A stretch of DNA of 64,000 nucleotides, from contig NZ_NQVN01000003.1 of assembly GCF_002770725.1 (NCBI RefSeq), positions 62,001-126,000 of the forward strand, written 5' to 3'. This document shows positions 1 through 64,000 of the stretch, piece after piece. Source of the stretch: Pleomorphomonas carboxyditropha. Lineage in GTDB: Bacteria > Pseudomonadota > Alphaproteobacteria > Rhizobiales > Pleomorphomonadaceae. The notes beneath the pieces are model-generated. The model ran no database searches, was not told the DNA's origin, and was given only the letters and a program-made list of their open reading frames with translations. Position 1 is the stretch's first letter; each line of letters opens with the position of its first letter. Position numbers and translations under genes: made by a program.

Positions 1-589
1 CGATCTGAAGGCGTTGAAGACGCTGCCGCCCAAGCCCTACACGCAGGGCGAGCTGGTCAAAGCCATGAAGGGCGTCGCCAAGCTCGTGACCGACCCACGC
101 CTGAAGCAGAAGCTCAAGGACACCACGGGCATCGGCACCGAGGCCACGCGCGCCAACGTCATCAGCGCCTTACTGGCACGCGGCTATCTTGTGAAGAAGG
201 GCCGTGCCATCCGCGCATCGGATGCGGCTTTCACGCTGATCGACGCGGTGCCGGCGGCCATCGCCGATCCGGGCACGACGGCGGTGTGGGAGCAGGCGCT
301 GGACATGATCGAGGCCGGCCAGATGACGCTGGACACCTTCATCGCCAAGCAATCGGCCTGGGTCGCCCAGCTCGTGCAGCAGTACCGCGGCGCAACGCTC
401 CCCCTCAAGCTGCCGCCCGCGCCGAGCTGCCCGCAGTGCGGCGCCCCGATGCGCCAGCGCACTGGCAAGAACGGCGCGTTCTGGTCGTGCAGCCGCTACC
501 CGGACTGCAAGGGCACGGAGCCGGTCGAAACCGCGACAGGCAAGCCCGCAGCGCCAAGCCCGCGGCGTCGGTCTCCGAAGGCGAGCTGA
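1..589 (+). CDS. topB: DNA topoisomerase III, C-terminal part (5' end outside window)
   Basis: The reading frame is open from the first base, so this is the 3' end of a longer gene. The visible 195 residues contain the type IA topoisomerase stretch TGIGTEATRANVISAL, a linker, and a C-terminal zinc ribbon (CPQCGAPM, then CSRYPDC) that ends in a basic tail. Type IA enzymes relax or decatenate single-stranded DNA through a tyrosine that would lie upstream of the window. A TopB of this type is a core gene of clc/PFGI-1 ICEs and probably acts in replication or processing of the transferred DNA. Confidence 0.93.
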   Translation, partial: DLKALKTLPPKPYTQGELVKAMKGVAKLVTDPRLKQKLKDTTGIGTEATRANVISALLARGYLVKKGRAIRASDAAFTLIDAVPAAIADPGTTAVWEQALDMIEAGQMTLDTFIAKQSAWVAQLVQQYRGATLPLKLPPAPSCPQCGAPMRQRTGKNGAFWSCSRYPDCKGTEPVETATGKPAAPSPRRRSPKAS

Positions 590-1186
590 CGCCCACGTTT
601 CCCTCTGCCACGCCGGCTGCTGCCGACGGCGGGGCAAACCTCCCGCACCCCGCGGGACTCCCCAGCGCGCGTTCCCTTCTGCAACGGTGTGCGCGTCCTG
701 CAGGCCCATCACGGCCTGCTGGGCGAGAAGGTCATTTCTCCCCGGATCGCGTTCGCCGCGGTTCCCCTGATCGAGGTGCTTCCGCCGATACGCGAGCGGT
801 CTCCTGACGCCTTGGTGTGCAAAACTGCGAGGCGCCAGGAGACCGCTTGCGGTCGACGGTATTCGGTGCCGGTGCCCGCCGGCGGAACAACGGGCTCCCT
901 TTGTGTGTGGATGCACGCCAGAGGATTCCGGCCCCCAGCCACGAAACGGGCCGGGTGAGATTGCTGACGCAGCGAATGGCTTTGACGATGGCCTGGCCTG
1001 CTTGCAGCCCACAGGTGGATTGATTTCTCTCCAGCCGAAGCCTTGCGAGGCTTCGGCGCCTTTGTCGTGGGCGAACGGAATCGTGCATCGCTGCTCTTGC
1101 CAGCGCTCGGCCCAAACTGGACGGCGTTCGGTTCCGTTTGATCAGCGACGGAGTGCCGCCGCGCTTTCATTCTTCCCGCATGTGTC
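590..1186. other. Non-coding stretch after topB with strong stem-loops
   Basis: About 600 bases follow topB without a credible gene. The short open frames here have no good Shine-Dalgarno sequence and no recognisable protein. Two strong stem-loops stand out. One at 792-850 has a 15-bp outer stem, a single mismatch, a 5-bp inner stem and a 17-base loop. The other at 1034-1057 has a 10-bp stem closing a TGCG loop. The region leads into the first copy of the repeated leader element. It may be a long structured leader or a separate RNA gene; I see no clear promoter. Confidence 0.5.
792..850 (+). ncRNA. Long imperfect stem-loop, possible structured RNA
   Basis: Positions 792-806 pair with 836-850 over 15 bp (one G-T pair). 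After an A-C mismatch, 808-812 pair with 830-834. The 17-base loop contains an AAAA run. No T tract follows, so it is not a normal terminator. It could be part of a structured RNA or a protein-binding site. Function is unknown. Confidence 0.45.
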
Positions 1187-1309
1187 GCTGACGGTCGTCA
1201 GCACCATGCCCTGGCAGCCCCGGTCCTCAAGGCTGCAACGCGGTTCGCCGCGTTGACCGATCCAGTCCGCTTCGCACCGACCACCGCGGACGCGCGTCGC
1301 CACGACGCG
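1187..1309 (+). promoter_or_regulatory. Repeated ICE leader element, copy 1
   Basis: This is one of five copies of a structured element. Hairpin 1 pairs 1187-1192 with 1197-1202 (GCTGAC/GTCAGC). Hairpin 2 pairs 1214-1219 with 1231-1236 (GCAGCC/GGCTGC) around a loop ending CCTCAA. Hairpin 3 pairs 1239-1243 with 1248-1252 around TTCG. Hairpin 4 pairs 1265-1270 with 1286-1291, and hairpin 5 pairs 1293-1299 with 1303-1309. The linker between hairpins 1 and 2 reads CATGCCCTGG here against CATGCCCAGG in the other copies. It lies 86 bases before the next start codon. Confidence 0.7.
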
Positions 1310-1394
1310 GGTGCTTTTCATGTTCAACCCTTCGGGAGGTATCCGCTCCCGTCAGGGCGTGGTGCTCCCGGTCTTCAACCAACAGGAGAAAACC

Positions 1395-1646
1395 ATGTCC
1401 CTTGCGCTCGCATCGGCACCTTTGAGTGCTGAACAGGCCCGAGCCGAATCCATCGGCTACCAGGCCCTGGCCTGCGTCGGCAAGCGCCTGCCCCTGCAAG
1501 TGCTGTGCAGCGCAGCCGGCCACTACATCGGCACCGCCGATGCGGACGGCCCGGTCTCGCGGGAGTCGGTCAGCTACTTCCGCTCGCACCACGCCGCCGA
1601 GCACGCCCTGCAAACGGGCCGCTGGCAGCAGCGCCTCCACCCGTGA
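1395..1646 (+). CDS. Small conserved ICE protein of unknown function
   Basis: The gene encodes 83 residues from an ATG that follows the Shine-Dalgarno sequence AGGAG (1385-1389). An upstream in-frame ATG at 1311 lies inside the leader and has no ribosome site. The protein is soluble, with no signal peptide, membrane segment or motif that I recognise. It sits first in the accessory cluster downstream of repeated leader element copy 1. Its position after topB suggests an ICE housekeeping or replication-associated role, but nothing in the sequence shows what it does. Confidence 0.6.
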   Translation: MSLALASAPLSAEQARAESIGYQALACVGKRLPLQVLCSAAGHYIGTADADGPVSRESVSYFRSHHAAEHALQTGRWQQRLHP

Positions 1647-1671
1647 TGTCCAACCACCAGGAGCCCATGTC

Positions 1672-2064
1672 ATGAACCGTGCCCTGCCTCAAGAGGTACT
1701 TGATCAGATCGAGCTGGAACACCAGCACTTCGCCGCCGCGCCCCAAGCCTTCTTCGAGGCGTGGAAACGCGGCGTCGACATCGCCGGAGCCGAATGGTTC
1801 GGCGACGGCACCCGCGAAGGCCTGCAGCGTGCCACCACCAAGTGGGATCTGCGGCCGAAGCTGCTGATGCTCAACGATGCCCTCGGCGTCCTGAGCAGCG
1901 GCCAGCGGATGTTCCTGTCCGCGATGGTGAGCTTCTACAACGCCCGCGAGGGCGGTGCGATGCTCAAGCGTTGCGGCTTCGAGGGTCTGTCCGACCTGGG
2001 CGGCCTCGACCTGGAACGGCGCAAGGTCGTCGCCGACCTGACGCTGAACTACAACGGCTGGTGA
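1672..2064 (+). CDS. Conserved ICE protein of unknown function
   Basis: The gene encodes 130 residues from an ATG with CAGGAG about ten bases upstream, 25 bases after the preceding stop, so the two genes are probably co-transcribed. The protein is mixed charged and mainly helical by eye, with a central stretch running GVLSSGQRMFLSAMVSFYNA. There is no signal peptide or membrane segment. I do not recognise a domain. A terminator-like hairpin follows at 2110-2153, which closes this small transcription unit. Confidence 0.65.
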   Translation: MNRALPQEVLDQIELEHQHFAAAPQAFFEAWKRGVDIAGAEWFGDGTREGLQRATTKWDLRPKLLMLNDALGVLSSGQRMFLSAMVSFYNAREGGAMLKRCGFEGLSDLGGLDLERRKVVADLTLNYNGW

Positions 2065-2109
2065 GCCGCGCTGCGGCCTGCCGACGTTCTTCTTTTCTTC
2101 CCACCCCAC

Positions 2110-2153
2110 GAGGGACATGCGTCCCTGCATGGGGCCATGTCCCTCCTTTTCTT
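2110..2153 (+). terminator. Hairpin with T-rich tail between ICE genes; alternative inner pairing
   Basis: Positions 2110-2119 pair perfectly with 2136-2145 (GAGGGACATG/CATGTCCCTC), followed by CTTTTCTT. Inside it, GGGAC at 2112 can instead pair with GTCCC at 2121-2125. The hairpin ends about ten bases before the Shine-Dalgarno sequence of the next gene. It could act as a terminator of the gene before, or as an attenuator of the gene after. Confidence 0.65.
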
Positions 2154-2167
2154 GAAAGGAGTGATTC

Positions 2168-2632
2168 ATGTCCCCTGACTTTTCCATCGGTCTGCTCGTG
2201 ACCGACGACGACATCGATGCGGTCATCCTTGAAGGCTGGCCGGCCGACGTGCGCAAGCCGCGCATCGTGGTGTTCGACTACGCCGGCAATGATGTGCCCG
2301 ACGAGTATGTGCTGCATGTCAGCAGCGGAACCCCGAATACCGGATTGACCGGGCGCGAGGTGTTCCCGGTCGAGTACGGACCCGACTGCCGCTACCCATC
2401 GCCCGCTGAAGTCCTTTCGGTGCTCGATGCACCTAAGCCGGCCGGAAAACCTTCCGCGCTGAGCATCGCCCGCAACGTGCACCAGAGCATCCTCAACCTG
2501 GATGCGCGGCTGGATCGCCTGGAGCAGGCGCCGACCGGCGACGACTACAACCGCCTGTACCAGCTTGCGAATGGCGGCCTGCTCGACCTGTTGAAGGCGC
2601 TGGGCGACCCGTCCTCTACCGCTGCCGGCTGA
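2168..2632 (+). CDS. Conserved ICE protein of unknown function
   Basis: The gene encodes 154 residues from an ATG preceded by AAAGGAG (2155-2161). The N-terminal half looks like a small alpha/beta domain. The C-terminal half (from about residue 98) contains a short coiled-coil-like stretch, NVHQSILNLDARLDRLEQ. There is no signal peptide and no catalytic motif that I can identify. It lies between two hairpin-containing leaders, so it may be transcribed largely on its own. Confidence 0.65.
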   Translation: MSPDFSIGLLVTDDDIDAVILEGWPADVRKPRIVVFDYAGNDVPDEYVLHVSSGTPNTGLTGREVFPVEYGPDCRYPSPAEVLSVLDAPKPAGKPSALSIARNVHQSILNLDARLDRLEQAPTGDDYNRLYQLANGGLLDLLKALGDPSSTAAG

Positions 2633-2712
2633 CCGGCTGCCACTTCATCCACCCGCTGGGGTTCAATCCCCAGCAGGGGATTGCCTCGGCCATCCCCTGC
2701 TGGAGAAATCCC

Positions 2713-3429
2713 ATGTCCTACTCGAACAACAATCCCTTTGTCCGCGGCTACGACGGCCTGTCCGTCCAGCGGCTGCTCGCCATCTCCTACGACGACGACT
2801 GCCCGCTGACCTACCTGCCGCTGCATCCTTCGCAGTCGAATCTGCCGGACAGCCAGGTCGAACGGCGGGCCTGCATCTTCTCGGACGACTTCGTGCTGAT
2901 CACCGAGGACCAGGTGGTCCCCAACGAGTTGCAGGCGCAATGCCGCAGCCACGGGCTCGCCCGCAACGTGGTCTATGCCGTGATGGCCGAGGAAGACGGC
3001 AAGCCACTGCACGTGGGCGACACTTACTCCGAAGAAGCGGCGCGGGAAGTCGTGCGGCGCCTGCGCTATGAAACCGGCTACTACAGCCGGTGCTGGGAAA
3101 TCAGCAGCGCGCACCTCGACGCCGACGCACACCGCTTCCTCGCCGAACTGGCGGACATCGCCACGCCGACGCTGTTCCTGTTCGTCGCCTTCCGCATCCC
3201 GTACGGCCCGGCCATCGGGTTGAAGCTGATCGCCACGCCCTGGACCGACGAGAACCTGCGCGCGGTCGAAGGCATCACGGCCAAGCGGCTGATGCAGGAG
3301 CATCGCAAGAAGGGCATGCCGGAATCCCTCATGCACGTGCTGCACCTGGCCGCGCTCGCCGACGTGCGCATGCTGGTCTTCGATGCCGATGCGCAGGTGC
3401 TGGACGGCCTGCCGATCTACGACGACTGA
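2713..3429 (+). CDS. Conserved ICE protein of unknown function (239 codons)
   Basis: The gene encodes 238 residues from an ATG at 2713 with GGAGA nearby. The protein is soluble and acidic. An aromatic-rich segment lies near residues 120-130 (YETGYYSRCWEISS) and the C-terminal third is leucine-rich and helical. Proteins of this size occur at this position in related ICEs under various DUF names, but I cannot assign one with confidence. A strong terminator at 3440-3470 follows the stop codon. Confidence 0.65.
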   Translation: MSYSNNNPFVRGYDGLSVQRLLAISYDDDCPLTYLPLHPSQSNLPDSQVERRACIFSDDFVLITEDQVVPNELQAQCRSHGLARNVVYAVMAEEDGKPLHVGDTYSEEAAREVVRRLRYETGYYSRCWEISSAHLDADAHRFLAELADIATPTLFLFVAFRIPYGPAIGLKLIATPWTDENLRAVEGITAKRLMQEHRKKGMPESLMHVLHLAALADVRMLVFDADAQVLDGLPIYDD

Positions 3430-3439
3430 CACCACCTTT

Positions 3440-3470
3440 CGAGCCCCCACGCGGGGCTCGTATTCTTTCT
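3440..3470 (+). terminator. Intrinsic terminator
   Basis: Positions 3440-3447 (CGAGCCCC) pair with 3453-3460 (GGGGCTCG), followed by TATTCTTTCT. It lies 11 bases after the stop codon of the upstream gene. Confidence 0.8.
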
Positions 3471-3547
3471 GGACGAAGCCGGTGGACGCGCAGTGCCGAT
3501 TCCCCCGCGTCGCTGGCCCACGCCTGACGCACGCTGCTCGCATGTTC

Positions 3548-3613
3548 GCTGGCGTTGCCGGCAAGCATGCCCAGGCAGTCGAGACCTTCGAGGCTGCGGC
3601 ACGGTTCGCCGTG
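3548..3613 (+). promoter_or_regulatory. Repeated ICE leader element, copy 2 (hairpins 1-3)
   Basis: Hairpin 1 pairs 3548-3553 with 3557-3562 (GCTGGC/GCCGGC). The linker reads CATGCCCAGG. Hairpin 2 pairs 3575-3580 with 3592-3597 (GCAGTC/GGCTGC, one G-T pair) with loop GACCTTCGA. Hairpin 3 pairs 3600-3604 with 3609-3613 (CACGG/CCGTG) around TTCG. Hairpins 4 and 5 are not clear in this copy. It lies upstream of the gene at 3722. Confidence 0.7.
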
Positions 3614-3663
3614 CTGGTTGCTATTCCTTCTCCGGGCGCATGTCGCGTCCATCCACCTCACCC

Positions 3664-3702
3664 CCAAGGGACACACCTCCCTTGCGGGCGGAAGTCCCTT
3701 GG
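3664..3702 (+). promoter_or_regulatory. Leader hairpin with two exclusive pairings
   Basis: Positions 3664-3672 (CCAAGGGAC) pair with 3694-3702 (GTCCCTTGG). An alternative inner hairpin pairs AAGGGA with TCCCTT at 3677-3682. The structure ends a few bases before the Shine-Dalgarno AAGGAG of the next gene, so it could affect translation or early termination. No T tract follows. Confidence 0.5.
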
Positions 3703-3721
3703 TTGCCACAAGGAGTCTTCC

Positions 3722-4519
3722 ATGGATACCCAAGCCATCCGCGCACAGATGCCGACGCTGGTTCGCGGCCACGTGCCTTCCAACGTCCGCAGCTTCAAGT
3801 TCAACATCTTCGACGGCCAGCCCAAGGTTTCGACGCTGGGCTTCCACGTTGATCCCAAGCCCTTCGAGGGCAAGGTCATCGCCACCACCGACGAGGCCAT
3901 CGTCGTCAAGACGGGGCGGGCCGAGTTCGCGGTGCTCGACAAGGCCCTCGTCACCGACGTGCCCGACGAAGGCGCCAAGGTGCAGGTCGAACCGTATGCG
4001 CGGCGCCGCTTCGACGGCTTGCGCGCGGATACGCCCGAGGAGAGCACTGAGTTCACCGCCGACGGCCAGCCGTACACGGTGAAGCGGCTCATCCTGGGTT
4101 CCGCGCCGGCCAAGCTGCCGATCCCCGAGCCGCAGTGCCCCGAGCTGCAGGAGCTGATCCACCAACTGGAGCAGTTGCCCGCGCCCGATGGATTCCGCCG
4201 CATCACGCACCTGCTGGTGGATGCCGGCGCGCGGGACTTCACGGTGGTCGATCCGAGCCCCAGCAACATCATCGCCACGCCGCCGGCCATCGGCTTCACC
4301 GTCGCTTCGGCGAAGTTCCAGGGGCGCGTCACCGTGCTCTACGAACGCGGCCTCGACACCTACGCGGTGGAGCTGCATCGCGAAGGCGAGCTGGTCGAGC
4401 GGGTCGATGAAGTGTTCTTCGACACCTTGGGCCAGGTGCTGGAGCGGCTGATCGACGACGGGAGCTGGCGCCTCATCCGCGTACAGCGCCTGTCCGGTCG
4501 CAAGCCCGTCCAGCACTGA
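3722..4519 (+). CDS. Conserved ICE protein of unknown function (265 residues)
   Basis: The ATG at 3722 is chosen because AAGGAG lies just upstream; in-frame starts further upstream fall inside the structured leader. The protein has 265 residues, no signal peptide and no membrane segment. It is rich in beta-type segments, with several turns of the form DGQP and ADGQP, and the C-terminal half (about 130-265) looks like a separate domain. I recognise no motif. It is preceded by repeated leader element copy 2. The following DUF3085 gene starts 75 bases downstream. Confidence 0.7.
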   Translation: MDTQAIRAQMPTLVRGHVPSNVRSFKFNIFDGQPKVSTLGFHVDPKPFEGKVIATTDEAIVVKTGRAEFAVLDKALVTDVPDEGAKVQVEPYARRRFDGLRADTPEESTEFTADGQPYTVKRLILGSAPAKLPIPEPQCPELQELIHQLEQLPAPDGFRRITHLLVDAGARDFTVVDPSPSNIIATPPAIGFTVASAKFQGRVTVLYERGLDTYAVELHREGELVERVDEVFFDTLGQVLERLIDDGSWRLIRVQRLSGRKPVQH

Positions 4520-4594
4520 TCCCCTCACGTCCCCAAGCGGCTTCCCGTCCTCGCGGCGGGAAACCTTCTTCCTTCACCGTTGGAGACCACTTCC

Positions 4595-4960
4595 ATGACT
4601 GTTCGATTCAAAGGCACCGAGCTTCGGCCCGTGCTTGCCGAGGCGGCGGCCAACCAGTGCCGCGTCATCCTGGTCAAGGACCAGGGCGTGTATTTCATGG
4701 CCGAGCACGGCGAGAGCCGGCCCGATGGGCGGCGCAAGACCATCGCCTACGCCGTGGGCTGCAACCCCGATGTCGATGCGTTCGACGACTGGTGGGAACT
4801 GGCGCGCGCCGAATTCGGCGGCGACGACTTCGGCGAGTTCTTCGCCCTGCAGGAACGGGTCCTCACCCGTATCCTGCACAGCGAGGACGACCTCGAAGTG
4901 TCGGCCACGGTCACGCACCTGTCGATGCAGGCGGTATCCGCTGCACCGGCCGGCCACTGA
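4595..4960 (+). CDS. DUF3085 family protein
   Basis: The 121-residue product matches the DUF3085 family by its opening MTVRFKGTELRPVL and the block CRVILVKDQGVYFMAEHGE followed by AYAVGCNP. The family is common on clc-type ICEs and plasmids, and its function is unknown. The ATG at 4595 is preferred over a TTG at 4580 because GGAG (4583-4586) is well spaced for it. A clean terminator follows at 4975-5000. The protein is soluble and acidic, with an alpha/beta pattern, and has no obvious catalytic residues. Confidence 0.8.
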   Translation: MTVRFKGTELRPVLAEAAANQCRVILVKDQGVYFMAEHGESRPDGRRKTIAYAVGCNPDVDAFDDWWELARAEFGGDDFGEFFALQERVLTRILHSEDDLEVSATVTHLSMQAVSAAPAGH

Positions 4961-4974
4961 CCGTACTGCTTCCC

Positions 4975-5000
4975 AGCCCCCTTCACGGGGGCTTCTCTTT
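4975..5000 (+). terminator. Intrinsic terminator after the DUF3085 gene
   Basis: AGCCCCC at 4975-4981 pairs with GGGGGCT around TTCAC, followed by TCTCTTT. It lies 15 bases after the stop codon. Confidence 0.85.
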
Positions 5001-5103
5001 ATCTCGTGCCGCGGCCCATGGCCGCATCGCACGCGCTCGTCTCCAGTCCGGCTCGGGCCGCTCACGCCGGCATCTGCCGGTGCCACCGCCTGGTGACGCC
5101 TGC

Positions 5104-5448
5104 ATGCGAGACCCGTTCAAGATCGAGCAACCGACCTGCATCAGCTTCAGCGGCGGCCGCACCAGCGCGTACATGCTCTGGCGCGTGCTGCAAGCCAACG
5201 GCGGCCTGCCCGCAGATGCCGTCGTCTGCTTCGCCAACACCGGAAAAGAAGTGGAAGCCACCTTGCGCTTCGTGCGCGACTGCGCCGAGCACTGGCAAGT
5301 GCCGATCCACTGGCTGGAGTACCGGCCCATCGAACCGGGCTTCGTGGTGGTGGACTTCGATACCGCCAGCCGCGCGGGCGAGCCCTTCGAGATGCTGGTC
5401 CGCAAGCGGCAGTACCTGCCCAACCCGGTGGCGAGAGGGTGCCACTAA
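5104..5448 (+). pseudogene. PAPS reductase-like protein, truncated after the N-terminal half
   Basis: The 114 residues match the N-terminal half of phage- and ICE-type phosphoadenosine phosphosulfate reductase-like proteins (adenine nucleotide alpha hydrolase fold). The PP-loop SGGRTS is at residues 16-21, followed by VVCFANTGKE. Family members normally run well past 200 residues. Here the conserved segment LPNPVAR is followed at once by GCH and a stop. The sequence after that point belongs to the leader region of the next gene, with copy 3 of the repeated element starting at 5520. The missing C-terminal half makes catalytic function unlikely. A functional short form cannot be excluded. Confidence 0.7.
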
Positions 5449-5519
5449 TGCGGACAGCCGCCGGTGCCGATTGCCGCTCGCGCGGGCGCGCGCCTGGCGC
5501 CACGCTGCCGCCATGTTCC

Positions 5520-5645
5520 GCTGACGCCCGTCAGCAGCATGCCCAGGCAGTCTCGATCTTCAAGACTGCGACGCGGTTCCGACCGCGTTGATCAACCAGT
5601 TCGCTCCGGCATCCCAGCGCGAACAGCCATCGGTTCTCCCGATGG
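5520..5645 (+). promoter_or_regulatory. Repeated ICE leader element, copy 3
   Basis: This is the most regular copy. Hairpin 1 pairs 5520-5525 with 5530-5535 (GCTGAC/GTCAGC). The linker is CATGCCCAGG. Hairpin 2 pairs 5547-5552 with 5564-5569 (GCAGTC/GACTGC) around a loop with GATCTTCAA. Hairpin 3 pairs 5572-5577 with 5582-5587 (CGCGGT/ACCGCG). Hairpin 4 pairs 5599-5604 with 5619-5624 (GTTCGC/GCGAAC). Hairpin 5 pairs 5627-5633 with 5639-5645 (CCATCGG/CCGATGG). It lies 102 bases before the STY4534/DUF3577 start codon. Confidence 0.75.
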
Positions 5646-5746
5646 TGATGCCACCCAAGCTGTTCCTTCAACCCACGCGGGGGTTCCACACCTTCCCCGC
5701 CTTGGGTCGGGTGTGTCTCCGCCTCATTGTTCTCAGGAGATTCACC

Positions 5747-6310
5747 ATGACCACTTCCACCGACAAGTCCTACTTCGACCTGCACATCACCGGACTCGGG
5801 TATCTCAATCGCATCCGCGAAGTGAAGCCCAAGAAAGGCGATGCGTTCCTGGCCTGCGACATCGCGGCGCTCAACGGCCCCAGCGATGACGTGGCCTACG
5901 TGCGTTTCGACACGCGCGTCTCGGGCTCCGAAGCGCAGCACCTCGTGCGCCGCTGCATCCAAGCGGTCGATGCCGAGAAGAAAGTGATGATCGGCTTCCG
6001 TCTGGGCGACCTGTGGGCCGACACCTTCACCTACTCCAAGGGCAAGCGTGCCGGCGAGCAGGGGGTGAGCTTCAAGGCCCGCCTGCTGTTCGTCAGTTGG
6101 ATCAAGGTCGACGGCAAGCTCGTCTACAAGGCCGAGCCCAAGCCGACCGATGCCGACCAGCGCGACGAACGCGACGTGCGTAACACGGATGTCCCCGCGA
6201 CGTTCGCTGAGCCGCAAGCCGCTGCGTTCGAGCCCGCCAGGCCCGCCGCCGAAGCTGCCGACGAAGCCACTGCCGATGCGCCTGCATTGGAAGTTGCCGA
6301 GTCGTTCTGA
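5747..6310 (+). CDS. STY4534 (DUF3577) family ICE replication-associated protein
   Basis: The 187-residue protein matches the STY4534/DUF3577 family. Its N-terminal block YFDLHITGLGYLNRIREVKPKKGDAF resembles an OB-fold single-strand-binding core, and residues after about 135 form an acidic, alanine-rich tail. The family is annotated as ICE replication proteins in clc/PFGI-1 elements, probably binding single-stranded DNA; that role is inferred. The ATG at 5747 follows CAGGAGA; an upstream in-frame start lies in the leader. It is preceded by repeated element copy 3 and followed by a terminator at 6317. Confidence 0.85.
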   Translation: MTTSTDKSYFDLHITGLGYLNRIREVKPKKGDAFLACDIAALNGPSDDVAYVRFDTRVSGSEAQHLVRRCIQAVDAEKKVMIGFRLGDLWADTFTYSKGKRAGEQGVSFKARLLFVSWIKVDGKLVYKAEPKPTDADQRDERDVRNTDVPATFAEPQAAAFEPARPAAEAADEATADAPALEVAESF

Positions 6311-6316
6311 TCCGCA

Positions 6317-6355
6317 AGGCCCCGACTCTGAATTGAGTCCGGGGCTTTGTCTTCT
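6317..6355 (+). terminator. Intrinsic terminator
   Basis: GCCCCGACTC at 6319-6328 pairs with GAGTC-C-GGGGC at 6335-6345 (one bulged C), followed by TTTGTCTTCT. It lies just after the DUF3577 stop codon. Confidence 0.8.
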
Positions 6356-6430
6356 CCCACTCGCGTGCGCATGCGACCGTCGCCATGACGGCCGTGTGCG
6401 TGATCGCAGCTTCGTCCGCAGGAGTTCTTC

Positions 6431-7060
6431 ATGATCACCATTCCCGGCCAATTGGCCATCAAGACCATCCACGGCCGTAACGGCGACTTCAACGTCGGGC
6501 GCCTTGCGACCTCCATCGGCGAGTTCGTCGTGAAGAACGCCGAACTCGACCAGTACGCCGAAGGCAAGTACGAGGGCGATTTCGCCATCGCGGAGATTCG
6601 CCCGTCCACGTACACCGCCAACGGCCGCATGGTCATTGAGATCCGCGCCCTCCTGGGTGGGATGACTTTGTCCAACATCGACGCCCTGAGCCGTGACGAC
6701 GCCCGCCGGCTGAGTCCGCAGGAAGTCGATCCGATCGACGAGGAAGCGCAGACCGCCACGCCGACGCCGACGACCGCCCCCAAGGCGGCCGGCCGGAAGA
6801 AGGCGCGCAGCTCGCGCGACCCGCTGGTCGATACCACGCCGTTCGGCAGCGAGCCGGCTGCTGCGTCTGCCGAGGCTACGGCCCATGCGGACGACGACGG
6901 CGACGCGGCGCTGTTCGGCACACTCTGGCCGCTGGGCGATGTCGTCAAGCTCGATGCCACCGTGGATCGGCGCGTGCTGCGTCAGCAGCGCGACCGCCTC
7001 GGCGACCTGGGCTACGAGTTCGCTCCGCTGTCCCAGGACTGGCACCTCACCAGGGTCTGA
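6431..7060 (+). CDS. DUF3275 family protein
   Basis: The 209-residue product matches DUF3275, a core unknown of PFGI-1/clc ICEs. The N-terminal 100 residues (MITIPGQLAIKTIHGRNGDF, later YEGDFAIAEIRPSTY) form a conserved beta-rich domain. A low-complexity linker of T, P, A and K follows (about 105-130). A C-terminal segment, residues 150-209, includes LFGTLWPLGDVVKLDATVDR. Its ATG follows GCAGGAG. The function is unknown; its constant position next to the DUF3577 gene suggests a shared job in ICE replication or maintenance. Confidence 0.83.
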   Translation: MITIPGQLAIKTIHGRNGDFNVGRLATSIGEFVVKNAELDQYAEGKYEGDFAIAEIRPSTYTANGRMVIEIRALLGGMTLSNIDALSRDDARRLSPQEVDPIDEEAQTATPTPTTAPKAAGRKKARSSRDPLVDTTPFGSEPAAASAEATAHADDDGDAALFGTLWPLGDVVKLDATVDRRVLRQQRDRLGDLGYEFAPLSQDWHLTRV

Positions 7061-7102
7061 TCCCATCGCCATTTCACGCCGCATGCCTGCGGCTTTCCAC
7101 CA

Positions 7103-7128
7103 CCCGCCGGGGCTCCTTCCCCGGCGGG
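7103..7128 (+). promoter_or_regulatory. Strong leader hairpin before the gene at 7162
   Basis: Positions 7103-7112 (CCCGCCGGGG) pair with 7119-7128 over 10 bp around CTCCTT. No T tract follows. It stands between the DUF3275 stop codon and the next Shine-Dalgarno region, like the leader hairpins at 3664 and 11210. Confidence 0.5.
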
Positions 7129-7161
7129 AGGACTCCGGCCCTTTCTCACAGGAGTCATTCC

Positions 7162-7554
7162 ATGGGCTGGACATTCGTTCGATTGACGCGCGATCAGTTG
7201 ATCCGCGAGCTGACCGCAACCGAGGAAACCGAGCGGTCGCGCAGTGAGGTCATCGACCACACGCTGGTCGGCAACGTGCTGTGGACGGTGGCGCGCGTCA
7301 CCGCCAAGCAGGCCGGCGTCCTGGGTCTCGCACCCGGCGAGTCGGCCACCTTGATCGGCTGCCATCTGCTGGAAAGCGAGGGCCGCGAATGGGGCTACAA
7401 GTTCCTGGTCGAGGCCGAGCACCCGTACTACTACTCGTGCCCGCTGCGCTATCTCGACATGGCGCCGCAGCGCTGCGCCACCTGGCGCGCAAGGGTGCAT
7501 GCCTTCCACCAGCAGCCGACGCGCAAAGCGGCCGGCGATGCAGCCACCGACTGA
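7162..7554 (+). CDS. Conserved ICE protein of unknown function (130 residues)
   Basis: The ATG at 7162 follows CAGGAGTC. The 130-residue protein has an N-terminal region with many charged helices (MGWTFVRLTRDQLIRELTATEETERS) and a middle beta-rich part containing HPYYYSCPLRYLDM. No signal peptide or membrane segment is visible. It lies seven bases upstream of the next gene, so the two are probably co-translated. I do not recognise the family. Confidence 0.65.
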   Translation: MGWTFVRLTRDQLIRELTATEETERSRSEVIDHTLVGNVLWTVARVTAKQAGVLGLAPGESATLIGCHLLESEGREWGYKFLVEAEHPYYYSCPLRYLDMAPQRCATWRARVHAFHQQPTRKAAGDAATD

Positions 7555-7561
7555 GGCGAAC

Positions 7562-7831
7562 ATGGACACCCTCATGTCGTCCTTGCCGCCCGAGCTGCTT
7601 CGCTTCGTCGAAGACCAGTTGGCCAACAACGAGGTTTCCGACGACGACGAACTGCGCGAGCACTTCATCGCCAACGGCCTGAGCGAAGAACAGGCGTGGC
7701 AGGCACTGACCTACCGCGCGCTGTACCTGCGACACGTCTTTCTCGACGGCTTCACGCCGATCCTCAAAGGCCAGGAAGCGCTTTGCTTCAACCCGCACAG
7801 CCGCGGCTGGGAGCCGGTTCCGAACCCATAG
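7562..7831 (+). CDS. Small acidic ICE protein of unknown function
   Basis: The gene encodes 89 residues from an ATG seven bases after the previous stop. The protein is acidic and helical (LLRFVEDQLANNEVSDDDELREHFI, then SEEQAWQALTYRALYLRHVF) and ends in NPHSRGWEPVPNP. There is no transmembrane segment. A terminator at 7872 ends this two-gene unit. It could be a partner of the protein encoded just upstream, but nothing in the sequence proves this. Confidence 0.65.
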   Translation: MDTLMSSLPPELLRFVEDQLANNEVSDDDELREHFIANGLSEEQAWQALTYRALYLRHVFLDGFTPILKGQEALCFNPHSRGWEPVPNP

Positions 7832-7871
7832 GCCGGCCTTCACGCGGCGCACTTCTTCATCCCTTTCATCA

Positions 7872-7898
7872 GGCCCTGTTCAGCAGGGCTTTTCTTCG
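7872..7898 (+). terminator. Intrinsic terminator
   Basis: GCCCTG at 7873-7878 pairs with CAGGGC at 7884-7889, followed by TTTTCTTCG. Confidence 0.8.
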
Positions 7899-7968
7899 TC
7901 CTACGCAATCGCACGCATCCGGCCTCGGCCGCTGGATGCCGATTGCTCCATTCCGCAAGGAGATCATC

Positions 7969-8796
7969 ATGCAACTCGCATCTCGCTTCGCCCCTCGTTC
8001 CCCGGTGCTGCGCGCCGACCATCCGTTGTCGGACGATCAGATTCGCACCGTGGCCCCATCCATCTTCGCGGACACCCCGCACGAAAGCCGCTCCGAACGG
8101 TACAGTTACATCCCCACGGCGGCTGTGCTGACCGAACTGCGCAGAGAAGGTTTCCAGCCGTTCATGGTGTGCCAGACCCGCGTGCGACACGAGGATCGCC
8201 GCGACTACACCAAGCACATGCTGCGCCTTCGCCACGCCAGCCAGATCAACGGCGCCGAGGCGAACGAGATCATCCTGCTCAACTCGCACGACGGCACCAG
8301 CAGCTACCAGATGCTCGCGGGCATGTTCAGATTCGTCTGCCACAACGGCCTGGTGTGCGGCGACACCTTCGCCGACGTGCGCGTGCCCCACAAGGGCAAC
8401 GTCACCGATCACGTGATCGAAGGCGCCTACGAGGTGCTGCACGGCTTCGAGCGCGTGCAGGACTCGCGCGACGCCATGCGCGTCATCACCCTCGACGACG
8501 GCGAGGCCGAAGTCTTCGCCAGGTCGGCGCTGACCTTGAAGTACGACGAGTCGGGCAAGGCCTTGCCCATCACGGAGACGCAGATCCTGCGGCCTCGTCG
8601 TTTCGACGACAACCGTGCCGATCTTTGGTCGGTCTTCAACCGGGTTCAGGAGAACCTGGTCAAGGGCGGCCTGACTGGCCGTGCCGCCAACGGGCGCCAG
8701 CAGCGCACGCGACCCGTTCAGGGCATCGACCAGAACGTCCGGCTCAACCGGGCGCTTTGGCTGCTCGCGGATGGCCTGCGTCAGCTCAAAGCCTGA
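7969..8796 (+). CDS. DUF932 (DUF945) domain protein
   Basis: The 275-residue protein matches the DUF932 family found on ICEs, plasmids and phages. Conserved stretches are LLNSHDGTSSYQMLAGMFRFVCHNGLVCG near residues 105-130 and the following HVIEGAYEVL. The ATG at 7969 has AAGGAG just upstream (7957-7962), which decides the start. It is a cytoplasmic protein with no membrane segment. The molecular function of the family is not established. It has its own terminator (8803-8840), so it appears to be a single-gene unit. Confidence 0.85.
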   Translation: MQLASRFAPRSPVLRADHPLSDDQIRTVAPSIFADTPHESRSERYSYIPTAAVLTELRREGFQPFMVCQTRVRHEDRRDYTKHMLRLRHASQINGAEANEIILLNSHDGTSSYQMLAGMFRFVCHNGLVCGDTFADVRVPHKGNVTDHVIEGAYEVLHGFERVQDSRDAMRVITLDDGEAEVFARSALTLKYDESGKALPITETQILRPRRFDDNRADLWSVFNRVQENLVKGGLTGRAANGRQQRTRPVQGIDQNVRLNRALWLLADGLRQLKA

Positions 8797-8802
8797 CCCA
8801 CA

Positions 8803-8840
8803 AGCGGATCGTGCCTCGCGGCATGGTCCGCTTTTTCTTT
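8803..8840 (+). terminator. Intrinsic terminator of the DUF932 gene
   Basis: AGCGGA at 8803-8808 pairs with TCCGCT at 8827-8832, with an inner TGCC/GGCA stem, followed by TTTTCTTT. Confidence 0.85.
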
Positions 8841-8849
8841 GGCGGCGCT

Positions 8850-9012
8850 GTGCTGCCAGCGCACCACGTTCAGTTTGGTTCGGTGTAACCCTAATGCGGC
8901 AATTCGCTGCCGCCGCGAAAATTGCGGTTCGACTGCATACCTCCCTGGCTTTTCCTCCCTGAGCCAAGCAGTCATCTTTGCCGCCTCGGTGTTCCCGGGG
9001 CGGTTTTCTTTT
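8850..9012 (+). ncRNA. Candidate small RNA ending in its own terminator
   Basis: This stretch lies between the DUF932 terminator and a second, separate terminator (8981-9012: CCGCC pairs with GGCGG, with an inner CGG/CCG, then TTTTCTTTT). It holds no gene. A hairpin at 8896-8913 pairs GCGGCA with TGCCGC. A free-standing terminator with no gene before it suggests a short transcript that starts after 8840. I could not identify a convincing promoter, so the 5' end given is approximate. Confidence 0.35.
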
Positions 9013-9125
9013 ATGGCCGTCCTTCCAGGCCGCGGGCGATGCGCCAGCGCAAACAGGGTTGGACGCTGGGTCGGTTTTCCGCTCCCGCTGTAGGCGCACC
9101 TTGGCGCAGGCTATGTCCCATGTCC

Positions 9126-9255
9126 GTCGGCGTTGCCGACAACATGCCCAGGTAGTCCAGACCTTCAAGGCTACGGTGCGTTGCGACGCACGGTCTGATT
9201 CTTCACCACGACGCTCACCGCGTCTTCTTCCATCCCCCTGGGGCAGTGACTGCCC
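9126..9255 (+). promoter_or_regulatory. Repeated ICE leader element, copy 4
   Basis: Hairpin 1 pairs 9126-9131 with 9135-9140 (GTCGGC/GCCGAC). The linker is CATGCCCAGG. Hairpin 2 pairs 9152-9157 with 9169-9174 (GTAGTC/GGCTAC) around a loop with GACCTTCAA. Hairpin 3 pairs 9176-9181 with 9186-9191 (GTGCGT/ACGCAC). Further hairpins at 9210-9224 (GACGC/GCGTC) and 9241-9255 (GGGCAG/CTGCCC) take the place of hairpins 4 and 5. It ends 42 bases before the next start codon. Confidence 0.7.
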
Positions 9256-9296
9256 TCGCGGTTGGTGCTGTCTCCGCTCACTTCGAGGACATCACC

Positions 9297-9953
9297 ATGC
9301 CTGCACCTTCTTCCCCCAAGACGCTCTATCGCATCGACGAATGCCCCGACCTGATGGCCGATGGCGTCGTCGGTGACGAGAACGGCAACCTGGTCTTCAT
9401 CTCCCTCTGGGCGCGCGACACCGCCGTCCAGGAATTCCTGGCCCGCCTCACCCTGGGCCGGGACGAACAGGGACTGGATCAGTTCCACGTCATCACCGAG
9501 CAGGGCGCCAGCATCCCGGTCTTCGTCGGCAACGTCGAGAACCTGGAGAAACGCAGCGCACGCGCCTACCGGCGCACGCTGTTCGGCTCGCTGACCAACA
9601 TCTGGCTGTTCGATCGGCGCTGCGTCAAACCCGACAAGGCCAACGCCAGCGCACTGGCGCTCCTGCCTCGCGATTCCACGCACCGGCTCGACCGGCTGTG
9701 GACGCTGGTGCGGGACACGTGCCCGCTGCCGCTTCTCGATCCCTGGCGCGACAGCGTACTGGAACTGCTGCAGGCGAAGTCGATGCTGACGCGCCTGCCG
9801 TTCGCCCTCGGGCCTCTGGAAGGCCATCGGCTCGCCATCGACGTGCCGACGCTGACCGAGGTGCTGGGCGGCCTGATCCGCAGCGGCGCGCTCGTCGGCG
9901 GCGCACCCGCCAGCCGCACCCCCTCGGCGCAACCGCTCGAAGCGGTGGCTTGA
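9297..9953 (+). CDS. Conserved ICE protein of unknown function (218 residues)
   Basis: The ATG at 9297 follows GAGGACATC. The 218-residue protein is soluble. It carries an SLWARDTAVQEFLARLTLG helix and a segment FGSLTNIWLFDRRCVKPDKANA, with a proline/alanine-rich C-terminus. No catalytic motif is recognisable. It is preceded by repeated leader element copy 4 and followed after 67 bases by the DUF6094 gene. Confidence 0.65.
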   Translation: MPAPSSPKTLYRIDECPDLMADGVVGDENGNLVFISLWARDTAVQEFLARLTLGRDEQGLDQFHVITEQGASIPVFVGNVENLEKRSARAYRRTLFGSLTNIWLFDRRCVKPDKANASALALLPRDSTHRLDRLWTLVRDTCPLPLLDPWRDSVLELLQAKSMLTRLPFALGPLEGHRLAIDVPTLTEVLGGLIRSGALVGGAPASRTPSAQPLEAVA

Positions 9954-10020
9954 GGTTCCTTCACCGGACATGCACGCGCGCATGTCCGCATCCCTTCATC
10001 TTCAATGCCAGGAGATTCCC

Positions 10021-11136
10021 ATGGCCCTCATGTTCCCGCGGCTCGCCCGCAACTTCGTCAAGAACGGGTACTTCCCCACGGATGAACCCACGCTCGAAAG
10101 AGCACTCACCGCACTGGCGCCCGCCGAGGCCTCGGCCGGGCCGCTGTGCATCCTCGATCCCTGCGCCGGCGAAGGCGTGGCGATCGCCGAAGCCGCGCAC
10201 GCCCTCGGGCGCGAGCAGGTCCAGGCCTTCGCCGTCGAGTACGAGGCCGAGCGCGCACGCCATGCCCGGCAACTGGTCGATCGCTGCATCCACGGCGACC
10301 TGATGGACACACTGATCAGCCGGCAGAGCTTCGGCCTGCTGTGGCTCAACCCGCCGTATGGCGACCTGTCCAAGGACACCAACGGCAACGTCGGCTACCA
10401 GGGCCAGGGCCGCGCTCGGCTGGAAAAGCTGTTCTATCAGAAGGCGCTGCCGCTGTTGCAGTACGGCGGCGTGCTGATCTACATCGTCCCGCACTACGTG
10501 CTCGACGCCGAGCTGGTCGGATGGCTGACCCGGCACTTCGCCGAGTTGCGCATCTACCGCGCGGTGGACACGCAGTTCAAGCAGGTCGTGATCTTCGGTC
10601 GCAAGGTTCGCCAGCGCGACCAGGCATCGGAGTCTGTCAAGGCCACGCGCGCGCTGCTGCTGCAGATAGGTCTTGGCGACGCCGAAGCGGAAGAGCTGCC
10701 AGTCGAATGGCCGTTCCTGCCCTACACGGTGCCTGCCACGGCCGAGCCGGAGCACTTCTACCGCGTGACGATGGAGCCCGAGCAGTTCGCCGAGGAAGTC
10801 GGCCGACTGCAAGGGCTCTGGCCGACGCTCGACACGCACCTGGGCGCCGCGCAGCAGTCGCTGCGGTCCCCGGCGCGAGGTTTATCGCATTGGCATCTCG
10901 CCTTGGCACTCGCCGCAGGTGCGATCTCCGGAGTGGTGAAGTCCAAGACGGGCCGCGTGCTCGTCGTCAAAGGCGACACCCACAAGGAGAAGACCTTGCA
11001 CACGGAGTACACCGAGCGCGACGACGGTTCCGTGGCCGAGACGCGCATCCTGACCGACAAGTTCGTGCCGGTCATCCGTGCCTGGGACATGACACCAGGC
11101 TCGCCGACCTGCGGCGAGGTGTTGACCATCCGCTGA
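10021..11136 (+). CDS. DUF6094 protein, N6-adenine methyltransferase-like
   Basis: The 371-residue protein has the two core motifs of an amino-methyltransferase. A SAM-binding loop DPCAGEG lies at residues 46-52, and the catalytic NPPY lies at 110-113. The rest resembles DUF6094 proteins, which sit next to a helicase gene in many clc-type ICEs. It could modify the incoming or replicating ICE DNA, for example against restriction, but no specificity domain is evident and its substrate is not shown. Its ATG follows CAGGAG. A leader hairpin and the helicase gene come next, so the two may act together. Confidence 0.8.
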   Translation: MALMFPRLARNFVKNGYFPTDEPTLERALTALAPAEASAGPLCILDPCAGEGVAIAEAAHALGREQVQAFAVEYEAERARHARQLVDRCIHGDLMDTLISRQSFGLLWLNPPYGDLSKDTNGNVGYQGQGRARLEKLFYQKALPLLQYGGVLIYIVPHYVLDAELVGWLTRHFAELRIYRAVDTQFKQVVIFGRKVRQRDQASESVKATRALLLQIGLGDAEAEELPVEWPFLPYTVPATAEPEHFYRVTMEPEQFAEEVGRLQGLWPTLDTHLGAAQQSLRSPARGLSHWHLALALAAGAISGVVKSKTGRVLVVKGDTHKEKTLHTEYTERDDGSVAETRILTDKFVPVIRAWDMTPGSPTCGEVLTIR

Positions 11137-11209
11137 TCGCTGTTCCCTGACGGTCGCCGTCGATCTGTTCTTCCACTGCGGCTTCGCGCCGTTCTTCTCT
11201 TCCCACCCC

Positions 11210-11257
11210 GGGGCATGCCATCGCCCCGCAGGGGGAGGTGCATGCCCCATCTTCTTT
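11210..11257 (+). promoter_or_regulatory. Leader hairpin or attenuator before the helicase gene
   Basis: Positions 11210-11218 (GGGGCATGC) pair with 11240-11248 (GCATGCCCC), followed by ATCTTCTTT. An inner alternative pairs GGGGC with GCCCC at 11222-11226 or so. It ends just before the TTGGAG ribosome site. It may terminate upstream transcription or attenuate the helicase gene. Confidence 0.55.
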
Positions 11258-11268
11258 GGAGCATCACC

Positions 11269-13551
11269 ATGTCCCTCGATACCGAAGTCGTTCCCGCCGC
11301 TGATGGCACGCCCGTCCAGAGCGACGTGCTCGAAGCGACTGCTTCTCCCCTGGCGATGAGCCTTCAGGATTTCGTTGCCGAATTCGGCGACGAGCTGCTG
11401 GACTCGCTCAACCGCGCCAACCCTCCCGTCTACACCGGCCAGGCCCGGCCGCATCGCCAGCTCGTGCTGGCCAGTCTCAAGCGCAAGCTGTTCGGCGCGC
11501 AGGCCGAGGTGGTGCATGCCGTTACCGAGCTGCTGGCCGACCGCGGCGAACGCGCCGCGATCGTCAATGGCGAGATGGGCTGCGGCAAGACCACGGTCGG
11601 CATCGCCACGGCGGCCGTGCTGCACGCCGAAGGCTATCGCCGCACGCTGATCCTCTCGCCGCCTCACCTGGTCTACAAATGGCGCCGGGAAATCCAGGAG
11701 ACGGTGGCCGGCGCCAAGGTCTGGGTGCTCAATGGCCCGGACACGCTGGTCAAGCTCATCAAACTGCGCGAGCAATTGGGCGTGCCGGTACGCGGCCAGG
11801 AGTTCTACGTTCTCGGTCGCGTGCGGATGCGCATGGGTTTCCACTGGAAGCCCGTCTTCAACGTGCGGCGCACGCGGCACGGCGAAGTGGGCGCATGCCC
11901 GGACTGCGGCCAGGTCATCACCAATCTCGACGGCGAGCCGATCAACCCGGTCGAACTCGAAGCCGAGGACTACCGCCGCCGGTGCAGCCATTGCGCCGCA
12001 CCGCTGTGGACGCTGATGCGACCGCGGAGCCTGTCCGCCAGCGACCAGTCCACGGCCGTCTTCAAAGCCTTGCAGCGCATCCCGACCATCGGAGAGGTCA
12101 CGGCGCATAAGCTGATGAAGAAGTTCGGCGACGGCTTCCTGGCCTCAATGCTGGGCGACAACATCCACGAGTTCATCAACCTCATGGATGCCAACGGTGA
12201 GCTGGTGTTCTCGGATCGTCAGGCGCACCGCATGGAGCGGGCGATGGCGAACATGGAGTTCGGCTTCGGCGAGGGCGGGTATCAGCCCAGCGAATTCATC
12301 AAAAGGTACTTGCCGCAAGGCACGTTCGACCTGCTCATCGCCGACGAGGCGCATGAGTACAAGAACGGCGGTAGCGCCCAAGGCCAGGCCATGGGCGTGC
12401 TCGCAGCGAAGGCGCGCAAGGCCTTGCTGCTCACTGGCACGCTGATGGGCGGCTACGGCGACGACCTGTTCCACCTGCTGTTCCGAGCCCTGCCTGGGCG
12501 AATGATCGAAGACGGCTACCGCCCGACCAAGAGCGGCAGCATGACCTCGGCCGCGATGGCGTTCATGAGGGATCACGGCATCCTCAAGGACATCTATTCC
12601 GAGAGCACGGGCACGGCGCACAAGACGGCCAAGGGCAGCAAGGTCTCGGTGCGCACGGTCAAGGCGCCGGGCTTCGGCCCGAAGGGCGTGCTGCGTTGCG
12701 TCCTGCCGTTCACGGTATTCCTCAAGTTGAAGGACATCGGCGGCAACGTGCTGCCGTCCTACGACGAGGAGTTCCGCGAGGTGGCGATGGACACGGCGCA
12801 AGCCGCGGCTTATCGCGATCTGTCGTTTCGTCTGACCTCGGCGCTGAAACAGGCGCTGGCCAAGCGCGACACGACGCTGCTCGGTGTGGTCCTCAACGTG
12901 CTGCTGGCCTGGCCGGATTGCTGCTTCCGGTCGGAGACGGTGGTGCACCCGCGCACACGCCAGACCTTGGCCTTCGTTCCGGCTCAGTTCAACGAGCTGG
13001 AGGTGATGCCCAAGGAGCGCGAGCTGATCGAGATCTGCAAGCAGGAGAAGGCTGCGGGTCGCAAGACGCTGGTCTATTCGGTCTACACCGGCACGCGCGA
13101 CACCACGTCGCGCTTGAAGGTGCTGCTGGAGCAGGAAGGCTTCAAGGTGGCGGTGCTGCGCGCAAGCGTGGATGCCTCCCGCCGCGAGGACTGGATCGCC
13201 GAGCAGTTGGACCGCGGCATCGACGTGCTGATCACGAACCCCGAGCTGGTGAAAACCGGCCTGGACCTGTTGGAGTTTCCGACGATCGTGTTCATGCAGT
13301 CGGGCTACAACGTCTACAGCCTGCAGCAGGCGGCCCGGCGCTCATGGCGCATCGGCCAGAAGCTGCCGGTTCGCGTGATCTACCTCGGCTACGCGGCTTC
13401 CTCGCAGATGACCTGCCTGGGGCTGATGGCGCGAAAGATCATGGTCTCGCAGAGCACGTCGGGAGACGTGCCCGAGTCGGGATTGGACGTGCTGAACCAG
13501 GACGGTGATTCCGTCGAGGTGGCACTGGCCCGGCAACTCGTCGCGGCCTGA
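11269..13551 (+). CDS. SNF2-like/SF2 DEAH-box helicase
   Basis: The 760-residue protein has Walker A GEMGCGKT at residues 101-108 and a DEAH box (LIADEAHEYK) near 356-365. The C-terminal helicase lobe includes VLITNPELVKTGLDLLEFPTIVFMQSGYN and QAARRSWRIGQ, typical of SNF2/ERCC3-like motors. A four-cysteine zinc finger (CPDC near 210, CSHC near 242) is inserted between motifs I and II. It follows the DUF6094 methyltransferase, a pairing repeated in related ICEs. It is likely a DNA translocase; whether it serves ICE replication or protection is unknown. The ATG at 11269 is chosen over an upstream frame in the hairpin leader. Confidence 0.83.
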   Translation: MSLDTEVVPAADGTPVQSDVLEATASPLAMSLQDFVAEFGDELLDSLNRANPPVYTGQARPHRQLVLASLKRKLFGAQAEVVHAVTELLADRGERAAIVNGEMGCGKTTVGIATAAVLHAEGYRRTLILSPPHLVYKWRREIQETVAGAKVWVLNGPDTLVKLIKLREQLGVPVRGQEFYVLGRVRMRMGFHWKPVFNVRRTRHGEVGACPDCGQVITNLDGEPINPVELEAEDYRRRCSHCAAPLWTLMRPRSLSASDQSTAVFKALQRIPTIGEVTAHKLMKKFGDGFLASMLGDNIHEFINLMDANGELVFSDRQAHRMERAMANMEFGFGEGGYQPSEFIKRYLPQGTFDLLIADEAHEYKNGGSAQGQAMGVLAAKARKALLLTGTLMGGYGDDLFHLLFRALPGRMIEDGYRPTKSGSMTSAAMAFMRDHGILKDIYSESTGTAHKTAKGSKVSVRTVKAPGFGPKGVLRCVLPFTVFLKLKDIGGNVLPSYDEEFREVAMDTAQAAAYRDLSFRLTSALKQALAKRDTTLLGVVLNVLLAWPDCCFRSETVVHPRTRQTLAFVPAQFNELEVMPKERELIEICKQEKAAGRKTLVYSVYTGTRDTTSRLKVLLEQEGFKVAVLRASVDASRREDWIAEQLDRGIDVLITNPELVKTGLDLLEFPTIVFMQSGYNVYSLQQAARRSWRIGQKLPVRVIYLGYAASSQMTCLGLMARKIMVSQSTSGDVPESGLDVLNQDGDSVEVALARQLVAA

Positions 13552-13562
13552 TCCACCCACCC

Positions 13563-13599
13563 ACGCCGGCTGCCCTTCGGGGCGCCGGCTTCTTTTTTC
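13563..13599 (+). terminator. Intrinsic terminator after the helicase gene
   Basis: GCCGGC-T-GCCC at 13565-13575 pairs with GGGC-G-CCGGC at 13580-13589 around TTCG, followed by TTCTTTTTT. It separates the accessory cluster from the conjugation genes. Confidence 0.88.
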
Positions 13600-13710
13600 C
13601 GTGCATCGATGGCGCGCGATGAAGTCGGGCGCCTGCCAGTTCCCTTTGTTTGCTGCCCGAACGCTTCGCGGCGGCGATGGTGAGGGCTCCGTGTTCCAGG
13701 GAATTGCCCC

Positions 13711-14322
13711 ATGCAACCACTCACCTGCGTCGCTCACCGCTTGGCTGTGCCTGCCTTGCTGGCCGGCTGCGTGCTCATCACCGGCTGCGCCGCCACGGGC
13801 ACGACGAGCCCTCCCACTGTCCATGACTCGCTCCCCGAGCCTGCGGTGTTGGTCAGAACCATCGCCCCGGAGCCCGAGCCGGGCCTGATCCCGGTGGCCC
13901 GCTACGGGCGCTACACGCTGGTCGAGATGGTGCCGGAACCGGCACAGCGCGACCTGCTGCGACAGGTGATCGAGATTTCGATTCCGCCGATCTTGGACGC
14001 GAGCGTCGGCGATGCCCTTCGGCACGTGCTGCTGCGCACCGGCTACCGGCTCTGCGACGCGACGGAGGCGACCGCGCTGTACGCGTTGCCGCTGCCGGCG
14101 GCGCACCTGCGGCTCGGGCCGCTGCCGCTGCGCGATGCCTTGCTGGCACTCGCCGGCCCGGCCTGGGAGTTGTCCGTCGATGACGCTTCGCGCGCGGTGT
14201 GCTTCACGCGCGTGACGACTGCGCGTGCGCCGAGCGCAAGCCCGATTCCCGCGGCTCCGGCACCGAGCGCGCCGGCCGCCGAACCCGCCGATTCCCACGT
14301 GCCCCAGGAGGCCCAGCCATGA
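13711..14322 (+). CDS. pilL: PilL-type conjugative transfer lipoprotein (TIGR03748)
   Basis: The 203-residue precursor has a hydrophobic N-terminus and a lipobox ITGC, so it is probably an outer-membrane-directed lipoprotein. The mature part matches the conjugative PilL family (ARYGRYTLVEMVPEPAQRDLL and ILDASVGDALRHVLLRTGYRL), with a proline/alanine-rich tail. In PFGI-1-type ICEs this gene opens the transfer region. The stop overlaps the next start (ATGA), so translation is coupled. Confidence 0.85.
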   Translation: MQPLTCVAHRLAVPALLAGCVLITGCAATGTTSPPTVHDSLPEPAVLVRTIAPEPEPGLIPVARYGRYTLVEMVPEPAQRDLLRQVIEISIPPILDASVGDALRHVLLRTGYRLCDATEATALYALPLPAAHLRLGPLPLRDALLALAGPAWELSVDDASRAVCFTRVTTARAPSASPIPAAPAPSAPAAEPADSHVPQEAQP

Positions 14323-14963
14323 CCATCCCGCAGCTTCCCGACGAGAACGCCGGCCGCGCGCGCTGGTTGAAGATCACAGCGGCCGCATGGCTGCTGCTCG
14401 TGAGCATCCTGGCCGTGGTCAACAGCGTGGGCCTGTCGCGCCTGAGCGAGCAAAGCCAGGCCAGCGCCCAGGATGCCCACGTGCAGGCGCTCAACACGCG
14501 CGTCGCCGAACTCGAACAGCAGGCGGCGGCCTCGAAGAACCAGCCCAAGCCCGTCACCCAACCCGACTTCGAGGCCGCCCGCAAGTTGCTGGACGAACGC
14601 CTGGCACAGGTGGAGCACACCCAGGGCGCAGACGCCCATGCCGGCGACTTGCAGGCGCTGCAGGCGCGCATGGGCGACCTCGAAGCTCGCATGAAGCGAA
14701 CCGCCGCGCCTGCCGCGGCACCCCGGCGCACCGCCGAGCCGGCCAAGCCCAAGGTGCCCGAACCGCCGTTCAACGTCGTGGGCGTGGAGCTGCGCGGCGG
14801 CGAGCGCTTCCTGTCGGTGGCGGCACCCAAGGCGTCGTCGGTGCTGGACGTGTGGCTGCTGCGCGAAGGCGATGCCGTGGGCGCGTGGCATCTGCTGGCG
14901 ATCGAGGCGCGCGCCGCCGTGTTCCGCGTGGATGGACAGACCCAGCGCCTCGCGCTGCCGTAG
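14319..14963 (+). CDS. Conserved conjugation-region membrane-anchored protein
   Basis: The 214-residue protein has one N-terminal membrane segment (about residues 17-40), a coiled-coil-like region (50-130, many E, Q and A) and a C-terminal beta-rich domain (150-214: VVGVELRGGERFLSVAAP). Its topology suggests an inner-membrane anchor with a periplasmic coiled coil. It always sits between pilL and TIGR03759 in this ICE class. I do not know a published function. It overlaps pilL by four bases. Confidence 0.7.
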   Translation: MTIPQLPDENAGRARWLKITAAAWLLLVSILAVVNSVGLSRLSEQSQASAQDAHVQALNTRVAELEQQAAASKNQPKPVTQPDFEAARKLLDERLAQVEHTQGADAHAGDLQALQARMGDLEARMKRTAAPAAAPRRTAEPAKPKVPEPPFNVVGVELRGGERFLSVAAPKASSVLDVWLLREGDAVGAWHLLAIEARAAVFRVDGQTQRLALP

Positions 14964-14972
14964 GAGCCGGCC

Positions 14973-15704
14973 ATGAAGCACGCCGCGATCTGCTTCGCCG
15001 CCATCCTCGCCGCTGTCGCAGGAACGGCAGGCACGGCCTCGGCACAGTCGGCGCCGGTCGCGTCCTCGCGCACGGTGCCCGCCCAGATTCAGAACAGCAG
15101 CGACGCCGCGCTGGACGAACGGCTGGCGCGCGATTGGGGCCTGCGCTCCGATGAGTGGGCGCGCTACCGCCAACTGATGCAGGGGCCGCTGGGCATCTAT
15201 TCCCCGAACCTCGATCCGCTCACGGCGCTGGGCATCGAGGCGCGCAGCGACGAGGAACGCAACCGCTATGCGGAGCTGCAGGTGCAGGCGGAATCGAAGC
15301 GCGTGGGCAAGACGCTGGCCTACCAGCGGGCCTACGACGCGGCGTGGAAGCGGCTCTATCCGGGACAGCAGCGCGTGAACATGCCGGGTGCGAAGGCGCC
15401 GGGCGCCGGCAACCGGGGCTCGGGCCGGCTGGCGGTTTTCGTGAAGGCCGAGTGCCCGTCGTGCGAGCAGCGCGTGCGCCAGCTGCAGGTGGCCGGCACC
15501 GCCTTCGACCTCTACATGGTCGGCAGCCGCCAGGAGGACGCCCGCATCCGCCAGTGGGCGACGCAGGCCGGCATCGACGCCGGCCGCGTGCGCTCCCGCA
15601 CCATCACGCTCAACCATGACGCCGGGCGCTGGCTGTCGCTCGGCCTGCCCGGCGATCTGCCCGCCGTGGTGCGCGAGGTCAACGGCCAATGGCAGCGGCA
15701 GTAA
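14973..15704 (+). CDS. TIGR03759 family ICE protein, exported, with a CPSC motif
   Basis: The 243-residue precursor has a clear signal peptide (residues 1-24, ending ASA). The N-terminal mature half contains LDERLARDWGLRSDEWARYRQLMQGPLGIYSPNLDPLTALGIEAR, the hallmark of the family. The C-terminal half looks thioredoxin-like, with CPSC at residues 161-164. It is likely periplasmic and may assist disulfide chemistry or assembly of the transfer apparatus; this is inference. Its 3' end overlaps the transglycosylase gene by 16 bases. Confidence 0.82.
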   Translation: MKHAAICFAAILAAVAGTAGTASAQSAPVASSRTVPAQIQNSSDAALDERLARDWGLRSDEWARYRQLMQGPLGIYSPNLDPLTALGIEARSDEERNRYAELQVQAESKRVGKTLAYQRAYDAAWKRLYPGQQRVNMPGAKAPGAGNRGSGRLAVFVKAECPSCEQRVRQLQVAGTAFDLYMVGSRQEDARIRQWATQAGIDAGRVRSRTITLNHDAGRWLSLGLPGDLPAVVREVNGQWQRQ

Positions 15705-16273
15705 CCCGCCGTGCAGGCTGCGCGGCCTTGGTCCTCGGCCTCAGCGCCCATGCCGCCATCGTCTTCGGCCAGGAGGTGCCACCACCCGCCTACCAGCTCG
15801 CCGCCCAGCAGGCGGGCGTGCCGTCGCCGGTGCTGTATGCGGTGGCGCTGCAGGAGAGCGGCGCCCGGCTGCGCGGCCGGCTGATCCCGTGGCCGTGGAC
15901 GCTCAACGTCGCCGGCCGCGCCGAACGCTATGCCACGCGGGCCGAGGCCTGCGCCGGCATCCGCCGGGCGCTCGCCCGCACGCCGGTCAACCGCATCGAC
16001 GCCGGCCTCGGCCAGGTCAACCTCGGCTACCACGCGCACCGCTACGCGCATCCCTGCGAGCTGCTCGACCCATACCGCAACCTCGCCATCGCCGCGGAAA
16101 TCCTGCAGGAGCAGCACACGCCGGGCGAGGACTGGCTGGTCGCCATCGGCCGCTACCACCGCCCCGCGGGCGGGGCGCCCGCCGCCCGTTACCGCCGCAG
16201 CGTCCACCAGCACCTGACCCGCGTGCTCGGGCCGGGAGCCTCACTTCCCTCTGCCCGGAGTCCCATGCCATGA
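15689..16273 (+). CDS. Lytic transglycosylase (SLT domain)
   Basis: The 194-residue precursor has an N-terminal signal peptide. Its SLT-like domain has the catalytic glutamate at position 56 (ALQESG), followed by GLGQVNLGYH. Such enzymes cut peptidoglycan so that the conjugation channel can cross the cell wall. The C-terminal segment is basic and proline-rich. The gene overlaps both neighbours, which indicates tight operon coupling. Confidence 0.87.
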   Translation: MAAAVTRRAGCAALVLGLSAHAAIVFGQEVPPPAYQLAAQQAGVPSPVLYAVALQESGARLRGRLIPWPWTLNVAGRAERYATRAEACAGIRRALARTPVNRIDAGLGQVNLGYHAHRYAHPCELLDPYRNLAIAAEILQEQHTPGEDWLVAIGRYHRPAGGAPAARYRRSVHQHLTRVLGPGASLPSARSPMP

Positions 16274-16824
16274 ACCGCATCCTCGTCGCCGCGACTGCGG
16301 CGCTGCTGGCCACCACCGCAGACGCGCAGGACCGCGGCCCCGTTACCAAGAACAGTTCCCCGCCGCTGATCGTGGTCGAGGACAAAGGCGGCACCTCGGC
16401 GCTGCCGTACTACCGGGCCTTGAATCCGCAGGATGCGCAGCCCGGTCAGCCAGCCACGCCGCAAACCAAGCCGCGCATTGGCGGCCCGGCCGAAGCCGAG
16501 GCGGCCATGCTGCCGGTGCGCTCGATGCGGCTGACACCCGGCGACGAGCCGCGCCGCGTGATCCGCGCGCCGGGCCTGACGCCGCTGTTCCTGATCGGCG
16601 ACGACGACCGCTCACGAGCCTGGCTCCAACGACGGGGCAAGGACTTGCAGGCGCTACGCGCCGTGGGCTTGGTGGTCAACGTGGCGACGCCCGAAGCCCT
16701 GGCCGCGTTGCGTCGCCTCGCACCGGGCTTGATGCTGTCGCCGGCCTCGGGCGACGAGCTGGCGCAGCGCTTGGGGCTCAAGCACTACCCGGTGCTGATC
16801 ACCGCCACCGGCATCGAGCCCTGA
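16270..16824 (+). CDS. TIGR03765 family ICE protein (exported)
   Basis: The 184-residue protein carries a signal peptide (ending TTADA near residue 19). It matches the PFL_4695/TIGR03765 family by PPLIVVEDKGGTSALPYYRAL and the C-terminal block SGDELAQRLGLKHYPVLIT, which resembles the TrbC/thioredoxin-like domain of F-type systems. It overlaps the transglycosylase gene by four bases and precedes traD. It is likely periplasmic. Confidence 0.84.
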   Translation: MNRILVAATAALLATTADAQDRGPVTKNSSPPLIVVEDKGGTSALPYYRALNPQDAQPGQPATPQTKPRIGGPAEAEAAMLPVRSMRLTPGDEPRRVIRAPGLTPLFLIGDDDRSRAWLQRRGKDLQALRAVGLVVNVATPEALAALRRLAPGLMLSPASGDELAQRLGLKHYPVLITATGIEP

Positions 16825-16844
16825 CGTGACGTGAAGCACCCGCC

Positions 16845-19004
16845 ATGCCCCAGTCCCAAGCCGTCGAAGTCTTGCTGCGGCCAGCGGTGGAGCTATACAC
16901 CGTCGCGGTCTGTGCGGGCGCCGCGTTTCTGTGCCTGGTGGCCCCGTGGTCGCTCGCGCTGAGTCCCTTGCTGGGCCTGGGCAGCGCGCTCGCTTTCCTC
17001 ACCTTCGGCGCGCTGCGCTTTCGCGACGCCTGGGCCATCCTGCGCTACCGGCGCAACATCCGGCGCCTGCCGCGCTACGTGATGACCAGCCGCGACGTGC
17101 CGGTCAGCCAGCAGCGGCTGTTCGTCGGCCGGGGCTTCCACTGGGACCAGCGTCACACGCACCGACTGATGCAGACGTATCGGTCGGAGTTCCGTCGCTA
17201 CGTGGAGCCGACGGCAATCTATCGGATGGCACGGCGCATGGAAGAGCGCCTGGAGTTCGCGCCGTACCCGTTGTCCAAGATGGCGAAGGCCCTGGCCTGG
17301 GACAGCCCGCTGAACCCGGCGCGGCCGCTGCCGCCGGTGGGCGGCCTGCCGCGGCTGCACGGCATCGAGCCGCACGAGGTCGACGTCACCCTGCCGTTGG
17401 CCGAGCGCGTCGGCCACAGCTTGGTGTTAGGCACCACGCGCGTCGGCAAGACCCGCCTGGCCGAGCTGTTCATCACGCAGGACATCCGGCGCAAGGTCAA
17501 TGGACAGCACGAGGTCGTGATCGTCTTCGATCCCAAGGGCGATGCGGATCTGTTGAAGCGCATGTACGTGGAGGCCAAGCGCGCCGGACGCGAAGGCGAG
17601 TTCTACGTTTTCCACCTGGGCTGGCCGGACATCAGCGCCCGCTACAACGCGGTGGGCCGCTTCGGACGCATCTCGGAAGTTGCCACGCGCATCGCCGGCC
17701 AGCTTTCCGGTGAAGGCAACAGCGCGGCGTTCCGCGAGTTCGCCTGGCGCTTCGTCAACATCATCGCGCGGGCGTTGGTCGAGCTGGGGCAGCGGCCCGA
17801 CTACCTGCTGATCCAGCGCCATGTCATCAACATCGATGCGCTGTTCATCGAGTACGCCCAGCACTACTTCGCCCGGAACGAGCCCAAGGCCTGGGAGGTC
17901 ATCGTCCAGCTCGAAGCCAAGCTGAACGACAAGAACATCCCGCGCAACATGATCGGCCGCGAGAAGCGCGTCGTCGCGCTGGAGCAGTACCTGTCGCAGG
18001 TGCGCATCTACGACCCTGTGCTCGACGGCCTGCGCAGCGCGGTGCGCTACGACAGGACGTACTTCGACAAGATCGTCGCATCGCTCCTACCGCTGCTGGA
18101 GAAGCTGACCACCGGCAAGATCGCGCAGTTGCTGGCGCCGAACTATTCGGACCTCGCCGACCCACGCCCGATCTTCGACTGGATGCAGATCATCAGGAAG
18201 CGGGCCGTGGTCTATGTCGGCCTCGATGCACTGTCGGACGCGGAAGTCGCGGCGGCGGTCGGCAATTCGATGTTCTCCGACCTCGTATCCGTCGCGGGTC
18301 ACATCTACAAGTTCGGCATCGACGACGGCCTGCCGGGTGCCGCGACGGGCATCAAGGTGCCCATCAACGTCCATGCCGACGAGTTCAACGAACTCATGGG
18401 CGACGAGTTCATACCCATGGTCAACAAGGGCGGCGGCGCGGGCGTCCAGGTCACGGCCTACACGCAGACCCTCTCGGACATCGAGGCACGCATCGGCAAC
18501 CGCGCGAAGGCGGGCCAGGTGGTGGGCAACTTCAACAACCTGTTCATGCTGCGCGTGCGCGAGACCGCCACGGCCGAACTGCTGACGCGGCAACTGCCCA
18601 AGGTCGAGGTCTACACGACGACGGTGATGAGCGGCGCCACCGACAGCTCGGACCCGACCGGCAACACCGCCTTCACCTCCAACACGCAGGACCGCATCAG
18701 CAGCAACAGCGTGCCGCTGATTGAACCGGCGCACGTGGTCGGGCTGCCCAAGGGCCAGTGCTTTGCACTGATCGAGGGCGGGCACCTCTGGAAGGTGCGC
18801 ATGCCCTTGCCGGCGCCCGACCCCGACGAGGCCATGCCCAAGGATTTGCAGGAGCTGGCCGGCTACATGCGCCAGCACTACGTCGAGGCCGGCGATTGGT
18901 GGGACAACAATGGGCTTCCCGGACTGCAGGACCAAGCACTGCCCGACGACTTGCTCGCCGACTTCAAGCAGATGGCCAGCGCGGATGAAGGGGCCACGGC
19001 ATGA
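16845..19004 (+). CDS. traD: Type IV coupling protein TraD (TIGR03743, SXT/TOL type)
   Basis: The 719-residue protein has two hydrophobic segments near the N-terminus (about 20-55), then a VirD4/TraD ATPase core with Walker A GTTRVGKT near residue 195 and the following IVFDPKGDADLL. A conserved AVVYVGLDAL segment lies near 452 and HADEFNELMGDEF near 505. It couples the relaxosome to the secretion channel at the inner membrane. Its length fits the family. It overlaps the next gene by four bases. Confidence 0.92.
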   Translation: MPQSQAVEVLLRPAVELYTVAVCAGAAFLCLVAPWSLALSPLLGLGSALAFLTFGALRFRDAWAILRYRRNIRRLPRYVMTSRDVPVSQQRLFVGRGFHWDQRHTHRLMQTYRSEFRRYVEPTAIYRMARRMEERLEFAPYPLSKMAKALAWDSPLNPARPLPPVGGLPRLHGIEPHEVDVTLPLAERVGHSLVLGTTRVGKTRLAELFITQDIRRKVNGQHEVVIVFDPKGDADLLKRMYVEAKRAGREGEFYVFHLGWPDISARYNAVGRFGRISEVATRIAGQLSGEGNSAAFREFAWRFVNIIARALVELGQRPDYLLIQRHVINIDALFIEYAQHYFARNEPKAWEVIVQLEAKLNDKNIPRNMIGREKRVVALEQYLSQVRIYDPVLDGLRSAVRYDRTYFDKIVASLLPLLEKLTTGKIAQLLAPNYSDLADPRPIFDWMQIIRKRAVVYVGLDALSDAEVAAAVGNSMFSDLVSVAGHIYKFGIDDGLPGAATGIKVPINVHADEFNELMGDEFIPMVNKGGGAGVQVTAYTQTLSDIEARIGNRAKAGQVVGNFNNLFMLRVRETATAELLTRQLPKVEVYTTTVMSGATDSSDPTGNTAFTSNTQDRISSNSVPLIEPAHVVGLPKGQCFALIEGGHLWKVRMPLPAPDPDEAMPKDLQELAGYMRQHYVEAGDWWDNNGLPGLQDQALPDDLLADFKQMASADEGATA

Positions 19005-19750
19005 GCGACCCCGCCGTCGCCGTCCAGCGCCAGCAGGTTCGCCAGCAGGGCCTGATCGCAGGCCTCATCACGCTGCCGTTCCGGCTGTTCGGGGTGTTGG
19101 CCGGTTCGCTGGTGCTGTGCATCGCGATCGAGTGCATCGGCATGCACTTCTTCTGGCCCGAGCAGGGCTGGCGCCATGCGCAGGGCATGCTGAACTACGA
19201 GCTGTCGCAGGTCTCGGAGCATTTCACGCAAAGCGTGCTGGTGCAGGAGCCGGGGCGCAGCGCCCTCCAGCTCGTCGAGTGGGCCTACCAAGGACTGTTC
19301 GTGAAAACGGGCCTGCTGGACTGGATACGCGACGCGGCGGCGCAATCGCGTGCCGGCGCGCGCAGCCAGGCGCAGGACTTCCGCTACTACATCGGTCAGC
19401 TCTACGTGCATGTCGAGAGCTACCTGATCGCCTCGGCGTACACAGTGCTGGTGTTCCTCGTGCGGCTGCTGGTGCTGGTCCTGACCTTGCCGCTGTTCCT
19501 GATGGCGGCCTTCACCGGCCTGGTGGACGGGCTCGTGCGCCGCGACGTGCGCGGCTTCGGCGCCGGCCGCGAATCGGGCTTCGTCTACCACCGGGCGAGA
19601 GCCAGCCTGATGCCGCTGGCGGTGCTGCCCTGGGTCACTTACCTCGCGCTGCCGGTCAGCGTGCATCCGCTGCTGATCCTGCTGCCCAGCGCGGCGCTGC
19701 TCGGCGTCGCGGTGTGCATCGCGTCGGCGACGTTCAAGAAGTATCTGTGA
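19001..19750 (+). CDS. TIGR03747 family ICE inner-membrane protein
   Basis: The 249-residue protein has about four membrane segments: residues 22-45, 140-170 and two near 205-245. It matches the PFL_4697/TIGR03747 family that always follows traD in this ICE class and is likely part of the coupling complex or its membrane scaffold. Its stop codon is the last base of the conserved conjugation run before the CBASS island begins, which marks the insertion point. Confidence 0.84.
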   Translation: MSDPAVAVQRQQVRQQGLIAGLITLPFRLFGVLAGSLVLCIAIECIGMHFFWPEQGWRHAQGMLNYELSQVSEHFTQSVLVQEPGRSALQLVEWAYQGLFVKTGLLDWIRDAAAQSRAGARSQAQDFRYYIGQLYVHVESYLIASAYTVLVFLVRLLVLVLTLPLFLMAAFTGLVDGLVRRDVRGFGAGRESGFVYHRARASLMPLAVLPWVTYLALPVSVHPLLILLPSAALLGVAVCIASATFKKYL

Positions 19751-19885
19751 AAGCGGTTCAAGATAATCTCCGTCTCACTCTTCATGGCGACTCATCGACA
19801 CCAAACATCTTTTGACCTTTGACACTGCATCCACCCTACATCTTCGAGGCCATGTGGCCACTCAGACACACGAACGCAAATGGCC

Positions 19886-20755
19886 TCAGCGGCGCCTGCT
19901 GCGTCCCGGCCACGGTAGCTGCCCAGTGAGTTCAGCCAAGCCACCGTCGTCCTCGACGCGTACACCGAAGCGGTTCACTTCGACCTCAGGTAAATCGTCG
20001 CTGTCGAACCAGAGCAGCGAGGTCGTGGTGTCAGTACGTGCGTAGTGCCTGGAGAGTTCCCAGAGATCGAGGCCCTTTTCCCAGTTGTCGAACCAGATGT
20101 CTTGTGCAACCTCATCTGTGTCGGCAGCACTGCTGCCTGAAGAACGGAGACGGTGAGCCACAGAGCCGACAGGAATGGCAGACCTGGGAGATATCCAAGC
20201 CCCAGCCTGTCGCAAACTGGTGGAGCGTGCCGCGTAGCGCACTGCACCGCGCTCCATGGTGACGAAGGCGCAAGGGATGTCGCTGAGGGAGGCGAACCGC
20301 GACGCAGCGGCGGGAAATGATGTGCTGAAAAGCGCCGCCATGCCCTGGATCAGCTCCAGCGAAGGTTCTTCCTTGGGCACAAGCGATAGCCATTGCTGAT
20401 ACGGCATCAGCAACTCGGCGGCGAAAGTGTCGCATGCGATTTCGTTCGGATGCCGCTTCGCATAGGACCAGGACGGCACCTCTTCGTGGCTCGATTCCAG
20501 CGCAAGGACGATATGCGCAATTTCGTGGCAGATGGTGAAGCGTTGGCGTTCTTCTGTCTCCAGCGAATTCACCGTGATCACGTGCTTGCCATTCGGCTTG
20601 GTGATCGTGTAGCCGGACTCCCCCTCACTAAGCTCCTCTTTCTTGACTTTGGCGTTGGCCGCGACCACATAGGGCGTCAGGTCTTCTCGGATGCCGGACA
20701 CATCAACCTTCGCAACAAAGGCCCGTGCTTTCTGTGTGACATCCGCTTCATCCAT
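19886..20755 (-). CDS. capP: ImmA/IrrE-type metallopeptidase, CapP-like CBASS activator
   Basis: The 289-residue protein has the zinc motif HEIAH at residues 77-81 and a downstream glutamate in NEIACDTFAAELLMP (E105). This is the ImmA/IrrE (DUF955) pattern. The C-terminal half (about 150-289) is a separate sensor-like domain. It lies two bases after an HTH repressor gene and diverges from a CBASS operon, the arrangement of the described CapH-CapP module, in which CapP cuts the CapH repressor upon DNA damage. The assignment rests on gene order, the motif and size. A generic XRE-ImmA pair is the alternative. Confidence 0.8.
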   Translation of the reverse strand: MDEADVTQKARAFVAKVDVSGIREDLTPYVVAANAKVKKEELSEGESGYTITKPNGKHVITVNSLETEERQRFTICHEIAHIVLALESSHEEVPSWSYAKRHPNEIACDTFAAELLMPYQQWLSLVPKEEPSLELIQGMAALFSTSFPAAASRFASLSDIPCAFVTMERGAVRYAARSTSLRQAGAWISPRSAIPVGSVAHRLRSSGSSAADTDEVAQDIWFDNWEKGLDLWELSRHYARTDTTTSLLWFDSDDLPEVEVNRFGVRVEDDGGLAELTGQLPWPGRSRRR

Positions 20756-20757
20756 AT

Positions 20758-21144
20758 TCAGTCATCCTCGTCCTCGAATGCTCGCTGTATCCGGGCGATC
20801 AGTGTCGCGGGATCGGGCCTTGTATTTCCACGATGCCTCACGCCTGCTGCAGCCGAAAAGATGTCGATGCTGATGGAAGGATCGTTCAGCACGAATTCAA
20901 CAAGGCGGGGATCGGCCTCCGCATGGTCGACAAGCCACATCACCAGCGCAGCATCTCTTTCACCTGGTTTGAGAACCTTCAGCAGCTTCTCGACTAAGTC
21001 CACTGACGGATTTGTCTTTTCGCCGGACTCCAGCCGGTGGACATAGGCATGGTCCACCGAAGACAGTTGACCGATTTCGCGCAATGAGAGGGTTCTGCGC
21101 TCGCGTAGCGTCTTGAGGGCGACGCCCAGGCCTGTTTGTGACAT
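20758..21144 (-). CDS. capH: XRE-family repressor, CapH-like
   Basis: The 128-residue protein has an N-terminal Cro/CI helix-turn-helix (residues 8-60, with SLREIGQLSSVDHAYVHRLESGEKTNPS) and a C-terminal helical part that could dimerise or be the CapP target. The ATG at 21144 has AAGGA nine bases upstream. A longer frame upstream runs through the promoter region and is rejected. It is co-transcribed with the CapP-like protease and faces the CBASS genes across a 276-base gap that contains inverted GTTGTC sites, so it probably represses both units. Confidence 0.78.
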   Translation of the reverse strand: MSQTGLGVALKTLRERRTLSLREIGQLSSVDHAYVHRLESGEKTNPSVDLVEKLLKVLKPGERDAALVMWLVDHAEADPRLVEFVLNDPSISIDIFSAAAGVRHRGNTRPDPATLIARIQRAFEDEDD

Positions 21145-21170
21145 CCGTTCCGTTCCTTGTGGCTGCGGCG

Positions 21171-21341
21171 GACAACGGTGTGTGTCCGGTCCGAAGCAGT
21201 TGCGTTCTGCGGCACCAATCCCACCATTTGCAGCTTGGCACCAAGTCTGATACATTGTTGTCCAGCCAGACAACAGAAGTGAGTTCTACGACTGCAGCAA
21301 GTTGATTTGGCTTGACTCGCCCGTTGTCTGCAAGAGCAACG
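21171..21341. promoter_or_regulatory. Divergent control region with GTTGTC half-sites (candidate CapH operators)
   Basis: An inverted repeat at 21256-21275 has arms TGTTGTC and GACAACA separated by six bases. The same half-site occurs again as GACAACG at 21171-21177 and CGTTGTC at 21322-21328. A further CAACG at 21337-21341 makes an imperfect pair with the last one. These sites flank the probable start points of the capH-capP and CBASS transcripts. No strong sigma-70 promoter is evident on the CBASS side. Confidence 0.5.
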
Positions 21342-21420
21342 AATTTTGCTTCAACCGGTGGTCATTGGCAACCCGGCCGGCTGGCCGGGGTCTCGATGGT
21401 TCAACTTTAGGAAATTCGCC

Positions 21421-21645
21421 ATGACAGGCAAAAATCAGCATGTAGTTCCTCACCAGGACGGTTGGGCCGTCAAGGGTGCCGGCAATCAACGGGCAACCTC
21501 CGTGCACGATACGCAGCAGCAGGCCATTGACGCGGCGCGGGACATCGCACGCAACCAGCAGTCCGAACTGGTCATCCACCGTCCGGACGGTCGCATCCGT
21601 GACAAGGACAGCCACGGTAACGACTCCTTCCCGCCGAAGGGCTGA
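21421..21645 (+). CDS. DUF2188 family small protein at the head of the CBASS operon
   Basis: The 74-residue protein matches DUF2188: HVVPHQDGWAVKGAGNQRA, then QQQAIDAARDIARNQQSELVIHRPDGRIRDKDSHGND. The family is a small beta-rich fold of unknown function. The ATG at 21421 follows AGGAAA. The next gene starts five bases after its stop, so it is the first gene of the CBASS transcript. Whether it belongs to the defence system or is a passenger is unclear. It is not a standard CBASS component that I know. Confidence 0.75.
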   Translation: MTGKNQHVVPHQDGWAVKGAGNQRATSVHDTQQQAIDAARDIARNQQSELVIHRPDGRIRDKDSHGNDSFPPKG

Positions 21646-21650
21646 GTGCC

Positions 21651-22652
21651 ATGATGGGCGTGCCCACCTACCATGTGCTCGCCCTGTCTGGGGGCGGCTA
21701 TCGCGGCTTGTACACAGCGACGGTTCTTGCCGAGCTTGAAGCCGTGCTAGGCCGCCCCATCGCTTCTCACTTCGACCTGATCTGCGGCACCTCTGCAGGC
21801 GGGATGCTGGCCTTGGGGCTGGCCGCGGAAATCCCCGCCATTGAACTCAAAGCCTTGTTCGAACGACAGGGCTCCCGCATCTTTGGTTGCCGAAGTCTCG
21901 CTCGGCGCCTTCTGGGCTTCTGGTTGACCGCCAAGCACGACTCCGCAGGGTTGCGGGGCGTGCTGACCGAGCGCTTTCAAGACGCCACGATCGGCAACTT
22001 GAAGCACCGCGTTCTCGTGCCAGCCGTCAACTACTCGACGGGGCGCGGCCAGTTCTTCAAAACGCCTCACCATCCCTCATTTGAGATGGACCACCGCATG
22101 AGGATCGTGGATGTGGCGTTGGCGACCGCCGCTGCGCCCGTTTACTTTCCGCTAGCGCGCAACGATCGTGGCGTCTTTGCGGATGGAGGACTGGTCGGCA
22201 ATGCGCCAGGACTGTTCGGGCTGCACGAAGTCAATACGTTCCTCGCGCCGAAACAGAATGCACTGGTCCGGGTGCTGTCCATCGGCACGATGACGATCGG
22301 TGCAACCGTCCGTGGCGGCGCCAGCCTCGACCGCGGATTCGGCAAGTGGCGCGGAGGGCTGTTCGATCTGGTGATCTCTGCCCAGGAGTCGTCGGTGGAC
22401 TACATGCTGCGCCAGTCGTTGGGTAGCAACTACTTCCAGATCGACGACAAGGCCACGCCCGATCAAAGCAAGGACGTAAAGGCGCTGGACCGGGTTTCCA
22501 TCGGCGCCACGAATACGCTGAAGGACCGCGGCAATCATGCAGCGCAGCGCGCGCTTGGCGACCCTCTTTTCCAACCGTTTCGAGCGCACCAGGCCGGCGC
22601 ACCCACCTTCTATCACGGCCCCAACAAGAATGTGCCGGAGGCCGAATGCTGA
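21651..22652 (+). CDS. capV: CapV-like patatin phospholipase, CBASS effector
   Basis: The 333-residue protein has the full patatin signature. The oxyanion loop is GGGYRG (residues 14-19), the nucleophile serine is S48 in GTSAG, and the dyad aspartate is D178 in DGG. In VSP-1-type CBASS, CapV binds 3',3'-cGAMP made by DncV and destroys the inner membrane, killing the infected cell. Gene order with the DncV-like synthase downstream supports this. Start at 21651 or 21654 (two adjacent ATGs) after GAAGG. It overlaps the next gene by seven bases. Confidence 0.92.
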
Positions 22653-23788
22653 ACCTGAGCCCGCTTTTCTTTACCACCGTCGATGACGAATCCTGCATGC
22701 ATGACGAGCTGGATCTGTCGCCCGAGCAACGAGCCTGGATCGCCAGCGCCCGAAATGATGTCAGGAACTGCCTTCGCACCGGAATTCCGCGCGTGCTGCG
22801 CGAACGCGGGTACACGGACGACGTGCCGCAGCCACGCTTCTTCACGCAAGGATCGTGGGCGTACAAGACCTTGAACGGCCCGGCACAACGGCCCCAGCAG
22901 GCGGATGTCGATGATGGTTGCTATCTGCCGTTGAGTTTTGTCTCGCAGACGAAGCGTCCCAGCAGGGCCACAACGGTGTTCTTTGCAGCTGCTGAAGAAG
23001 CCTTGAGGCTGTTGGTCGAGGAGAAGCACTGGAAGCTTGTCACCGACAAGCCGACATGCATCCGGATTGTCATTGCGGCCTATGCCCACATCGACATTCC
23101 GTTGTACGCCATCCCCGACGAAGAATTCGTCACGCTCGCGAAAGCCTCGATGGAGCGATACGGCTATGACTCGCTGACGGAGGCGGTGAACATGGCAGAG
23201 CGGGATGCCTGGACGGCATTGCCCGCTGATAAAGTGCTCCTGGCTCACCGCGAGTGCAACTGGATGCCCTCCGACCCCAGGCCTGTGAAGGAATGGTTTT
23301 TGGGCGAGGTGGAGGCCAAGGGCGAACAGTTCCGCCGCGTGATTCGCTACTTGAAGGCGTTTCGCGATTGGCGGTGGTCGAGCGGTGGACCGGCTTCGAT
23401 TCTGTTGATGGCCGCTGCGGCTCCGCTATTCGAGAAGCGGGATCGGCGCGACGACCTGGCGTTGCTGGATGTCGTCGCGGCATTGCCGGCCCGGCTGCGC
23501 GCGGGGGTGAACAACCCCGTTGATGAGTCGGAGTCGCTTACTGCACGCCTTGGTAAAGAGGGCGTCGAAGAGGCTGCGAAAGCGTTCGAAGCATTCGAAA
23601 AAGTGCTGCGCGGAGCCACCAACGCCGGCAGCCCTTCACAGGCCTGCGTCTGGATGCAAGGCGAATTCGGTCCGCGTTTTCCGAACGAGCCGGACCGGGT
23701 CAAGGTGGTATCCGTTGTCGCCACCATTGCCGCAGCGCCGGCTACGGCTGGTCCGAGCGAATTGGTCGGGCGCACGAAGGCCGGATGA
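22646..23788 (+). CDS. dncV: DncV-like CD-NTase (cyclic dinucleotide synthase)
   Basis: The 380-residue protein has the nucleotidyltransferase core. GS lies at residues 69-70 ([11 protein letters not shown]), the metal aspartates are D87 and D89 in DVDDG, and a third is D150 in [10 protein letters not shown]. These blocks, with [10 protein letters not shown] and [11 protein letters not shown], closely follow Vibrio cholerae DncV, so a clade A enzyme making 3',3'-cGAMP is expected. The C-terminus ends in glycine (TKAG), as required for conjugation by Cap2. It overlaps capV and cap2 by a few bases each. Confidence 0.92.
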
Positions 23789-25413
23789 GCAGCGTCGCCG
23801 TGGTCTCCGATGTGGTCGAAGCCTTCAGGCTGCAAGGCTTCGAGTTTGTCGGCAAGACGGACGACGGCTGGTTCAAACTGAGGGGGCCGTTGATCCCGTG
23901 CGGCGCGGACGATGGCATTCCATGTGAGGTTCAGCTCGACCCTACCTTCTTCGACCTGCCTCGCATTCGGCTGCTCGAAATTCCGCCTGAACTGCCCAAT
24001 GCAGTTCCTCATCTTGGCGCGGAGGGCGGCCTTTGCTATCTGGCCAAGGGAACTGTCGTGCTGGACATCTACGATCCTGTAGGGCAGTCCTTGGCGTGCC
24101 TGCAACGGGCGGCAGCGGTGCTCGGGCAGATCTTGAAGGGCGAGATGATCGAAGATCTCGCCGAAGAGTTCTTTGCCTACTGGAACGGCTGGCTTTGTTT
24201 TGTGGACATGCAAGGCGAAGATCTGGGGCGACAAAACTGTATCGTTGCGCAAGCCAATGGGAATCCACTCTGGTTCATCACCGACAACGAAGATCGAACA
24301 ACAAGAAAGTTGCATTCACTCGGCTACCAGGTCACTGATAAAACGGTGCTGACATACCGGGTCAAGACCACCGCGCAACCCCGCCCACTAACCAGCCACT
24401 GGCCCCCCGAAACGGTGGGGGACGTCTTGGCTTGGCAAAGCACCCTGGACCCACGGTGTCGGCGCAAGATTCACGAACGAATCAAGGAAGGGCAAAGCAA
24501 AAAAGCAAATGGCGTCCTGATCATCATCGAATCGCCACTGATGACCTACGGCTTTGCCGTGCTCTTTGACCACCAAGTGAGTCAAAAGACCAAGCTTGCT
24601 GATCGCAGGGATTCGAGTTTTGGGCTGAAGGTAATGCCCGTCTCAGTGATCAGGATCGATGACCGGTATCTGGCCCAGCGCAACATCCCCAAGTCGAAAA
24701 CGTTGGCGGGGAAACGAATCGCACTTGTGGGTTGCGGCACGATCGGCGGATACCTCTCGGACATGCTGGTCAAGGCCGGGGCAGGATCATGCGGAGGGAA
24801 ACTCACGCTGGTGGATTTTGATGGCCTCCTTCCACAGAACATCGGACGGCATCGGCTCGGCTTCCCGGACCTGTTGTCGAACAAGGCTGAGGCGATGGCG
24901 AAGGAACTCAAGCGCTTGTCGCCAGGCGTCGAGGTTCATGCGCTCCCCGTGGACGTGAGACAGGCCCAACTGGGAAAGCTGGACCTACTCATCGATGCCA
25001 CCGGCGAAGAATCCCTCGGGCATTGGCTGTGCGGCCGCTACAGGGCTCCCACGCCCATGCTTTCTGTTTGGATCGAAGGGCCGGGAACGGCTGTGCGTGC
25101 GCTCCTGAGAACGAACGCATCGGGTGCGTGCTACCGATGCCTATGGCAGAGCCACAGAAGAGGCGAACTTCGCTCGACCATTGATGCTCTGCCTAACATC
25201 TTGGCAGGCCACGGGTGCGAGGGCTTGTATGTGCCATTTCCGGCTTCGGTGTCGGTGCAGGCAGCCAGCTTGGGTGCTGAGATGGCCCTTGATTGGGTCA
25301 AGGGCGTCCACTCTCCTGCATTGCGGACCCGGCTGATCGACCAGACCCATCATCTGGCCACGCCTGACTGCGATCCTCTGCGAGATCATGATTGCCCTCT
25401 ATGCAATTCCTAG
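23785..25413 (+). CDS. cap2: Cap2, E2-E1 fusion that conjugates the CD-NTase
   Basis: The 542-residue protein has an N-terminal E2-like domain with the candidate catalytic cysteine C84 (GGLCYL). A ThiF/E1 adenylation domain starts near residue 305, with the nucleotide loop [22 protein letters not shown] and IDATG. The E1 cysteine is in GACYRCLW near 448. CxxC pairs there and in CPLC at the C-terminus probably bind zinc. In type II CBASS, Cap2 attaches the C-terminus of the CD-NTase to target proteins and so primes cGAMP synthesis. Its ATG overlaps the dncV stop. Confidence 0.92.
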
Positions 25414-25877
25414 GGTCCTGGGCAACTGGCGACAAGAGCAGGTTGCTGCATTTTTCGACCCAGACGCTGGAGACATTCAGTCAGCATATCCAGGCTAGTG
25501 ATGCCGACTGCGAAGCGGGCGGACTCTTGCTTGGTTCTGTACATGGAGCCCATTTGCTCATTGAGCAGGCGACGGTTCCTACCGCGTGGGACAAGCGGTT
25601 TCGCTATCTGTTCGAGCGGATGCCGTTTGGTCATGAGGCTATTGCGTTGTCGCGATGGACGGCGAGTCAGGGAACTGTCCGCTATTTAGGCGAATGGCAT
25701 ACCCACCCGGAAGACCATCCCCAGCCTTCTAGCCTTGACAGATCTGAATGGACTTTGTTGGCAGCGCAGCGTCGGGACAAGCGGCCAGTGCTCGCTGTCA
25801 TCATCGGGCGTAGATCTCTGTATGCAGAGTTGGTGCCGAGATCAGGCGAAGGGTCGATATTCTTCCCCGTGGAGTAG
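25401..25877 (+). CDS. cap3: Cap3, JAMM/Mov34 deconjugating protease
   Basis: The 158-residue protein has a complete JAMM zinc motif. E38 lies in EAGGLLLG, H100 and H102 in HTHP, and D113 after seven residues and SSLD. Cap3 removes the CD-NTase from its conjugates and so limits the CBASS response. The ATG at 25401 lies inside the end of cap2 (13 bases overlap); a TTG nine bases upstream is an alternative. It is the last gene of the island. Confidence 0.92.
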   Translation: MQFLGSWATGDKSRLLHFSTQTLETFSQHIQASDADCEAGGLLLGSVHGAHLLIEQATVPTAWDKRFRYLFERMPFGHEAIALSRWTASQGTVRYLGEWHTHPEDHPQPSSLDRSEWTLLAAQRRDKRPVLAVIIGRRSLYAELVPRSGEGSIFFPVE

Positions 25878-26082
25878 AGCACTAGCGCAACAACCATCAT
25901 CGTCTTGACTTGCACCTCCACTCAGACGGTAGTGCATTAAAGACGACGTCATCGGGGAAATTCCTTCCTCTGCAGCGGAGTTTGCCGCGGAAAGCGGTGG
26001 CTGGCCGGTTCCGATTGATTGCGGCGCCGGAAGACCGGCCGTTTGAGCATCGAGCCATCCGCATCCCTCGGAGAACGGCTCG
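25878..26082. other. Intergenic join between the CBASS island and the conjugation genes
   Basis: About 200 bases without a gene. I see no terminator after cap3 and no clear repeats marking an insertion. The sequence before 26083 is GC-rich like the ICE backbone. Promoter elements for the RAQPRD operon may lie here but none is distinct. Confidence 0.4.
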
Positions 26083-26490
26083 ATGGAAACCACTCGCAAT
26101 CCCGCGCAGGTTCGGCGCTTCGCCGTCGAGGCACCCTGGGCCGTGCGTGTTGCCGCGCTGCTGCTTGCCGCTGCCGGATTGCAGCCCGCCATCGCCGCTG
26201 ACGCCTCCGACAACGCTGCGGAGCGCGAGATGCTCGCCGCGGTAACGCGCCAGCTCGAACTGCTGGACCGCCTCGCCGAGCACGCCGCCACCACCGCGCC
26301 GCAGGAGCGCGCCCGCTACCACTTCGACTACGCGCGGCTGCGCGCCGACCTGGAGCGCGTGCGCACCGGCGTGCGCGACTACCTCGTTCCGCAACGCGCC
26401 CAGCCGCGTGATCCCGTGCCGCTGGCCGGTGACTACACGCGCAGTAACGCGGCGCCTGCGACGTCGCCCAAGGAGGCGCCGTCGTCATGA
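26083..26490 (+). CDS. RAQPRD family ICE protein (TIGR01690)
   Basis: The 135-residue precursor has an N-terminal signal sequence (about residues 20-39, ending AIA) and literally contains the family signature RAQPRD followed by PVPLAGDY near residue 106. It is exported to the periplasm. The function is unknown, but the gene always heads the second conjugation operon in this ICE class. The stop overlaps the next ATG. Confidence 0.9.
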   Translation: METTRNPAQVRRFAVEAPWAVRVAALLLAAAGLQPAIAADASDNAAEREMLAAVTRQLELLDRLAEHAATTAPQERARYHFDYARLRADLERVRTGVRDYLVPQRAQPRDPVPLAGDYTRSNAAPATSPKEAPSS

Positions 26491-26726
26491 CGCCTTCCGC
26501 CGATCAGGTCGCCGCCTTCACGGCCAACGGCGGCTTCGCGCCCGGGGCCGTCTCCACCGTCGTGCTCGGCTTCGTCTTCGCCATCCTGCTGCTGTGGGGC
26601 GTGTGGGCGATGCGCACTGCCTATGTCGGCTGGGCCGAGCACCACCTGACCCAACGCCAGTTCCTCGGCGTCATCGTGCGCTTCGTCGCGATGTACCTGG
26701 TGCTGGGCTTTTTCCTCCTGTCCTGA
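26487..26726 (+). CDS. TIGR03758 (DUF3262) small membrane protein
   Basis: The 79-residue protein has two membrane segments (about 21-42 and 60-78), with a short loop WAEHHLTQRQF between them. It matches the DUF3262/TIGR03758 family of ICE conjugation proteins. Size and position suggest a TraL- or VirB3-like component, though homology to those is not visible by eye. Confidence 0.85.
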   Translation: MTPSADQVAAFTANGGFAPGAVSTVVLGFVFAILLLWGVWAMRTAYVGWAEHHLTQRQFLGVIVRFVAMYLVLGFFLLS

Positions 26727-26747
26727 CCCCATGAAAGGTACTTCGCC

Positions 26748-27125
26748 ATGAACGCTCCCGCTACTTCTCGCCGTCCCACGTCGCGGCCCGCCGCGCGCAT
26801 CGCCGCGCTGCTGATCCCGCTGGGCATCGCCGCCACGCCGCTGCCGTCGTTCGCCGACCTTCCCACGCTGGAAGACCCGTCGCGCGGCACCGGCAGCGGC
26901 ATCATGCAGACGCTGCAAAACTACGGCTACGACATCGTGCTGCTGATCGCGCTGCTCGTCGTCGCCTCGATGTTCGTCGGCGTCTGCTACCACGCCTACA
27001 CGCGCTACGCCGAGATCCACACCGGCCGCGCAACGTGGGGGCAGTTCGGGTTGACCGTCGCGGTGGGCGCGATCCTGCTGGTCGTCGGCATCTGGCTGCT
27101 GACCAAGGCTACCGGCGTCCTGTAA
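26748..27125 (+). CDS. TIGR03745 (DUF2976) membrane protein, pilin-like position
   Basis: The 125-residue protein has an N-terminal signal peptide (ending SFA near residue 36) and two membrane segments (about 63-80 and 100-118). It matches the PFL_4702/TIGR03745 family. Its small size, signal peptide and two-helix layout resemble conjugative pilins of the TraA/VirB2 type, which is a plausible but unproven role. Its ATG lies 22 bases after the previous stop. Confidence 0.84.
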   Translation: MNAPATSRRPTSRPAARIAALLIPLGIAATPLPSFADLPTLEDPSRGTGSGIMQTLQNYGYDIVLLIALLVVASMFVGVCYHAYTRYAEIHTGRATWGQFGLTVAVGAILLVVGIWLLTKATGVL

Positions 27126-27137
27126 GGCCCGGCAACG

Positions 27138-27566
27138 ATGGCCGGCGCCCTGGAGAGTCCGTCGCGCGACGGGCTCGTGACCTTCCTGCCGCACCGCCTC
27201 AACCGCCACCCGGTGGTCGTGCGCGGGCTCACGGCCGACGAGCTGTGGGTCTGCGCCGGGCTGTCCGGCGCGGCCGGTCTCGTGGCCGGCGTACCGCTGG
27301 CCTGGCTGACGCACAGCATCGCGATGGTGCCCACGCTGATCGTCGCCGGCATCGGTGTCGGTGTCTTCGTGGGCGGCGGCCTGCTGCGGCGGTGGAAGCG
27401 CGGCCGGCCCGACACCTGGCTGTACCGCCAGCTCCAGTGGCGCCTCGCGCTGCGCTACCCCGCGCTGGCTGCGCATGCGGGCGGGGGCCAGCTCATCACC
27501 CGGTCGGGCTGGTGGTCCACGCGGCGCCTGCGGCCCGATCCGTCCCTGCGTCGAGGTAGACCATGA
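27138..27566 (+). CDS. TIGR03750 (DUF3487) membrane protein
   Basis: The 142-residue protein matches TIGR03750. The N-terminal block FLPHRLNRHPVVVRGLTADELW is followed by two membrane helices (about 40-60 and 67-85) and a basic C-terminus with KRGRPDTWLYRQLQWRLA. It is likely an inner-membrane scaffold protein analogous to TraL. The stop overlaps the next ATG. Confidence 0.85.
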   Translation: MAGALESPSRDGLVTFLPHRLNRHPVVVRGLTADELWVCAGLSGAAGLVAGVPLAWLTHSIAMVPTLIVAGIGVGVFVGGGLLRRWKRGRPDTWLYRQLQWRLALRYPALAAHAGGGQLITRSGWWSTRRLRPDPSLRRGRP

Positions 27567-28255
27567 GCCGATTCAAGAACGAGGTCGCGCACCTGCAGGC
27601 GCATGTGAAGACCTTGCGCCTGGCTGGCGCCGCACTGTTCGTCGTGGCGCTGCTGCTCGGCTTCGGCTGGTGGAGCGCACCCAAGAGCCTGACCATCCAC
27701 GTGCCACCCGACCTGCGCTCGGGCAGCACGCGCAAGTGGTGGGACGTGCCGCCGGAGAGCGTCTACGCCTTCACCTTCTACATTTGGCAGCAGGCCCAGC
27801 GCTGGCCGACCAATGGCGAGCAGGACTACCCGCGCAACCTGCATGCACTGTCTGCGTACTTCACGCCGAGCTGCCGTGCCTTCCTGCAGCAGGACTACGA
27901 ATTCCGGCGCAGCAACGGCGAGCTACGCCAGCGCGTGCGCGGCATCTACGAGATTCCCGGCCGCGGCTACGGCGACGAGCCGGCCATGCGCGTGCGCACC
28001 GTGTCGGCCAACAACTGGATCGTCACGCTGGACGTGAGCGCCGACGAGTACCTGGGCGCCGAGCAGGTCAAGCGCGCGCTCGTGCGCTATGCACTCAAGG
28101 TTGTGCGCATGGACGTGGACCCCGAGCGCAACCCCTTCGGCCTGGCGCTGGACTGCCATGCACGCGCGCCGGAGCGCATCGAGACCCCGCCGCCTGCGGC
28201 GCCGCCCGGCCGGGCCGCAAGCGCCGGCTCCAACTTGCAGGGAGACACCCCATGA
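27563..28255 (+). CDS. TIGR03746 (DUF2895) TraE/VirB8-like protein
   Basis: The 230-residue protein has a single N-terminal membrane anchor (about 20-38) and a periplasmic domain. It matches PFL_4703/TIGR03746: VPPDLRSGSTRKWWDVPPESVYAFTFYIWQQ and later NNWIVTLDV. The layout is like TraE or VirB8, which nucleate the type IV secretion channel. It overlaps both neighbours by four bases. Confidence 0.86.
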   Translation: MSRFKNEVAHLQAHVKTLRLAGAALFVVALLLGFGWWSAPKSLTIHVPPDLRSGSTRKWWDVPPESVYAFTFYIWQQAQRWPTNGEQDYPRNLHALSAYFTPSCRAFLQQDYEFRRSNGELRQRVRGIYEIPGRGYGDEPAMRVRTVSANNWIVTLDVSADEYLGAEQVKRALVRYALKVVRMDVDPERNPFGLALDCHARAPERIETPPPAAPPGRAASAGSNLQGDTP

Positions 28256-29172
28256 AGTCCCTCGGGAAGCGTTCATCTGCGGCGGCCCTGGCTGGCCTGC
28301 TGCTGTGCCTGGCCTTCGTGCCTGCGGCCCATGCCGTCGAAATCCTGCGCTGGGAGCGCCTGCCGCTGGCGGTGCCGCTGGTGGTCGGCCAGGAGCGCGT
28401 GGTGTTCATCGAGCGCAACGTGCGCATCGGTGTGCCGCCCACGGTTGGCGAGCAGTTGCGCGTGCAGAGCGCTGGTGGCGCGATCTACCTGCGCGCGAGC
28501 GCGCCGATCCCGCCCACACGGCTGCAACTGCAGGACGTGGAGTCGGGCGCGCTGATCCTGCTGGACATCGCGGCCGAGCCGGCGAAGGCGGGCCAGCCTG
28601 CACTCGAACCCGTGCGCATCGTCGAAGGCGACGTGCCGGCGACGCGCTACGGCGAGCCGGCCAAGCCGGCGGACGACGATGCGGAGCGCACCGTACCCGC
28701 AGCGAAGCGCGCCACGCCGGTGGCGGTTGTGCTCACGCGCTATGCGGCGCAGAACCTCTACGCGCCGCTGCGCACCGTGGAGCCCGTTCCCGGCCTCGGC
28801 CGCGTCAATCTGCGCCGTGGGCTGGAGCTTTCCACCTTGCTGCCCACACTGCCGGTGCGTGCGCAGGCGCTGGCCGCTTGGCGGCTCGAAGACCAGTGGG
28901 TGACGGCGGTGAAGCTCACCAACGCCTCCGGGCGCTGGCTCGACCTCGATCCCCGCGCGCTGCAGGGCGACTTTCTCGCCGCGACCTTCCAGCACCCGAA
29001 TCTGGCGCCGGCCGGCCGCGCCGCCGACACCACGGTGGTCTACCTCGTGACCCGTGGCCACGGCCTGGCCGAGTCGCTGCTGCCCAAGCTCTCACCGATC
29101 GACGCGACGGTGAACCTGCCGCCGGCCGCGGCGGCCGGCCAGGCCGAAGGAGGTGCCCGCCATGAAAAGTAA
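28252..29172 (+). CDS. TIGR03749 (DUF3438) TraK-like exported protein
   Basis: The 306-residue precursor has a signal peptide (residues 1-27, ending AHA) and a beta-rich mature protein. It matches PFL_4704/TIGR03749 with EILRWERLPLAVPLVVGQERVVFIERNVRIG. TraK/VirB9-type outer-membrane-complex proteins have the same layout and place in the operon. It overlaps the next gene by 11 bases, including the AAGGAGG ribosome site. Confidence 0.86.
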   Translation: MKSLGKRSSAAALAGLLLCLAFVPAAHAVEILRWERLPLAVPLVVGQERVVFIERNVRIGVPPTVGEQLRVQSAGGAIYLRASAPIPPTRLQLQDVESGALILLDIAAEPAKAGQPALEPVRIVEGDVPATRYGEPAKPADDDAERTVPAAKRATPVAVVLTRYAAQNLYAPLRTVEPVPGLGRVNLRRGLELSTLLPTLPVRAQALAAWRLEDQWVTAVKLTNASGRWLDLDPRALQGDFLAATFQHPNLAPAGRAADTTVVYLVTRGHGLAESLLPKLSPIDATVNLPPAAAAGQAEGGARHEK

Positions 29173-30631
29173 CCCCCTCCTGAAGTGGCTGCTGATCCCG
29201 ATGGCGCTGGTGCTGCTGTTCGTCGGCATCAAGATGTTCTCCGGGGATCGCGGCGCCAAGCCCGTTCCGGCCGGCAGCGCCAACTCGCTCACGCCCGAAG
29301 AGATGAAGGCGCTGGGCATCGAGGGCGACACGCCGCGCGATACCGTTGCCACACTGGTGGCCCAGGTCAAGCAGTTGCGCAACGAGCTGCAGACGGCGCT
29401 CAACGACAACAAGAACCAGAAGAGCGAGAACGAGCGTATGCGCGCGCGGGAAAGCGCGATCGACCAGCGCATCCAGTCCGCGCTGGATGGTGAACGCGGC
29501 CGCCTGCAGCAGTACCGCGAGCAGTTGGCCGGCGACCGCCAGCAGACCCAGGGCCTGCTGCAAGACCTGCAGCGGCGCCTGGATGGGCTTTCCGGCAAGG
29601 GCGGCCAGGCCGATCTGCCGGTCGGGCTCGGCCTGGAGGACGGCGACGGCAAGGGCTTCAGCGGCAGCCAGGGCGGCGCCGCGCGCAGCACCAGCGGCAC
29701 GCGCTGGGTGGAACCGGACGATGCGAAGCCTTCGGCGAAGAACGGCAGCAGCGGCGGCCTGAACTTTCCGACCAGCTTCGGGCCGGCGCAGAAGACGCTT
29801 TCCGACACGGCCGACAACGTGGCCAGCACCGTCGCGGATGCAGGCAGCCGCGCCGTGGGCACGTCGTCCAAGCCGGTCTACACGGTGCCGTCGAACTCGA
29901 CGCTGATGGGCTCCATCGCGATGACCGCGCTGATCGGCCGCGTGCCGATCGACGGCACGGTCAACGACCCGTACCCCTTCAAGGTGCTGATCGGCCCGGA
30001 CAACCTCACCGCCAACGGCATCGACATTCCCGACGTGGCGGGCGCGGTGGTCAGCGGCACGGCCTCGGGCGACTGGACGCTTTCCTGCGTGCGCGGCCAG
30101 ATTCGCTCGGTGACGTTCGTCTTCAACGACGGCACGGTGCGCACGATGCCGGAGGACGGCAACCGCAACCAGAGCGGCGGCGGCCAGGGCAATGGTGCAA
30201 ACAGCACGACGCAAGGCGGCCTGGGCTGGATCAGCGATCCCTACGGCATCCCCTGCGTCAGCGGCGAACGGCGCAGCAACGCGCAGCAGTACCTGGGTTC
30301 GCAAGCCCTCATCACCGCGGCCGGCGCCGGCGCCGCTTCACTGATCAAGTCGGACAACGGCAGCGTGGCCGTGGTCGCTAACAGCAACGGCTCGCTTGGC
30401 ACGGTAGGCATCAGCGGCAACGAGGCGATGGGCCGCATCCTGGCCGGGGGCGTCCGCGACATGGCCGATTGGGTCAACAAGCTTTACGGCCAAGCCTTCG
30501 CCGCCGTCTACGTGCGGCCCGGCGCCAAGGTCGCGGTGCATCTGGAGCAGCCGCTCAACATCGACTACGACGCCAAGGGGCGCCGGGTCAATCAACGCAT
30601 CGGAGGCAAGCATGCGTCGGATTTGGATTGA
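29162..30631 (+). CDS. TIGR03752 TraB/VirB10-like protein
   Basis: The 489-residue protein has an N-terminal membrane anchor (about 7-24), a long coiled coil (60-145), a glycine/serine-rich linker and a C-terminal VirB10-like beta-barrel domain (YTVPSNSTLMGSIAMTALIGRVP, then FKVLIGPDNL). It would span from inner to outer membrane as the core scaffold of the secretion channel. The ATG at 29162 directly follows a strong AAGGAGG; an upstream GTG is less likely. Confidence 0.9.
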   Translation: MKSNPLLKWLLIPMALVLLFVGIKMFSGDRGAKPVPAGSANSLTPEEMKALGIEGDTPRDTVATLVAQVKQLRNELQTALNDNKNQKSENERMRARESAIDQRIQSALDGERGRLQQYREQLAGDRQQTQGLLQDLQRRLDGLSGKGGQADLPVGLGLEDGDGKGFSGSQGGAARSTSGTRWVEPDDAKPSAKNGSSGGLNFPTSFGPAQKTLSDTADNVASTVADAGSRAVGTSSKPVYTVPSNSTLMGSIAMTALIGRVPIDGTVNDPYPFKVLIGPDNLTANGIDIPDVAGAVVSGTASGDWTLSCVRGQIRSVTFVFNDGTVRTMPEDGNRNQSGGGQGNGANSTTQGGLGWISDPYGIPCVSGERRSNAQQYLGSQALITAAGAGAASLIKSDNGSVAVVANSNGSLGTVGISGNEAMGRILAGGVRDMADWVNKLYGQAFAAVYVRPGAKVAVHLEQPLNIDYDAKGRRVNQRIGGKHASDLD

Positions 30632-31046
30632 ATCGGCCGCGATCCTGTGCGCGGTCCTGGTGCTGGGCGGCTGCGCCACCAGCAAGGACAAGTTGCTGCC
30701 GCACGGCGATCACACCATGCTCGACGTGTGGAATCAGGAGACGGGCGGCAGCGCCGGTGGTGGGCAGGCAGCGCGGCAACTGCTCGATGCACGCCAGGAC
30801 TTGCGCCGGCCGCTGACCGAGGCCGACGTGCAGGCGGTGCCCGCCGCCGCTGCCGCCTACACGCGCACCGCGGCCAACGAGATTTACCGCCAGTTCCGAC
30901 GCCTGCCGAACCCGGACCTAGTGATGTACGTGTTCCCGCACCTGGCCGGCACCGACCCGGTGCCCGTGCCCGGCTACACCACCGTGTTCCCGCTCTACCA
31001 GCGCGTGCAGTACGCGATGCCTGGCGAGCGCCTGGAGGACTACTGA
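30612..31046 (+). CDS. TIGR03751 conjugative transfer lipoprotein (TraV-like place)
   Basis: The 144-residue precursor has a lipobox LGGC (cysteine 21) and matches the TIGR03751 family, with MYVFPHLAGTDPVPVPGYTT. Outer-membrane lipoproteins in this place correspond to TraV/VirB7. It overlaps the upstream gene by 20 bases and its stop overlaps the start of the ATPase gene. Confidence 0.87.
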   Translation: MRRIWIESAAILCAVLVLGGCATSKDKLLPHGDHTMLDVWNQETGGSAGGGQAARQLLDARQDLRRPLTEADVQAVPAAAAAYTRTAANEIYRQFRRLPNPDLVMYVFPHLAGTDPVPVPGYTTVFPLYQRVQYAMPGERLEDY

Positions 31047-33928
31047 TGGCTTGGTCGTTGCCCTGGGCACGCAAGGCCGTCACGCCCGCCGGCCCCGACC
31101 TGGATGCCGATGACGCCTGGTCGCAGCATGTCTCGACGCTGGCCGCGCACGGCATTCCCGAGCCCGGCAGCGCGATGGGCAGCCAGCCGCGCCCGCCGAC
31201 CACCGAAGCGGACCTGCAGGCGCTCTACGGCGTGGCACCGTCCTTCGCCGACCTGTTGCCGTGGATGGAGTACCTGCCCGGCTCCAAGAGCATGTTGCTG
31301 GAAGACGGCCAGTCGGTTGCGGGCTTCTTCGAACTGGCCCCGGTCGGCACCGAAGGCCGTGAGATGGCCTGGCTGTGGCAGGCACGCGATGCACTGGAGA
31401 ACGCGCTGCAGGACTCGTTCGACGAACTCGACGAGAACCCGTGGGTCGTGCAGCTCTACGCCCAGGACGAATCGACCTGGGACACCTACCTGCGCGGGCT
31501 GGCCGACTATGTGCGGCCGCGCGCCCAGGGCAGCGCCTTCACGGACTTCTACCTGCGTTTCTTTGGGCACCACCTGCGCGCCATTGCCAAGCCCGGCGGG
31601 CTGTTCGAGGACACCACGGTGACGCGGCTGCCGTGGCGCGGCCAGGTCCGGCGCGTGCGAATGGTGGTCTACCGGCGCGCGAACGCTACGACCGCATCGC
31701 GGCGCGGCCAGTCCCCCGAGCAGGCGTTGACGACGATCTGCGACCGGCTCGTGGGCGGCCTCGCCAACGCGGGCGTGAAATCCCGCCGCATGGAGGCGGC
31801 CGACATCCACGACTGGCTGCTGCGCTGGTTCAACCCGCACCCGACGCTGCTCGGCCCCAGCGCCGACGACCGCGAGCGCTTCTATGCGCTCACGCGCTAC
31901 CCCGAGGCAGTCGAAGACGGCGAGATCGAGCTGGCTAGCGGAGACTTCGCGCAGCGCCTGTTCTTCGGCCAGCCGCGCTCGGACGTGGCGAACGGCACGT
32001 GGCTGCTCGACGGCATGCCGCACCGGATCATCGTGATGGACCGGTTGCGCATGCCGCCTGCGACCGGCCACGTCACCGGCGAAACGCGCAAGGGCGGCGA
32101 TGCCGTCAACGCGCTGTTCGACCAGATGCCCGAGGACACGGTGATGTGCCTGACCGTCGTCGCGACGCCGCAGGACGTGCTCGAAGGGCACCTGAACCAC
32201 CTGAGCAAGAAGTCGGTCGGCGAGACGCTGGCTTCGGAGCAGACGCGCCGCGACGTGCAGGAAGCGCGCGGGCTGATCGGCAGCGCGCACAAGCTCTACC
32301 GCGGTGCGCTTGCCTTCTATCTGCGCGGACGCGACCTCGCGCAGCTCGACGCCCGCGGCCTGCAACTGGTCAACGTCATGCTCAACGCCGGCCTGCAGCC
32401 GGTGCGCGAGGAAGACGAGGTGGCGCCGCTCAACAGCTACCTGCGCTGGCTCCCGTGCGTGTTCGATCCGGCCACCGACAAGCGCCAGTGGTACACGCAA
32501 CTGATGTTCGCGCAGCACGCGGCGAACCTCGCGCCGGTGTGGGGCCGCAGCCAGGGCACCGGCAATCCGGGCATCACGTTCTTCAACCGCGGCGGCGGGC
32601 CGATCACCTTCGACCCGCTGAACCGGCTCGACCGGCAGATGAACGCTCACCTGTTCCTGTTCGGTCCCACCGGCTCGGGCAAAAGCGCCACGCTCAACAA
32701 CATCCTGAACCAGGTGACGGCGATCTACCGGCCGCGGCTGTTCATCGTCGAGGCGGGCAACAGCTTCGGCCTGTTCGGCGACTTCGCGGCGCGGCTAGGC
32801 ATGAAGGTGCATCGCGTTAAGCTGGCCCCCGGTGCCGGGGTGAGCCTCGCGCCGTTCGCCGACGCCCACCGGCTGGTGGAAACGCCCAGCCAGGTGCAGA
32901 CGCTGGATGCCGACGCCCTGGACGAGGACCGCGACGAAGCGGCACAGGCAGCGGATGCCGACGAGCAGCGTGACGTGCTGGGGGAACTGGAAATCACCGC
33001 GCGGCTGATGATCACCGGCGGCGAGGACAAGGAAGAGGCGCGCATGACGCGCGCCGACCGCAGCCTGATCCGCCAGTGCATCCTCGATGCGGCCCAGCGT
33101 TGCGTGGCCAACCAGCGCACCGTCCTGACGCGCGACGTGCGCGATGCGCTGCGCGAGCGCGGCCGCGATACGGCACTACCCGAGGTGCGGCGCGCGCGGC
33201 TGCTGGAAATGGCCGACGCGATGGATATGTTCTGCCAGGGCGTGGACGGCGAGATGTTCGACCGGCCCGGCACGCCCTGGCCCGAGGCCGACATCACCAT
33301 CGTCGATCTGGCGACCTTCGCACGCGAGGGCTACAACGCGCAGCTTTCCATCGCCTACATCAGCCTTATCAACACGGTCAACAACATCGCCGAGCGCGAC
33401 CAGTTCCTCGGCCGGCCGATCATCAACGTGACGGACGAGGGGCACATCATCACCAAGAACCCGCTGCTTGCGCCCTACGTCGTCAAGATCACGAAGATGT
33501 GGCGCAAGCTCGGCGCCTGGTACTGGCTGGCGACGCAGAACATCGACGACCTGCCCAAGGCCGCCGAGCCCATGCTCAACATGATCGAGTGGTGGATCTG
33601 CCTCTCGATGCCGCCCGACGAGGTGGAGAAGATCGCGCGCTTTCGCGAGCTGAACGCGGCGCAGAAGGCGCTGATGCTGTCGGCCCGCAAGGAGGCCGGC
33701 AAGTTCAGCGAGGGCGTGATCCTTTCCAAGAGCATGGAAGTGCTATTCCGCGCGGTGCCGCCCAGCCTGTACCTGGCGCTGGCTCAGACCGAGCCGGAAG
33801 AGAAGGCCGAGCGTTTCCAGTTGATGCAGCAGTACGGCATCGGCGAACTGGACGCCGCTTTCAAGATCGCCGAGAAGATCGACCGCGCCCGCAGCATCGA
33901 GCCGCTGGTGCTCGATGCGCTGGCGTGA
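31046..33928 (+). CDS. traC: TraC/VirB4-like conjugation ATPase (TIGR03744)
   Basis: The 960-residue protein matches the PFL_4706/TIGR03744 ATPases. Walker A is FGPTGSGKS near residue 540, and a Walker B-like segment INVTDEGH lies near 791. It powers assembly of the pilus and secretion channel at the inner membrane. The start ATG overlaps the stop of the lipoprotein gene (TGATG). A longer upstream frame exists but runs through the lipoprotein gene in another frame and is rejected. Confidence 0.92.
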   Translation: MAWSLPWARKAVTPAGPDLDADDAWSQHVSTLAAHGIPEPGSAMGSQPRPPTTEADLQALYGVAPSFADLLPWMEYLPGSKSMLLEDGQSVAGFFELAPVGTEGREMAWLWQARDALENALQDSFDELDENPWVVQLYAQDESTWDTYLRGLADYVRPRAQGSAFTDFYLRFFGHHLRAIAKPGGLFEDTTVTRLPWRGQVRRVRMVVYRRANATTASRRGQSPEQALTTICDRLVGGLANAGVKSRRMEAADIHDWLLRWFNPHPTLLGPSADDRERFYALTRYPEAVEDGEIELASGDFAQRLFFGQPRSDVANGTWLLDGMPHRIIVMDRLRMPPATGHVTGETRKGGDAVNALFDQMPEDTVMCLTVVATPQDVLEGHLNHLSKKSVGETLASEQTRRDVQEARGLIGSAHKLYRGALAFYLRGRDLAQLDARGLQLVNVMLNAGLQPVREEDEVAPLNSYLRWLPCVFDPATDKRQWYTQLMFAQHAANLAPVWGRSQGTGNPGITFFNRGGGPITFDPLNRLDRQMNAHLFLFGPTGSGKSATLNNILNQVTAIYRPRLFIVEAGNSFGLFGDFAARLGMKVHRVKLAPGAGVSLAPFADAHRLVETPSQVQTLDADALDEDRDEAAQAADADEQRDVLGELEITARLMITGGEDKEEARMTRADRSLIRQCILDAAQRCVANQRTVLTRDVRDALRERGRDTALPEVRRARLLEMADAMDMFCQGVDGEMFDRPGTPWPEADITIVDLATFAREGYNAQLSIAYISLINTVNNIAERDQFLGRPIINVTDEGHIITKNPLLAPYVVKITKMWRKLGAWYWLATQNIDDLPKAAEPMLNMIEWWICLSMPPDEVEKIARFRELNAAQKALMLSARKEAGKFSEGVILSKSMEVLFRAVPPSLYLALAQTEPEEKAERFQLMQQYGIGELDAAFKIAEKIDRARSIEPLVLDALA

Positions 33929-33941
33929 CGGGGAGTCCACG

Positions 33942-34688
33942 ATGCGCATCCCTCGCTTCGCGCCGTCCCGCACCGTCCTTGTCGTCGCGCTGCTGATGGC
34001 CGCGGCCCTGACAACGGCCGCATGGCTCGGCCTGCGGCCGCAGTCGCCGCCCGCCGAACCCGATTTTCCTTCGGCAGAAGCAACGCCTGCGCCGGCAACG
34101 GCACCAGCCGGCCCGCCCTGGCGCTATGGCCGCGCCGATGCGCGCTTCACGGTGGTCGAGTACGCCGACCTCGAATGCCCGTTCTGCCGCGCCTACTTCG
34201 CAGTGCTCAAGCGCTGGATCGACGCGCACCCGGACGTGAGCTGGCAATGGCATCACCTGCCGTTGCCGTTGCACGAGCCGGCCGCGTCTGCCGGTGCGCG
34301 CCTGGTGGAGTGCGTCGGCGAGGCCGGCGGCCAGGCCGCGTTCTGGCAGGCCGCCGAGTGGGTCTACACGCACACCCGCGGCGACGGTCAGGGCCTGCCC
34401 GAGGGCCTGCGCTATCCCGACCTCACGCCGGCCGCGCAGCAGTGCCTCGACAGCGACCGCCCCGATGCGCTGATCCGCGCACAGTCGGCGAGCGCGGCGC
34501 AGGAGGGCATCAAGGTCACGCCCACGCTGCGCCTGCAGGATCGCCAGTCCGGCAAGACGCTGCTGCTGCACGGCCCGGTCGAAGGAGATGCCTTGCTGTC
34601 CGCGATCGACCTGCTGGCGGCCAGTGCAGCGGCCGAGCCCGCATCGAAGGAAATGCCTGCCGAGTCTCTCGGAGACATGCCCAGGTAG
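33942..34688 (+). CDS. DsbG/DsbA-like thioredoxin-fold protein of the transfer region
   Basis: The 248-residue protein has an N-terminal membrane/signal segment (residues 12-30), a linker, and a thioredoxin fold with CPFC at 79-82 and the cis-proline segment KVTPTLRL near 196. It is likely a periplasmic disulfide isomerase or oxidase for the many cysteine-containing Tra proteins. The last codons (SLGDMPR) are encoded by the start of repeated leader element copy 5, so the element has supplied the end of the protein. Confidence 0.85.
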   Translation: MRIPRFAPSRTVLVVALLMAAALTTAAWLGLRPQSPPAEPDFPSAEATPAPATAPAGPPWRYGRADARFTVVEYADLECPFCRAYFAVLKRWIDAHPDVSWQWHHLPLPLHEPAASAGARLVECVGEAGGQAAFWQAAEWVYTHTRGDGQGLPEGLRYPDLTPAAQQCLDSDRPDALIRAQSASAAQEGIKVTPTLRLQDRQSGKTLLLHGPVEGDALLSAIDLLAASAAAEPASKEMPAESLGDMPR

Positions 34689-34783
34689 CCACGATCTTCA
34701 AGGCTACGACGCGGCTTGGCCGTGCTGATCGACCCCGTTCGCTGCGCATCCCTGGACGCGAACAGCCACTGTGCATGCGGTGG
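34660..34783 (+). promoter_or_regulatory. Repeated ICE leader element, copy 5
   Basis: Hairpin 1 pairs 34660-34664 with 34668-34672 (CCGAG/CTCGG). The linker is CATGCCCAGG. Hairpin 2 pairs 34685-34690 with 34702-34707 (GTAGCC/GGCTAC) around GATCTTCAA. Hairpin 3 pairs 34710-34715 with 34719-34724. Hairpin 4 pairs 34737-34742 with 34758-34763 (GTTCGC/GCGAAC). Hairpin 5 pairs 34766-34771 with 34778-34783. It begins inside the DsbG-like gene and lies upstream of radC. Confidence 0.73.
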
Positions 34784-34820
34784 CGGATGCCCGCTCTTCT
34801 GCCGCTTGTTCTTCATCGTC

Positions 34821-34858
34821 CCCGGAGGGTTTGTCCCTCCCGGGACAGGCGTCCTCCG
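34821..34858 (+). promoter_or_regulatory. Leader hairpin pair before radC
   Basis: GGAGGG at 34824-34829 can pair with CCCTCC at 34835-34840. Alternatively GTCCC (34833-34837) can pair with GGGAC (34842-34846). The two choices exclude each other. The hairpins end about 20 bases before the radC ribosome site. Confidence 0.4.
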
Positions 34859-34881
34859 ACTTCATCCCGTGGAGGTTCGCC

Positions 34882-35376
34882 ATGTCCTATGTCGTCGCCG
34901 ACTCGCGTCCCGAGTCGCTCAGCCTGATCGCCGCCCAGCACGAAGACTGGATCATCCGCCAGGCCATCGCCTTGCTGGAACAACGCATCTTCAAGGCCGG
35001 CCCGATGCTGAACAGTCCCGCCGCCGTGCGCGACTACCTGCATCTGAAGCTGGTCGCGGAGCCCAACGAGGTCTTCGCCGTCGTGTTCCTCAACTCTCAG
35101 CACCAAGTCCTCGCCTACGAGCCGATGTTCAAGGGCACGGTCGATCAAACCTCGGTGTACCCGCGGGTGCTGGTGCAGCGCGCCCTGGCCCTCAACGCCT
35201 CGGCGGTCATCCTGGCCCACCAGCATCCATCTGGCATGACCGTGCCTTCGGCCGCCGATCAGGCGCTGACCGACCGGCTCAAAGCCGCCCTGGCGATAGT
35301 CGATGTCCGGGTGGTGGATTACTTCATCGTCGGCAAGGGCACGCCGTACTCCTTCGCCGAATCCGGCCTGCTGTAG
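34882..35376 (+). CDS. radC: RadC family JAB-domain protein
   Basis: The 164-residue protein is a short RadC-type JAB protein with AHQHPSGMTVPSAADQ (the JAMM-like motif) near residue 115. Mobile elements often carry such short RadC forms; their function is unsettled and not the DNA repair role once proposed. The ATG follows GGAGGTTCGCC. It has its own leader (element copy 5) and terminator (35399-35426), so it is a separate unit inserted in the conjugation region. Confidence 0.87.
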   Translation: MSYVVADSRPESLSLIAAQHEDWIIRQAIALLEQRIFKAGPMLNSPAAVRDYLHLKLVAEPNEVFAVVFLNSQHQVLAYEPMFKGTVDQTSVYPRVLVQRALALNASAVILAHQHPSGMTVPSAADQALTDRLKAALAIVDVRVVDYFIVGKGTPYSFAESGLL

Positions 35377-35398
35377 CGCCGCTGACCGCCTGGTCCCC

Positions 35399-35426
35399 GC
35401 GGGAGCCTCGGCTGCCGCTTTTCTTT
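35399..35426 (+). terminator. Intrinsic terminator after radC
   Basis: GCGG-G-AGC at 35399-35406 pairs with GCT-G-CCGC at 35411-35418 around CTCG, followed by TTTTCTTT. Confidence 0.75.
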
Positions 35427-35532
35427 CGCCTGTCTGCCCAAAGCGGAGCGCGCGCGGTGCGCATTCCTTGTCGCGGTTGGACTGCCTTCGGCGTTCGACT
35501 AGAGCCTTGCTCTCATTCCCAGGACGCCCGCC

Positions 35533-35979
35533 ATGACGGCTCCCTTCTTGAAACCCATCCCGCGGCTGCGGTGTACGCGCATCGCCTGCGCGGGAGGGCT
35601 GCTGCTGTGCCTGCTCGGCCAGGACGCATCCGCAGCCGACGTGCTGGTCGTGACCGACAGCCGCCATCCCGTGCAGTCCGCATCCGGCGCGCGCGTGATC
35701 GAGCTGGATCTGCCCGAGCGCATCGAGGCCGAACTGGCCGCGGGCCTGCCTGCCGATCCGGGCCGCGCGGCCGCGCTCGTGCAGCAACGCCTGCGCGATG
35801 GCAGCCAGGCACTACAGCGCCGCATCGGCAGCGCCTACCAGGGCGTCGCCGATGCCTGGGGCTTGGGGCTGGCCAAGGTGCCTGCCGTGGTGGTCGATCG
35901 CCGCTACGTGGTCTACGGCGAGCCCGATGTCGCGCGCGCCGTGGCACGCATCGAATCACATCGGAGGGCACAGCCATGA
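35533..35979 (+). CDS. TIGR03757 family ICE protein (exported)
   Basis: The 148-residue precursor has a signal peptide (ending SAA near residue 35). It matches TIGR03757 with VLVVTDSRHPVQSASGARVIELD and the C-terminal VPAVVVDRRYVVYGEPDVARA, a thioredoxin-like TrbC/TraW-type pattern. It is probably periplasmic. Its stop overlaps the next ATG. Confidence 0.85.
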   Translation: MTAPFLKPIPRLRCTRIACAGGLLLCLLGQDASAADVLVVTDSRHPVQSASGARVIELDLPERIEAELAAGLPADPGRAAALVQQRLRDGSQALQRRIGSAYQGVADAWGLGLAKVPAVVVDRRYVVYGEPDVARAVARIESHRRAQP

Positions 35980-36926
35980 ACCGCCTGCTGTCGGCGTCGT
36001 CGCGCCGGGCCCGCCTTGCCATCGCTTCGGTGCTGCTCGGCGGCGCCGCTTCGAGCTTCGCGCTGAACACGGCTACCATCGTGTCCTCGGCCCTGTCGCC
36101 CGACTGCCTGGAATATCGCGTCGTCGGCATCTGCTACTGGCTGTTCTGCACCTGGACGGGCTGCACGGTGCGCACCTCGGTGAAGGTGCGCCACTACATT
36201 CCCGACGCGGTGGTGTCGAGCTACAGCAACACCGGCGAGAACCCGTGGATCGAGGTGCGCGCCATGAGCATGCCCAATCCCACGGCGCAGGCCGGCGGCG
36301 ACGGGACGACGAACCACGACAACGAGAACAACCTGGCGAAGTTCAAGAACGCCGACGTGATCGGGCATCCCGGCGGTTCGGTGTTCAGCCAGTTCGCCAG
36401 CGCGTCCGGCTACGCCTGCCAGGGCGCAGGCACGGCCTTCATGCCGTACCTGCTGAGCACCCTCGACACGCTGGCCTGGCGCTACAACGTCCCGGAGATG
36501 GTGTACCCCGAGGCGGTGATCCCCGGCATGCGCGAGATCGGCGGCCGCACGACGCTCAACCTGTGGGGCAACGTCTATCCGCGCGGCGGCTTCCTGCATC
36601 AGACCGACGACTACAAGAGCGGCGCCGTCGTCGCGCAGCGCGCGGGCGATGTCGTCACGCGGCGCATGCAGCCGCACGTCTACCAGCCGCTGCTCGCGAG
36701 TTCGAGCGACGGCTATTGGCCGGCCGGCGCCCTGGTGGAGAGCGATGCCTCCACCGGCAAGTGGCAGGAGCTGACGCCGACCCTCTCCAACTCCTGCGCC
36801 GTGTTCCCCCACTCCAACACGCGCGTGCAGGCCCAGCAAGGCGACTACGCCTGGGCGCTGTGGCGGCCCTATGCCTGCTGCCAGCGCCGCGGGCAGGTCT
36901 TCCTCGGCAGCGTCGATTTCCTCTGA
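35976..36926 (+). CDS. TIGR03756 TraU-like protein
   Basis: The 316-residue precursor has a signal peptide (ending SFA near residue 29) and matches PFL_4710/TIGR03756, a relative of F-plasmid TraU: SPDCLEYRVVGICYWLFCTWTGCTVRTSVKVRHYIPD. Many cysteines point to periplasmic disulfides, consistent with the DsbG-like gene nearby. TraU is needed for mating-pair stabilisation and DNA transfer. Confidence 0.87.
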   Translation: MNRLLSASSRRARLAIASVLLGGAASSFALNTATIVSSALSPDCLEYRVVGICYWLFCTWTGCTVRTSVKVRHYIPDAVVSSYSNTGENPWIEVRAMSMPNPTAQAGGDGTTNHDNENNLAKFKNADVIGHPGGSVFSQFASASGYACQGAGTAFMPYLLSTLDTLAWRYNVPEMVYPEAVIPGMREIGGRTTLNLWGNVYPRGGFLHQTDDYKSGAVVAQRAGDVVTRRMQPHVYQPLLASSSDGYWPAGALVESDASTGKWQELTPTLSNSCAVFPHSNTRVQAQQGDYAWALWRPYACCQRRGQVFLGSVDFL

Positions 36927-36935
36927 GGTATTCCG

Positions 36936-38339
36936 ATGAAAGCGTCTCTCTCCCGTTTCGCACAGCGCGCCAGGCCCTACGCGCTCAGCATCGCGCTCGC
37001 CTGCGCCGTCACGGCCGCAGCCGGCGTCGCGTGGGCGCAGACCCGCATCAGCCCCACCGGCGTCGGCGTGAGCGGCAGCGTCATCGGCGACGACGTGCTC
37101 TACAGCATCGGCGGCGGCCGGGCCGTGTCCATGGGCGGCGCCGGGAACATGCAGAGCATCGGCGTGGGCATCGGCTGGAACAGCAACCTGATCTGCGGAA
37201 ACATGAGCATCACGACGACGCTGCAGAACCAGTTGAACGGCCTCACCAATGGCTTTCAGCAGATCATGTCCTCGGTGATCCAGAGCGCCACCAGCGCCGT
37301 GGCGTCGCTGCCGGCCCTGATCATCCAGCGCGCCGATCCGGGCCTCTACAACCTGCTGACCAACGGCGTGCTGCAGGCTCGGCTCGATTTCGACCGCAGC
37401 AAGTTGACGTGCAAGGCGATGGCCAACCGGATGGCGGACATGGCCGGCGGCCAGGCCGGGTGGGATCAGCTCGCCGAAGGTTTCGCGCTGCGCGATGCGG
37501 TGAGCAGCACCGATGCGGTGTCCGCCGTCGAGCAGGCCGAATCGAACAAGGGCAACAACGGCGTGCCCTGGGTGGGCGGCGGCAACGCGGGCGGCTCGGG
37601 CCAGGGTTCCATCAAGGTGGTCGGCGACGTGACCCGTGCCGGCTACAACCTGCTCAACAGCCGCGGCGTCAGCGACACCTCATCCATCCCGCGCGCGTCC
37701 TGCGGCAACCGGCTGACCTGCCAAACTTGGTCCTCGCCGCAGGCCGCAGCGGACTTCGCAACCCGCGTGCTCGGCGAGCGCGAGCAACGCACCTGCGAGA
37801 CCTGCACCAAGACGCAGACCACGCCTGGCGTCGGCCTGACGCCGGTGATCCAGGAAGAGTACGAGACCAAGCTGCAGGCACTGCAGGGCCTCGTGACGGG
37901 CTCGACGCCGATGACGGTGGCAAACCTCGAAGCCGCCGGCAGCAACTCGCTGCCGATCACGCGCGGCGTGATCGAGGCGCTGCGCGACGAGCCCGATCAA
38001 GACCTGCTCGGCAAGCGCCTGGCGTCCGAAGCCGCGCTGTCGAGCGTGCTGGAGAAGGCCCTGCTGTTGCAGCGCACGCTGCTGACCGGCAAGAAGGAGC
38101 CGAACGTCGCCGCCAACGAGCTGGCCGTGAAGGCGGTCGATCAGGAGAACAACGCGCTGGAGCAGGAGATCAACAACCTCAAGACCGAGCTGGAGCTGCG
38201 GCGCACGCTGGCCGGCAATTCGGCGATGGCGATCGTGCAGCGCCACGGCACCCGCGCCGCGGGCTCGCGCGGCATCTTCGAGGGCGACACGACGCGCGAC
38301 CGGCTCAAGGAAGTGCAGAAGCCGCGGAGCGGGCCATGA
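36936..38339 (+). CDS. TIGR03755 TraH-like protein
   Basis: The 467-residue precursor has a signal peptide (ending AWA near residue 34) and matches PFL_4711/TIGR03755, related to TraH. It contains CGNMSITTTLQNQLNGLTNGFQQIMSS, a central cysteine-bearing region and a C-terminal coiled coil (about 380-430). It is probably periplasmic and acts in pilus assembly. Its stop overlaps the next start. Confidence 0.87.
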   Translation: MKASLSRFAQRARPYALSIALACAVTAAAGVAWAQTRISPTGVGVSGSVIGDDVLYSIGGGRAVSMGGAGNMQSIGVGIGWNSNLICGNMSITTTLQNQLNGLTNGFQQIMSSVIQSATSAVASLPALIIQRADPGLYNLLTNGVLQARLDFDRSKLTCKAMANRMADMAGGQAGWDQLAEGFALRDAVSSTDAVSAVEQAESNKGNNGVPWVGGGNAGGSGQGSIKVVGDVTRAGYNLLNSRGVSDTSSIPRASCGNRLTCQTWSSPQAAADFATRVLGEREQRTCETCTKTQTTPGVGLTPVIQEEYETKLQALQGLVTGSTPMTVANLEAAGSNSLPITRGVIEALRDEPDQDLLGKRLASEAALSSVLEKALLLQRTLLTGKKEPNVAANELAVKAVDQENNALEQEINNLKTELELRRTLAGNSAMAIVQRHGTRAAGSRGIFEGDTTRDRLKEVQKPRSGP

Positions 38340-38689
38340 CCAGCCGGGCCTGGCTGCGGCCGGCACGGCTGCTCGGCCGCCGCGTTGGCATCGTGCTGCT
38401 GTGGGTGCTGCTGGTGGCGGGCATCGCGGTCGGCGTGAACGTCGTCGGCCTCCACATCGTCGGCAGCATCGACGGCTGGGAGCAGTGGCTGCGCGAGCAC
38501 TCGGGCCACTTCCTCGTCTGGCGGCTGCTGCTCTACGCGGCGACGGCCTACGGCTGGTGGTGGATGCGTCGGCGCCTGCGCGAACGCGAGCCATTGGCCG
38601 AGACCCATCAGCGCCTGCTGCGCGCCGAGATCGCGGCCGTCGCCACCCTCGTGCTGCTCGAAGGCAGCCAGCTACTGCGCAATGGCTGA
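38336..38689 (+). CDS. Small conserved ICE membrane protein
   Basis: The 117-residue protein has three likely membrane segments (about 15-38, 55-75 and 98-112) with basic loops. It lies between the TraH-like and TraG-like genes in related ICEs. I do not know its function. The ATG overlaps the preceding stop, which supports the start. Confidence 0.72.
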   Translation: MTSRAWLRPARLLGRRVGIVLLWVLLVAGIAVGVNVVGLHIVGSIDGWEQWLREHSGHFLVWRLLLYAATAYGWWWMRRRLREREPLAETHQRLLRAEIAAVATLVLLEGSQLLRNG

Positions 38690-38704
38690 GCCCTGGAGAA
38701 CGCC

Positions 38705-40222
38705 ATGACGCTCAACACAACGGACTACCTGGAGTATTACCTGACCCTGGTCGGGTGGATCGTCAGCAACGGCATCTGGAACATCCTCGTGGCCAGCGGC
38801 GTATTCGCGCTGCCCTTCGTGGTCATGGTGGTGCAGGAATGGCTGCGCGCGCGGGCCGAGGGTGCGGACGAGGGCAACAAGGGGGTGCTGTCATCGATGC
38901 GCATCGAGAACCGCGTGTGGGTGGCGATCGTCGTCATCCTGTTCGCCGGCATCCCCTTCATTCCGGTCGACCTCAGCACCATCAAGTTCGACACGACGCG
39001 CTCCGCGCAATGCCAGGTCAGCGTCCCGCAGCCCACCGACACGGGCTGGTCGAACGCCTACACCACGCTCAACAACCAGAGCGCGCTGGTGCCGGTGTGG
39101 TGGTTCTTCATGCACGCCATCTCGAAGGCGGTGACGGGCGGCGCGGTGGCGGCCATCCCCTGCGGAACGGATCTGCGTCAGATGCGCATGGACGTGGATG
39201 CCACGCGCATCGATGACCCGGTGCTGGCCCAGGAGGTCGGCGACTTCGTGCATGACTGCTACGGCCCCTCGCGCGCCAAGCTGTTCATGTCTCGGCCCAC
39301 GCTCTCCGACGAGCAGATGAATGACGTGACCTGGATCGGTTCGAGCTACTTCCTGAACAACGCGGGCTTCTACGACACCTACCACTCGAACACGCCACGC
39401 ACGGCCTGGCCCTACGACGCGACGCGCGATGCGGGGCTGGCCCAGGTGGATAGCGGCGGGGGCTACCCCACGTGCCGGCAGTGGTGGTCGGACGGCGGCA
39501 GCGGCCTGCGCGCGCGCCTGCTGGCCCAGGTCGATCCCGACCTGCTGACGCGCATCGGCCGCTGGGCGGGCTTCCTGTCGCAGAGCGAGGTGAACGACTC
39601 GGTGATCCGCGCCGTGGTCTCGCCGCGGCAGCAGAAGATGAACCAGGGCTCGGTCTACACCGACTACGGCGGCCAGATCGAGAAGACGCTGCCCAACGTC
39701 GTGACGCGCGGCGCCGGCGACCTGGGGCTGACCATGGGCTCGCTGGGCTTCTTTCCGGCGATGGACGTGGTACGCCAGGCGCTGCCGATGGTGCTGTCGC
39801 TGCTCAAGATGGCGCTGGTGATCTGCATCCCGCTGGTGCTGGTCTTCGGCACCTACGAGCTGAAGGCGCTGGTCGCGGTGAGCTGCGTGCAGTTCGCGCT
39901 GTTCTTCGTGGACTTCTGGTTCCAGCTCGCGCGCTGGCTGGACAGCACGATCCTCGACGCGCTCTACGGCTGGGGGTTCGGCGCGAACCGGCCGCACAGC
40001 AACTTCGATCCGCTGATCGGCCTGAACAACGCCTTCGGCGACATGCTGCTGAACTTCGTCATGGCGACGATGTTCATCGTGCTGCCTACCTTCTGGGTGG
40101 CTGCGCTGGGCTGGGTAGGCGTGCGCGCGGGAACGGCAATTCAAGGGCTGGCGGCAGGAACCAGGGATGCCCAAGCTGCTGGCGGCAGGGGTGCGGGTGT
40201 CGCTATGAAAGCAGCGAAGTAA
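38705..40222 (+). CDS. traG: TraG N-terminal-domain conjugation protein
   Basis: The 505-residue protein is a polytopic membrane protein with segments near 15-40, 75-95, 365-415 and 445-475 and a large periplasmic loop between. It matches the TraG-N family (EYYLTLVGWIVSNGIWNILVASGVFALPF). TraG-type proteins act in pilus assembly and mating-pair stabilisation. It is the last gene of the transfer operon and faces the convergent DUF3742 gene six bases later. Confidence 0.88.
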   Translation: MTLNTTDYLEYYLTLVGWIVSNGIWNILVASGVFALPFVVMVVQEWLRARAEGADEGNKGVLSSMRIENRVWVAIVVILFAGIPFIPVDLSTIKFDTTRSAQCQVSVPQPTDTGWSNAYTTLNNQSALVPVWWFFMHAISKAVTGGAVAAIPCGTDLRQMRMDVDATRIDDPVLAQEVGDFVHDCYGPSRAKLFMSRPTLSDEQMNDVTWIGSSYFLNNAGFYDTYHSNTPRTAWPYDATRDAGLAQVDSGGGYPTCRQWWSDGGSGLRARLLAQVDPDLLTRIGRWAGFLSQSEVNDSVIRAVVSPRQQKMNQGSVYTDYGGQIEKTLPNVVTRGAGDLGLTMGSLGFFPAMDVVRQALPMVLSLLKMALVICIPLVLVFGTYELKALVAVSCVQFALFFVDFWFQLARWLDSTILDALYGWGFGANRPHSNFDPLIGLNNAFGDMLLNFVMATMFIVLPTFWVAALGWVGVRAGTAIQGLAAGTRDAQAAGGRGAGVAMKAAK

Positions 40223-40227
40223 CGCCT

Positions 40228-40599
40228 CTAGGCTTGCTCGTCTTCTGGATCGTGGGGGTCGATCCGGTAATCGTCATGGGTGTAGAGGCCGTACCCGGCA
40301 GGGCCGTATCGCCATTCCGGCTTGTGTTCCTCGTCGTAGCTCCCATCGTCGTTGCGGACTACCCAGGCGCCGACCAGCGCGAACGCAAGCAGCAGTGCCA
40401 GCCAGAACGCGGTGTAGAGCAGGACACCGATCGCAGCGAGCTTGACGGCCAGCAGCGCGGCCTTGGCAATGCCAGGCGCCCATCCCTGCGCGAGCAGCCA
40501 GCCCTGCGCCCGCCGATCCAGACGCGCGCAGCCTCTCCACGCCCGGCCCAGTGTCCGGCCGAGGCGTTCTGCGAAGGTGGTCTGTGCGGCGGTCTTCAT
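40228..40599 (-). CDS. DUF3742 family membrane protein
   Basis: The 123-residue protein matches DUF3742, a standard but uncharacterised gene in clc-type ICEs. A basic N-terminus (FAERLGRTLGRAWRGCARLDRR) precedes two close membrane helices (about 48-80). The acidic C-terminus contains EEHKPEWRYGPAGYGLY. It is transcribed opposite to the transfer genes. Confidence 0.82.
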   Translation of the reverse strand: MKTAAQTTFAERLGRTLGRAWRGCARLDRRAQGWLLAQGWAPGIAKAALLAVKLAAIGVLLYTAFWLALLLAFALVGAWVVRNDDGSYDEEHKPEWRYGPAGYGLYTHDDYRIDPHDPEDEQA

Positions 40600-40685
40600 G
40601 GTGGCTACCTCATGTTCATCCTGTCGTGTGGCTGTGATCCCTGTCCGTGTCGCGATTGAAACCTGTGCTGTTCTTCAACCGCGGT

Positions 40686-41150
40686 CTAGTCCTTGTCTGC
40701 TGCGCGCCAGTCGGCCTGGCTTGCGGCCACCAGCGCCGCCCAATCGTCCGGCGGGTTGCCGCGTCCCAACATCTTCTCGAACACCGCATAGGGGTCGGAC
40801 TTGCTGCCCGACGACCGCAAGGTCTGCTCGTCGTTGACCCAGGCGAACACGATCGCCTTGGCCTTGGAGTCGAAGCGGAAGAACAGCCGGAACCGCCTCC
40901 CGATCTTTGCGCGCCGCCAGTGCCGGTAGGCCGGCCCCAAGGTGTTGCCCTGGCGGAATTCGTCGCGCGCAGGATCGCTCGGCACGACATCCATGATCAA
41001 CTGGCTCAACGCCCGGAACAGCTTGACGTTGGCGTTGCTCTCGAACCCCTGCGGGTCGTTCTGTTCGGCCCGTTCCGCGGCCGCGTGCAGCTTGCGCAAC
41101 TGCTCGATCACGCCCTCGTGGAACAGGAGCGTCCAACCGTGCCGCTGCAT
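40686..41150 (-). CDS. yhaV: YhaV family toxin ribonuclease
   Basis: The 154-residue protein matches the RelE-superfamily toxin YhaV: GWTLLFHEG, FRQGNTLGPAYRHWRRAKIGRRFRLFFRFDSKAK and FAWVNDEQTLR. YhaV cuts mRNA when not bound by PrlF. The start overlaps the antitoxin stop (ATGA), as usual for this pair. On an ICE such a module favours retention in the host lineage. Confidence 0.9.
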   Translation of the reverse strand: MQRHGWTLLFHEGVIEQLRKLHAAAERAEQNDPQGFESNANVKLFRALSQLIMDVVPSDPARDEFRQGNTLGPAYRHWRRAKIGRRFRLFFRFDSKAKAIVFAWVNDEQTLRSSGSKSDPYAVFEKMLGRGNPPDDWAALVAASQADWRAADKD

Positions 41151-41467
41151 CAGAGCGCCACTTCGCCTTCGATGTCTTCATCGAGGTTCACCGCGTGGTG
41201 CGCGTTGGCCAGCATGGCCCGCGCCAGATCGTCCGGCAGGGACTGGACGTGCCGCCCGGCCCGGATGTCCGCTTCCAGCAGCCCCAGGAAGGCGCCGATG
41301 GCCGGGTCTTCATGGTCGGCGTCGGCGCGGGTCACGACGACTTCGCCGCCGCGCAGGTCGAACGCCACCTTGCCGCCGGTGTCCACGCCCAGCGCTTGCC
41401 GGATGGACTTGGGCAGCGTGATCTGACCCTTGGAGGTCAGCGTCGCGACTTCGTGGATTTCGGGCAT
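41150..41467 (-). CDS. prlF: PrlF family antitoxin (AbrB-type)
   Basis: The 105-residue protein begins with a SpoVT/AbrB DNA-binding domain (EVATLTSKGQITLPKSIRQALGVDTGGKVAFDL) and ends in an acidic toxin-binding tail. It neutralises YhaV and represses its own promoter. The ATG at 41467 is preferred over upstream in-frame starts because the 20-bp operator palindrome (41497-41516) lies just before it. Confidence 0.9.
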   Translation of the reverse strand: MPEIHEVATLTSKGQITLPKSIRQALGVDTGGKVAFDLRGGEVVVTRADADHEDPAIGAFLGLLEADIRAGRHVQSLPDDLARAMLANAHHAVNLDEDIEGEVAL

Positions 41468-41496
41468 GGCGGCACTCCTGATGGCAATGCCTGGAT

Positions 41497-41516
41497 GGTA
41501 AGGAAATTTCCTTACC
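41497..41516 (-). promoter_or_regulatory. Perfect 20-bp palindrome, probable PrlF operator
   Basis: The sequence GGTAAGGAAATTTCCTTACC is its own reverse complement. It lies 30 bases upstream of the prlF start codon. AbrB-type antitoxins bind such sites to regulate the operon. Confidence 0.75.
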
Positions 41517-41780
41517 TTGTCAATCTGGGTGTGCATGGTGCTCCGTCCGGTCGATGAAACGGCTCCATCGTAGGGGCGGCACAGCCAGCCTTCCCGCATC
41601 AATCCGACTTGGGCCAAACCCGCATTGGTTGTGGTTCGGCAGGCGTCGTTGCCCTATATCCAAAGGTTTCCGTAAAGGCCAAAGGGCTGGGGAAGGGGCA
41701 AGGGAATGGGGCCAAGGGGAAAGGCCCTACCCGAAAAGGCCAAAAGGCTCTCCCGACCGGCCCGCCGTCTGGGGTTCGCC
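41517..41780 (+). other. Intergenic region before traI, purine-rich; possible oriT
   Basis: This 264-base gap lies between the divergent prlF promoter and the relaxase gene. It has a hairpin pairing CGATG and CATCG near 41555-41573 and a long purine-rich stretch (41670-41750) with repeated AAGG/GGCC motifs. Transfer origins often lie next to the relaxase gene, so an oriT here is possible, but no known nic sequence is recognised. Confidence 0.3.
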
Positions 41781-43628
41781 ATGCTCTCGCTGTTCCAACG
41801 CAAACGGGTGCCACCTGCCGCCAGTGCGCCACCGCCCAAACCTCCCGCCGAGCCCGGCAAAGGGCTGATGCGGCCGGAGCCGGCCGCATCGCTGCTGGCG
41901 ACGCCGCGCCGGCAGAAGCTGCTGGAACACATCTGGCAGCGCACCTCGCTGTCGCGCCGGCAGTTCGCCACGCTGTACCTCGCCCCGCTGGAACGCTACG
42001 CCGAGCTGGTCCAGCAATTCCCCGCGTCGGAGGCCCATCACCACGCCTATCCGGGCGGCATGCTGGACCACGGCCTGGAGATCGTCGCCTACGCGCTCAA
42101 GCTGCGGCAGTCGCATCTGCTGCCCGCCGGCGCCACGCCGGAGGCGCAAGCCGCCCAGGCCGAGGCCTGGACCGCAGGCACCGCCTATGCTGCGCTGCTG
42201 CACGACATCGGCAAGATCGCGGTCGACCTGCACGTCGAGTACGCGGACGGCACGGTCTGGCATCCCTGGCACGGCCCGCTGCGGCGGCCGTACCGCTTCC
42301 GCTACCGCAGGGAGCGCGAATACCGGCTGCACAGCGCCGCCACCGGGCTGCTCTACGCCCGGCTGCTCGATCCGGGCATCTTCGACTGGCTCGCCGACTA
42401 CCCCGACCTGTGGGCCGCGCTGCTGTACGTCCTGGCCGGCCAGTACGAGCACGCCGGCATGCTCGGCGAACTGGTCGTGCAGGCGGACCAGGCATCCGTC
42501 GCCCAGGAACTCGGCGGCGATCCGAGCAAGGCCCTGGCAGCGCCCCGGCACGCACTGCAGCGCAAGCTGCTCGATGGCCTGCGCTACCTCCTGAAGGAAG
42601 AATTCAAGCTGAACCAGCCCCAGGCCTCGGATGGCTGGCTGACCCAGGACGCGCTCTGGCTGGTGAGCAAGACCGTCTCGGACAAGCTGCGCGCGCATCT
42701 GCTGTCGCAGGGCATCGACGGCATCCCGGCCAGCAACACGGCGGTGTTCAACGTGCTGCAGGATCACGGCATCGCCTTGGCCACACCGGACGGCAAGGCG
42801 ATCTGGAAGGCCACCGTCACCAGCGATGCCGGCTGGTCGCACAGCTTCACCTTCCTGAAACTGTCTCCGGCCATGGTCTGGGATGCGGCCGACCGGCCGG
42901 CGCCGTTCGCGGGTCGCGTGCAGGCCGACGAGGAACAAGGGGCGCCGACACCGCAGGCACCGGCATCCGAAGCGCCAGGCTTGGAAAGCGCCGATACGGC
43001 GCCACCAAGCATCGCGCCGACCGTCCCTATGCCCAGCGACAACGGCGTGGCTGCGCTGCTCGATCTGCTGAGTGACACGGCCCCACCCGTAGCGCCGGAG
43101 GCCCCGAGCGAACCCGAGCCTGCCTCGCCACCGGCGCCTACGGTGCTGCCGCAGATAAGCCTCGCGCCATTTCAGGATCGGCCGGAGCCATCCGGCGAGC
43201 ATTTCATGGCCTGGCTGCGTCAGGGCATCCAGACGCACAAGCTCATCATCAACGACGCCAAAGCCTTGGTGCACAGCGTCGCCGGAACGGCCTACCTGGT
43301 GAGCCCCGGCGTCTTCCAGCGCTATGCGCAGGAACATCTGCAAATCGCCGCACTGGCGAAACCGGAGAACCTGGAGGGATGGCAGTGGGTGCAGAAGCGT
43401 TTCGAGAAGCTAGGCCTGCACCGCAAGCAAGCCAGCGGGCTGAATATCTGGACCTGCGAAGTCACGGGGCCGCGCAAATCCAGGCGACTGCACGGCTACC
43501 TGCTGAGCGCTCCCGAAGCGCTGTTCCAGGAAATGCCTCCGGACAATCCATACCTGCGCCTCCTCACCGAGGCCGTAAAGCGCGAAAATTCAGCCGCCGG
43601 TAATAAGAACGACAACGAACAGGGGTAG
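41781..43628 (+). CDS. traI: MOBH relaxase TraI (TIGR03760, TraI_2 domain)
   Basis: The 615-residue protein carries the TraI_2 domain. A three-histidine cluster lies at 86-88 (EAHHHAYPGGMLDH, with H97), and HD at 141-142 (LLHDIGK) gives the metal-binding HD pattern of MOBH relaxases. A proline-rich linker (about 400-470) leads to a C-terminal DUF1528-like domain ending in KSRRLHGYLLSAPEALF. It nicks the ICE at oriT and leads the strand into the recipient. The ATG at 41781 starts the family-like sequence; the longer frame upstream is the purine-rich gap. Confidence 0.9.
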   Translation: MLSLFQRKRVPPAASAPPPKPPAEPGKGLMRPEPAASLLATPRRQKLLEHIWQRTSLSRRQFATLYLAPLERYAELVQQFPASEAHHHAYPGGMLDHGLEIVAYALKLRQSHLLPAGATPEAQAAQAEAWTAGTAYAALLHDIGKIAVDLHVEYADGTVWHPWHGPLRRPYRFRYRREREYRLHSAATGLLYARLLDPGIFDWLADYPDLWAALLYVLAGQYEHAGMLGELVVQADQASVAQELGGDPSKALAAPRHALQRKLLDGLRYLLKEEFKLNQPQASDGWLTQDALWLVSKTVSDKLRAHLLSQGIDGIPASNTAVFNVLQDHGIALATPDGKAIWKATVTSDAGWSHSFTFLKLSPAMVWDAADRPAPFAGRVQADEEQGAPTPQAPASEAPGLESADTAPPSIAPTVPMPSDNGVAALLDLLSDTAPPVAPEAPSEPEPASPPAPTVLPQISLAPFQDRPEPSGEHFMAWLRQGIQTHKLIINDAKALVHSVAGTAYLVSPGVFQRYAQEHLQIAALAKPENLEGWQWVQKRFEKLGLHRKQASGLNIWTCEVTGPRKSRRLHGYLLSAPEALFQEMPPDNPYLRLLTEAVKRENSAAGNKNDNEQG

Positions 43629-43654
43629 ACAAGGAGCCACGGCGCGGGCCGGCT

Positions 43655-43960
43655 TCAGTCCGCTGATTTAGGCGGAGCCGTCTCTGCCAGCTTGGCTTCA
43701 GTCAGCGCCATCAAGTGGGCAGAACTGCATTTCAGCGCACGGGCGATTTTGAGAATGAGGGGGAGCGTGGGGACATGCTCGCCACGCTCGATCTTTCCCA
43801 TGTGCGAACGCTCGATTCCTGACAGATGAGCCAGCGTTTCCTGGGCGATGCCTTGACTGGTTCTTTCTTCGCGCACGGAGGCCCCAAACGCGATGGCTGG
43901 TTCCGCTTCGTAGGTTGTTGTCCCGGTGGGCCGGCCTCTTTGAATCGAACGCTTTTGCAT
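43655..43960 (-). CDS. XRE family transcriptional regulator
   Basis: The 101-residue protein has a Cro/CI helix-turn-helix (about residues 28-85: FGASVREERTSQGIAQETLAHLSGIERSHMGKIERGEHVPTL). The ATG at 43960 is chosen because upstream in-frame codons run through the divergent promoter region. It is transcribed away from the LysR-type effector-domain gene. Both sit next to the relaxase and integrase, so it may control excision or transfer. Its operator could be the GTTAA-AC-TTAAC site at 43998-44009. Confidence 0.8.
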   Translation of the reverse strand: MQKRSIQRGRPTGTTTYEAEPAIAFGASVREERTSQGIAQETLAHLSGIERSHMGKIERGEHVPTLPLILKIARALKCSSAHLMALTEAKLAETAPPKSAD

Positions 43961-43997
43961 TGCCAAAAGCGTCGAGGATTGACACGATATAAACCAC

Positions 43998-44009
43998 GTT
44001 AAACTTAAC
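43998..44009. promoter_or_regulatory. Short inverted repeat in the divergent promoter region
   Basis: GTTAA and TTAAC are separated by AC. A TTGACA hexamer lies just upstream on the + strand at 43979-43984. The position between two divergent regulator genes suggests an operator. Confidence 0.4.
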
Positions 44010-44064
44010 TCAATAGAAGCGACTTCATCGGTCGCCGCGAGTTCACTGCCTGGAGGAACTGGAC

Positions 44065-44691
44065 GTGAAATCGAGCGATGCCTCCACTGAAATCCGGGTG
44101 GCTGTGCTCGGCGAGTGGGTGCCTTCACCGCTTGCCGACTTGCTGGCGTTGCAGCGCGCCGAAGAGCCAGAGACCGCCACCGCCTTGATCGGATGCAGTT
44201 CCACAGCGCAGGCGCAGGAACTGCCGCACGATAACTTTGACTTGGCCCTGTCCACAGCCGCCTGGGAGTGGCCAGGCTGGGTGTGCGAGCCGTTGTGGCA
44301 TGACACGCTGGCAGTCGCCGTCGCCAAGCGCTCGCACCTGCTGTCCTACCGTGAAGTGCCTCGCCAAGAGCTGCTCAAGCAGCCGTTGATCTGCGCGCAG
44401 TCAACGGCCGACGAGCCGTGGCGCGCGGTGGCGCATGGCCTGGTCGAGGATGCACCGCAGGGCCATGAGCAGACCGTCAGCACCTTCGACATGGCGATGA
44501 CGCTCGTCTCCGCGGGCTACGGCATTGCCGTCGCACCCGCCGCGAGACTGACCTGCTACCTGCGTCGCGGCATCGCCGCGCGGCCATTGGCTGGCGCACC
44601 CATCATCGTGATGGCCTACCTGCTTCGCCCGTCCTCGTCCTTGACCGAGCCCCAGGAAAGATTCGCCCGCCGCGCGCGCTCCGTGTCCTGA
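44065..44691 (+). CDS. LysR-type effector-binding domain without a DNA-binding domain
   Basis: The 208-residue protein resembles the substrate-binding half of LysR regulators (IRVAVLGEW, then FDLALSTAAWEWPGWVCEPLWHDTLAVAVAKRSHLL and MTLVSAGYGIAVAPAARL) but has no N-terminal helix-turn-helix. The ATG with GGAGG upstream excludes a lost HTH just before it. It may bind a ligand and act together with the divergent XRE protein. A decayed regulator is the alternative, but the frame is intact. Confidence 0.75.
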   Translation: MKSSDASTEIRVAVLGEWVPSPLADLLALQRAEEPETATALIGCSSTAQAQELPHDNFDLALSTAAWEWPGWVCEPLWHDTLAVAVAKRSHLLSYREVPRQELLKQPLICAQSTADEPWRAVAHGLVEDAPQGHEQTVSTFDMAMTLVSAGYGIAVAPAARLTCYLRRGIAARPLAGAPIIVMAYLLRPSSSLTEPQERFARRARSVS

Positions 44692-44723
44692 GACAGGGGC
44701 GCGCACTGCTGGGCGCTGGCGCG

Positions 44724-46580
44724 CTACGCAAACGCCACCTGCTGCGGGGACCACTCGCTTTCCTTCACCGTCGTGCTCACCGCCATGATGATCTTGTCGA
44801 GATTTGTGGCACTGACGCTTTCCAGAGCCGAGCCGCCGCGCAGCTTCGCGCGCGGCTGCAGGAGCGCGTTGTAGATCTGCCAAGGGTCGGCGCCCCTGGT
44901 CAGCTTGAGGACCGCCTGGATCAGCGCGTGCTTGACCGGATCGAGATGCCAATCCGGCACGCGCTGACCACGGTTGCCCAGGTTCAGCGCCAGCAGGTTG
45001 CCGGCCTTGATCTCGTAGCTGATCCACCGGCGGGACTTGCCCGCCATCTTCGCGTACTCGGCGACTGGCAGGTTGTGTGGTGCCTCGAAGACATCGACCA
45101 GTTCCATCCGCTGGCGCTGTATGTCGGACAGCGGTTCCTCCATGACGGAACGCGGCAACGGCACTGCGGGCAGCCGATGCGTCTCGGCTGACACCAGTGG
45201 CATCGCGTCTCCCGGCCTGGTCACGATCAGGAGCGGCGCCGACGCGGCCGCTGGTTTGGGTGGCGCACTCGCGGCTTCCTCATCCGAGAGGACGGGCACG
45301 CCCTCCAAATGAATGGTGAGCGGCATGCTCGCTGCCTCGACCATGTTCTGCTCGAAGAGATCGAGCCGGTCGGCCCAATCCTGCATCATCCGCCGCCGCT
45401 GCTCGACGTACTCGGCGTGGTTGTAGGTGGCACTGACCTTGTTGGGATCGACGTGCGAGAGTTGCGCGTCCACCCACACCTTCGGGTAGCCGATCTCGTT
45501 GAGCGCGGTGGACATCGTGCCCCGGATGCCGTGCCCGGTCAGCAGGTCGCGATAGCCCATGCGCTTGAGCGCGCCGTTGAGCGTGTTCTCGCTCATGCGC
45601 TTCTTCAACTCGCTGTCGTGGCGGAACAGATAGTGCTGGGCCGGTTTGAGCTGTTCGAGCAGGTGCCGGACGATCTCGATGGCCTGCACCGACAGCGGCA
45701 CGATGTAGGGTGGAATGTCCTTGGGCAACTGGCGCTTCCTGCGCATGTCCACCTGGAGCTGCTTCACGACCTCGGGCGGGATGATCCAGAGGCCCCGATC
45801 GAGGTCGAACTGATCCGGCGTCGCCAGGCGCAGCTCGCCCGTGCGCACGCCGGTGAATAGCAGCAGCCGCAGACCGAGCTGGGTCTGCAGCCGGCCACGA
45901 TACTTGCGCAGGCGCTGCAACAGCTTCGGCAACTCGGCCATGCGCAGGAACGGGTTGTGGTTCACCGGGGGCAGCGGCAGCGCCACCACGTCGAGGTCGG
46001 AAGCCGGGTTCTGCTCCAGGCCCGGCACGACCACCAGCGCGTAGCGGAACATCTGGTTGAACCACGTCCTGACTTTCTCGGCGACGGAGAGCGCCTTGCG
46101 CCGCTCGATCCTGGCGATCACTTCCAGCAGGTCAGGGCGTTTGATGTCGTAGATCGAGCGCTTGCCCAGCAAGGGCAGCACATCCTTGGCGAAGACGCGA
46201 GGGAGGATCGAGAGGGTGGTCTGCCGGCCCTTCTTGAGGCCGCGTTCGCGGTGGGCAAGCCACTTCTTGTAGATCGCCTCGAAGGTGTTTTCACCGGCGA
46301 GTTTGACCGCGGCGCGCTTTTGCTTGCGGTGAAGGCGCGGGTTGATGTCCTTGGCCACCAAGGCGCGCGCCTCGTCACGCAGGGCGCGTGCCTCACGAAG
46401 GGACACCTCGGGATAGGTGCCCAGCGACATGCGCTTGGGCTCCTTCATCCAGTAGTAACGGAAGTGCCAGCTCTTGCTGCCCGTGGCCGTCACGGCCAGG
46501 GAGAGACCATCGATGTCTGGAAGTGTGTAGGCCTTGCCGGTGGCTTTGGCTTGGCGGACCACCAAGTCTGAGAGTGCCAT
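44724..46580 (-). CDS. int: ICE tyrosine integrase with C-terminal extension
   Basis: The 618-residue protein has an N-terminal DUF4102 arm-binding domain (residues 1-85), a SAM-like core-binding domain (about 100-200) and a catalytic domain with R246 (GVRTGEL), H350, R353 (HGIRG), H376 and Y386 (YNHAEY). It resembles IntB13 of ICEclc, which recombines at tRNA-Gly. About 230 residues follow the tyrosine. They include a helix-turn-helix-like part (VAEYAKMAGKSRRWISYEI) and a helical end (DPWQIYNALLQPRAKLRGG). It lies downstream of the tRNA in the same direction. Its ribosome site is within a hairpin (46589-46607). Confidence 0.92.
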   Translation of the reverse strand: MALSDLVVRQAKATGKAYTLPDIDGLSLAVTATGSKSWHFRYYWMKEPKRMSLGTYPEVSLREARALRDEARALVAKDINPRLHRKQKRAAVKLAGENTFEAIYKKWLAHRERGLKKGRQTTLSILPRVFAKDVLPLLGKRSIYDIKRPDLLEVIARIERRKALSVAEKVRTWFNQMFRYALVVVPGLEQNPASDLDVVALPLPPVNHNPFLRMAELPKLLQRLRKYRGRLQTQLGLRLLLFTGVRTGELRLATPDQFDLDRGLWIIPPEVVKQLQVDMRRKRQLPKDIPPYIVPLSVQAIEIVRHLLEQLKPAQHYLFRHDSELKKRMSENTLNGALKRMGYRDLLTGHGIRGTMSTALNEIGYPKVWVDAQLSHVDPNKVSATYNHAEYVEQRRRMMQDWADRLDLFEQNMVEAASMPLTIHLEGVPVLSDEEAASAPPKPAAASAPLLIVTRPGDAMPLVSAETHRLPAVPLPRSVMEEPLSDIQRQRMELVDVFEAPHNLPVAEYAKMAGKSRRWISYEIKAGNLLALNLGNRGQRVPDWHLDPVKHALIQAVLKLTRGADPWQIYNALLQPRAKLRGGSALESVSATNLDKIIMAVSTTVKESEWSPQQVAFA

Positions 46581-46588
46581 GCTCTAGC

Positions 46589-46607
46589 TCCTGAACATGA
46601 GTCAGGA
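46589..46607 (-). promoter_or_regulatory. Hairpin covering the integrase ribosome-binding site
   Basis: On the minus strand TCCTGA pairs with TCAGGA around a 7-base loop. The AGGA of the second arm is the Shine-Dalgarno sequence, eight bases before the int ATG. Folding would hide it and reduce translation. Confidence 0.55.
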
Positions 46608-46668
46608 ACCAGATGCTTAACCCATCGACCTCAGCGCCCTAGCAACAATCCGGAAGCCGTCGTGCCCG

Positions 46669-46692
46669 CAAAAATGGACACAAAAATGGACA
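46669..46692. repeat. 12-bp direct repeat, candidate integrase arm sites
   Basis: CAAAAATGGACA occurs twice in perfect tandem, at 46669-46680 and 46681-46692, between the integrase gene and the att site. Arm-type sites for DUF4102-domain integrases are short direct repeats at such positions. Confidence 0.55.
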
Positions 46693-46818
46693 TAAACGTC
46701 GTGGCTTCAGGTGGATTTCCGTGGAGCCCACTGGAACATCGAGGTGTCGAAAACTCAACCAGAATCAACGACTTACGATGCCTCTTGGACTTCCTCAGAA
46801 TTCCCTGGAACGATGCAG

Positions 46819-46836
46819 TGGAGCGGGTGAAGGGAA
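46819..46836. other. Probable att core at the ICE/chromosome boundary
   Basis: The 18 bases correspond to the 3' end of the tRNA-Gly gene including CCA. ICEclc relatives use the last 18 bases of tRNA-Gly as the recombination core. The matching copy at the other end of the ICE lies outside this window, so the exact core cannot be confirmed. Confidence 0.65.
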
Positions 46837-46892
46837 TCGAACCCTCGTGTTCAGCTTGGGAAGCTGCTGCTCTACCATTGAGCTACACCCGC
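46819..46892 (-). tRNA. tRNA-Gly (CCC anticodon)
   Basis: On the minus strand the acceptor stem GCGGGTG pairs with CACCCGC. D stem GCTC/GAGC, anticodon loop TTCCCAA and T arm GAGGG-TTCGATT-CCCTT are in place. The anticodon is CCC. The terminal CCA is encoded (46819-46821). The top pair of the anticodon stem (27-43) is G-A, otherwise the cloverleaf is sound. The ICE restores the gene's 3' end upon insertion. Confidence 0.93.
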
Positions 46893-46901
46893 GACGCGAC
46901 C

Positions 46902-46930
46902 TAGATCGCAGTCCCGCCCGGCGCTGTCAA
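46902..46930 (-). promoter_or_regulatory. Promoter of the tRNA-Gly gene
   Basis: On the minus strand TTGACA (46925-46930) is followed after 17 bases by GATCTA (46902-46907). The tRNA starts nine bases downstream. Transcription that passes the tRNA would enter the integrase gene. Confidence 0.65.
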
Positions 46931-46947
46931 GAGGTGGCGCGCCGTCC

Positions 46948-48036
46948 TCACGGGCGGAAGTGCTTGGAGAGCTTCAGCCCCTGCGCCTGGTAGTTGGAGC
47001 CCATGCCCTGGCCATAAAGCGTGGCAGGCACTTCCACCATCTGCTCGTAGACGAGGCGGCCGATGGTCTGGCCGTGGTCGAGGATGAAGGGCACGTCGTG
47101 GCTCCTGACCTCCAGCACGGCGCGCGCGCCCTTGCCGCCCGCCGGCGCGTGCCCGAAGCCGGGGTCGAAGAAGCCGGCGTAATGGACGCGGAACTCGCCG
47201 ACCAGGGGATCGATCGCCACCATCTCGGCCGCCGTCTCCGGCGGCACCTGCACCGCCTCGCGCGACACCAGGATGTAGAATTCGTCCGGGTCGAGGATCA
47301 GCGACGGCCGGCCGCGCGCCTTGATCGGCTCCCAGAAGTCGTCGACCTCCTGCGCCGCCTTGGCGTCGACGTCGAGCACGCTGGTGTGGCGGCGCGCCCG
47401 ATAGCCGATCAGCGCGCCCTCGCCCGCCCCGGCCAGATCGATGGACAGCGTCAGGCCGTGCTCGAAACGCGGCTCCAGGTCGACCAGCGGATAGCGGGCG
47501 TGGAGCGACGCCAGCGCCGCGTCGTCGAGGCGGGCGTCGCCACGGCGGAAGCGGACCTGGCTGAGCCGCGAGCCGGCCCGCACCTTGATCGGGAAGGTCC
47601 GGGGCGACACCTCGACCCACAGCCGGCCGTGGTAACCGGCGGCGATCTGGTCGAAGGCGACGCCGTGGTCGGTGATGAGGCGGGTAAAGACGTCGATCCG
47701 GCCGGTCGAGCTCTTGGGATTGGCGGAGGCGGAGACATCGTCCGGCAGGGCAAGAGATTCGAGCACCGGCACCAGGTAGACGCCGCCCGTCTCGAGCACG
47801 GCGCCGGCGGTGAGGTCGAGGTCGTGCAGCGTCAGATAGCCGAGCTTGTCCTCGACGGTGGCGCCGCCGCCCGGCAGGAAGCTCGCCCGCAGGCGATGGG
47901 CGACCGTGCCCAGGCGGAGGTCGAGGCTGGCCGGCTGAATCTGGTCGGCGTCGAGCGGCCGCGCCGCCAGGATGGCGCCGGTGTCGAACAGTTCAAGGAT
48001 GCGGTGGGCGGGAAGAATGCCGGCAGTCTCGGTCAT
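46948..48036 (-). CDS. dcd: 2'-deoxycytidine 5'-triphosphate deaminase, double-domain form
   Basis: The 362-residue protein contains two dUTPase/Dcd-type beta domains. The first has QIQPASLDLRLG and the nucleotide loop NPKSSTGRIDVFTRLI. The second has RVHYAGFFDPGFGHAPAGGKGARAVLEVRSHDVPFILDHGQTIGRLVYEQM. Alphaproteobacteria typically carry this fused form instead of the 190-residue enzyme. It makes dUTP from dCTP for dTMP synthesis. It is the first chromosomal protein gene beyond the tRNA. Confidence 0.87.
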   Translation of the reverse strand: MTETAGILPAHRILELFDTGAILAARPLDADQIQPASLDLRLGTVAHRLRASFLPGGGATVEDKLGYLTLHDLDLTAGAVLETGGVYLVPVLESLALPDDVSASANPKSSTGRIDVFTRLITDHGVAFDQIAAGYHGRLWVEVSPRTFPIKVRAGSRLSQVRFRRGDARLDDAALASLHARYPLVDLEPRFEHGLTLSIDLAGAGEGALIGYRARRHTSVLDVDAKAAQEVDDFWEPIKARGRPSLILDPDEFYILVSREAVQVPPETAAEMVAIDPLVGEFRVHYAGFFDPGFGHAPAGGKGARAVLEVRSHDVPFILDHGQTIGRLVYEQMVEVPATLYGQGMGSNYQAQGLKLSKHFRP

Positions 48037-48150
48037 GGGCGTGCAAAGCGTCCGGATGGCAAGGTAAGAGGCCGAGGCTGGAAAGGCGCCGGCCGGACTT
48101 TCCGAAGCTCTAGCCTGTTTTGCGGCGCATGGGAACAACAATGGCCGGCC

Positions 48151-49557
48151 TCAGAGTCCGGCCGCCTCGAGAGCGGCCGGCTCGCCGTCCGCCCGCTCGC
48201 TACGCATCGTCTTGCGATAGAAACGGACCGTTCCCTTGCCGCCCTGCTTGGCGGCATAAAGGGCCGCGTCGGCCTTGTGCAGCAGGGCAGCGACATCGAG
48301 GCCATGTTCCGGCGCCATGGCGACGCCGATGCTGACGCCGACGGCGAGCAGATGGCCGTTGTGGTGGTAAGGGCTGGTCAAGGCGGCCAGCACCGCCTCG
48401 GCGCGCGCTTCCGCCACGCGCCGGTCGTCGGTCGAGATGACCATGACGAACTCGTCGCCACCGAGCCGGGCCACCGTGTCCTCGGTTCGGCAGAACTCGC
48501 GGAGCCGGCGGGCGACGCCCACCAGCACGGCATCGCCCGCCGCGTGGCCGGCGCTATCGTTGACGTCCTTGAAGCCGTCGAGGTCGAGGTAGAACACCGC
48601 CGCCCTGGCGTCGTCGCCGCGCAGCGGATCGAGCTGGCGCTGCATGCGGTCGAGCAGCAGCAGCCGGTTCGGCAGGCCGGTCAGCGGGTCGTGCAGCGCC
48701 TTTTCCTCGCTGACGCTGATGATCCGGGCGGCACGCCGCGCAAAGGTCAGCACCACGATCGTCAACACCAGATAGGCGGCGAAGGCCAACACGAGCCCCG
48801 GCCCCAGGGCCTTGATGAGCTGGTCGCCGGGCAGGATGGGGTCCCAGACCAGCGAATCGGTCATCGAGCCGTCCTGGCTCATCAGCCGCAGGCGACCGGC
48901 CCCTTCGGTCGCCTGTCCGGATGCCGGCTCGTAGTCGAGGTTCGGCAGCATGAAGGTCTCTGCGATATACTGGAGGCTGGCGCGATCGATGCGGCGGCCG
49001 ATCGCCAGGATGTAGCCGCCATCGGCCGGCCTCTCCGCGTCGGCAACGGCGTGGACGCCGGTGATCGCGAACAGCACCGGGGCGCCGTCGACCGCGATGA
49101 GCTGGGTCACCGTGTCGGCAAGGCGGCCGGCCCGCCAGCGGGCGATCATCTGGCTGAAGGTCGGCGGCAGCACGCCGCGCGCCTCCGCCGGCGCGACCCG
49201 GCCGTCGATGCGCGACAACAGCGTGCGGTCGTCGGGGCCGAGGACGAAGAAGAAATTGTCGGATTCGTCGGTCGCCAGGTGGCTGACGAGCCATTCGGCA
49301 TCGAAGGCGCCGATGACGTGCGCCGCCGTCTCGTCGCGACCGGCCATGCCGGCGGCCATGCCGGCGAGTTCGTCGGCGAAATGGCCAAGGGCATTCTTGG
49401 CGGTGCGCTGCTGGAACTCGATCGACAGGTGGTTCTGCTTGGACGACAGCATCAGCGCGCCGGCGATGGCGCCGGCCAGCAAAAGGGCGATCAGGCCGAA
49501 CATCGGCATGATCACCCGCAGGAAGAATCGGCGATCAAGGCTGGTCGTCGGGTTCAT
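48151..49557 (-). CDS. Membrane diguanylate cyclase (CHASE4-like sensor plus GGDEF)
   Basis: The 468-residue protein has an N-terminal membrane helix (about 12-36), a periplasmic sensor region (37-245) resembling CHASE4, a second helix (about 250-272) and a GGDEF domain with intact GGDEF at 366-370. RxxD (RTED) five residues before it is the inhibitory c-di-GMP site. It should make c-di-GMP in response to an external signal. No EAL domain is present. The ATG at 49557 places the first helix at the terminus; an upstream extension is not credible. Confidence 0.87.
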   Translation of the reverse strand: MNPTTSLDRRFFLRVIMPMFGLIALLLAGAIAGALMLSSKQNHLSIEFQQRTAKNALGHFADELAGMAAGMAGRDETAAHVIGAFDAEWLVSHLATDESDNFFFVLGPDDRTLLSRIDGRVAPAEARGVLPPTFSQMIARWRAGRLADTVTQLIAVDGAPVLFAITGVHAVADAERPADGGYILAIGRRIDRASLQYIAETFMLPNLDYEPASGQATEGAGRLRLMSQDGSMTDSLVWDPILPGDQLIKALGPGLVLAFAAYLVLTIVVLTFARRAARIISVSEEKALHDPLTGLPNRLLLLDRMQRQLDPLRGDDARAAVFYLDLDGFKDVNDSAGHAAGDAVLVGVARRLREFCRTEDTVARLGGDEFVMVISTDDRRVAEARAEAVLAALTSPYHHNGHLLAVGVSIGVAMAPEHGLDVAALLHKADAALYAAKQGGKGTVRFYRKTMRSERADGEPAALEAAGL

Positions 49558-49782
49558 CGGCTCTCCGGAGACGCGGTCGCATGCCCAATATCTTGAGCCC
49601 CAACAACCAAAAATCAGTAGAGGCGCGGGATTTATTCTGGTGTGGCAAACACAACCTTTCAAGGATGAGCACTTCCACCGCCGCTGAATGCAACGTGCTG
49701 CTGAAGCATCGCCGATTGCGCGGCGGACGGGATCGGCTGCCGGCTTGACCTTTGCCCGCGCTTCCCCTAGACCTCGAATGAT

Positions 49783-49839
49783 CGTGGTTCTTTGAGCCGA
49801 CCGGCTTGCCGCCACGTTAAACAAGGCTGCTAAAAGGTC
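49783..49839 (+). promoter_or_regulatory. SAM-II riboswitch upstream of metZ
   Basis: Stem P1 pairs CGTGG (49783-49787) with CCACG (49812-49816). The loop carries the pyrimidine-rich segment and CGGCTTGC. After P1 come TTAAACAAGG and the conserved GCTAAAAGG near 49828-49837, as in SAM-II (metA-type) riboswitches of Rhizobiales. Position before metZ fits. Binding of S-adenosylmethionine would lower metZ expression. Confidence 0.8.
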
Positions 49840-49864
49840 GGGACGGACATGTCGATTATTGACG

Positions 49865-49898
49865 CCCGGCTCGCCCTTGCGCAGCCGGGTTCGCTTTT
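49865..49898 (+). terminator. Terminator of the SAM-II expression platform
   Basis: CCCGGCT (49865-49871) pairs with AGCCGGG (49883-49889), followed by TTCGCTTTT. It lies between the riboswitch and the metZ start, so it could end transcription when SAM is bound. Confidence 0.7.
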
Positions 49899-49928
49899 AT
49901 CCGGACCTCGACAATGAAGGACGAAGAC

Positions 49929-51104
49929 ATGACCAAGGTCGACTGGCATCCCGACACCGCCCTCGTGCACGGCGGCAGCCTGCGCTCGCAATGGGGCGAG
50001 ACGTCCGAGTCGATGTTCGTGACGCAGGGCTTCGTCTACGACAGCGCCGAGCAGGCGGAGGCGCGCTTCCTCAACCTCGATCCGGGTTTCCAGTACAGCC
50101 GCTTCTCCAACCCGACGGTCGCCATGTTCGAGGAGCGCATGGCGCTGCTCGAAGGCGCGCCGGTGGCGCGGGCGACCGCAACCGGCATGGCGGCGGTGAC
50201 GGCGGCCATCCTCAGCCAGGCGTCGGCCGGCGACCATATCGTGGCGGCGCGGGCGCTGTTCGGCTCCTGCCGCTACATCGTCGAGGACCTGGCGCCGCGC
50301 TTCGGCATCTCGTGTACGCTGGTCGACGGCCGCGACCTCGACCAGTGGCGGGCGGCCGTGCGACCGAACACCCGCGTCTTCTTTTTCGAAAGTCCGACCA
50401 ACCCGACGCTGGAGGTGGTGGACATCGCCGCCGTGGCCGAGATCGCCCATGCGACCGGCGCACGCCTGGTGGTCGACAACGTGTTCGCCACCGCCCTCTA
50501 CCAGAAGCCGCTGGAACTCGGGGCCGACGTGGTCGCCTATTCGGCCACCAAGCATATCGACGGCCAGGGCCGCTGCCTCGGCGGCGTCGTGCTATGCGAC
50601 GAGGAGTTCCTGGAGACATACCTGCAGGTGTTCCTGCGCCAGACCGGCCCGACCATGAGCCCGTTCAATGCCTGGGTGATGCTGAAGGCGCTCGAAACCT
50701 TCTCGCTGCGCGTCAGCCGGCAGACCGAAAGCGCGGCGAAGATCGCCGCCTTCCTGGAAGGCCACCCCAAGGTCGAGCAAGTGATCTATCCCGGATCGAA
50801 GAGCCATCCGCAGGCCGATATCTGCGCCAGGCAGATGACCGGCGGCTCGACGATGATCGCCGTCGAGGTGAAGGGCGGCCGCGACGGCGCCTTCGCCGCC
50901 GTCAACAAGCTCGGCATCATCAAGATCTCCAACAATCTCGGCGACGCCAAGAGCCTCGTCACCCATCCCTCGACGACGACGCATCAGCGCTTCACCGAGG
51001 AGGTGCGGCAGGAACTCGGCATCCGCCAGGGCCTGTTGCGCCTCTCCGTCGGCCTGGAACACGCCGACGACCTGATCGCCGACCTCGAGCAGGCGCTCGG
51101 CTGA
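49929..51104 (+). CDS. metZ: O-succinylhomoserine sulfhydrylase
   Basis: The 391-residue protein is a Cys/Met-metabolism PLP enzyme with the lysine at 208 in YSATKHIDGQGR and the conserved DNVFATALYQKPLELGAD. The MetZ branch is supported by the alphaproteobacterial context and the riboswitch. It makes homocysteine from O-succinylhomoserine and sulfide. ATG 49929 is preferred over ATG 49914 because AAGGA (49917-49921) is correctly spaced for it. Confidence 0.92.
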   Translation: MTKVDWHPDTALVHGGSLRSQWGETSESMFVTQGFVYDSAEQAEARFLNLDPGFQYSRFSNPTVAMFEERMALLEGAPVARATATGMAAVTAAILSQASAGDHIVAARALFGSCRYIVEDLAPRFGISCTLVDGRDLDQWRAAVRPNTRVFFFESPTNPTLEVVDIAAVAEIAHATGARLVVDNVFATALYQKPLELGADVVAYSATKHIDGQGRCLGGVVLCDEEFLETYLQVFLRQTGPTMSPFNAWVMLKALETFSLRVSRQTESAAKIAAFLEGHPKVEQVIYPGSKSHPQADICARQMTGGSTMIAVEVKGGRDGAFAAVNKLGIIKISNNLGDAKSLVTHPSTTTHQRFTEEVRQELGIRQGLLRLSVGLEHADDLIADLEQALG

Positions 51105-51152
51105 CCGCGGGATAATAACGCCTCCGAAACGAATTCGGTGTAGAAAGGGCGC

Positions 51153-51503
51153 ATGCCGATCGACATGCGCCCCGCTCAGGCTCTCAGACTCTGGCACGAC
51201 GTTTCGCTCGCCACCGTGCGCGAGAACGGCGCCGACCTGTCGCCGCGCCAGATCACCGTGCTGCTCACCGTCTACCTGGAACCGCCGCCGCACACGGTGC
51301 GCGGCCTCGCCGAAAAGCTCGGCGTCACCAAGCCGGCGATCACCCGCGCCCTCGATACCATGGGCGAGTTGAAGCTGCTCGGCCGCAAGCGCGACGAGGC
51401 GGACCGGCGCAACGTCATCGTCCACCGCACGGTGGAGGGGGCGCTGTTCCTCGAGCGCCTCGCCGATACCATCGTGGACAAAGCCAGGGAGCTGCCGCGT
51501 TGA
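51153..51503 (+). CDS. MarR family transcriptional regulator
   Basis: The 116-residue protein has a winged helix (LSPRQITVLLTVYLEPPPHTVRGLAEKLGVTKPAITRALDTMGELKLLGRKRDEADRRNVIVH). It is short for the MarR family, with reduced dimerisation helices. Its stop overlaps the start of the NlpC/P60 gene (TTGA), so the two are co-translated, an arrangement common in Rhizobiales. The ligand is unknown. Confidence 0.82.
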   Translation: MPIDMRPAQALRLWHDVSLATVRENGADLSPRQITVLLTVYLEPPPHTVRGLAEKLGVTKPAITRALDTMGELKLLGRKRDEADRRNVIVHRTVEGALFLERLADTIVDKARELPR

Positions 51504-52384
51504 CCACCGATCGCCGCACCACGTTCGCCCGCCAGGATCTCGCCGACGCCGCGCTCGCCGGCCGGGTGGCGTCCGGGAGATACGTCGAGCCGCGGCCGGC
51601 CCGGATCGTGGCGCCGCTCGCCGGCCTCAGGCGCGAACCGCGCTTCGATTGTCCGCTCGACAGCGAGGCGCTGCATGGCGAGGCTATCCGGGTGCTCGAC
51701 GTCGACGGCGAGGGCTGGGCCTTCGCGGAGATCGGCCGCGACGGCTATGTCGGCTACCTGCCGGCCGAGGCGCTGTCCTTTTCGGCGCCGGAGCCGACGC
51801 ATGCCGTGACGGCGCTGCGCTCCTTCGCCTTTTCGGGCTCCGACCTCAAGCTGCCCGTCGCCTATCCGCTGGTGCAAGGGGCGCTCGTCGCCGTCACCGG
51901 CGAGGTGGAACGGCGCGGCCTCGTCTACGCCTTGCTATCGGACGGCACGGCGACGGTGATGAAGCACCTCGCGCCGGTCGGCGCGCCGCCGGCCAGCGAT
52001 TTCGTCGCCGTTGCCGCCGCCTATGTCGGCACGCCCTATCTCTGGGGCGGCGCCTCCAGCCTCGGCATCGATTGCTCCGGCCTCGTCCAGCGGGCGCTCG
52101 CCGAAACCGGCGTCGCCGCGCCGCGCGACACCGACCAGCAGGAAACGGCGGTCGGCGAGCCGGTCGACTGGAACGGCGATCCCGACACGCTCCGGCGCGG
52201 CGACCTCGTGTTCTGGAAGGGCCACGTCGGCATCGTCGCCGGGCCGGGCCAGCTCCTGCACGCCAACGGCTTCCACATGGCCACGGTGATCGAGCCGCTT
52301 GGCGCCGCCATCGCCCGCATCGCCTCGGGCGGCGTGCCGGTGACGAGCGTCCGTCGCCTTGCCGGCTACCCGGCGAAGGGCTGA
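51500..52384 (+). CDS. NlpC/P60 family peptidoglycan hydrolase
   Basis: The 294-residue protein has an SH3-like N-terminal region (about 40-135) and an NlpC/P60 cysteine peptidase domain with YLWGGASSLGIDCSGLVQ (catalytic Cys) and GHVGIV (His). It cuts peptide bridges in peptidoglycan or related dipeptides. The start is a TTG overlapping the marR stop; the next internal ATG would remove most of the protein. No classic signal peptide is seen, so it may act in the cytoplasm on recycled peptides. Confidence 0.85.
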   Translation: MTTDRRTTFARQDLADAALAGRVASGRYVEPRPARIVAPLAGLRREPRFDCPLDSEALHGEAIRVLDVDGEGWAFAEIGRDGYVGYLPAEALSFSAPEPTHAVTALRSFAFSGSDLKLPVAYPLVQGALVAVTGEVERRGLVYALLSDGTATVMKHLAPVGAPPASDFVAVAAAYVGTPYLWGGASSLGIDCSGLVQRALAETGVAAPRDTDQQETAVGEPVDWNGDPDTLRRGDLVFWKGHVGIVAGPGQLLHANGFHMATVIEPLGAAIARIASGGVPVTSVRRLAGYPAKG

Positions 52385-52490
52385 CGGGGAGCCTGGGGAA
52401 GACGGGGCCGGCGGCCGAGGCTTTCACCGGCTCCGAAGTTCGGCTAGCCTCGAAGAAACCAGGCCGAGCCGCCGCCAGAGTGCACCGAAG

Positions 52491-53330
52491 ATGCGCCTAT
52501 CGAAAATCCTGATTGCAACGATCCTGGCCGCCTGCGTCCTCGGTCCGGGATCCTCGCCCGGCGCGCGCGCCGCGCAAGCCGACTATCCGCAGATCGTTCC
52601 TCTCGCCACCGGCCCCGCCACCGCGGCCAATCCGCCCTCCATCCGCTTCGTCACGTCCGACGACTTTCCGCCGTTCAACTTCGTCGACGGCTCGGGCCTC
52701 ATCACCGGCTTCAACGTCGAGGTCGCCCGGGCGATCTGCACCCATCTCTCCATCCCCTGCACCGTGCAGGTGCGGCCATTCCCCCTGTTGCTCGGGACGA
52801 TACGCGACAACAAGGCCGACGCCATTGCCGCCGGCGTCGCCGATACGCCGGCGCTGCGCCGCCACCTTGCCTATTCGGTGCCCTATTTCCGCGAGCCGGC
52901 CCGCTTCGTCCGCCGCTGGCCGGCGCTGGTGGAGCCGTCGCCACGCACGCTTGCCGGCAAGGCGGTCGGCGTCATCTCCGGCAGCCGTTACGCCGATTTC
53001 ATCCGGGACTATTTCCCGGCCGCCACCCCGCGCACCGCGGCCACCGAGGCGGACCTGTTCGCGCTGCTCAAGGACGGCGAGGTCGACGCCGTGTTCACGG
53101 GCGCCGTCGGCGCCGCCTTCTGGCTGGCCGGACCGGCCGCCCACGGCTGCTGCGCCTTCTCCGGCGGCGCCTATATCGAGCCGGCCTATTTCGGCGACGG
53201 CATGAAAATCGCCGTCGCCGCCGACAACACGGCGCTCAAGGGCAGCATCGACGGCGCGTTGCGCGCGCTCGACGCCGACGGCACGCTCGCCGATCTCGCC
53301 TTGCGCTTCTTCCCCGAAAGCCTTTACTGA
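52491..53330 (+). CDS. Amino-acid-type ABC transporter substrate-binding protein (SBP_bac_3)
   Basis: The 279-residue precursor has a signal peptide (about residues 1-27). The fold follows family 3 solute-binding proteins: FVTSDDFPPFNFVDGSGLITGFNVEVARAIC, then DAIAAGVADTPALRRHLAYSVPYF and AVGVISGSRYADFI. No permease or ATPase gene lies next to it, so its partners must be elsewhere, or it may serve a signalling role. A GAAG ribosome site precedes the ATG. Confidence 0.82.
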   Translation: MRLSKILIATILAACVLGPGSSPGARAAQADYPQIVPLATGPATAANPPSIRFVTSDDFPPFNFVDGSGLITGFNVEVARAICTHLSIPCTVQVRPFPLLLGTIRDNKADAIAAGVADTPALRRHLAYSVPYFREPARFVRRWPALVEPSPRTLAGKAVGVISGSRYADFIRDYFPAATPRTAATEADLFALLKDGEVDAVFTGAVGAAFWLAGPAAHGCCAFSGGAYIEPAYFGDGMKIAVAADNTALKGSIDGALRALDADGTLADLALRFFPESLY

Positions 53331-53360
53331 CGCCGAGCACCAAATCGGGATGCGCCCGCC

Positions 53361-53753
53361 ATGTTCACCGCCGTCAGCCACGAGATCGTCGTCAACGTCG
53401 AGCCCAGTTATCTCCCCGGCGAGTCCGACCCCGACGAGCACCGCTACGTCTGGTCCTACCGAGTGGTCATCGCCAACCATGGCTTGCGCGCCGTGCAGCT
53501 CATGACGCGCTCCTGGGAGATCACCGACGCCAACGGCTTCCAGCGCACCGTCACCGGCCCCGGCGTGGTCGGCCAGCAGCCGATCATCGAGCCGGGCGAG
53601 GCCTTCGAGTATACGAGCGGCTGCCCGCTGTCGACGCCGAGCGGCATCATGTCCGGCAGCTACCGCATGGTCGACGATCGCGGCACGGCGCTCGACGTCG
53701 CCATCCCCGCCTTCTCGCTCGACAGCCCGACGGCGGTGCGCACGTTGAATTAG
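53361..53753 (+). CDS. apaG: ApaG family protein
   Basis: The 130-residue protein is a full-length ApaG, a fibronectin III-like beta fold: [32 protein letters not shown] and [36 protein letters not shown]. The glycine-rich loop GxVGxQP is intact. Its physiological role is not settled; the link to cobalt/magnesium resistance comes from Salmonella CorD. Confidence 0.92.
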
Positions 53754-53758
53754 TTCTG

Positions 53759-53980
53759 CCTCAGGCGCCGGCGGGCCTCCGGCCCTTGGCTTCCGCTCCG
53801 CTTTGCGTCTTTCGGGGCTTCGCTACGAAAGACTCGCTTCGCGCGGCGCCGCTTGGCGCCGGAAGTCGCTGGCGCAACTTCGGTTTGGCCTCAGGCGCCG
53901 GCGGGCGTCCCGCCCTTGGCTTTCGCGCTTCGCGCGCGGCGCCGCTTGGCGCCGGAAGTCGCTGGGGCGGCTTCTGTTCC
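53759..53980. repeat. GC-rich repeat, two imperfect tandem copies
   Basis: The first copy starts at 53759 and the second at 53889. Both begin CCTCAGGCGCCGGCGGGC, contain GCCCTTGGCTT, and end in a GGCGCC-GCTT-GGCGCC hairpin followed by GGAAGTCGCTGG. The first copy has an extra stretch of about 40 bases in the middle. Open frames across it are repeat artefacts. It is probably a genome-wide intergenic repeat of this host; no transposase is nearby. Confidence 0.75.
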
Positions 53981-54070
53981 TTGGCCGATTGATCGCTCGC
54001 AATGGCTGGACAAGGCCGGCCGCCGCGCCTATCTGTCGGCAACCTCCCCACCGCAAGCCGGAGCGTTGCC

Positions 54071-54346
54071 ATGTCCGACCGTTTCCAGCGCCTGTTCGGC
54101 GACAGCCCGGCGCGTCTTCTCCTGCGGCTCGTCATCCTCTCGCTGGTGGTCGGCGTCGTGCTCGCCGCGCTCGGCGTCGAGCCCTACGACATCGTCGCCT
54201 CGGCGCTGCGCTTCGTCGATCGCATCTGGTCGATGGGCTTCGACGCCCTCGACCGCGTCTGGCGCTATTTCCTGCTGGGCGCCGTGGTGGTGGTGCCGGT
54301 CTGGCTGGTGCTGCGGCTTCTCAACGTCGGCCGCAACCGCTCCTGA
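54071..54346 (+). CDS. DUF6460 family small membrane protein
   Basis: The 91-residue protein has two membrane segments (about 16-35 and 66-84) with FGDSPARLLLRLVILSLVVGVVLAALG and YFLLGAVVVVPVWLVLRLL, the pattern of DUF6460 in Rhizobiales. The function is unknown. The ATG at 54071 is chosen because upstream in-frame codons belong to the GC-rich repeat's flank. Confidence 0.72.
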   Translation: MSDRFQRLFGDSPARLLLRLVILSLVVGVVLAALGVEPYDIVASALRFVDRIWSMGFDALDRVWRYFLLGAVVVVPVWLVLRLLNVGRNRS

Positions 54347-54406
54347 CCGGCGCCTTCAAGCATGCGGCCGGCGCCTGGAGCTGGCACGCGGAAAGCAAAT
54401 CGCAAG

Positions 54407-55342
54407 ATGATCCTACCTCCCGATCCTTCTTCCGGCTTCGACTGGTCGAGCCACAACACCTACTCGGTCAACCCGCTTCACCGCCATTCCGAACAGCGCG
54501 CCGACGGGGCGCTGGTGCAGCGCCACCTCGCCGACCCGCGCCGCCGGCTGATGATGCTGTTCGGCGATCGCGTGCTGGTAAAGTCCGGCCGCCTCGACTT
54601 CGAGGGCAGCGCAGCCAATGCGCTGTTCCAGGAGACGGAGACGCAGATCTTCCTCGGCCTCGATCTCGAGGGCCGGCCCTGGTTTGCCGGCGAATTCAAG
54701 AACGAGCCGGAGCTGGAGCCCGGCGAGACCCTCGTCGATCTTCGCAGCCTCGCCCGCGACGCGCTGGTCGGCGCCGATGGCTATGGCCCGGTGGCGCAGG
54801 CGCGCGCCACGCTGTTCTGGCACCAGCGCCACCGCTTCTGCGGCGTCTGCGGCGCGCCGACGGTGAGCATCGCCGCCGGATACCAGCGCAACTGCACCGG
54901 CTGCGGCACCCAGCATTTCCCGCGGACCGACCCGGTGGTGATCATGCTGATCCAGGACGGCGAGGACCGGGTGCTGCTCGGCCGCACGCCGCGCTTCGAG
55001 GCGGGCATGTACACCTGCCTCGCCGGCTTCATGGAGCCGGGCGAGACGGTGGAGGACGCCGTCCGCCGCGAGGTGAAGGAAGAATCGGGCATCGACGTCG
55101 GCGCCGTGCGCTATCACGCCAGCCAGCCCTGGCCGTTCCCGGCCAACCTGATGCTCGGCTGCTACGGCGAGGCCATCTCCACCGATATCAAGGTCGACAA
55201 GGCCGAGATGGACGACTGCGCCTGGTTCAGCCGCGACGACGTGAAGGCGATGCTGCAGACCACCGAGGTCGGCAAGCTGCACTGCCCGCCGAAGCTGGCG
55301 GTCGCCCGCCACCTCATCGAGGTGTGGGCCGCGCTGAAGTGA
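54407..55342 (+). CDS. nudC: NADH pyrophosphatase / NAD-cap hydrolase, Nudix
   Basis: The 311-residue protein has an N-terminal domain, a four-cysteine zinc ribbon (CGVCG and CTGCG, about residues 146-170) and a Nudix box GFMEPGETVEDAVRREVKEESG near 207-229. The SQPWPFPANLMLG segment is the NudC specificity signature. It hydrolyses NADH and removes NAD caps from RNA. The start follows a GCAAG region; an upstream ATG at 54362 is less likely. Confidence 0.92.
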   Translation: MILPPDPSSGFDWSSHNTYSVNPLHRHSEQRADGALVQRHLADPRRRLMMLFGDRVLVKSGRLDFEGSAANALFQETETQIFLGLDLEGRPWFAGEFKNEPELEPGETLVDLRSLARDALVGADGYGPVAQARATLFWHQRHRFCGVCGAPTVSIAAGYQRNCTGCGTQHFPRTDPVVIMLIQDGEDRVLLGRTPRFEAGMYTCLAGFMEPGETVEDAVRREVKEESGIDVGAVRYHASQPWPFPANLMLGCYGEAISTDIKVDKAEMDDCAWFSRDDVKAMLQTTEVGKLHCPPKLAVARHLIEVWAALK

Positions 55343-55345
55343 GGA

Positions 55346-56230
55346 TTACTCCCCGGGCCGGAGCCCCAAGTGGGCGGCCGGCTCGCGGATTTTCTCGCGG
55401 AACGGGCTGGCCGGGTAGCTGCCGAACACCTTGACCTCGCGGCTGAAGAACTCGAGCTCTTCCATGGCGAATTTCACCGCCGGATCGTCGGGATGGCCCT
55501 CGACGTCGGCGTAGAACTGCGTCGCGAAGAACTGCCCCTCGAGCTGATAGCTTTCGAGCTTGGTCATGTTGATGCCGTTGGTGGCGAAGCCGCCCAGCGC
55601 CTTGTAGAGCGCCGCCGGAATGTTGCGGACGCGGAAGATGAAGGTGGTGACCGTCGGCGTGCCGTGCGGCGGCGCGTCGGTCGGCCGCGGCGACAGGATG
55701 ATGAAGCGCGTCGTGTTGTGGAGCGTGTCCTCGCAATCGGCCTTCAATACGTCGAGGCCGTAGATCTCGGCGGCCAGCGAGGAGGCGATGGCGGCGCGCG
55801 TCGGGTCGCCGGCCTCGGCGATCTCGCGGGCCGAGCCGGCGGTGTCGGCGCCGACCACCGGCCGGATGCCGAGGGTGCGCAACGTTTGCCGGCACTGGCC
55901 GAGCGCCTGGATATGGCTTTGCGCCGTCTTGACGTCTTCGATCCGCGCCCCCTGCACGCCGAGGAGCTGATGATGCACCGGCAGGAAATGCTCGCCGATG
56001 ATGTGCACGTTGGCCTGCGGCAAGATATGATGGATGTCGGCGACGCGGCCGGCCGTCGAGTTCTCGATCGGGATCATGCCGAGGTCGCCGGCGCCGGAGG
56101 CGAGCGCCGCGAAGCAGTCCTCGAAGGTCGGGCAGGCGACGGCCTCGCAATCGGGATAGACTTCGAGGGCAGCGAGATGGGAATTGGCGCCCGGCTCGCC
56201 CTGGAACACGACTTTCAGCTTGTCCGACAT
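55346..56230 (-). CDS. pheA: Prephenate dehydratase
   Basis: The 294-residue protein has a PDT domain (VVFQGEPGANSHLAAL and LGMIPIENSTAGRV) and a C-terminal ACT domain with the phenylalanine-binding motifs (GALYKALGGF-type and KLESYQLEGQFFATQFYADVEGH). It converts prephenate to phenylpyruvate and should be inhibited by phenylalanine. It lacks a chorismate mutase domain, as usual in alphaproteobacteria. It ends three bases from nudC, convergently. Confidence 0.93.
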   Translation of the reverse strand: MSDKLKVVFQGEPGANSHLAALEVYPDCEAVACPTFEDCFAALASGAGDLGMIPIENSTAGRVADIHHILPQANVHIIGEHFLPVHHQLLGVQGARIEDVKTAQSHIQALGQCRQTLRTLGIRPVVGADTAGSAREIAEAGDPTRAAIASSLAAEIYGLDVLKADCEDTLHNTTRFIILSPRPTDAPPHGTPTVTTFIFRVRNIPAALYKALGGFATNGINMTKLESYQLEGQFFATQFYADVEGHPDDPAVKFAMEELEFFSREVKVFGSYPASPFREKIREPAAHLGLRPGE

Positions 56231-56350
56231 CGTTCTCTTCCGCTCTTCAACAGGCGGAGAGCGGCATAGCAGCCGCGCCGGAGCAATGCCAGCAAAAGTG
56301 GACACCGGTTTTGCGTCCGGAATTGCGCCCTCAGAAGTAGATAGGGCCCG

Positions 56351-57106
56351 TCATCGCTTGAGTGACGCGCCGATGATCGACCGGGCGCGGTCGAGGTCGT
56401 GCGGCGTGTCGACGCCGAGCGGCACGTCGTCGACGATGGCCGCGTCGATGCGCATGCCGGCCTCCAGGAGACGGAGCTGTTCGAGCCTCTCGCGCGTCTC
56501 CAGCGTCGAGGGCGGCAGGGTGACGAAGCGGGCGAGCGCCGCGCGGCGATAGGCGTAGAGGCCGATGTGGTGGTAAAGCGGCCCGGCGCCGTAGGGCGCC
56601 GTGGCGCGCGTGAAATAGAGCGCCCTGAGGCGGCGTTCGGCGATCGGCGAGCCGACCACCTTGACCACGTTGGGATCGACCTTCTCCTCGTCGCGGACGA
56701 TCTCGGCGGTCAGCGTGGCGACGTCGACGGCAGGGTCGAGAAGCGGATCGAAGCAGGCGCGCACGGCTGATGGCGCGATGGTCGGCAAATCGCCCTGCAC
56801 GTTGACGACCACCTCGACCCGCCCCTCGGGATCGGCCTTGCAAAGCGCCTCGAAGATGCGGTCCGAACCGCTCGGATGGTCGGGGCGCGTCAGCACCGCC
56901 CGGCCACCGGCCGCCTCGATCGCCGCCTCGATGGAAGGATGATCGCAGGCGACGACCACCTCGCCGATGCCGACTTCGACGGCCCGCCGCCAGACGTGGA
57001 CGATCATCGCCTCGCCGTGGATATCGGCCAGCGGCTTTCCCGGCAGGCGCGTCGATCCGAGGCGCGAAGGAATGATCACCAGGGCGTTCGGCTTGTTTGC
57101 GGACAC
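56351..57106 (-). CDS. kdsB: 3-deoxy-manno-octulosonate cytidylyltransferase
   Basis: The 251-residue protein has the CMP-KDO synthetase signatures [29 protein letters not shown] and [11 protein letters not shown]. It activates KDO for lipopolysaccharide core synthesis. The start is a GTG at 57106 with GGGAGA upstream. The protein has the usual family length. The reverse-strand neighbours pheA and kdsB are separated by 120 bases and may be co-transcribed. Confidence 0.93.
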
Positions 57107-57331
57107 TTGAAATTCTCCCGACCAGCGCTGAAACGGCCCTGATCGGCGCGTTCCCGAGCGGCCGCTTTATAAGGCGTGACGCGACCTGAGGATAGTTTGC
57201 AGCAGGGAGCAAAATCCCGTATATGCTGCCGAGTGTGACCAAAAAGCCTCTGGCGAGGTCCACCTTCAGATCGCCAAATGTCACGCGCGCCGGGGCGGGC
57301 GCCGCGCGAGTCCAAGGAGCCGGTGTCCCCG

Positions 57332-57979
57332 ATGTCGCTGCAACCCAACAAGATTCTCGGCGCCGTGCTGGCGGTTGCCGTCGTCGCCTTTGCCATCGAT
57401 TTCGTCTCCGACCAGATCTTCGCCAAGCCGGAACTCGCCGCGCCCGGCTATGTGGTGGACATGGACGCCGCGCCGGCCGTCGCCGCCGCCGAAGCTCCCG
57501 CCCCCGCCGCGGTCGAGCCCGACGCCAATGCGCCGGCCGCCGAGGCAAGCCAGCAGGCGAGCACGGCCGCCGAGGCGTCAGCCGCCCCCGCGGCTGCCGC
57601 GCCGGCGGCCTCGGACGTGACGCCGATCGCCGACCGTCTCAAGACCGCCGACGCCACGGCCGGCGAAAAGACCAGCAAGGTCTGCACGGCGTGCCACTCC
57701 TTCGCCGATACCGGCGCCAACAAGGTTGGCCCCGGCCTCTGGGAAGTGGTGAACCGCAAGCCGGGCACGCACGAAGGCTTCAAATTTTCGCCTGCCATGG
57801 TGACCTTCGGCGAGAGCCACACCTGGGACTACGCGACGCTCGACATCTACCTCACCAACCCCAAGACCGAGGTGCCGGGCAACAAGATGGCCTTCGCCGG
57901 CGTCAAGAAGCCGGAGGATCGCGCCAACCTGATCGCCTACCTCCGGACGCTGTCGGCTAATCCGGCGCCGCTGCCGTAA
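57332..57979 (+). CDS. Membrane-anchored c-type cytochrome (CycM-like)
   Basis: The 215-residue protein has an uncleaved N-terminal membrane helix (about 8-25), a long alanine/proline linker (40-95) and a cytochrome c domain with heme motif CTACH near residue 114 and the methionine ligand in GNKMAFAGVKK. This layout matches CycM-type cytochromes that carry electrons from bc1 to cytochrome oxidase in Rhizobiales. The ATG at 57332 follows AAGGAG; a longer frame from 57278 lacks a ribosome site. Confidence 0.88.
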   Translation: MSLQPNKILGAVLAVAVVAFAIDFVSDQIFAKPELAAPGYVVDMDAAPAVAAAEAPAPAAVEPDANAPAAEASQQASTAAEASAAPAAAAPAASDVTPIADRLKTADATAGEKTSKVCTACHSFADTGANKVGPGLWEVVNRKPGTHEGFKFSPAMVTFGESHTWDYATLDIYLTNPKTEVPGNKMAFAGVKKPEDRANLIAYLRTLSANPAPLP

Positions 57980-58009
57980 GACATTTTCTCACCAAGAAAC
58001 GGAAAGCGC

Positions 58010-58038
58010 GGGCGGCCATCAGGCCGCCCGTCGTCTTT
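58010..58038. terminator. Terminator between convergent cytochrome and exporter genes
   Basis: GGGCGGCC (58010-58017) pairs with GGCCGCCC (58022-58029) around ATCA, followed by GTCGTCTTTT on the + strand. It overlaps the stop codon of the minus-strand exporter gene. Confidence 0.75.
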
Positions 58039-58897
58039 TGGCGAAGGCCGGCAGCGGCAGGGCGATGGTGGCAAGGCCGAGAAGGATCAGCCCCATGCCG
58101 GCGACGCGCAGCGGCGAGAAGGTTTCGCCGAGCACCAGCCAGGACGACAGCGTGCCGAACAGCGGCACCAGGAGCGAGAAGGGCGCCACCGTCGAGGCCG
58201 GGTGGTTCCTCAGGAGAAATCCCCAGAGGCCGAAGCCGACCAGCGTGGCGAGAAGGGCGAGGTAGAGCACCGAGCCGGCGCCGACCAGCCCCATGCCGGT
58301 GACGCCGGAAACGATGGCCGGCCAGCCCTCGAAGCCCAGCGACAACGCGAACAGCGGGATCGGCGGCACCAGGCTCAGCCAGACCATCAGGGCCAGCATG
58401 TCGACCTTGCCGGCGCCGCGCATCAGCACGTTGCCGATCGCCCAGCTCGCCGCCGAGGCGATGGTGAGGCCGAGACCGATCATCGTGAAGTCGCCGCCCA
58501 CCGTGCTGGCGATGGTCAGAAGGCCGAGCGCCGCGACGCCGGCGCCGGCGAGCTGGCGCGGCTTCGGCCGCTCGCCGAGGGCAACCGCGGCGAACAGGAT
58601 GGTCAGGAAGGCCTGGCTCTGCAGCGTCACCGAGGCGAGCCCCGGCGGCATGCCGAGCTTCATGGCCGGAAACAGAAAGGCGAACTGGCCGACGAACAGC
58701 GTCATGCCGATGGCGATCATCCGCGTCGGCGGCACGTTCGGCCGGGCGAGAAAGAGGGCCGGCAGCGCGGCGACGACGAAGCGCAGGGCGGCGAGCAGCA
58801 GCGGCGGCACCGAGCCCAGGCCGAGGCGGATGACGACGAAGTTGAAGCCCCAGATCGCCGTGACGAGGACGGCGAGGGCGATATGGCGGACGGGCAT
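58019..58897 (-). CDS. EamA/DMT family transporter
   Basis: The 292-residue protein has ten predicted membrane helices in two EamA repeats (ALLVTAIWGFNFVVIRLGLGSVPP near the start; ASWAIGNVLMRGAG at the start of the second). DMT exporters of this type expel amino acids or metabolites; the substrate cannot be read from sequence. The gene stands alone between cytochrome c and betI. Confidence 0.87.
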   Translation of the reverse strand: MPVRHIALAVLVTAIWGFNFVVIRLGLGSVPPLLLAALRFVVAALPALFLARPNVPPTRMIAIGMTLFVGQFAFLFPAMKLGMPPGLASVTLQSQAFLTILFAAVALGERPKPRQLAGAGVAALGLLTIASTVGGDFTMIGLGLTIASAASWAIGNVLMRGAGKVDMLALMVWLSLVPPIPLFALSLGFEGWPAIVSGVTGMGLVGAGSVLYLALLATLVGFGLWGFLLRNHPASTVAPFSLLVPLFGTLSSWLVLGETFSPLRVAGMGLILLGLATIALPLPAFAKRRRAA

Positions 58898-58965
58898 CGG
58901 CGAAAGGCTCCGGCAGGACGGCCGAGCCTAGCGGCGCACCGTGCCTAACGCAAACGGGGAAATCA

Positions 58966-59553
58966 TCACGACAGCGCGACGGCGGCGAGGCGGCCGTCGA
59001 CGTAATCGCGCAGGATGCCGAGCGCCTCGTCGGGCGAGCGATGTAGCGTCGGCAGCGCCGCGTGCAGCCAGAGACCGTCGATCATCGCCGCAATGCCGCG
59101 GGCGAACGCCACCGCGCCGTCGCCGACCAGCGGCCGGAGATCGTGGCGGAGGTTGGCCTCGAGCCGCTTCAGGTAGATGGCGAGCAGACGCGCCGCCGCC
59201 TTGTCGTGCACCGACTGCATGTAAAAGGCGAGCCAGGTGGAGATCAGGGCCGGCGAGAACTGGTCGGGGGCGAAGCTCGCCTCGAGAATCGCGTCGACAC
59301 GGGCGCGCGGATCGCCGGCGACGGCGAGGCGGCGGCGGGCCGCCAGCGCGAACTCGCCGAGCAGGTGCCGCATGGTGGCCGACAGCAATTCGTCCTTCGA
59401 GCCGAAATAGTGGTGGGCGAGCGCCGGCGACACGCCGGCCCGCTTTGCGATGTCGCCCATGGTGACGCCGTTCAGCCCGCGCTCATGAATGGCCTCGACG
59501 GCCGCGAGGATCAGTTCCCGTTGGCGGATCGGCTGCATGCCGCGTTTCGGCAT
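58966..59553 (-). CDS. betI: BetI-like TetR family repressor
   Basis: The 195-residue protein has an N-terminal TetR helix-turn-helix (RQRELILAAVEAIHERGLNGVTMGDIAKRAGVSPALAHHYFGSKDELL), which closely follows BetI, including the family opening MPKxGMxxIRRxQL-like segment. BetI represses choline uptake and betaine synthesis genes and is released by choline. It diverges from choXWV, with an ATTGA/TCAAT operator between them. The ATG at 59553 follows GGGAGGG. Confidence 0.87.
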   Translation of the reverse strand: MPKRGMQPIRQRELILAAVEAIHERGLNGVTMGDIAKRAGVSPALAHHYFGSKDELLSATMRHLLGEFALAARRRLAVAGDPRARVDAILEASFAPDQFSPALISTWLAFYMQSVHDKAAARLLAIYLKRLEANLRHDLRPLVGDGAVAFARGIAAMIDGLWLHAALPTLHRSPDEALGILRDYVDGRLAAVALS

Positions 59554-59578
59554 TCCACCCTCCCTTGCTGCAAGGCAC

Positions 59579-59608
59579 AGCATATTTTTAATTGACTGCT
59601 CAATCAAT
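59579..59608 (-). promoter_or_regulatory. betI promoter and BetI operator
   Basis: On the minus strand TTGATT (59602-59607) and TATGCT (59579-59584) are 17 bases apart. They overlap the palindrome ATTGA...TCAAT at 59591-59608, which contains TTGA-CTGC-TCAA, the form of BetI sites. The site would autoregulate betI and also control choXWV on the other strand. Confidence 0.65.
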
Positions 59609-59844
59609 AAAAAATCGGCAGCGTAAATCTGCCTGCCCTGCAACGGACAGGCCGGCGACCTTGCCGACAAATACGCTGCATCGCGCGGAATTCCGCGCCA
59701 AACCGGAAGTAGTCCACGGACATTTCCCAAAAAATCATTGGCAAGCGCAGGAAAATGCGTATTCATTTCGCTCCACATGATCATAAAACCTTCATGGGCC
59801 GGTCGGGACACCCTCCCCGAAGGCCTCAAGGAGCGCTACCGCCG

Positions 59845-60780
59845 ATGAAATCCGCCTTTGCCGCCTTGCCGATCGCCCTTGCTCTCGCCGGTCCGGCGCT
59901 CGCCGCCGACGGCGACGCCTGCACGACGGTGCGCTTCGCCGACGTCGGCTGGACCGATATCGCCGCCACCACCGGCGCCGCCTCGGTGGTGCTCGAAGGG
60001 CTCGGCTATCAGCCGGAGGTGCAGCTTCTGGCGCTGCCGGTCACCTTCGCCTCGCTGGCCAACGGCGACATCGACGTCTTCCTCGGCAACTGGATGCCGA
60101 CCATGGAGGCCGACCTCCGGCCCTACGTCGACAAGGGAACGATCGAGGTGACGGGCGTCAATCTCGAGGGCGCCAAGTACACGCTGGCCGTCCCGAAATA
60201 CACCTTCGACGCCGGCCTCAAGTCCTTCGCCGACATCGCCAGGTTCAAGACCGAGCTCGACGGCAAGATCTACGGCATCGAGCCGGGCAACGACGGCAAC
60301 CGGCTGATCCTCGGCATGATCAACGACGGCAAGTTCGACCTCTCCGGCTTCGAGCTGGTGGAAAGCTCCGAGCAGGGCATGCTGGCCGAGGTGAGCCGGG
60401 CGGTGAAGGACGAAAAGCCGATCGTCTTCCTCGGCTGGGAACCGCACCCGATGAACGCCCGCTTCGAGATGGCCTATCTCGAAGGCGGCGACGAGGTGTT
60501 CGGGCCGAACTTCGGCGGCGCCACCATCTACACCAACACGCGCAAGAATCTGTCGGCCGATTGCCCCAACCTCGGCCGGTTCGTCCGCAATCTGAAATTC
60601 ACGCTGGCCTTCGAAAACGAGATCATGGGCGACATCCTCGACAACGGCACCGAGGCCAAGGACGCCGCCAAGGCCTGGCTGAAGGCGCACCCCGACACGC
60701 TCGCCCCCTGGCTCGACGGCGTGACCACCCGCGACGGCCAGGACGGCCTTGCCGCGGTCAAGGCGGCGCTGGGGCTCTGA
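59845..60780 (+). CDS. choX: Choline ABC transporter substrate-binding protein
   Basis: The 311-residue precursor has a signal peptide (residues 1-20, ending ALA). It follows ChoX: CTTVRFADVGWTDIAATTGAASVVLEGLGY, then DVFLGNWMPTMEADLRPY and the ligand-box segment FLGWEPHPMNARFEM. It binds choline in the periplasm with an aromatic cage. The ATG at 59845 follows AAGGAG. It opens the choXWV operon. Confidence 0.92.
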   Translation: MKSAFAALPIALALAGPALAADGDACTTVRFADVGWTDIAATTGAASVVLEGLGYQPEVQLLALPVTFASLANGDIDVFLGNWMPTMEADLRPYVDKGTIEVTGVNLEGAKYTLAVPKYTFDAGLKSFADIARFKTELDGKIYGIEPGNDGNRLILGMINDGKFDLSGFELVESSEQGMLAEVSRAVKDEKPIVFLGWEPHPMNARFEMAYLEGGDEVFGPNFGGATIYTNTRKNLSADCPNLGRFVRNLKFTLAFENEIMGDILDNGTEAKDAAKAWLKAHPDTLAPWLDGVTTRDGQDGLAAVKAALGL

Positions 60781-60813
60781 CGATGACGCGGCGCATGGGA
60801 GGCTGAGGCGATC

Positions 60814-61644
60814 ATGGACTTCCTCACGGCCTACAAGATTCCGGTCGGCCCCTGGGCCAAGACGCTGGTCGACTGGCTGACGGCCAACGGCGGCGGCGTC
60901 TTCGACGCCATCGCCGCCGTGCTGGGCGGCGCCGTCGGCTGGATCGTGCTGGCGTTGCAGGCGCCGCCGCCGCCGGTGACCGTGGCGCTGATCGCCACGC
61001 TGGCCTTCATCCTGAAGCGCTCGATTCCGCTGGCGCTGTTCGTCGCCGCCGCCCTGCTGTTCATCGTCAACCAGGGCTTCTGGAAGGAGACGACGCAGAC
61101 GCTCGCCCTCGTCGTCGCCTCGTCGGCGGTGTGCATGGGCCTCGGCGTGCCGATCGGCATCCTGGCGGCGCGCCGGCCCTGGGCGATGGCGGCGCTCAGG
61201 CCGGTGCTCGACCTGATGCAGACCATCCCCACCTTCGTCTACCTCATTCCGGCGCTGGTGCTGTTCGGCCTGGGCATGGTGCCGGGCCTGATCGCCACGG
61301 TGATCTTCGCCCTGCCTGCCTCGATCCGCCTCACCGCCCTCGGCGTCTCCTCGACGCCGAAGCCGCTGATCGAGGCGGCCGACAGCTTCGGCGCCACGCC
61401 GCTGCAGCGCCTCGTCAAGGTGGAGCTGCCGCACGCCATGCCGCAGATCCTCGCCGGCCTCACCCAGACCATCATGCTGTCGCTGTCGATGGTGGTGATC
61501 GCCGCCATGGTCGGCGCCAACGGTCTCGGCGTGCCGGTGGTCAGGGCGCTCAACACCGTCAACATCGGCATGGGCTTCACCGCCGGTCTCGCCATCGTGC
61601 TGATCGCCATCATGCTCGACCGCATGTGCCGGATCCGCGGCTGA
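60814..61644 (+). CDS. choW: Choline ABC transporter permease
   Basis: The 276-residue membrane protein has about six helices and the permease signature EAADSFGATPLQRLVKVELPHAMPQILAGL. Like other ProW-type permeases it has an N-terminal extension (residues 1-50). It lies 33 bases after choX and ten bases before choV. Confidence 0.92.
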   Translation: MDFLTAYKIPVGPWAKTLVDWLTANGGGVFDAIAAVLGGAVGWIVLALQAPPPPVTVALIATLAFILKRSIPLALFVAAALLFIVNQGFWKETTQTLALVVASSAVCMGLGVPIGILAARRPWAMAALRPVLDLMQTIPTFVYLIPALVLFGLGMVPGLIATVIFALPASIRLTALGVSSTPKPLIEAADSFGATPLQRLVKVELPHAMPQILAGLTQTIMLSLSMVVIAAMVGANGLGVPVVRALNTVNIGMGFTAGLAIVLIAIMLDRMCRIRG

Positions 61645-61654
61645 GGAGTTTGTC

Positions 61655-62701
61655 TTGCCGTCCTCCCGCGTTCGCGACGCGCTGCGCTTCGAGCGCGTCG
61701 ACATCGTCTTCGGCAGGAAGCCGCAGGCCGCCTTCCCGCTGATCGATGCCGGCCTCACGCCGTCGGAGATCGCCGCCGATACCGGCCTGACGGTCGGCGC
61801 CATGCAGGCGTCCTTCTCGGTGCGCGAGGGCGAATGCCTGGTGCTGATGGGCCTTTCCGGTTCCGGCAAGTCGACGCTGGTCCGGGCCGTCAACGGCCTC
61901 AACCGGATCAGCCGTGGCCGCCTGCTGGTGCGCGACGGGGAGGAAGAGGTCGACGTCGCCCGCTGCGATGCCGCGGCGCTGCGCCGCATCCGCCGCCAGC
62001 GCGTCGCCATGGTGTTCCAGCAGTTCGGCCTCCTGCCTTGGCGGACGGTGGCCGACAACGTGGCGCTCGGCCTCGAGCTTTCCGGCATCCCCAAGGCGGA
62101 GATCGCCGCCCGCGTCGAAACCGAGCTCAGGCGCGTCCATCTGGCGGACTGGGCCGATCGCCGGGTGCAGGAGCTTTCCGGCGGCATGCAGCAGCGGGTC
62201 GGCCTCGCCCGGGCGTTCGCCACCGAGGCGCCGATCCTTCTGATGGACGAGCCCTTCTCGGCGCTCGATCCGCTCATCCGCGACAAGCTGCAGGACGAGC
62301 TGATCGGCTTCCGCGCCGAACTCAAGCGCACCATCCTGTTCGTCAGCCACGACCTCGACGAGGCGATGAAGCTCGGCGACCGCATCGCCATCATGGCCGG
62401 CGGCCGCGTGGTGCAGGTGGGCACCGCGCAGGAGATCATGCTCGCGCCGGCGACGCCCTATGTCGCCGAATTCGTCGCCCACATGAACCCGCTCAACGTG
62501 TTGCGCGCCGCCGACGTGATGACGGCCGCCGTCGATGCGGCGCGCGAGGAGGGTGACGCCGTGGTCGCCCGCTGCACGCCGATCCGCGAGGTGATGGCCG
62601 CCTCCGTCGCCACCGGCAGGCCGGTGCTGGTGGAGGACGGCGGCCAAATCGTCGGCGCCATCAGCTCGGAAGCGATCCTGAAGGCCATCCTCAGGAAGTG
62701 A
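61655..62701 (+). CDS. choV: Choline ABC transporter ATP-binding protein
   Basis: The 348-residue protein has Walker A GLSGSGKST near residue 67, signature LSGGMQQRVGLARAF, Walker B ILLMDEPFSALDP and the switch FVSHD. The C-terminal 60 residues (IREVMAASVATGRPVLVEDGGQIVGAIS) look like a single CBS-type half, shorter than the paired CBS of ProV/OpuA. The start is TTG at 61655 with GAGGAG upstream. Its stop codon directly abuts that of the opposing speB-like gene. Confidence 0.92.
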   Translation: MPSSRVRDALRFERVDIVFGRKPQAAFPLIDAGLTPSEIAADTGLTVGAMQASFSVREGECLVLMGLSGSGKSTLVRAVNGLNRISRGRLLVRDGEEEVDVARCDAAALRRIRRQRVAMVFQQFGLLPWRTVADNVALGLELSGIPKAEIAARVETELRRVHLADWADRRVQELSGGMQQRVGLARAFATEAPILLMDEPFSALDPLIRDKLQDELIGFRAELKRTILFVSHDLDEAMKLGDRIAIMAGGRVVQVGTAQEIMLAPATPYVAEFVAHMNPLNVLRAADVMTAAVDAAREEGDAVVARCTPIREVMAASVATGRPVLVEDGGQIVGAISSEAILKAILRK

Positions 62702-63604
62702 TCAGCCGGTCTTCGCCGATCCAACGAGGCCGAGATAGTCCCAGATCACCGTGGCGGCGGCGAGCGCCGTGATCTCCGAGACGTCATAGGCGGGCGCCAC
62801 CTCGACGACGTCCATGCCGACGAAGTCGATGCCCGTCAGGCTTCGCAGGATCGCCTGGCTCTGCCAGGGGAATAGCCCGGCGAATTCCGGCGTGCCGGTG
62901 CCAGGCGCAAAGGCCGGGTCGAGACAGTCGACATCATAGCTGAAATAGGCCGGTCCGGCGCCGATCACCTGGCGGATGCGCTCGGTCACGGCGGCCGGCC
63001 CCAGCGCGTGGACGTCCTGGGCGGTGAGGATGCCGACGCCCCTGCCGATCGTCCAGTCCCACACGTCGCGCTGCACCGGCGAGCGGATGCCGATCTGGAC
63101 CATCCGCCGGGGATCGACGAGGCCCTCCTCGATGGCATGATAGAACGGCGAGCCGTGGCCGTAGACCTGACCGAAGTTGTCCGGCCAGGTGTCGACGTGG
63201 GCGTCGAAATGAACGAGGCCGAGCGGCGCGCCGAGCTTGCGGCGAAGCGCCCGCAACAGCGGCAGCGTGATGCCGTGCTCGCCGCCGATGGCAATGAGGT
63301 GGTTCAGATCCTCGGCCTGCCGTTCGATCACCCGGTAGCTTTCGGCAAGATCGCCGAGGGCGATCGCGAAGTCGCCGATGTCGGCGATGTCGAGCCGGGT
63401 CGGATCGATCCAGAAATGCGGATGATCGCCGTCGGTCAGCATGCGGCTCGCCGCGCGCACGGCGGCCGGGCCGGAGCGGGCGCCGGTGCGGTTGGTGACG
63501 CCGATATCGAGCGGAATGCCGGCCAGCGCATAGGCGGCGCTGCGATCGAAGCGGGCGAGCCCCATGAAGCTCGGGGCGACGGCAAAGGTCGGGGTACCGG
63601 ACAT
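62702..63604 (-). CDS. speB: Agmatinase-family ureohydrolase
   Basis: The 300-residue protein has all three manganese motifs of the arginase/agmatinase family: GGEHGITLP, HFDAHVDTW and SYDVDCLDPAFAPGTGTPE. It splits urea from agmatine or a related guanidino compound such as guanidinobutyrate; sequence by eye cannot separate these. It ends on the base next to the choV stop, with no room for a terminator between the convergent genes. Confidence 0.87.
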   Translation of the reverse strand: MSGTPTFAVAPSFMGLARFDRSAAYALAGIPLDIGVTNRTGARSGPAAVRAASRMLTDGDHPHFWIDPTRLDIADIGDFAIALGDLAESYRVIERQAEDLNHLIAIGGEHGITLPLLRALRRKLGAPLGLVHFDAHVDTWPDNFGQVYGHGSPFYHAIEEGLVDPRRMVQIGIRSPVQRDVWDWTIGRGVGILTAQDVHALGPAAVTERIRQVIGAGPAYFSYDVDCLDPAFAPGTGTPEFAGLFPWQSQAILRSLTGIDFVGMDVVEVAPAYDVSEITALAAATVIWDYLGLVGSAKTG

Positions 63605-63635
63605 GACGCTCCTGAGAGTGCAAAGCCGGCGCCGC

Positions 63636-64000
63636 TCAGGTCTCGGCGGCGACCGGCAGATGGATGGTCGCAGTCAAGCCGCCGCCGGGCCGGTTGGCAA
63701 GCGTCAATTCGCCGCCATGGGCGCGGACGACCGACCGCGCCGTGGCAAGGCCGAGGCCGACGCCGCCGGTTTCCAGGTTGCGCGAGGTCTCGAGCCGGGT
63801 GAAGGGGGCGAACACCTCCTCCATCTTGTCCTCGGGAATGCCGGGACCGTCGTCGTCGACGGCGATGACGACGGCCGCCGCCGAGCGTTCCAGCCGGATG
63901 CGGGCGCGGACGCCGTAGCGGACGGCGTTCTCCACGAGGTTGCGCAGGGCGCGCCTGAGCGACACCGGCCGCACCGACAGATAGACGTGCTCCGGCCCCT
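63636..64000 (-). CDS. Sensor histidine kinase, C-terminal ATPase domain (5' end outside window)
   Basis: The frame is open to the window edge on the minus strand, so the gene continues to the right. The visible 121 residues hold the HATPase core: N box (ALRNLVENAVRYG), G1 (VDDDGPGIP), F box (FAPFTRLETSRN) and G2 (GGVGLGLATARSVVRAHGG). The histidine, sensor and membrane parts lie outside the window. It ends 31 bases before the ureohydrolase start. Confidence 0.88.
   Translation of the reverse strand, partial: GPEHVYLSVRPVSLRRALRNLVENAVRYGVRARIRLERSAAAVVIAVDDDGPGIPEDKMEEVFAPFTRLETSRNLETGGVGLGLATARSVVRAHGGELTLANRPGGGLTATIHLPVAAET

Follow-up and report, generated by a model that had tools for sequence, protein, structure and literature searches.

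The window studied here, a 64,000-nucleotide stretch of Pleomorphomonas carboxyditropha DNA (contig NZ_NQVN01000003.1, positions 62,001 to 126,000), contains an ICE in which similar structured elements recur before scattered genes. This raises the question what these elements are and whether they connect the genes at the level of DNA or of RNA. The five structured elements that an earlier note had described from the sequence are real: all five (5/5) match the Rfam family RF01754, radC RNA, on the plus strand with 88.6-126 bits (cmscan, gathering cut-off 40; E 3e-15 to 1e-23), covering model positions 1-149. The Rfam check that the note had set thus leads to a known family, so the element is not new, and the window elements are radC RNAs, cis-acting leader RNAs of ICE core genes. 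Their place had been given correctly and their extent had not, as the Rfam matches start 17-18 bases earlier and end 5-78 bases later (Table 1). As claimed, the copies contain the linker CATGCCCAGG (in copy 1 CATGCCCTGG) and, in hairpin 2, a loop of the GA(C/T)CTTCAA type; both are near-invariant among the elements. The placement before start codons holds as well, with 41-108 bases between the element ends as first drawn and the starts of the five downstream genes.

Table 1. Positions of the radC RNA copies, their parts, the downstream genes and nearby signals in the 64,000-nucleotide window (H, hairpin; PK, pseudoknot)
Feature	Position	Strand	Source or remark
radC RNA copy 1, before 83-aa gene	1169..1314	+	Rfam, 120.7 bits
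Copy 1 H1; linker; H2; H3	1187-1202; 1205-1214; 1214-1219/1231-1236; 1237-1243/1248-1254	+	read from sequence
Copy 1 PK1 (CGGTC/GACCG)	1221-1225/1255-1259	+	loop-pairing test
Copy 1 PK2 helix a (GTCCGC/GCGGAC); helix b (GCACC/GGTGC)	1265-1270/1286-1291; 1274-1278/1310-1314	+	interlocking-helix test
Copy 1 H4; TTTT	1293-1309; 1315-1318	+	
83-aa gene, downstream of copy 1	1395..1646	+	
Terminator-like hairpin upstream of copy 2	3440..3460	+	
Promoter-like block TGCCGATT upstream of copy 2	3494..3501	+	
radC RNA copy 2, before 265-aa gene	3531..3691	+	Rfam, 93.5 bits; type without sign of PK2
Copy 2 H1; linker; H2; H3	3548-3562; 3566-3575; 3575-3580/3592-3597; 3598-3604/3609-3615	+	
Copy 2 PK1 (GACC/GGTT)	3583-3586/3616-3619	+	one G-U pair
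265-aa gene, downstream of copy 2	3722..4519	+	
Promoter-like block TGCCGATT upstream of copy 3	5465..5472	+	
radC RNA copy 3, before STY4534/DUF3577 gene	5502..5651	+	Rfam, 126 bits
Copy 3 H1; linker; H2; H3	5520-5535; 5538-5547; 5547-5552/5564-5569; 5570-5576/5583-5589	+	
Copy 3 PK1 (GATC/GATC)	5555-5558/5590-5593	+	
Copy 3 PK2 helix a (GTTCGC/GCGAAC); helix b (GGCATC/GATGCC)	5599-5604/5619-5624; 5608-5613/5647-5652	+	
STY4534 family ICE replication protein (DUF3577), downstream of copy 3	5747..6310	+	homologue of ICEclc ORF81655
Terminator-like hairpin upstream of copy 4	8980..9004	+	
radC RNA copy 4, before 218-aa gene	9109..9262	+	Rfam, 88.6 bits; type without sign of PK2
Copy 4 H1; linker; PK1 (CAGACC/GGTCTG)	9126-9140; 9143-9152; 9158-9163/9192-9197	+	
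218-aa gene, downstream of copy 4	9297..9953	+	
radC RNA copy 5, before radC, among conjugation genes	34642..34790	+	Rfam, 111 bits
Copy 5 H1; linker; H2	34660-34672; 34676-34685; 34685-34690/34702-34707	+	
Stop codon of upstream reading frame (33915-34688)	34686..34688	+	inside 5' strand of copy 5 hairpin 2
Copy 5 PK1 (CGATC/GATCG)	34692-34696/34727-34731	+	
Copy 5 PK2 helix a; helix b (GCATCC/GGATGC)	34737-34742/34758-34763; 34746-34751/34785-34790	+	
RadC-like JAB protein, downstream of copy 5	34882..35376	+	homologue of ICEclc ORF58432

The family was described by Weinberg et al. in 2010, where the accessible table row for radC reads 'Y y ?' (PMC2864571). The literature searched, mostly outside subscription papers and supplements, yielded no assigned function for radC RNA, nor any paper on it besides that one and CaCoFold (PMC7657543). 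The last column of that row presumably stands for riboswitch. A whole-genome search found only the five window copies and none elsewhere. Among 40 relatives, own genome counted, three carry the RNA (2 above cut-off), and two class-wide samples gave 2/385 and 2/369 genomes, with the centre genome counted in each. The genus of Achromobacter xylosoxidans B_1 is richer, with 15 of 43 genomes (13 above cut-off) and up to 20 matches within a single genome. The 14 control genomes had 0 matches, and E. coli genomes searched with copy 3 and its flank gave none. This sporadic distribution is as expected for a mobile element.

Two segments of the window, 1-11385 and 32703-36703, are 100% identical in DNA (11,385 and 4,001 bases) to one genome of the Achromobacter set (G819; loci L100 and L101), which points to very recent transfer between classes, unless one of the assemblies is contaminated. 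A tRNA-Gly (CCC) gene (46819-46892, minus strand) adjoins the gene of a 618-aa tyrosine integrase (44724-46580, minus strand), and together they probably mark one end of the ICE. The window also holds a SAM_alpha riboswitch (49774-49853) upstream of a Cys/Met metabolism PLP enzyme (49914-51104).

For comparison across genomes a covariance model in which hairpins 1-3 are the only paired parts was built from 29 elements. It gave 130 matches in 63 sources, of which ten weak ones (28 bits in L007 and nine at 17.6-17.8 bits) were dropped to leave 120 elements, 71 of them distinct; the covariation test of hairpins 1-3 retained these ten and had 74 distinct rows. In this wide alignment 97.8% of the cells are paired and 17/19 pairs changed on both sides, which bears out the claim that stem sequences differ while pairing is kept. 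None of 500 shuffles was as good (0/500), in an alignment that is fitted to these three hairpins. The shuffle controls leave relatedness in, so that distinct pair types weigh more than shuffle counts. Nested folding energy compared with shuffles gave z = -0.68, -2.33, -4.28, -1.94 and +0.10 for copies 1-5, unremarkable for copies 1 and 5. Since this energy does not beat the shuffles in every copy, it is covariation that carries the case.

Comparison of the sequences also demonstrates a predicted pseudoknot, PK1, in which the loop of hairpin 2 would pair with the strand after hairpin 3, so that H2, H3 and PK1 would form a compact knot. It is present with a helix of at least 4 pairs in 69 of the 71 distinct elements. 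When the first 9 loop bases were compared with the 12 bases after H3, PK1 not being part of the model, the mean score was 13.18 against 9.44 (sd 0.35) with partners permuted (0/2000), although in a few rows another helix scored above the PK1 register. A MAFFT alignment made without fitting to PK1 has 97.4% of the PK1 cells paired and 2/4 pairs changed on both sides; hairpin 1 is out of register in most rows of this alignment (48.9% paired), which was corrected for the model. The pairing strands vary together as GATC/GATC, CGGTC/GACCG, CAGACC/GGTCTG and GGGTT/AACCC.

A second predicted pseudoknot, PK2, is likewise demonstrated at this level in four gene classes, namely before 83-aa/ORF89247-type genes, the DUF3577 gene, radC and one further gene. 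Its helices a and b would interlock, with hairpin H4 between strands a' and b'. Window copies 1, 3 and 5 carry it, and of the two more hairpins that had been assigned to these copies one is indeed a hairpin and the other is this pseudoknot. Interlocking helices were found in 57/57 distinct elements of the four classes, with a mean score of 32.91 against 29.90 (sd 0.48) permuted (0/2000); in a few rows (e.g. L102:11411, L120:19999) the best helix pair is not the usual one. A separate automatic search for helices a and b, which is not counted as evidence here, chose other helices in several rows and none in two. In a MAFFT alignment of 21 sequences 97.0% of the PK2 cells pair, the covariation score is 0.410 against 0.159 shuffled (0/500), and 10/18 pairs change on both sides, which was equalled by 1/500 shuffles. 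This alignment omits 17 of 38 rows, mainly class 0, in which MAFFT misplaced b' or the 3' end differs, and helix b in these rows is covered by the permutation test only. Helix a pairs in 228/228 cells of 38 sequences, with 2/6 pairs changed on both sides; its variants are GTTCGC/GCGAAC, GTCCGC/GCGGAC and GCTCGC/GCGAGC, with GACCGC/GCGGTC in Pseudomonas. Those of helix b are GCATCC/GGATGC, GGCATC/GATGCC and GCACC/GGTGC, with GCTTCC/GGAAGC in Pseudomonas. Read by eye, nine Pseudomonas/Stutzerimonas plasmid elements, which lie outside the training set and were detected by both our model and Rfam, can form PK1 as well as PK2. No PK2 signal was seen in 16 elements of the classes that precede the 265-aa and 218-aa genes (copies 2 and 4), their own score being 20.66 against 20.95 permuted, with 1198/2000 permutations as high. 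The 3-pair closing helix of Rfam, as read from its structure line, has 90.5% of its cells paired in the same alignment, with 0 pairs changed on both sides and a score equal to that of the shuffles.

The earlier note had left open whether the element is a cis-regulatory RNA or a binding site. In the model-fitted alignment, which favours G-U somewhat, G-U cells outnumber A-C cells by 57 to 8 if the lowest pair of hairpin 3 is set aside (92 G-U cells when that pair is counted); the counts are 15 against 4 in the PK2 MAFFT alignment and 5 against 2 for PK1. This excess indicates a sense-strand RNA. Together with covariation and position before genes, it makes a cis-acting RNA well supported and disfavours a plain DNA site. 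The reading frame before copy 5 extends into the element, with its stop codon in hairpin 2, and this overlap makes a promoter role unlikely for copy 5.

A gene on the same strand, defined as an ATG reading frame with a Shine-Dalgarno-like site 20-300 bases downstream, follows 5/5 elements in the window and 119/120 overall (duplicates included), in classes of 32, 27, 25, 24, 5, 5 and 1. The 83-aa, 265-aa and 218-aa proteins have no Pfam or NCBIfam match. Single-sequence AlphaFold models were poor (pLDDT 42.0 for the DUF3577 protein, 48.5 for the 83-aa protein), and the DUF3577 (STY4534) profile found nothing convincing among solved structures (best E 0.12). Eight STY4534 loci were taken from the matches listed, and Rfam detects radC RNA in three of them (L128-L130) and not at those of Klebsiella, Comamonas aquatica, Burkholderia glumae, Escherichia coli and Shewanella, so members of that gene family need not have the RNA. 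Our own model gave sub-threshold matches, which were not counted, of 13.9 bits just before the Klebsiella gene and 25.1 bits in Comamonas on the opposite strand. Class-5 leaders (e.g. L106, L102, L120) precede a sixth gene class of 475-480 aa where complete, and the N terminus of this protein looks like that of a GHKL-type ATPase.

Upstream of the leaders, CCG(A/T)TT or CCCATT occurs within 75 bases in 14/21, 14/18 and 12/14 distinct leaders of classes 0, 1 and 2, where letter shuffles predict 1.2, 0.5 and 0.7, and in 1/17 of the radC class, 0/3 of class 4 and 1/4 of class 5. The distance from the block to the first CATG is 45-46 bases in 25/40 leaders and 34 bases in 11/40; in the class-1 cases inspected at 34 the first CATG lies 11 bases before the CATG of hairpin 1, which makes the true distance 45 once more. 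The conserved form in classes 0-2 is TGCCG(A/T)TT at a near-fixed distance, often preceded by an AAnnGGG-like block. The block might tentatively be read as a sigma-28-like -10 element. A TTGACA/GATGAT match runs up to the element start in two Pseudomonas-type leaders, and the scans for such promoters gave no clear excess, with 2 found in each against 2.7 and 1.7 expected by shuffles. Hairpin-like stretches with C-rich and G-rich arms lie before ribosome-binding sites (2100-2160, 2640-2710, 3655-3720, 5660-5745, 7080-7155). They precede several ICE genes with or without radC RNA, and are possibly a second leader motif.

The elements can be mapped onto ICEclc, which according to the text consulted is carried by LB400 (PMC6050381). 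LB400 gene stops fit 17/21 published ICEclc ORF names at one offset and 4/21 at another, which places five radC RNAs before ORF89247, ORF88400, ORF84835, ORF81655 and ORF58432 (radC). In the accessible text of Sulser et al. 2022 (PMC9286271), the regions of ORF88400, ORF81655 and ORF58432 show bimodal transfer-competence reporter activity, the ORF58432 promoter being weak or not independent, whereas those of ORF89247 and ORF84835 show an RNA-seq increase without reporter activity. Its authors consider that the silent fragments may lack a complete promoter or be too short, and mention processing of the transcript as a possible reason for the coverage seen ahead of ORF84835 and ORF89247. Upstream of ORF81655 the RNA-seq coverage is the highest of all while the reporter is only Pint-like, which the same text takes as a hint of post-transcriptional control. 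A 2010 study (PMC2892462), as far as its text was available, puts the ORF81655 start about 250 bases before the start codon on a very weak signal with data not shown; in ICEclc of LB400 the Rfam match begins 235 bases before that codon. The proposal of one regulon is thus only partly supported: three of the five ICEclc copies lie at regions with bimodal promoter activity and a 27-bp motif (one of them weak or not an independent promoter), two have neither according to the same source (PMC9286271), and the gene before the radC copy extends into that copy. A link between the ICE genes at the RNA level is possible.

The mechanism we consider likeliest, while stopping a little short of calling it probable, is a leader that controls termination after initiation. 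The radC RNA would arise at the 5' end of an ICE transcript or close to it, or else between two conjugation-operon genes, would act once transcription is under way, and would set the frequency with which the transcript is extended into the gene. As long as PK2 is folded, strand b' would be held and the polymerase would continue; with PK2 open, b' would join a terminator-like hairpin, and a protein, metabolite or ribosome signal would shift the balance between the two. This is our first choice because of the T tracts of class-0 leaders, the mutually exclusive hairpin of ORF89247-type leaders and the coincidence with silent ICEclc regions. At least 5 T occur within 9 bases after b' in 16/20 distinct class-0 leaders. 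Before ORF89247-type genes a competing terminator-like hairpin is seen outright: GGGCATCGATGCC is kept in 5/5 distinct leaders, and its hairpin excludes helix b and H4. Terminator-like sites occur in three of the five ICEclc leaders (ORF89247, ORF84835 and ORF88400), and the first two belong to the silent reporter regions in the available text (PMC9286271). Against this, the ORF88400 leader has a T tract and yet its region is described there as active. At least 5 T after b' occur in only 1/16 radC-class, 9/16 DUF3577-class and 1/4 class-5 leaders, and no T tract directly follows b' in the nine Pseudomonas/Stutzerimonas leaders or in window copies 3 and 5. A long T run is found in 1/5 ORF89247-type leaders, the others having at most 4 T in a row. 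The competing hairpins are also weak, at -4.7 to -6.9 kcal/mol, compared with -6.2 to -7.5 for H4 plus -8.2 for helix b. A broader proposal, which we regard as unlikely as it stands, is that in ICEclc/PAPI-1-like elements the tandem-pseudoknot leaders would form an element-wide RNA checkpoint that gates core operons after initiation, below the BisDC promoters, and helps to restrict transfer to few cells. The Pseudomonas elements with radC RNA are taken here to be PAPI-1-like.

A serious though unlikely alternative is that the leader is bound by a protein which thereby controls, for several ICE genes, either translation or the lifetime of the mRNA. This protein could be an ICE-encoded protein that regulates its own mRNA, with the near-invariant linker and loop as the contact, much as T4 gp32 regulates its own mRNA on a pseudoknot. 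That several genes of one element share the RNA would fit, as would the high ORF81655 coverage over a Pint-like reporter and the post-transcriptional hint in the text available (PMC9286271). No candidate protein was identified, the STY4534 profile and the single-sequence model (pLDDT 42.0) offering none. CsrA was rejected as the binding factor, with no Pfam match in the window's genome, LB400 or two Achromobacter-set genomes; across the six genomes checked two have a match (G301, G687) and four have none (G000, G040, G819, G809). As a separate observation, csrA is annotated in two related plasmid ICEs (L120 37794-37991, L121 35702-35875).

The knots might instead be stabilisers or processing sites that protect or define 5' ends within polycistronic ICE transcripts. 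The overlap of copy 5 with the preceding gene would suit this, and so would the processing invoked for ORF84835 and ORF89247 in the accessible text (PMC9286271). The promoter-like block within 75 bases upstream is common in three gene classes, however, so that many leaders may be primary 5' ends, and we judge this role rather unlikely. The compact double pseudoknot with conserved unpaired bases, and the 'Y y ?' row as available (PMC2864571), would suit a metabolite-sensing riboswitch. This appears improbable, as three of the five window genes lack a named family (the other two being DUF3577 and RadC) and no common pathway is apparent. Little probability attaches either to an antiterminator at ICE operon starts that would modify the polymerase for the whole operon, by a likeness to put RNA that we assume: the leader position and the terminator-like hairpins in downstream intergenic regions (e.g. 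window 4975-4993 and 7871-7891) agree with it, but at least one downstream gene has its own promoter-like block (window 7938) and the radC copy lies among conjugation genes, not at their start. That the element is a site bound as DNA or part of a promoter, like the 27-bp ICEclc motif, is highly improbable even though the regions of three of the five ICEclc copies are described as carrying that motif, since stem sequences vary while pairing is kept, G-U is in excess, and the motif is reported absent, in the text available, at ORF89247 and ORF84835 (PMC9286271).

The revised fold is open to exact tests by compensatory mutations. The radC RNA is a family for which no function had been found since 2010, within the literature searched, and the ICEclc mapping connects it with an element whose activation has been studied in depth. 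Should the leaders gate expression, the promoter regulon published so far would be only part of the way in which these widespread elements control transfer.

Compared with known systems, the elements agree with RF01754 in an end-to-end match far over the cut-off, in the cis-regulatory Rfam type and in one copy before radC. The family is already known, and PK1 and PK2 appear to go beyond its printed Rfam line. The nested structure line of cmscan draws neither pseudoknot, although such lines may omit pseudoknots and Rfam may hold more; the strands of its 3-pair helix would be explained by PK2, with covariation. The present analysis also sets out which gene classes follow the RNA and how many copies an ICE carries. 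CaCoFold (PMC7657543) places radC among families with covariation-supported pairs missing from database structures; the passage seen does not name the pairs, and PK1 and PK2 may overlap its result. The 27-bp motif is common to eight ICEclc promoters in the accessible text (PMC9286271). Motif discovery in seven ICEclc upstream regions, meant to recover it, gave weak motifs only. By that paper's own region list, as available, the motif-bearing regions of ORF88400, ORF81655 and ORF58432 also have radC RNA, while the motif is reported absent from the other tested regions, including RNA-bearing ORF89247 and ORF84835 (PMC9286271). On this list of regions identity of the two is rejected, and the motif is not the same element as the radC RNA.
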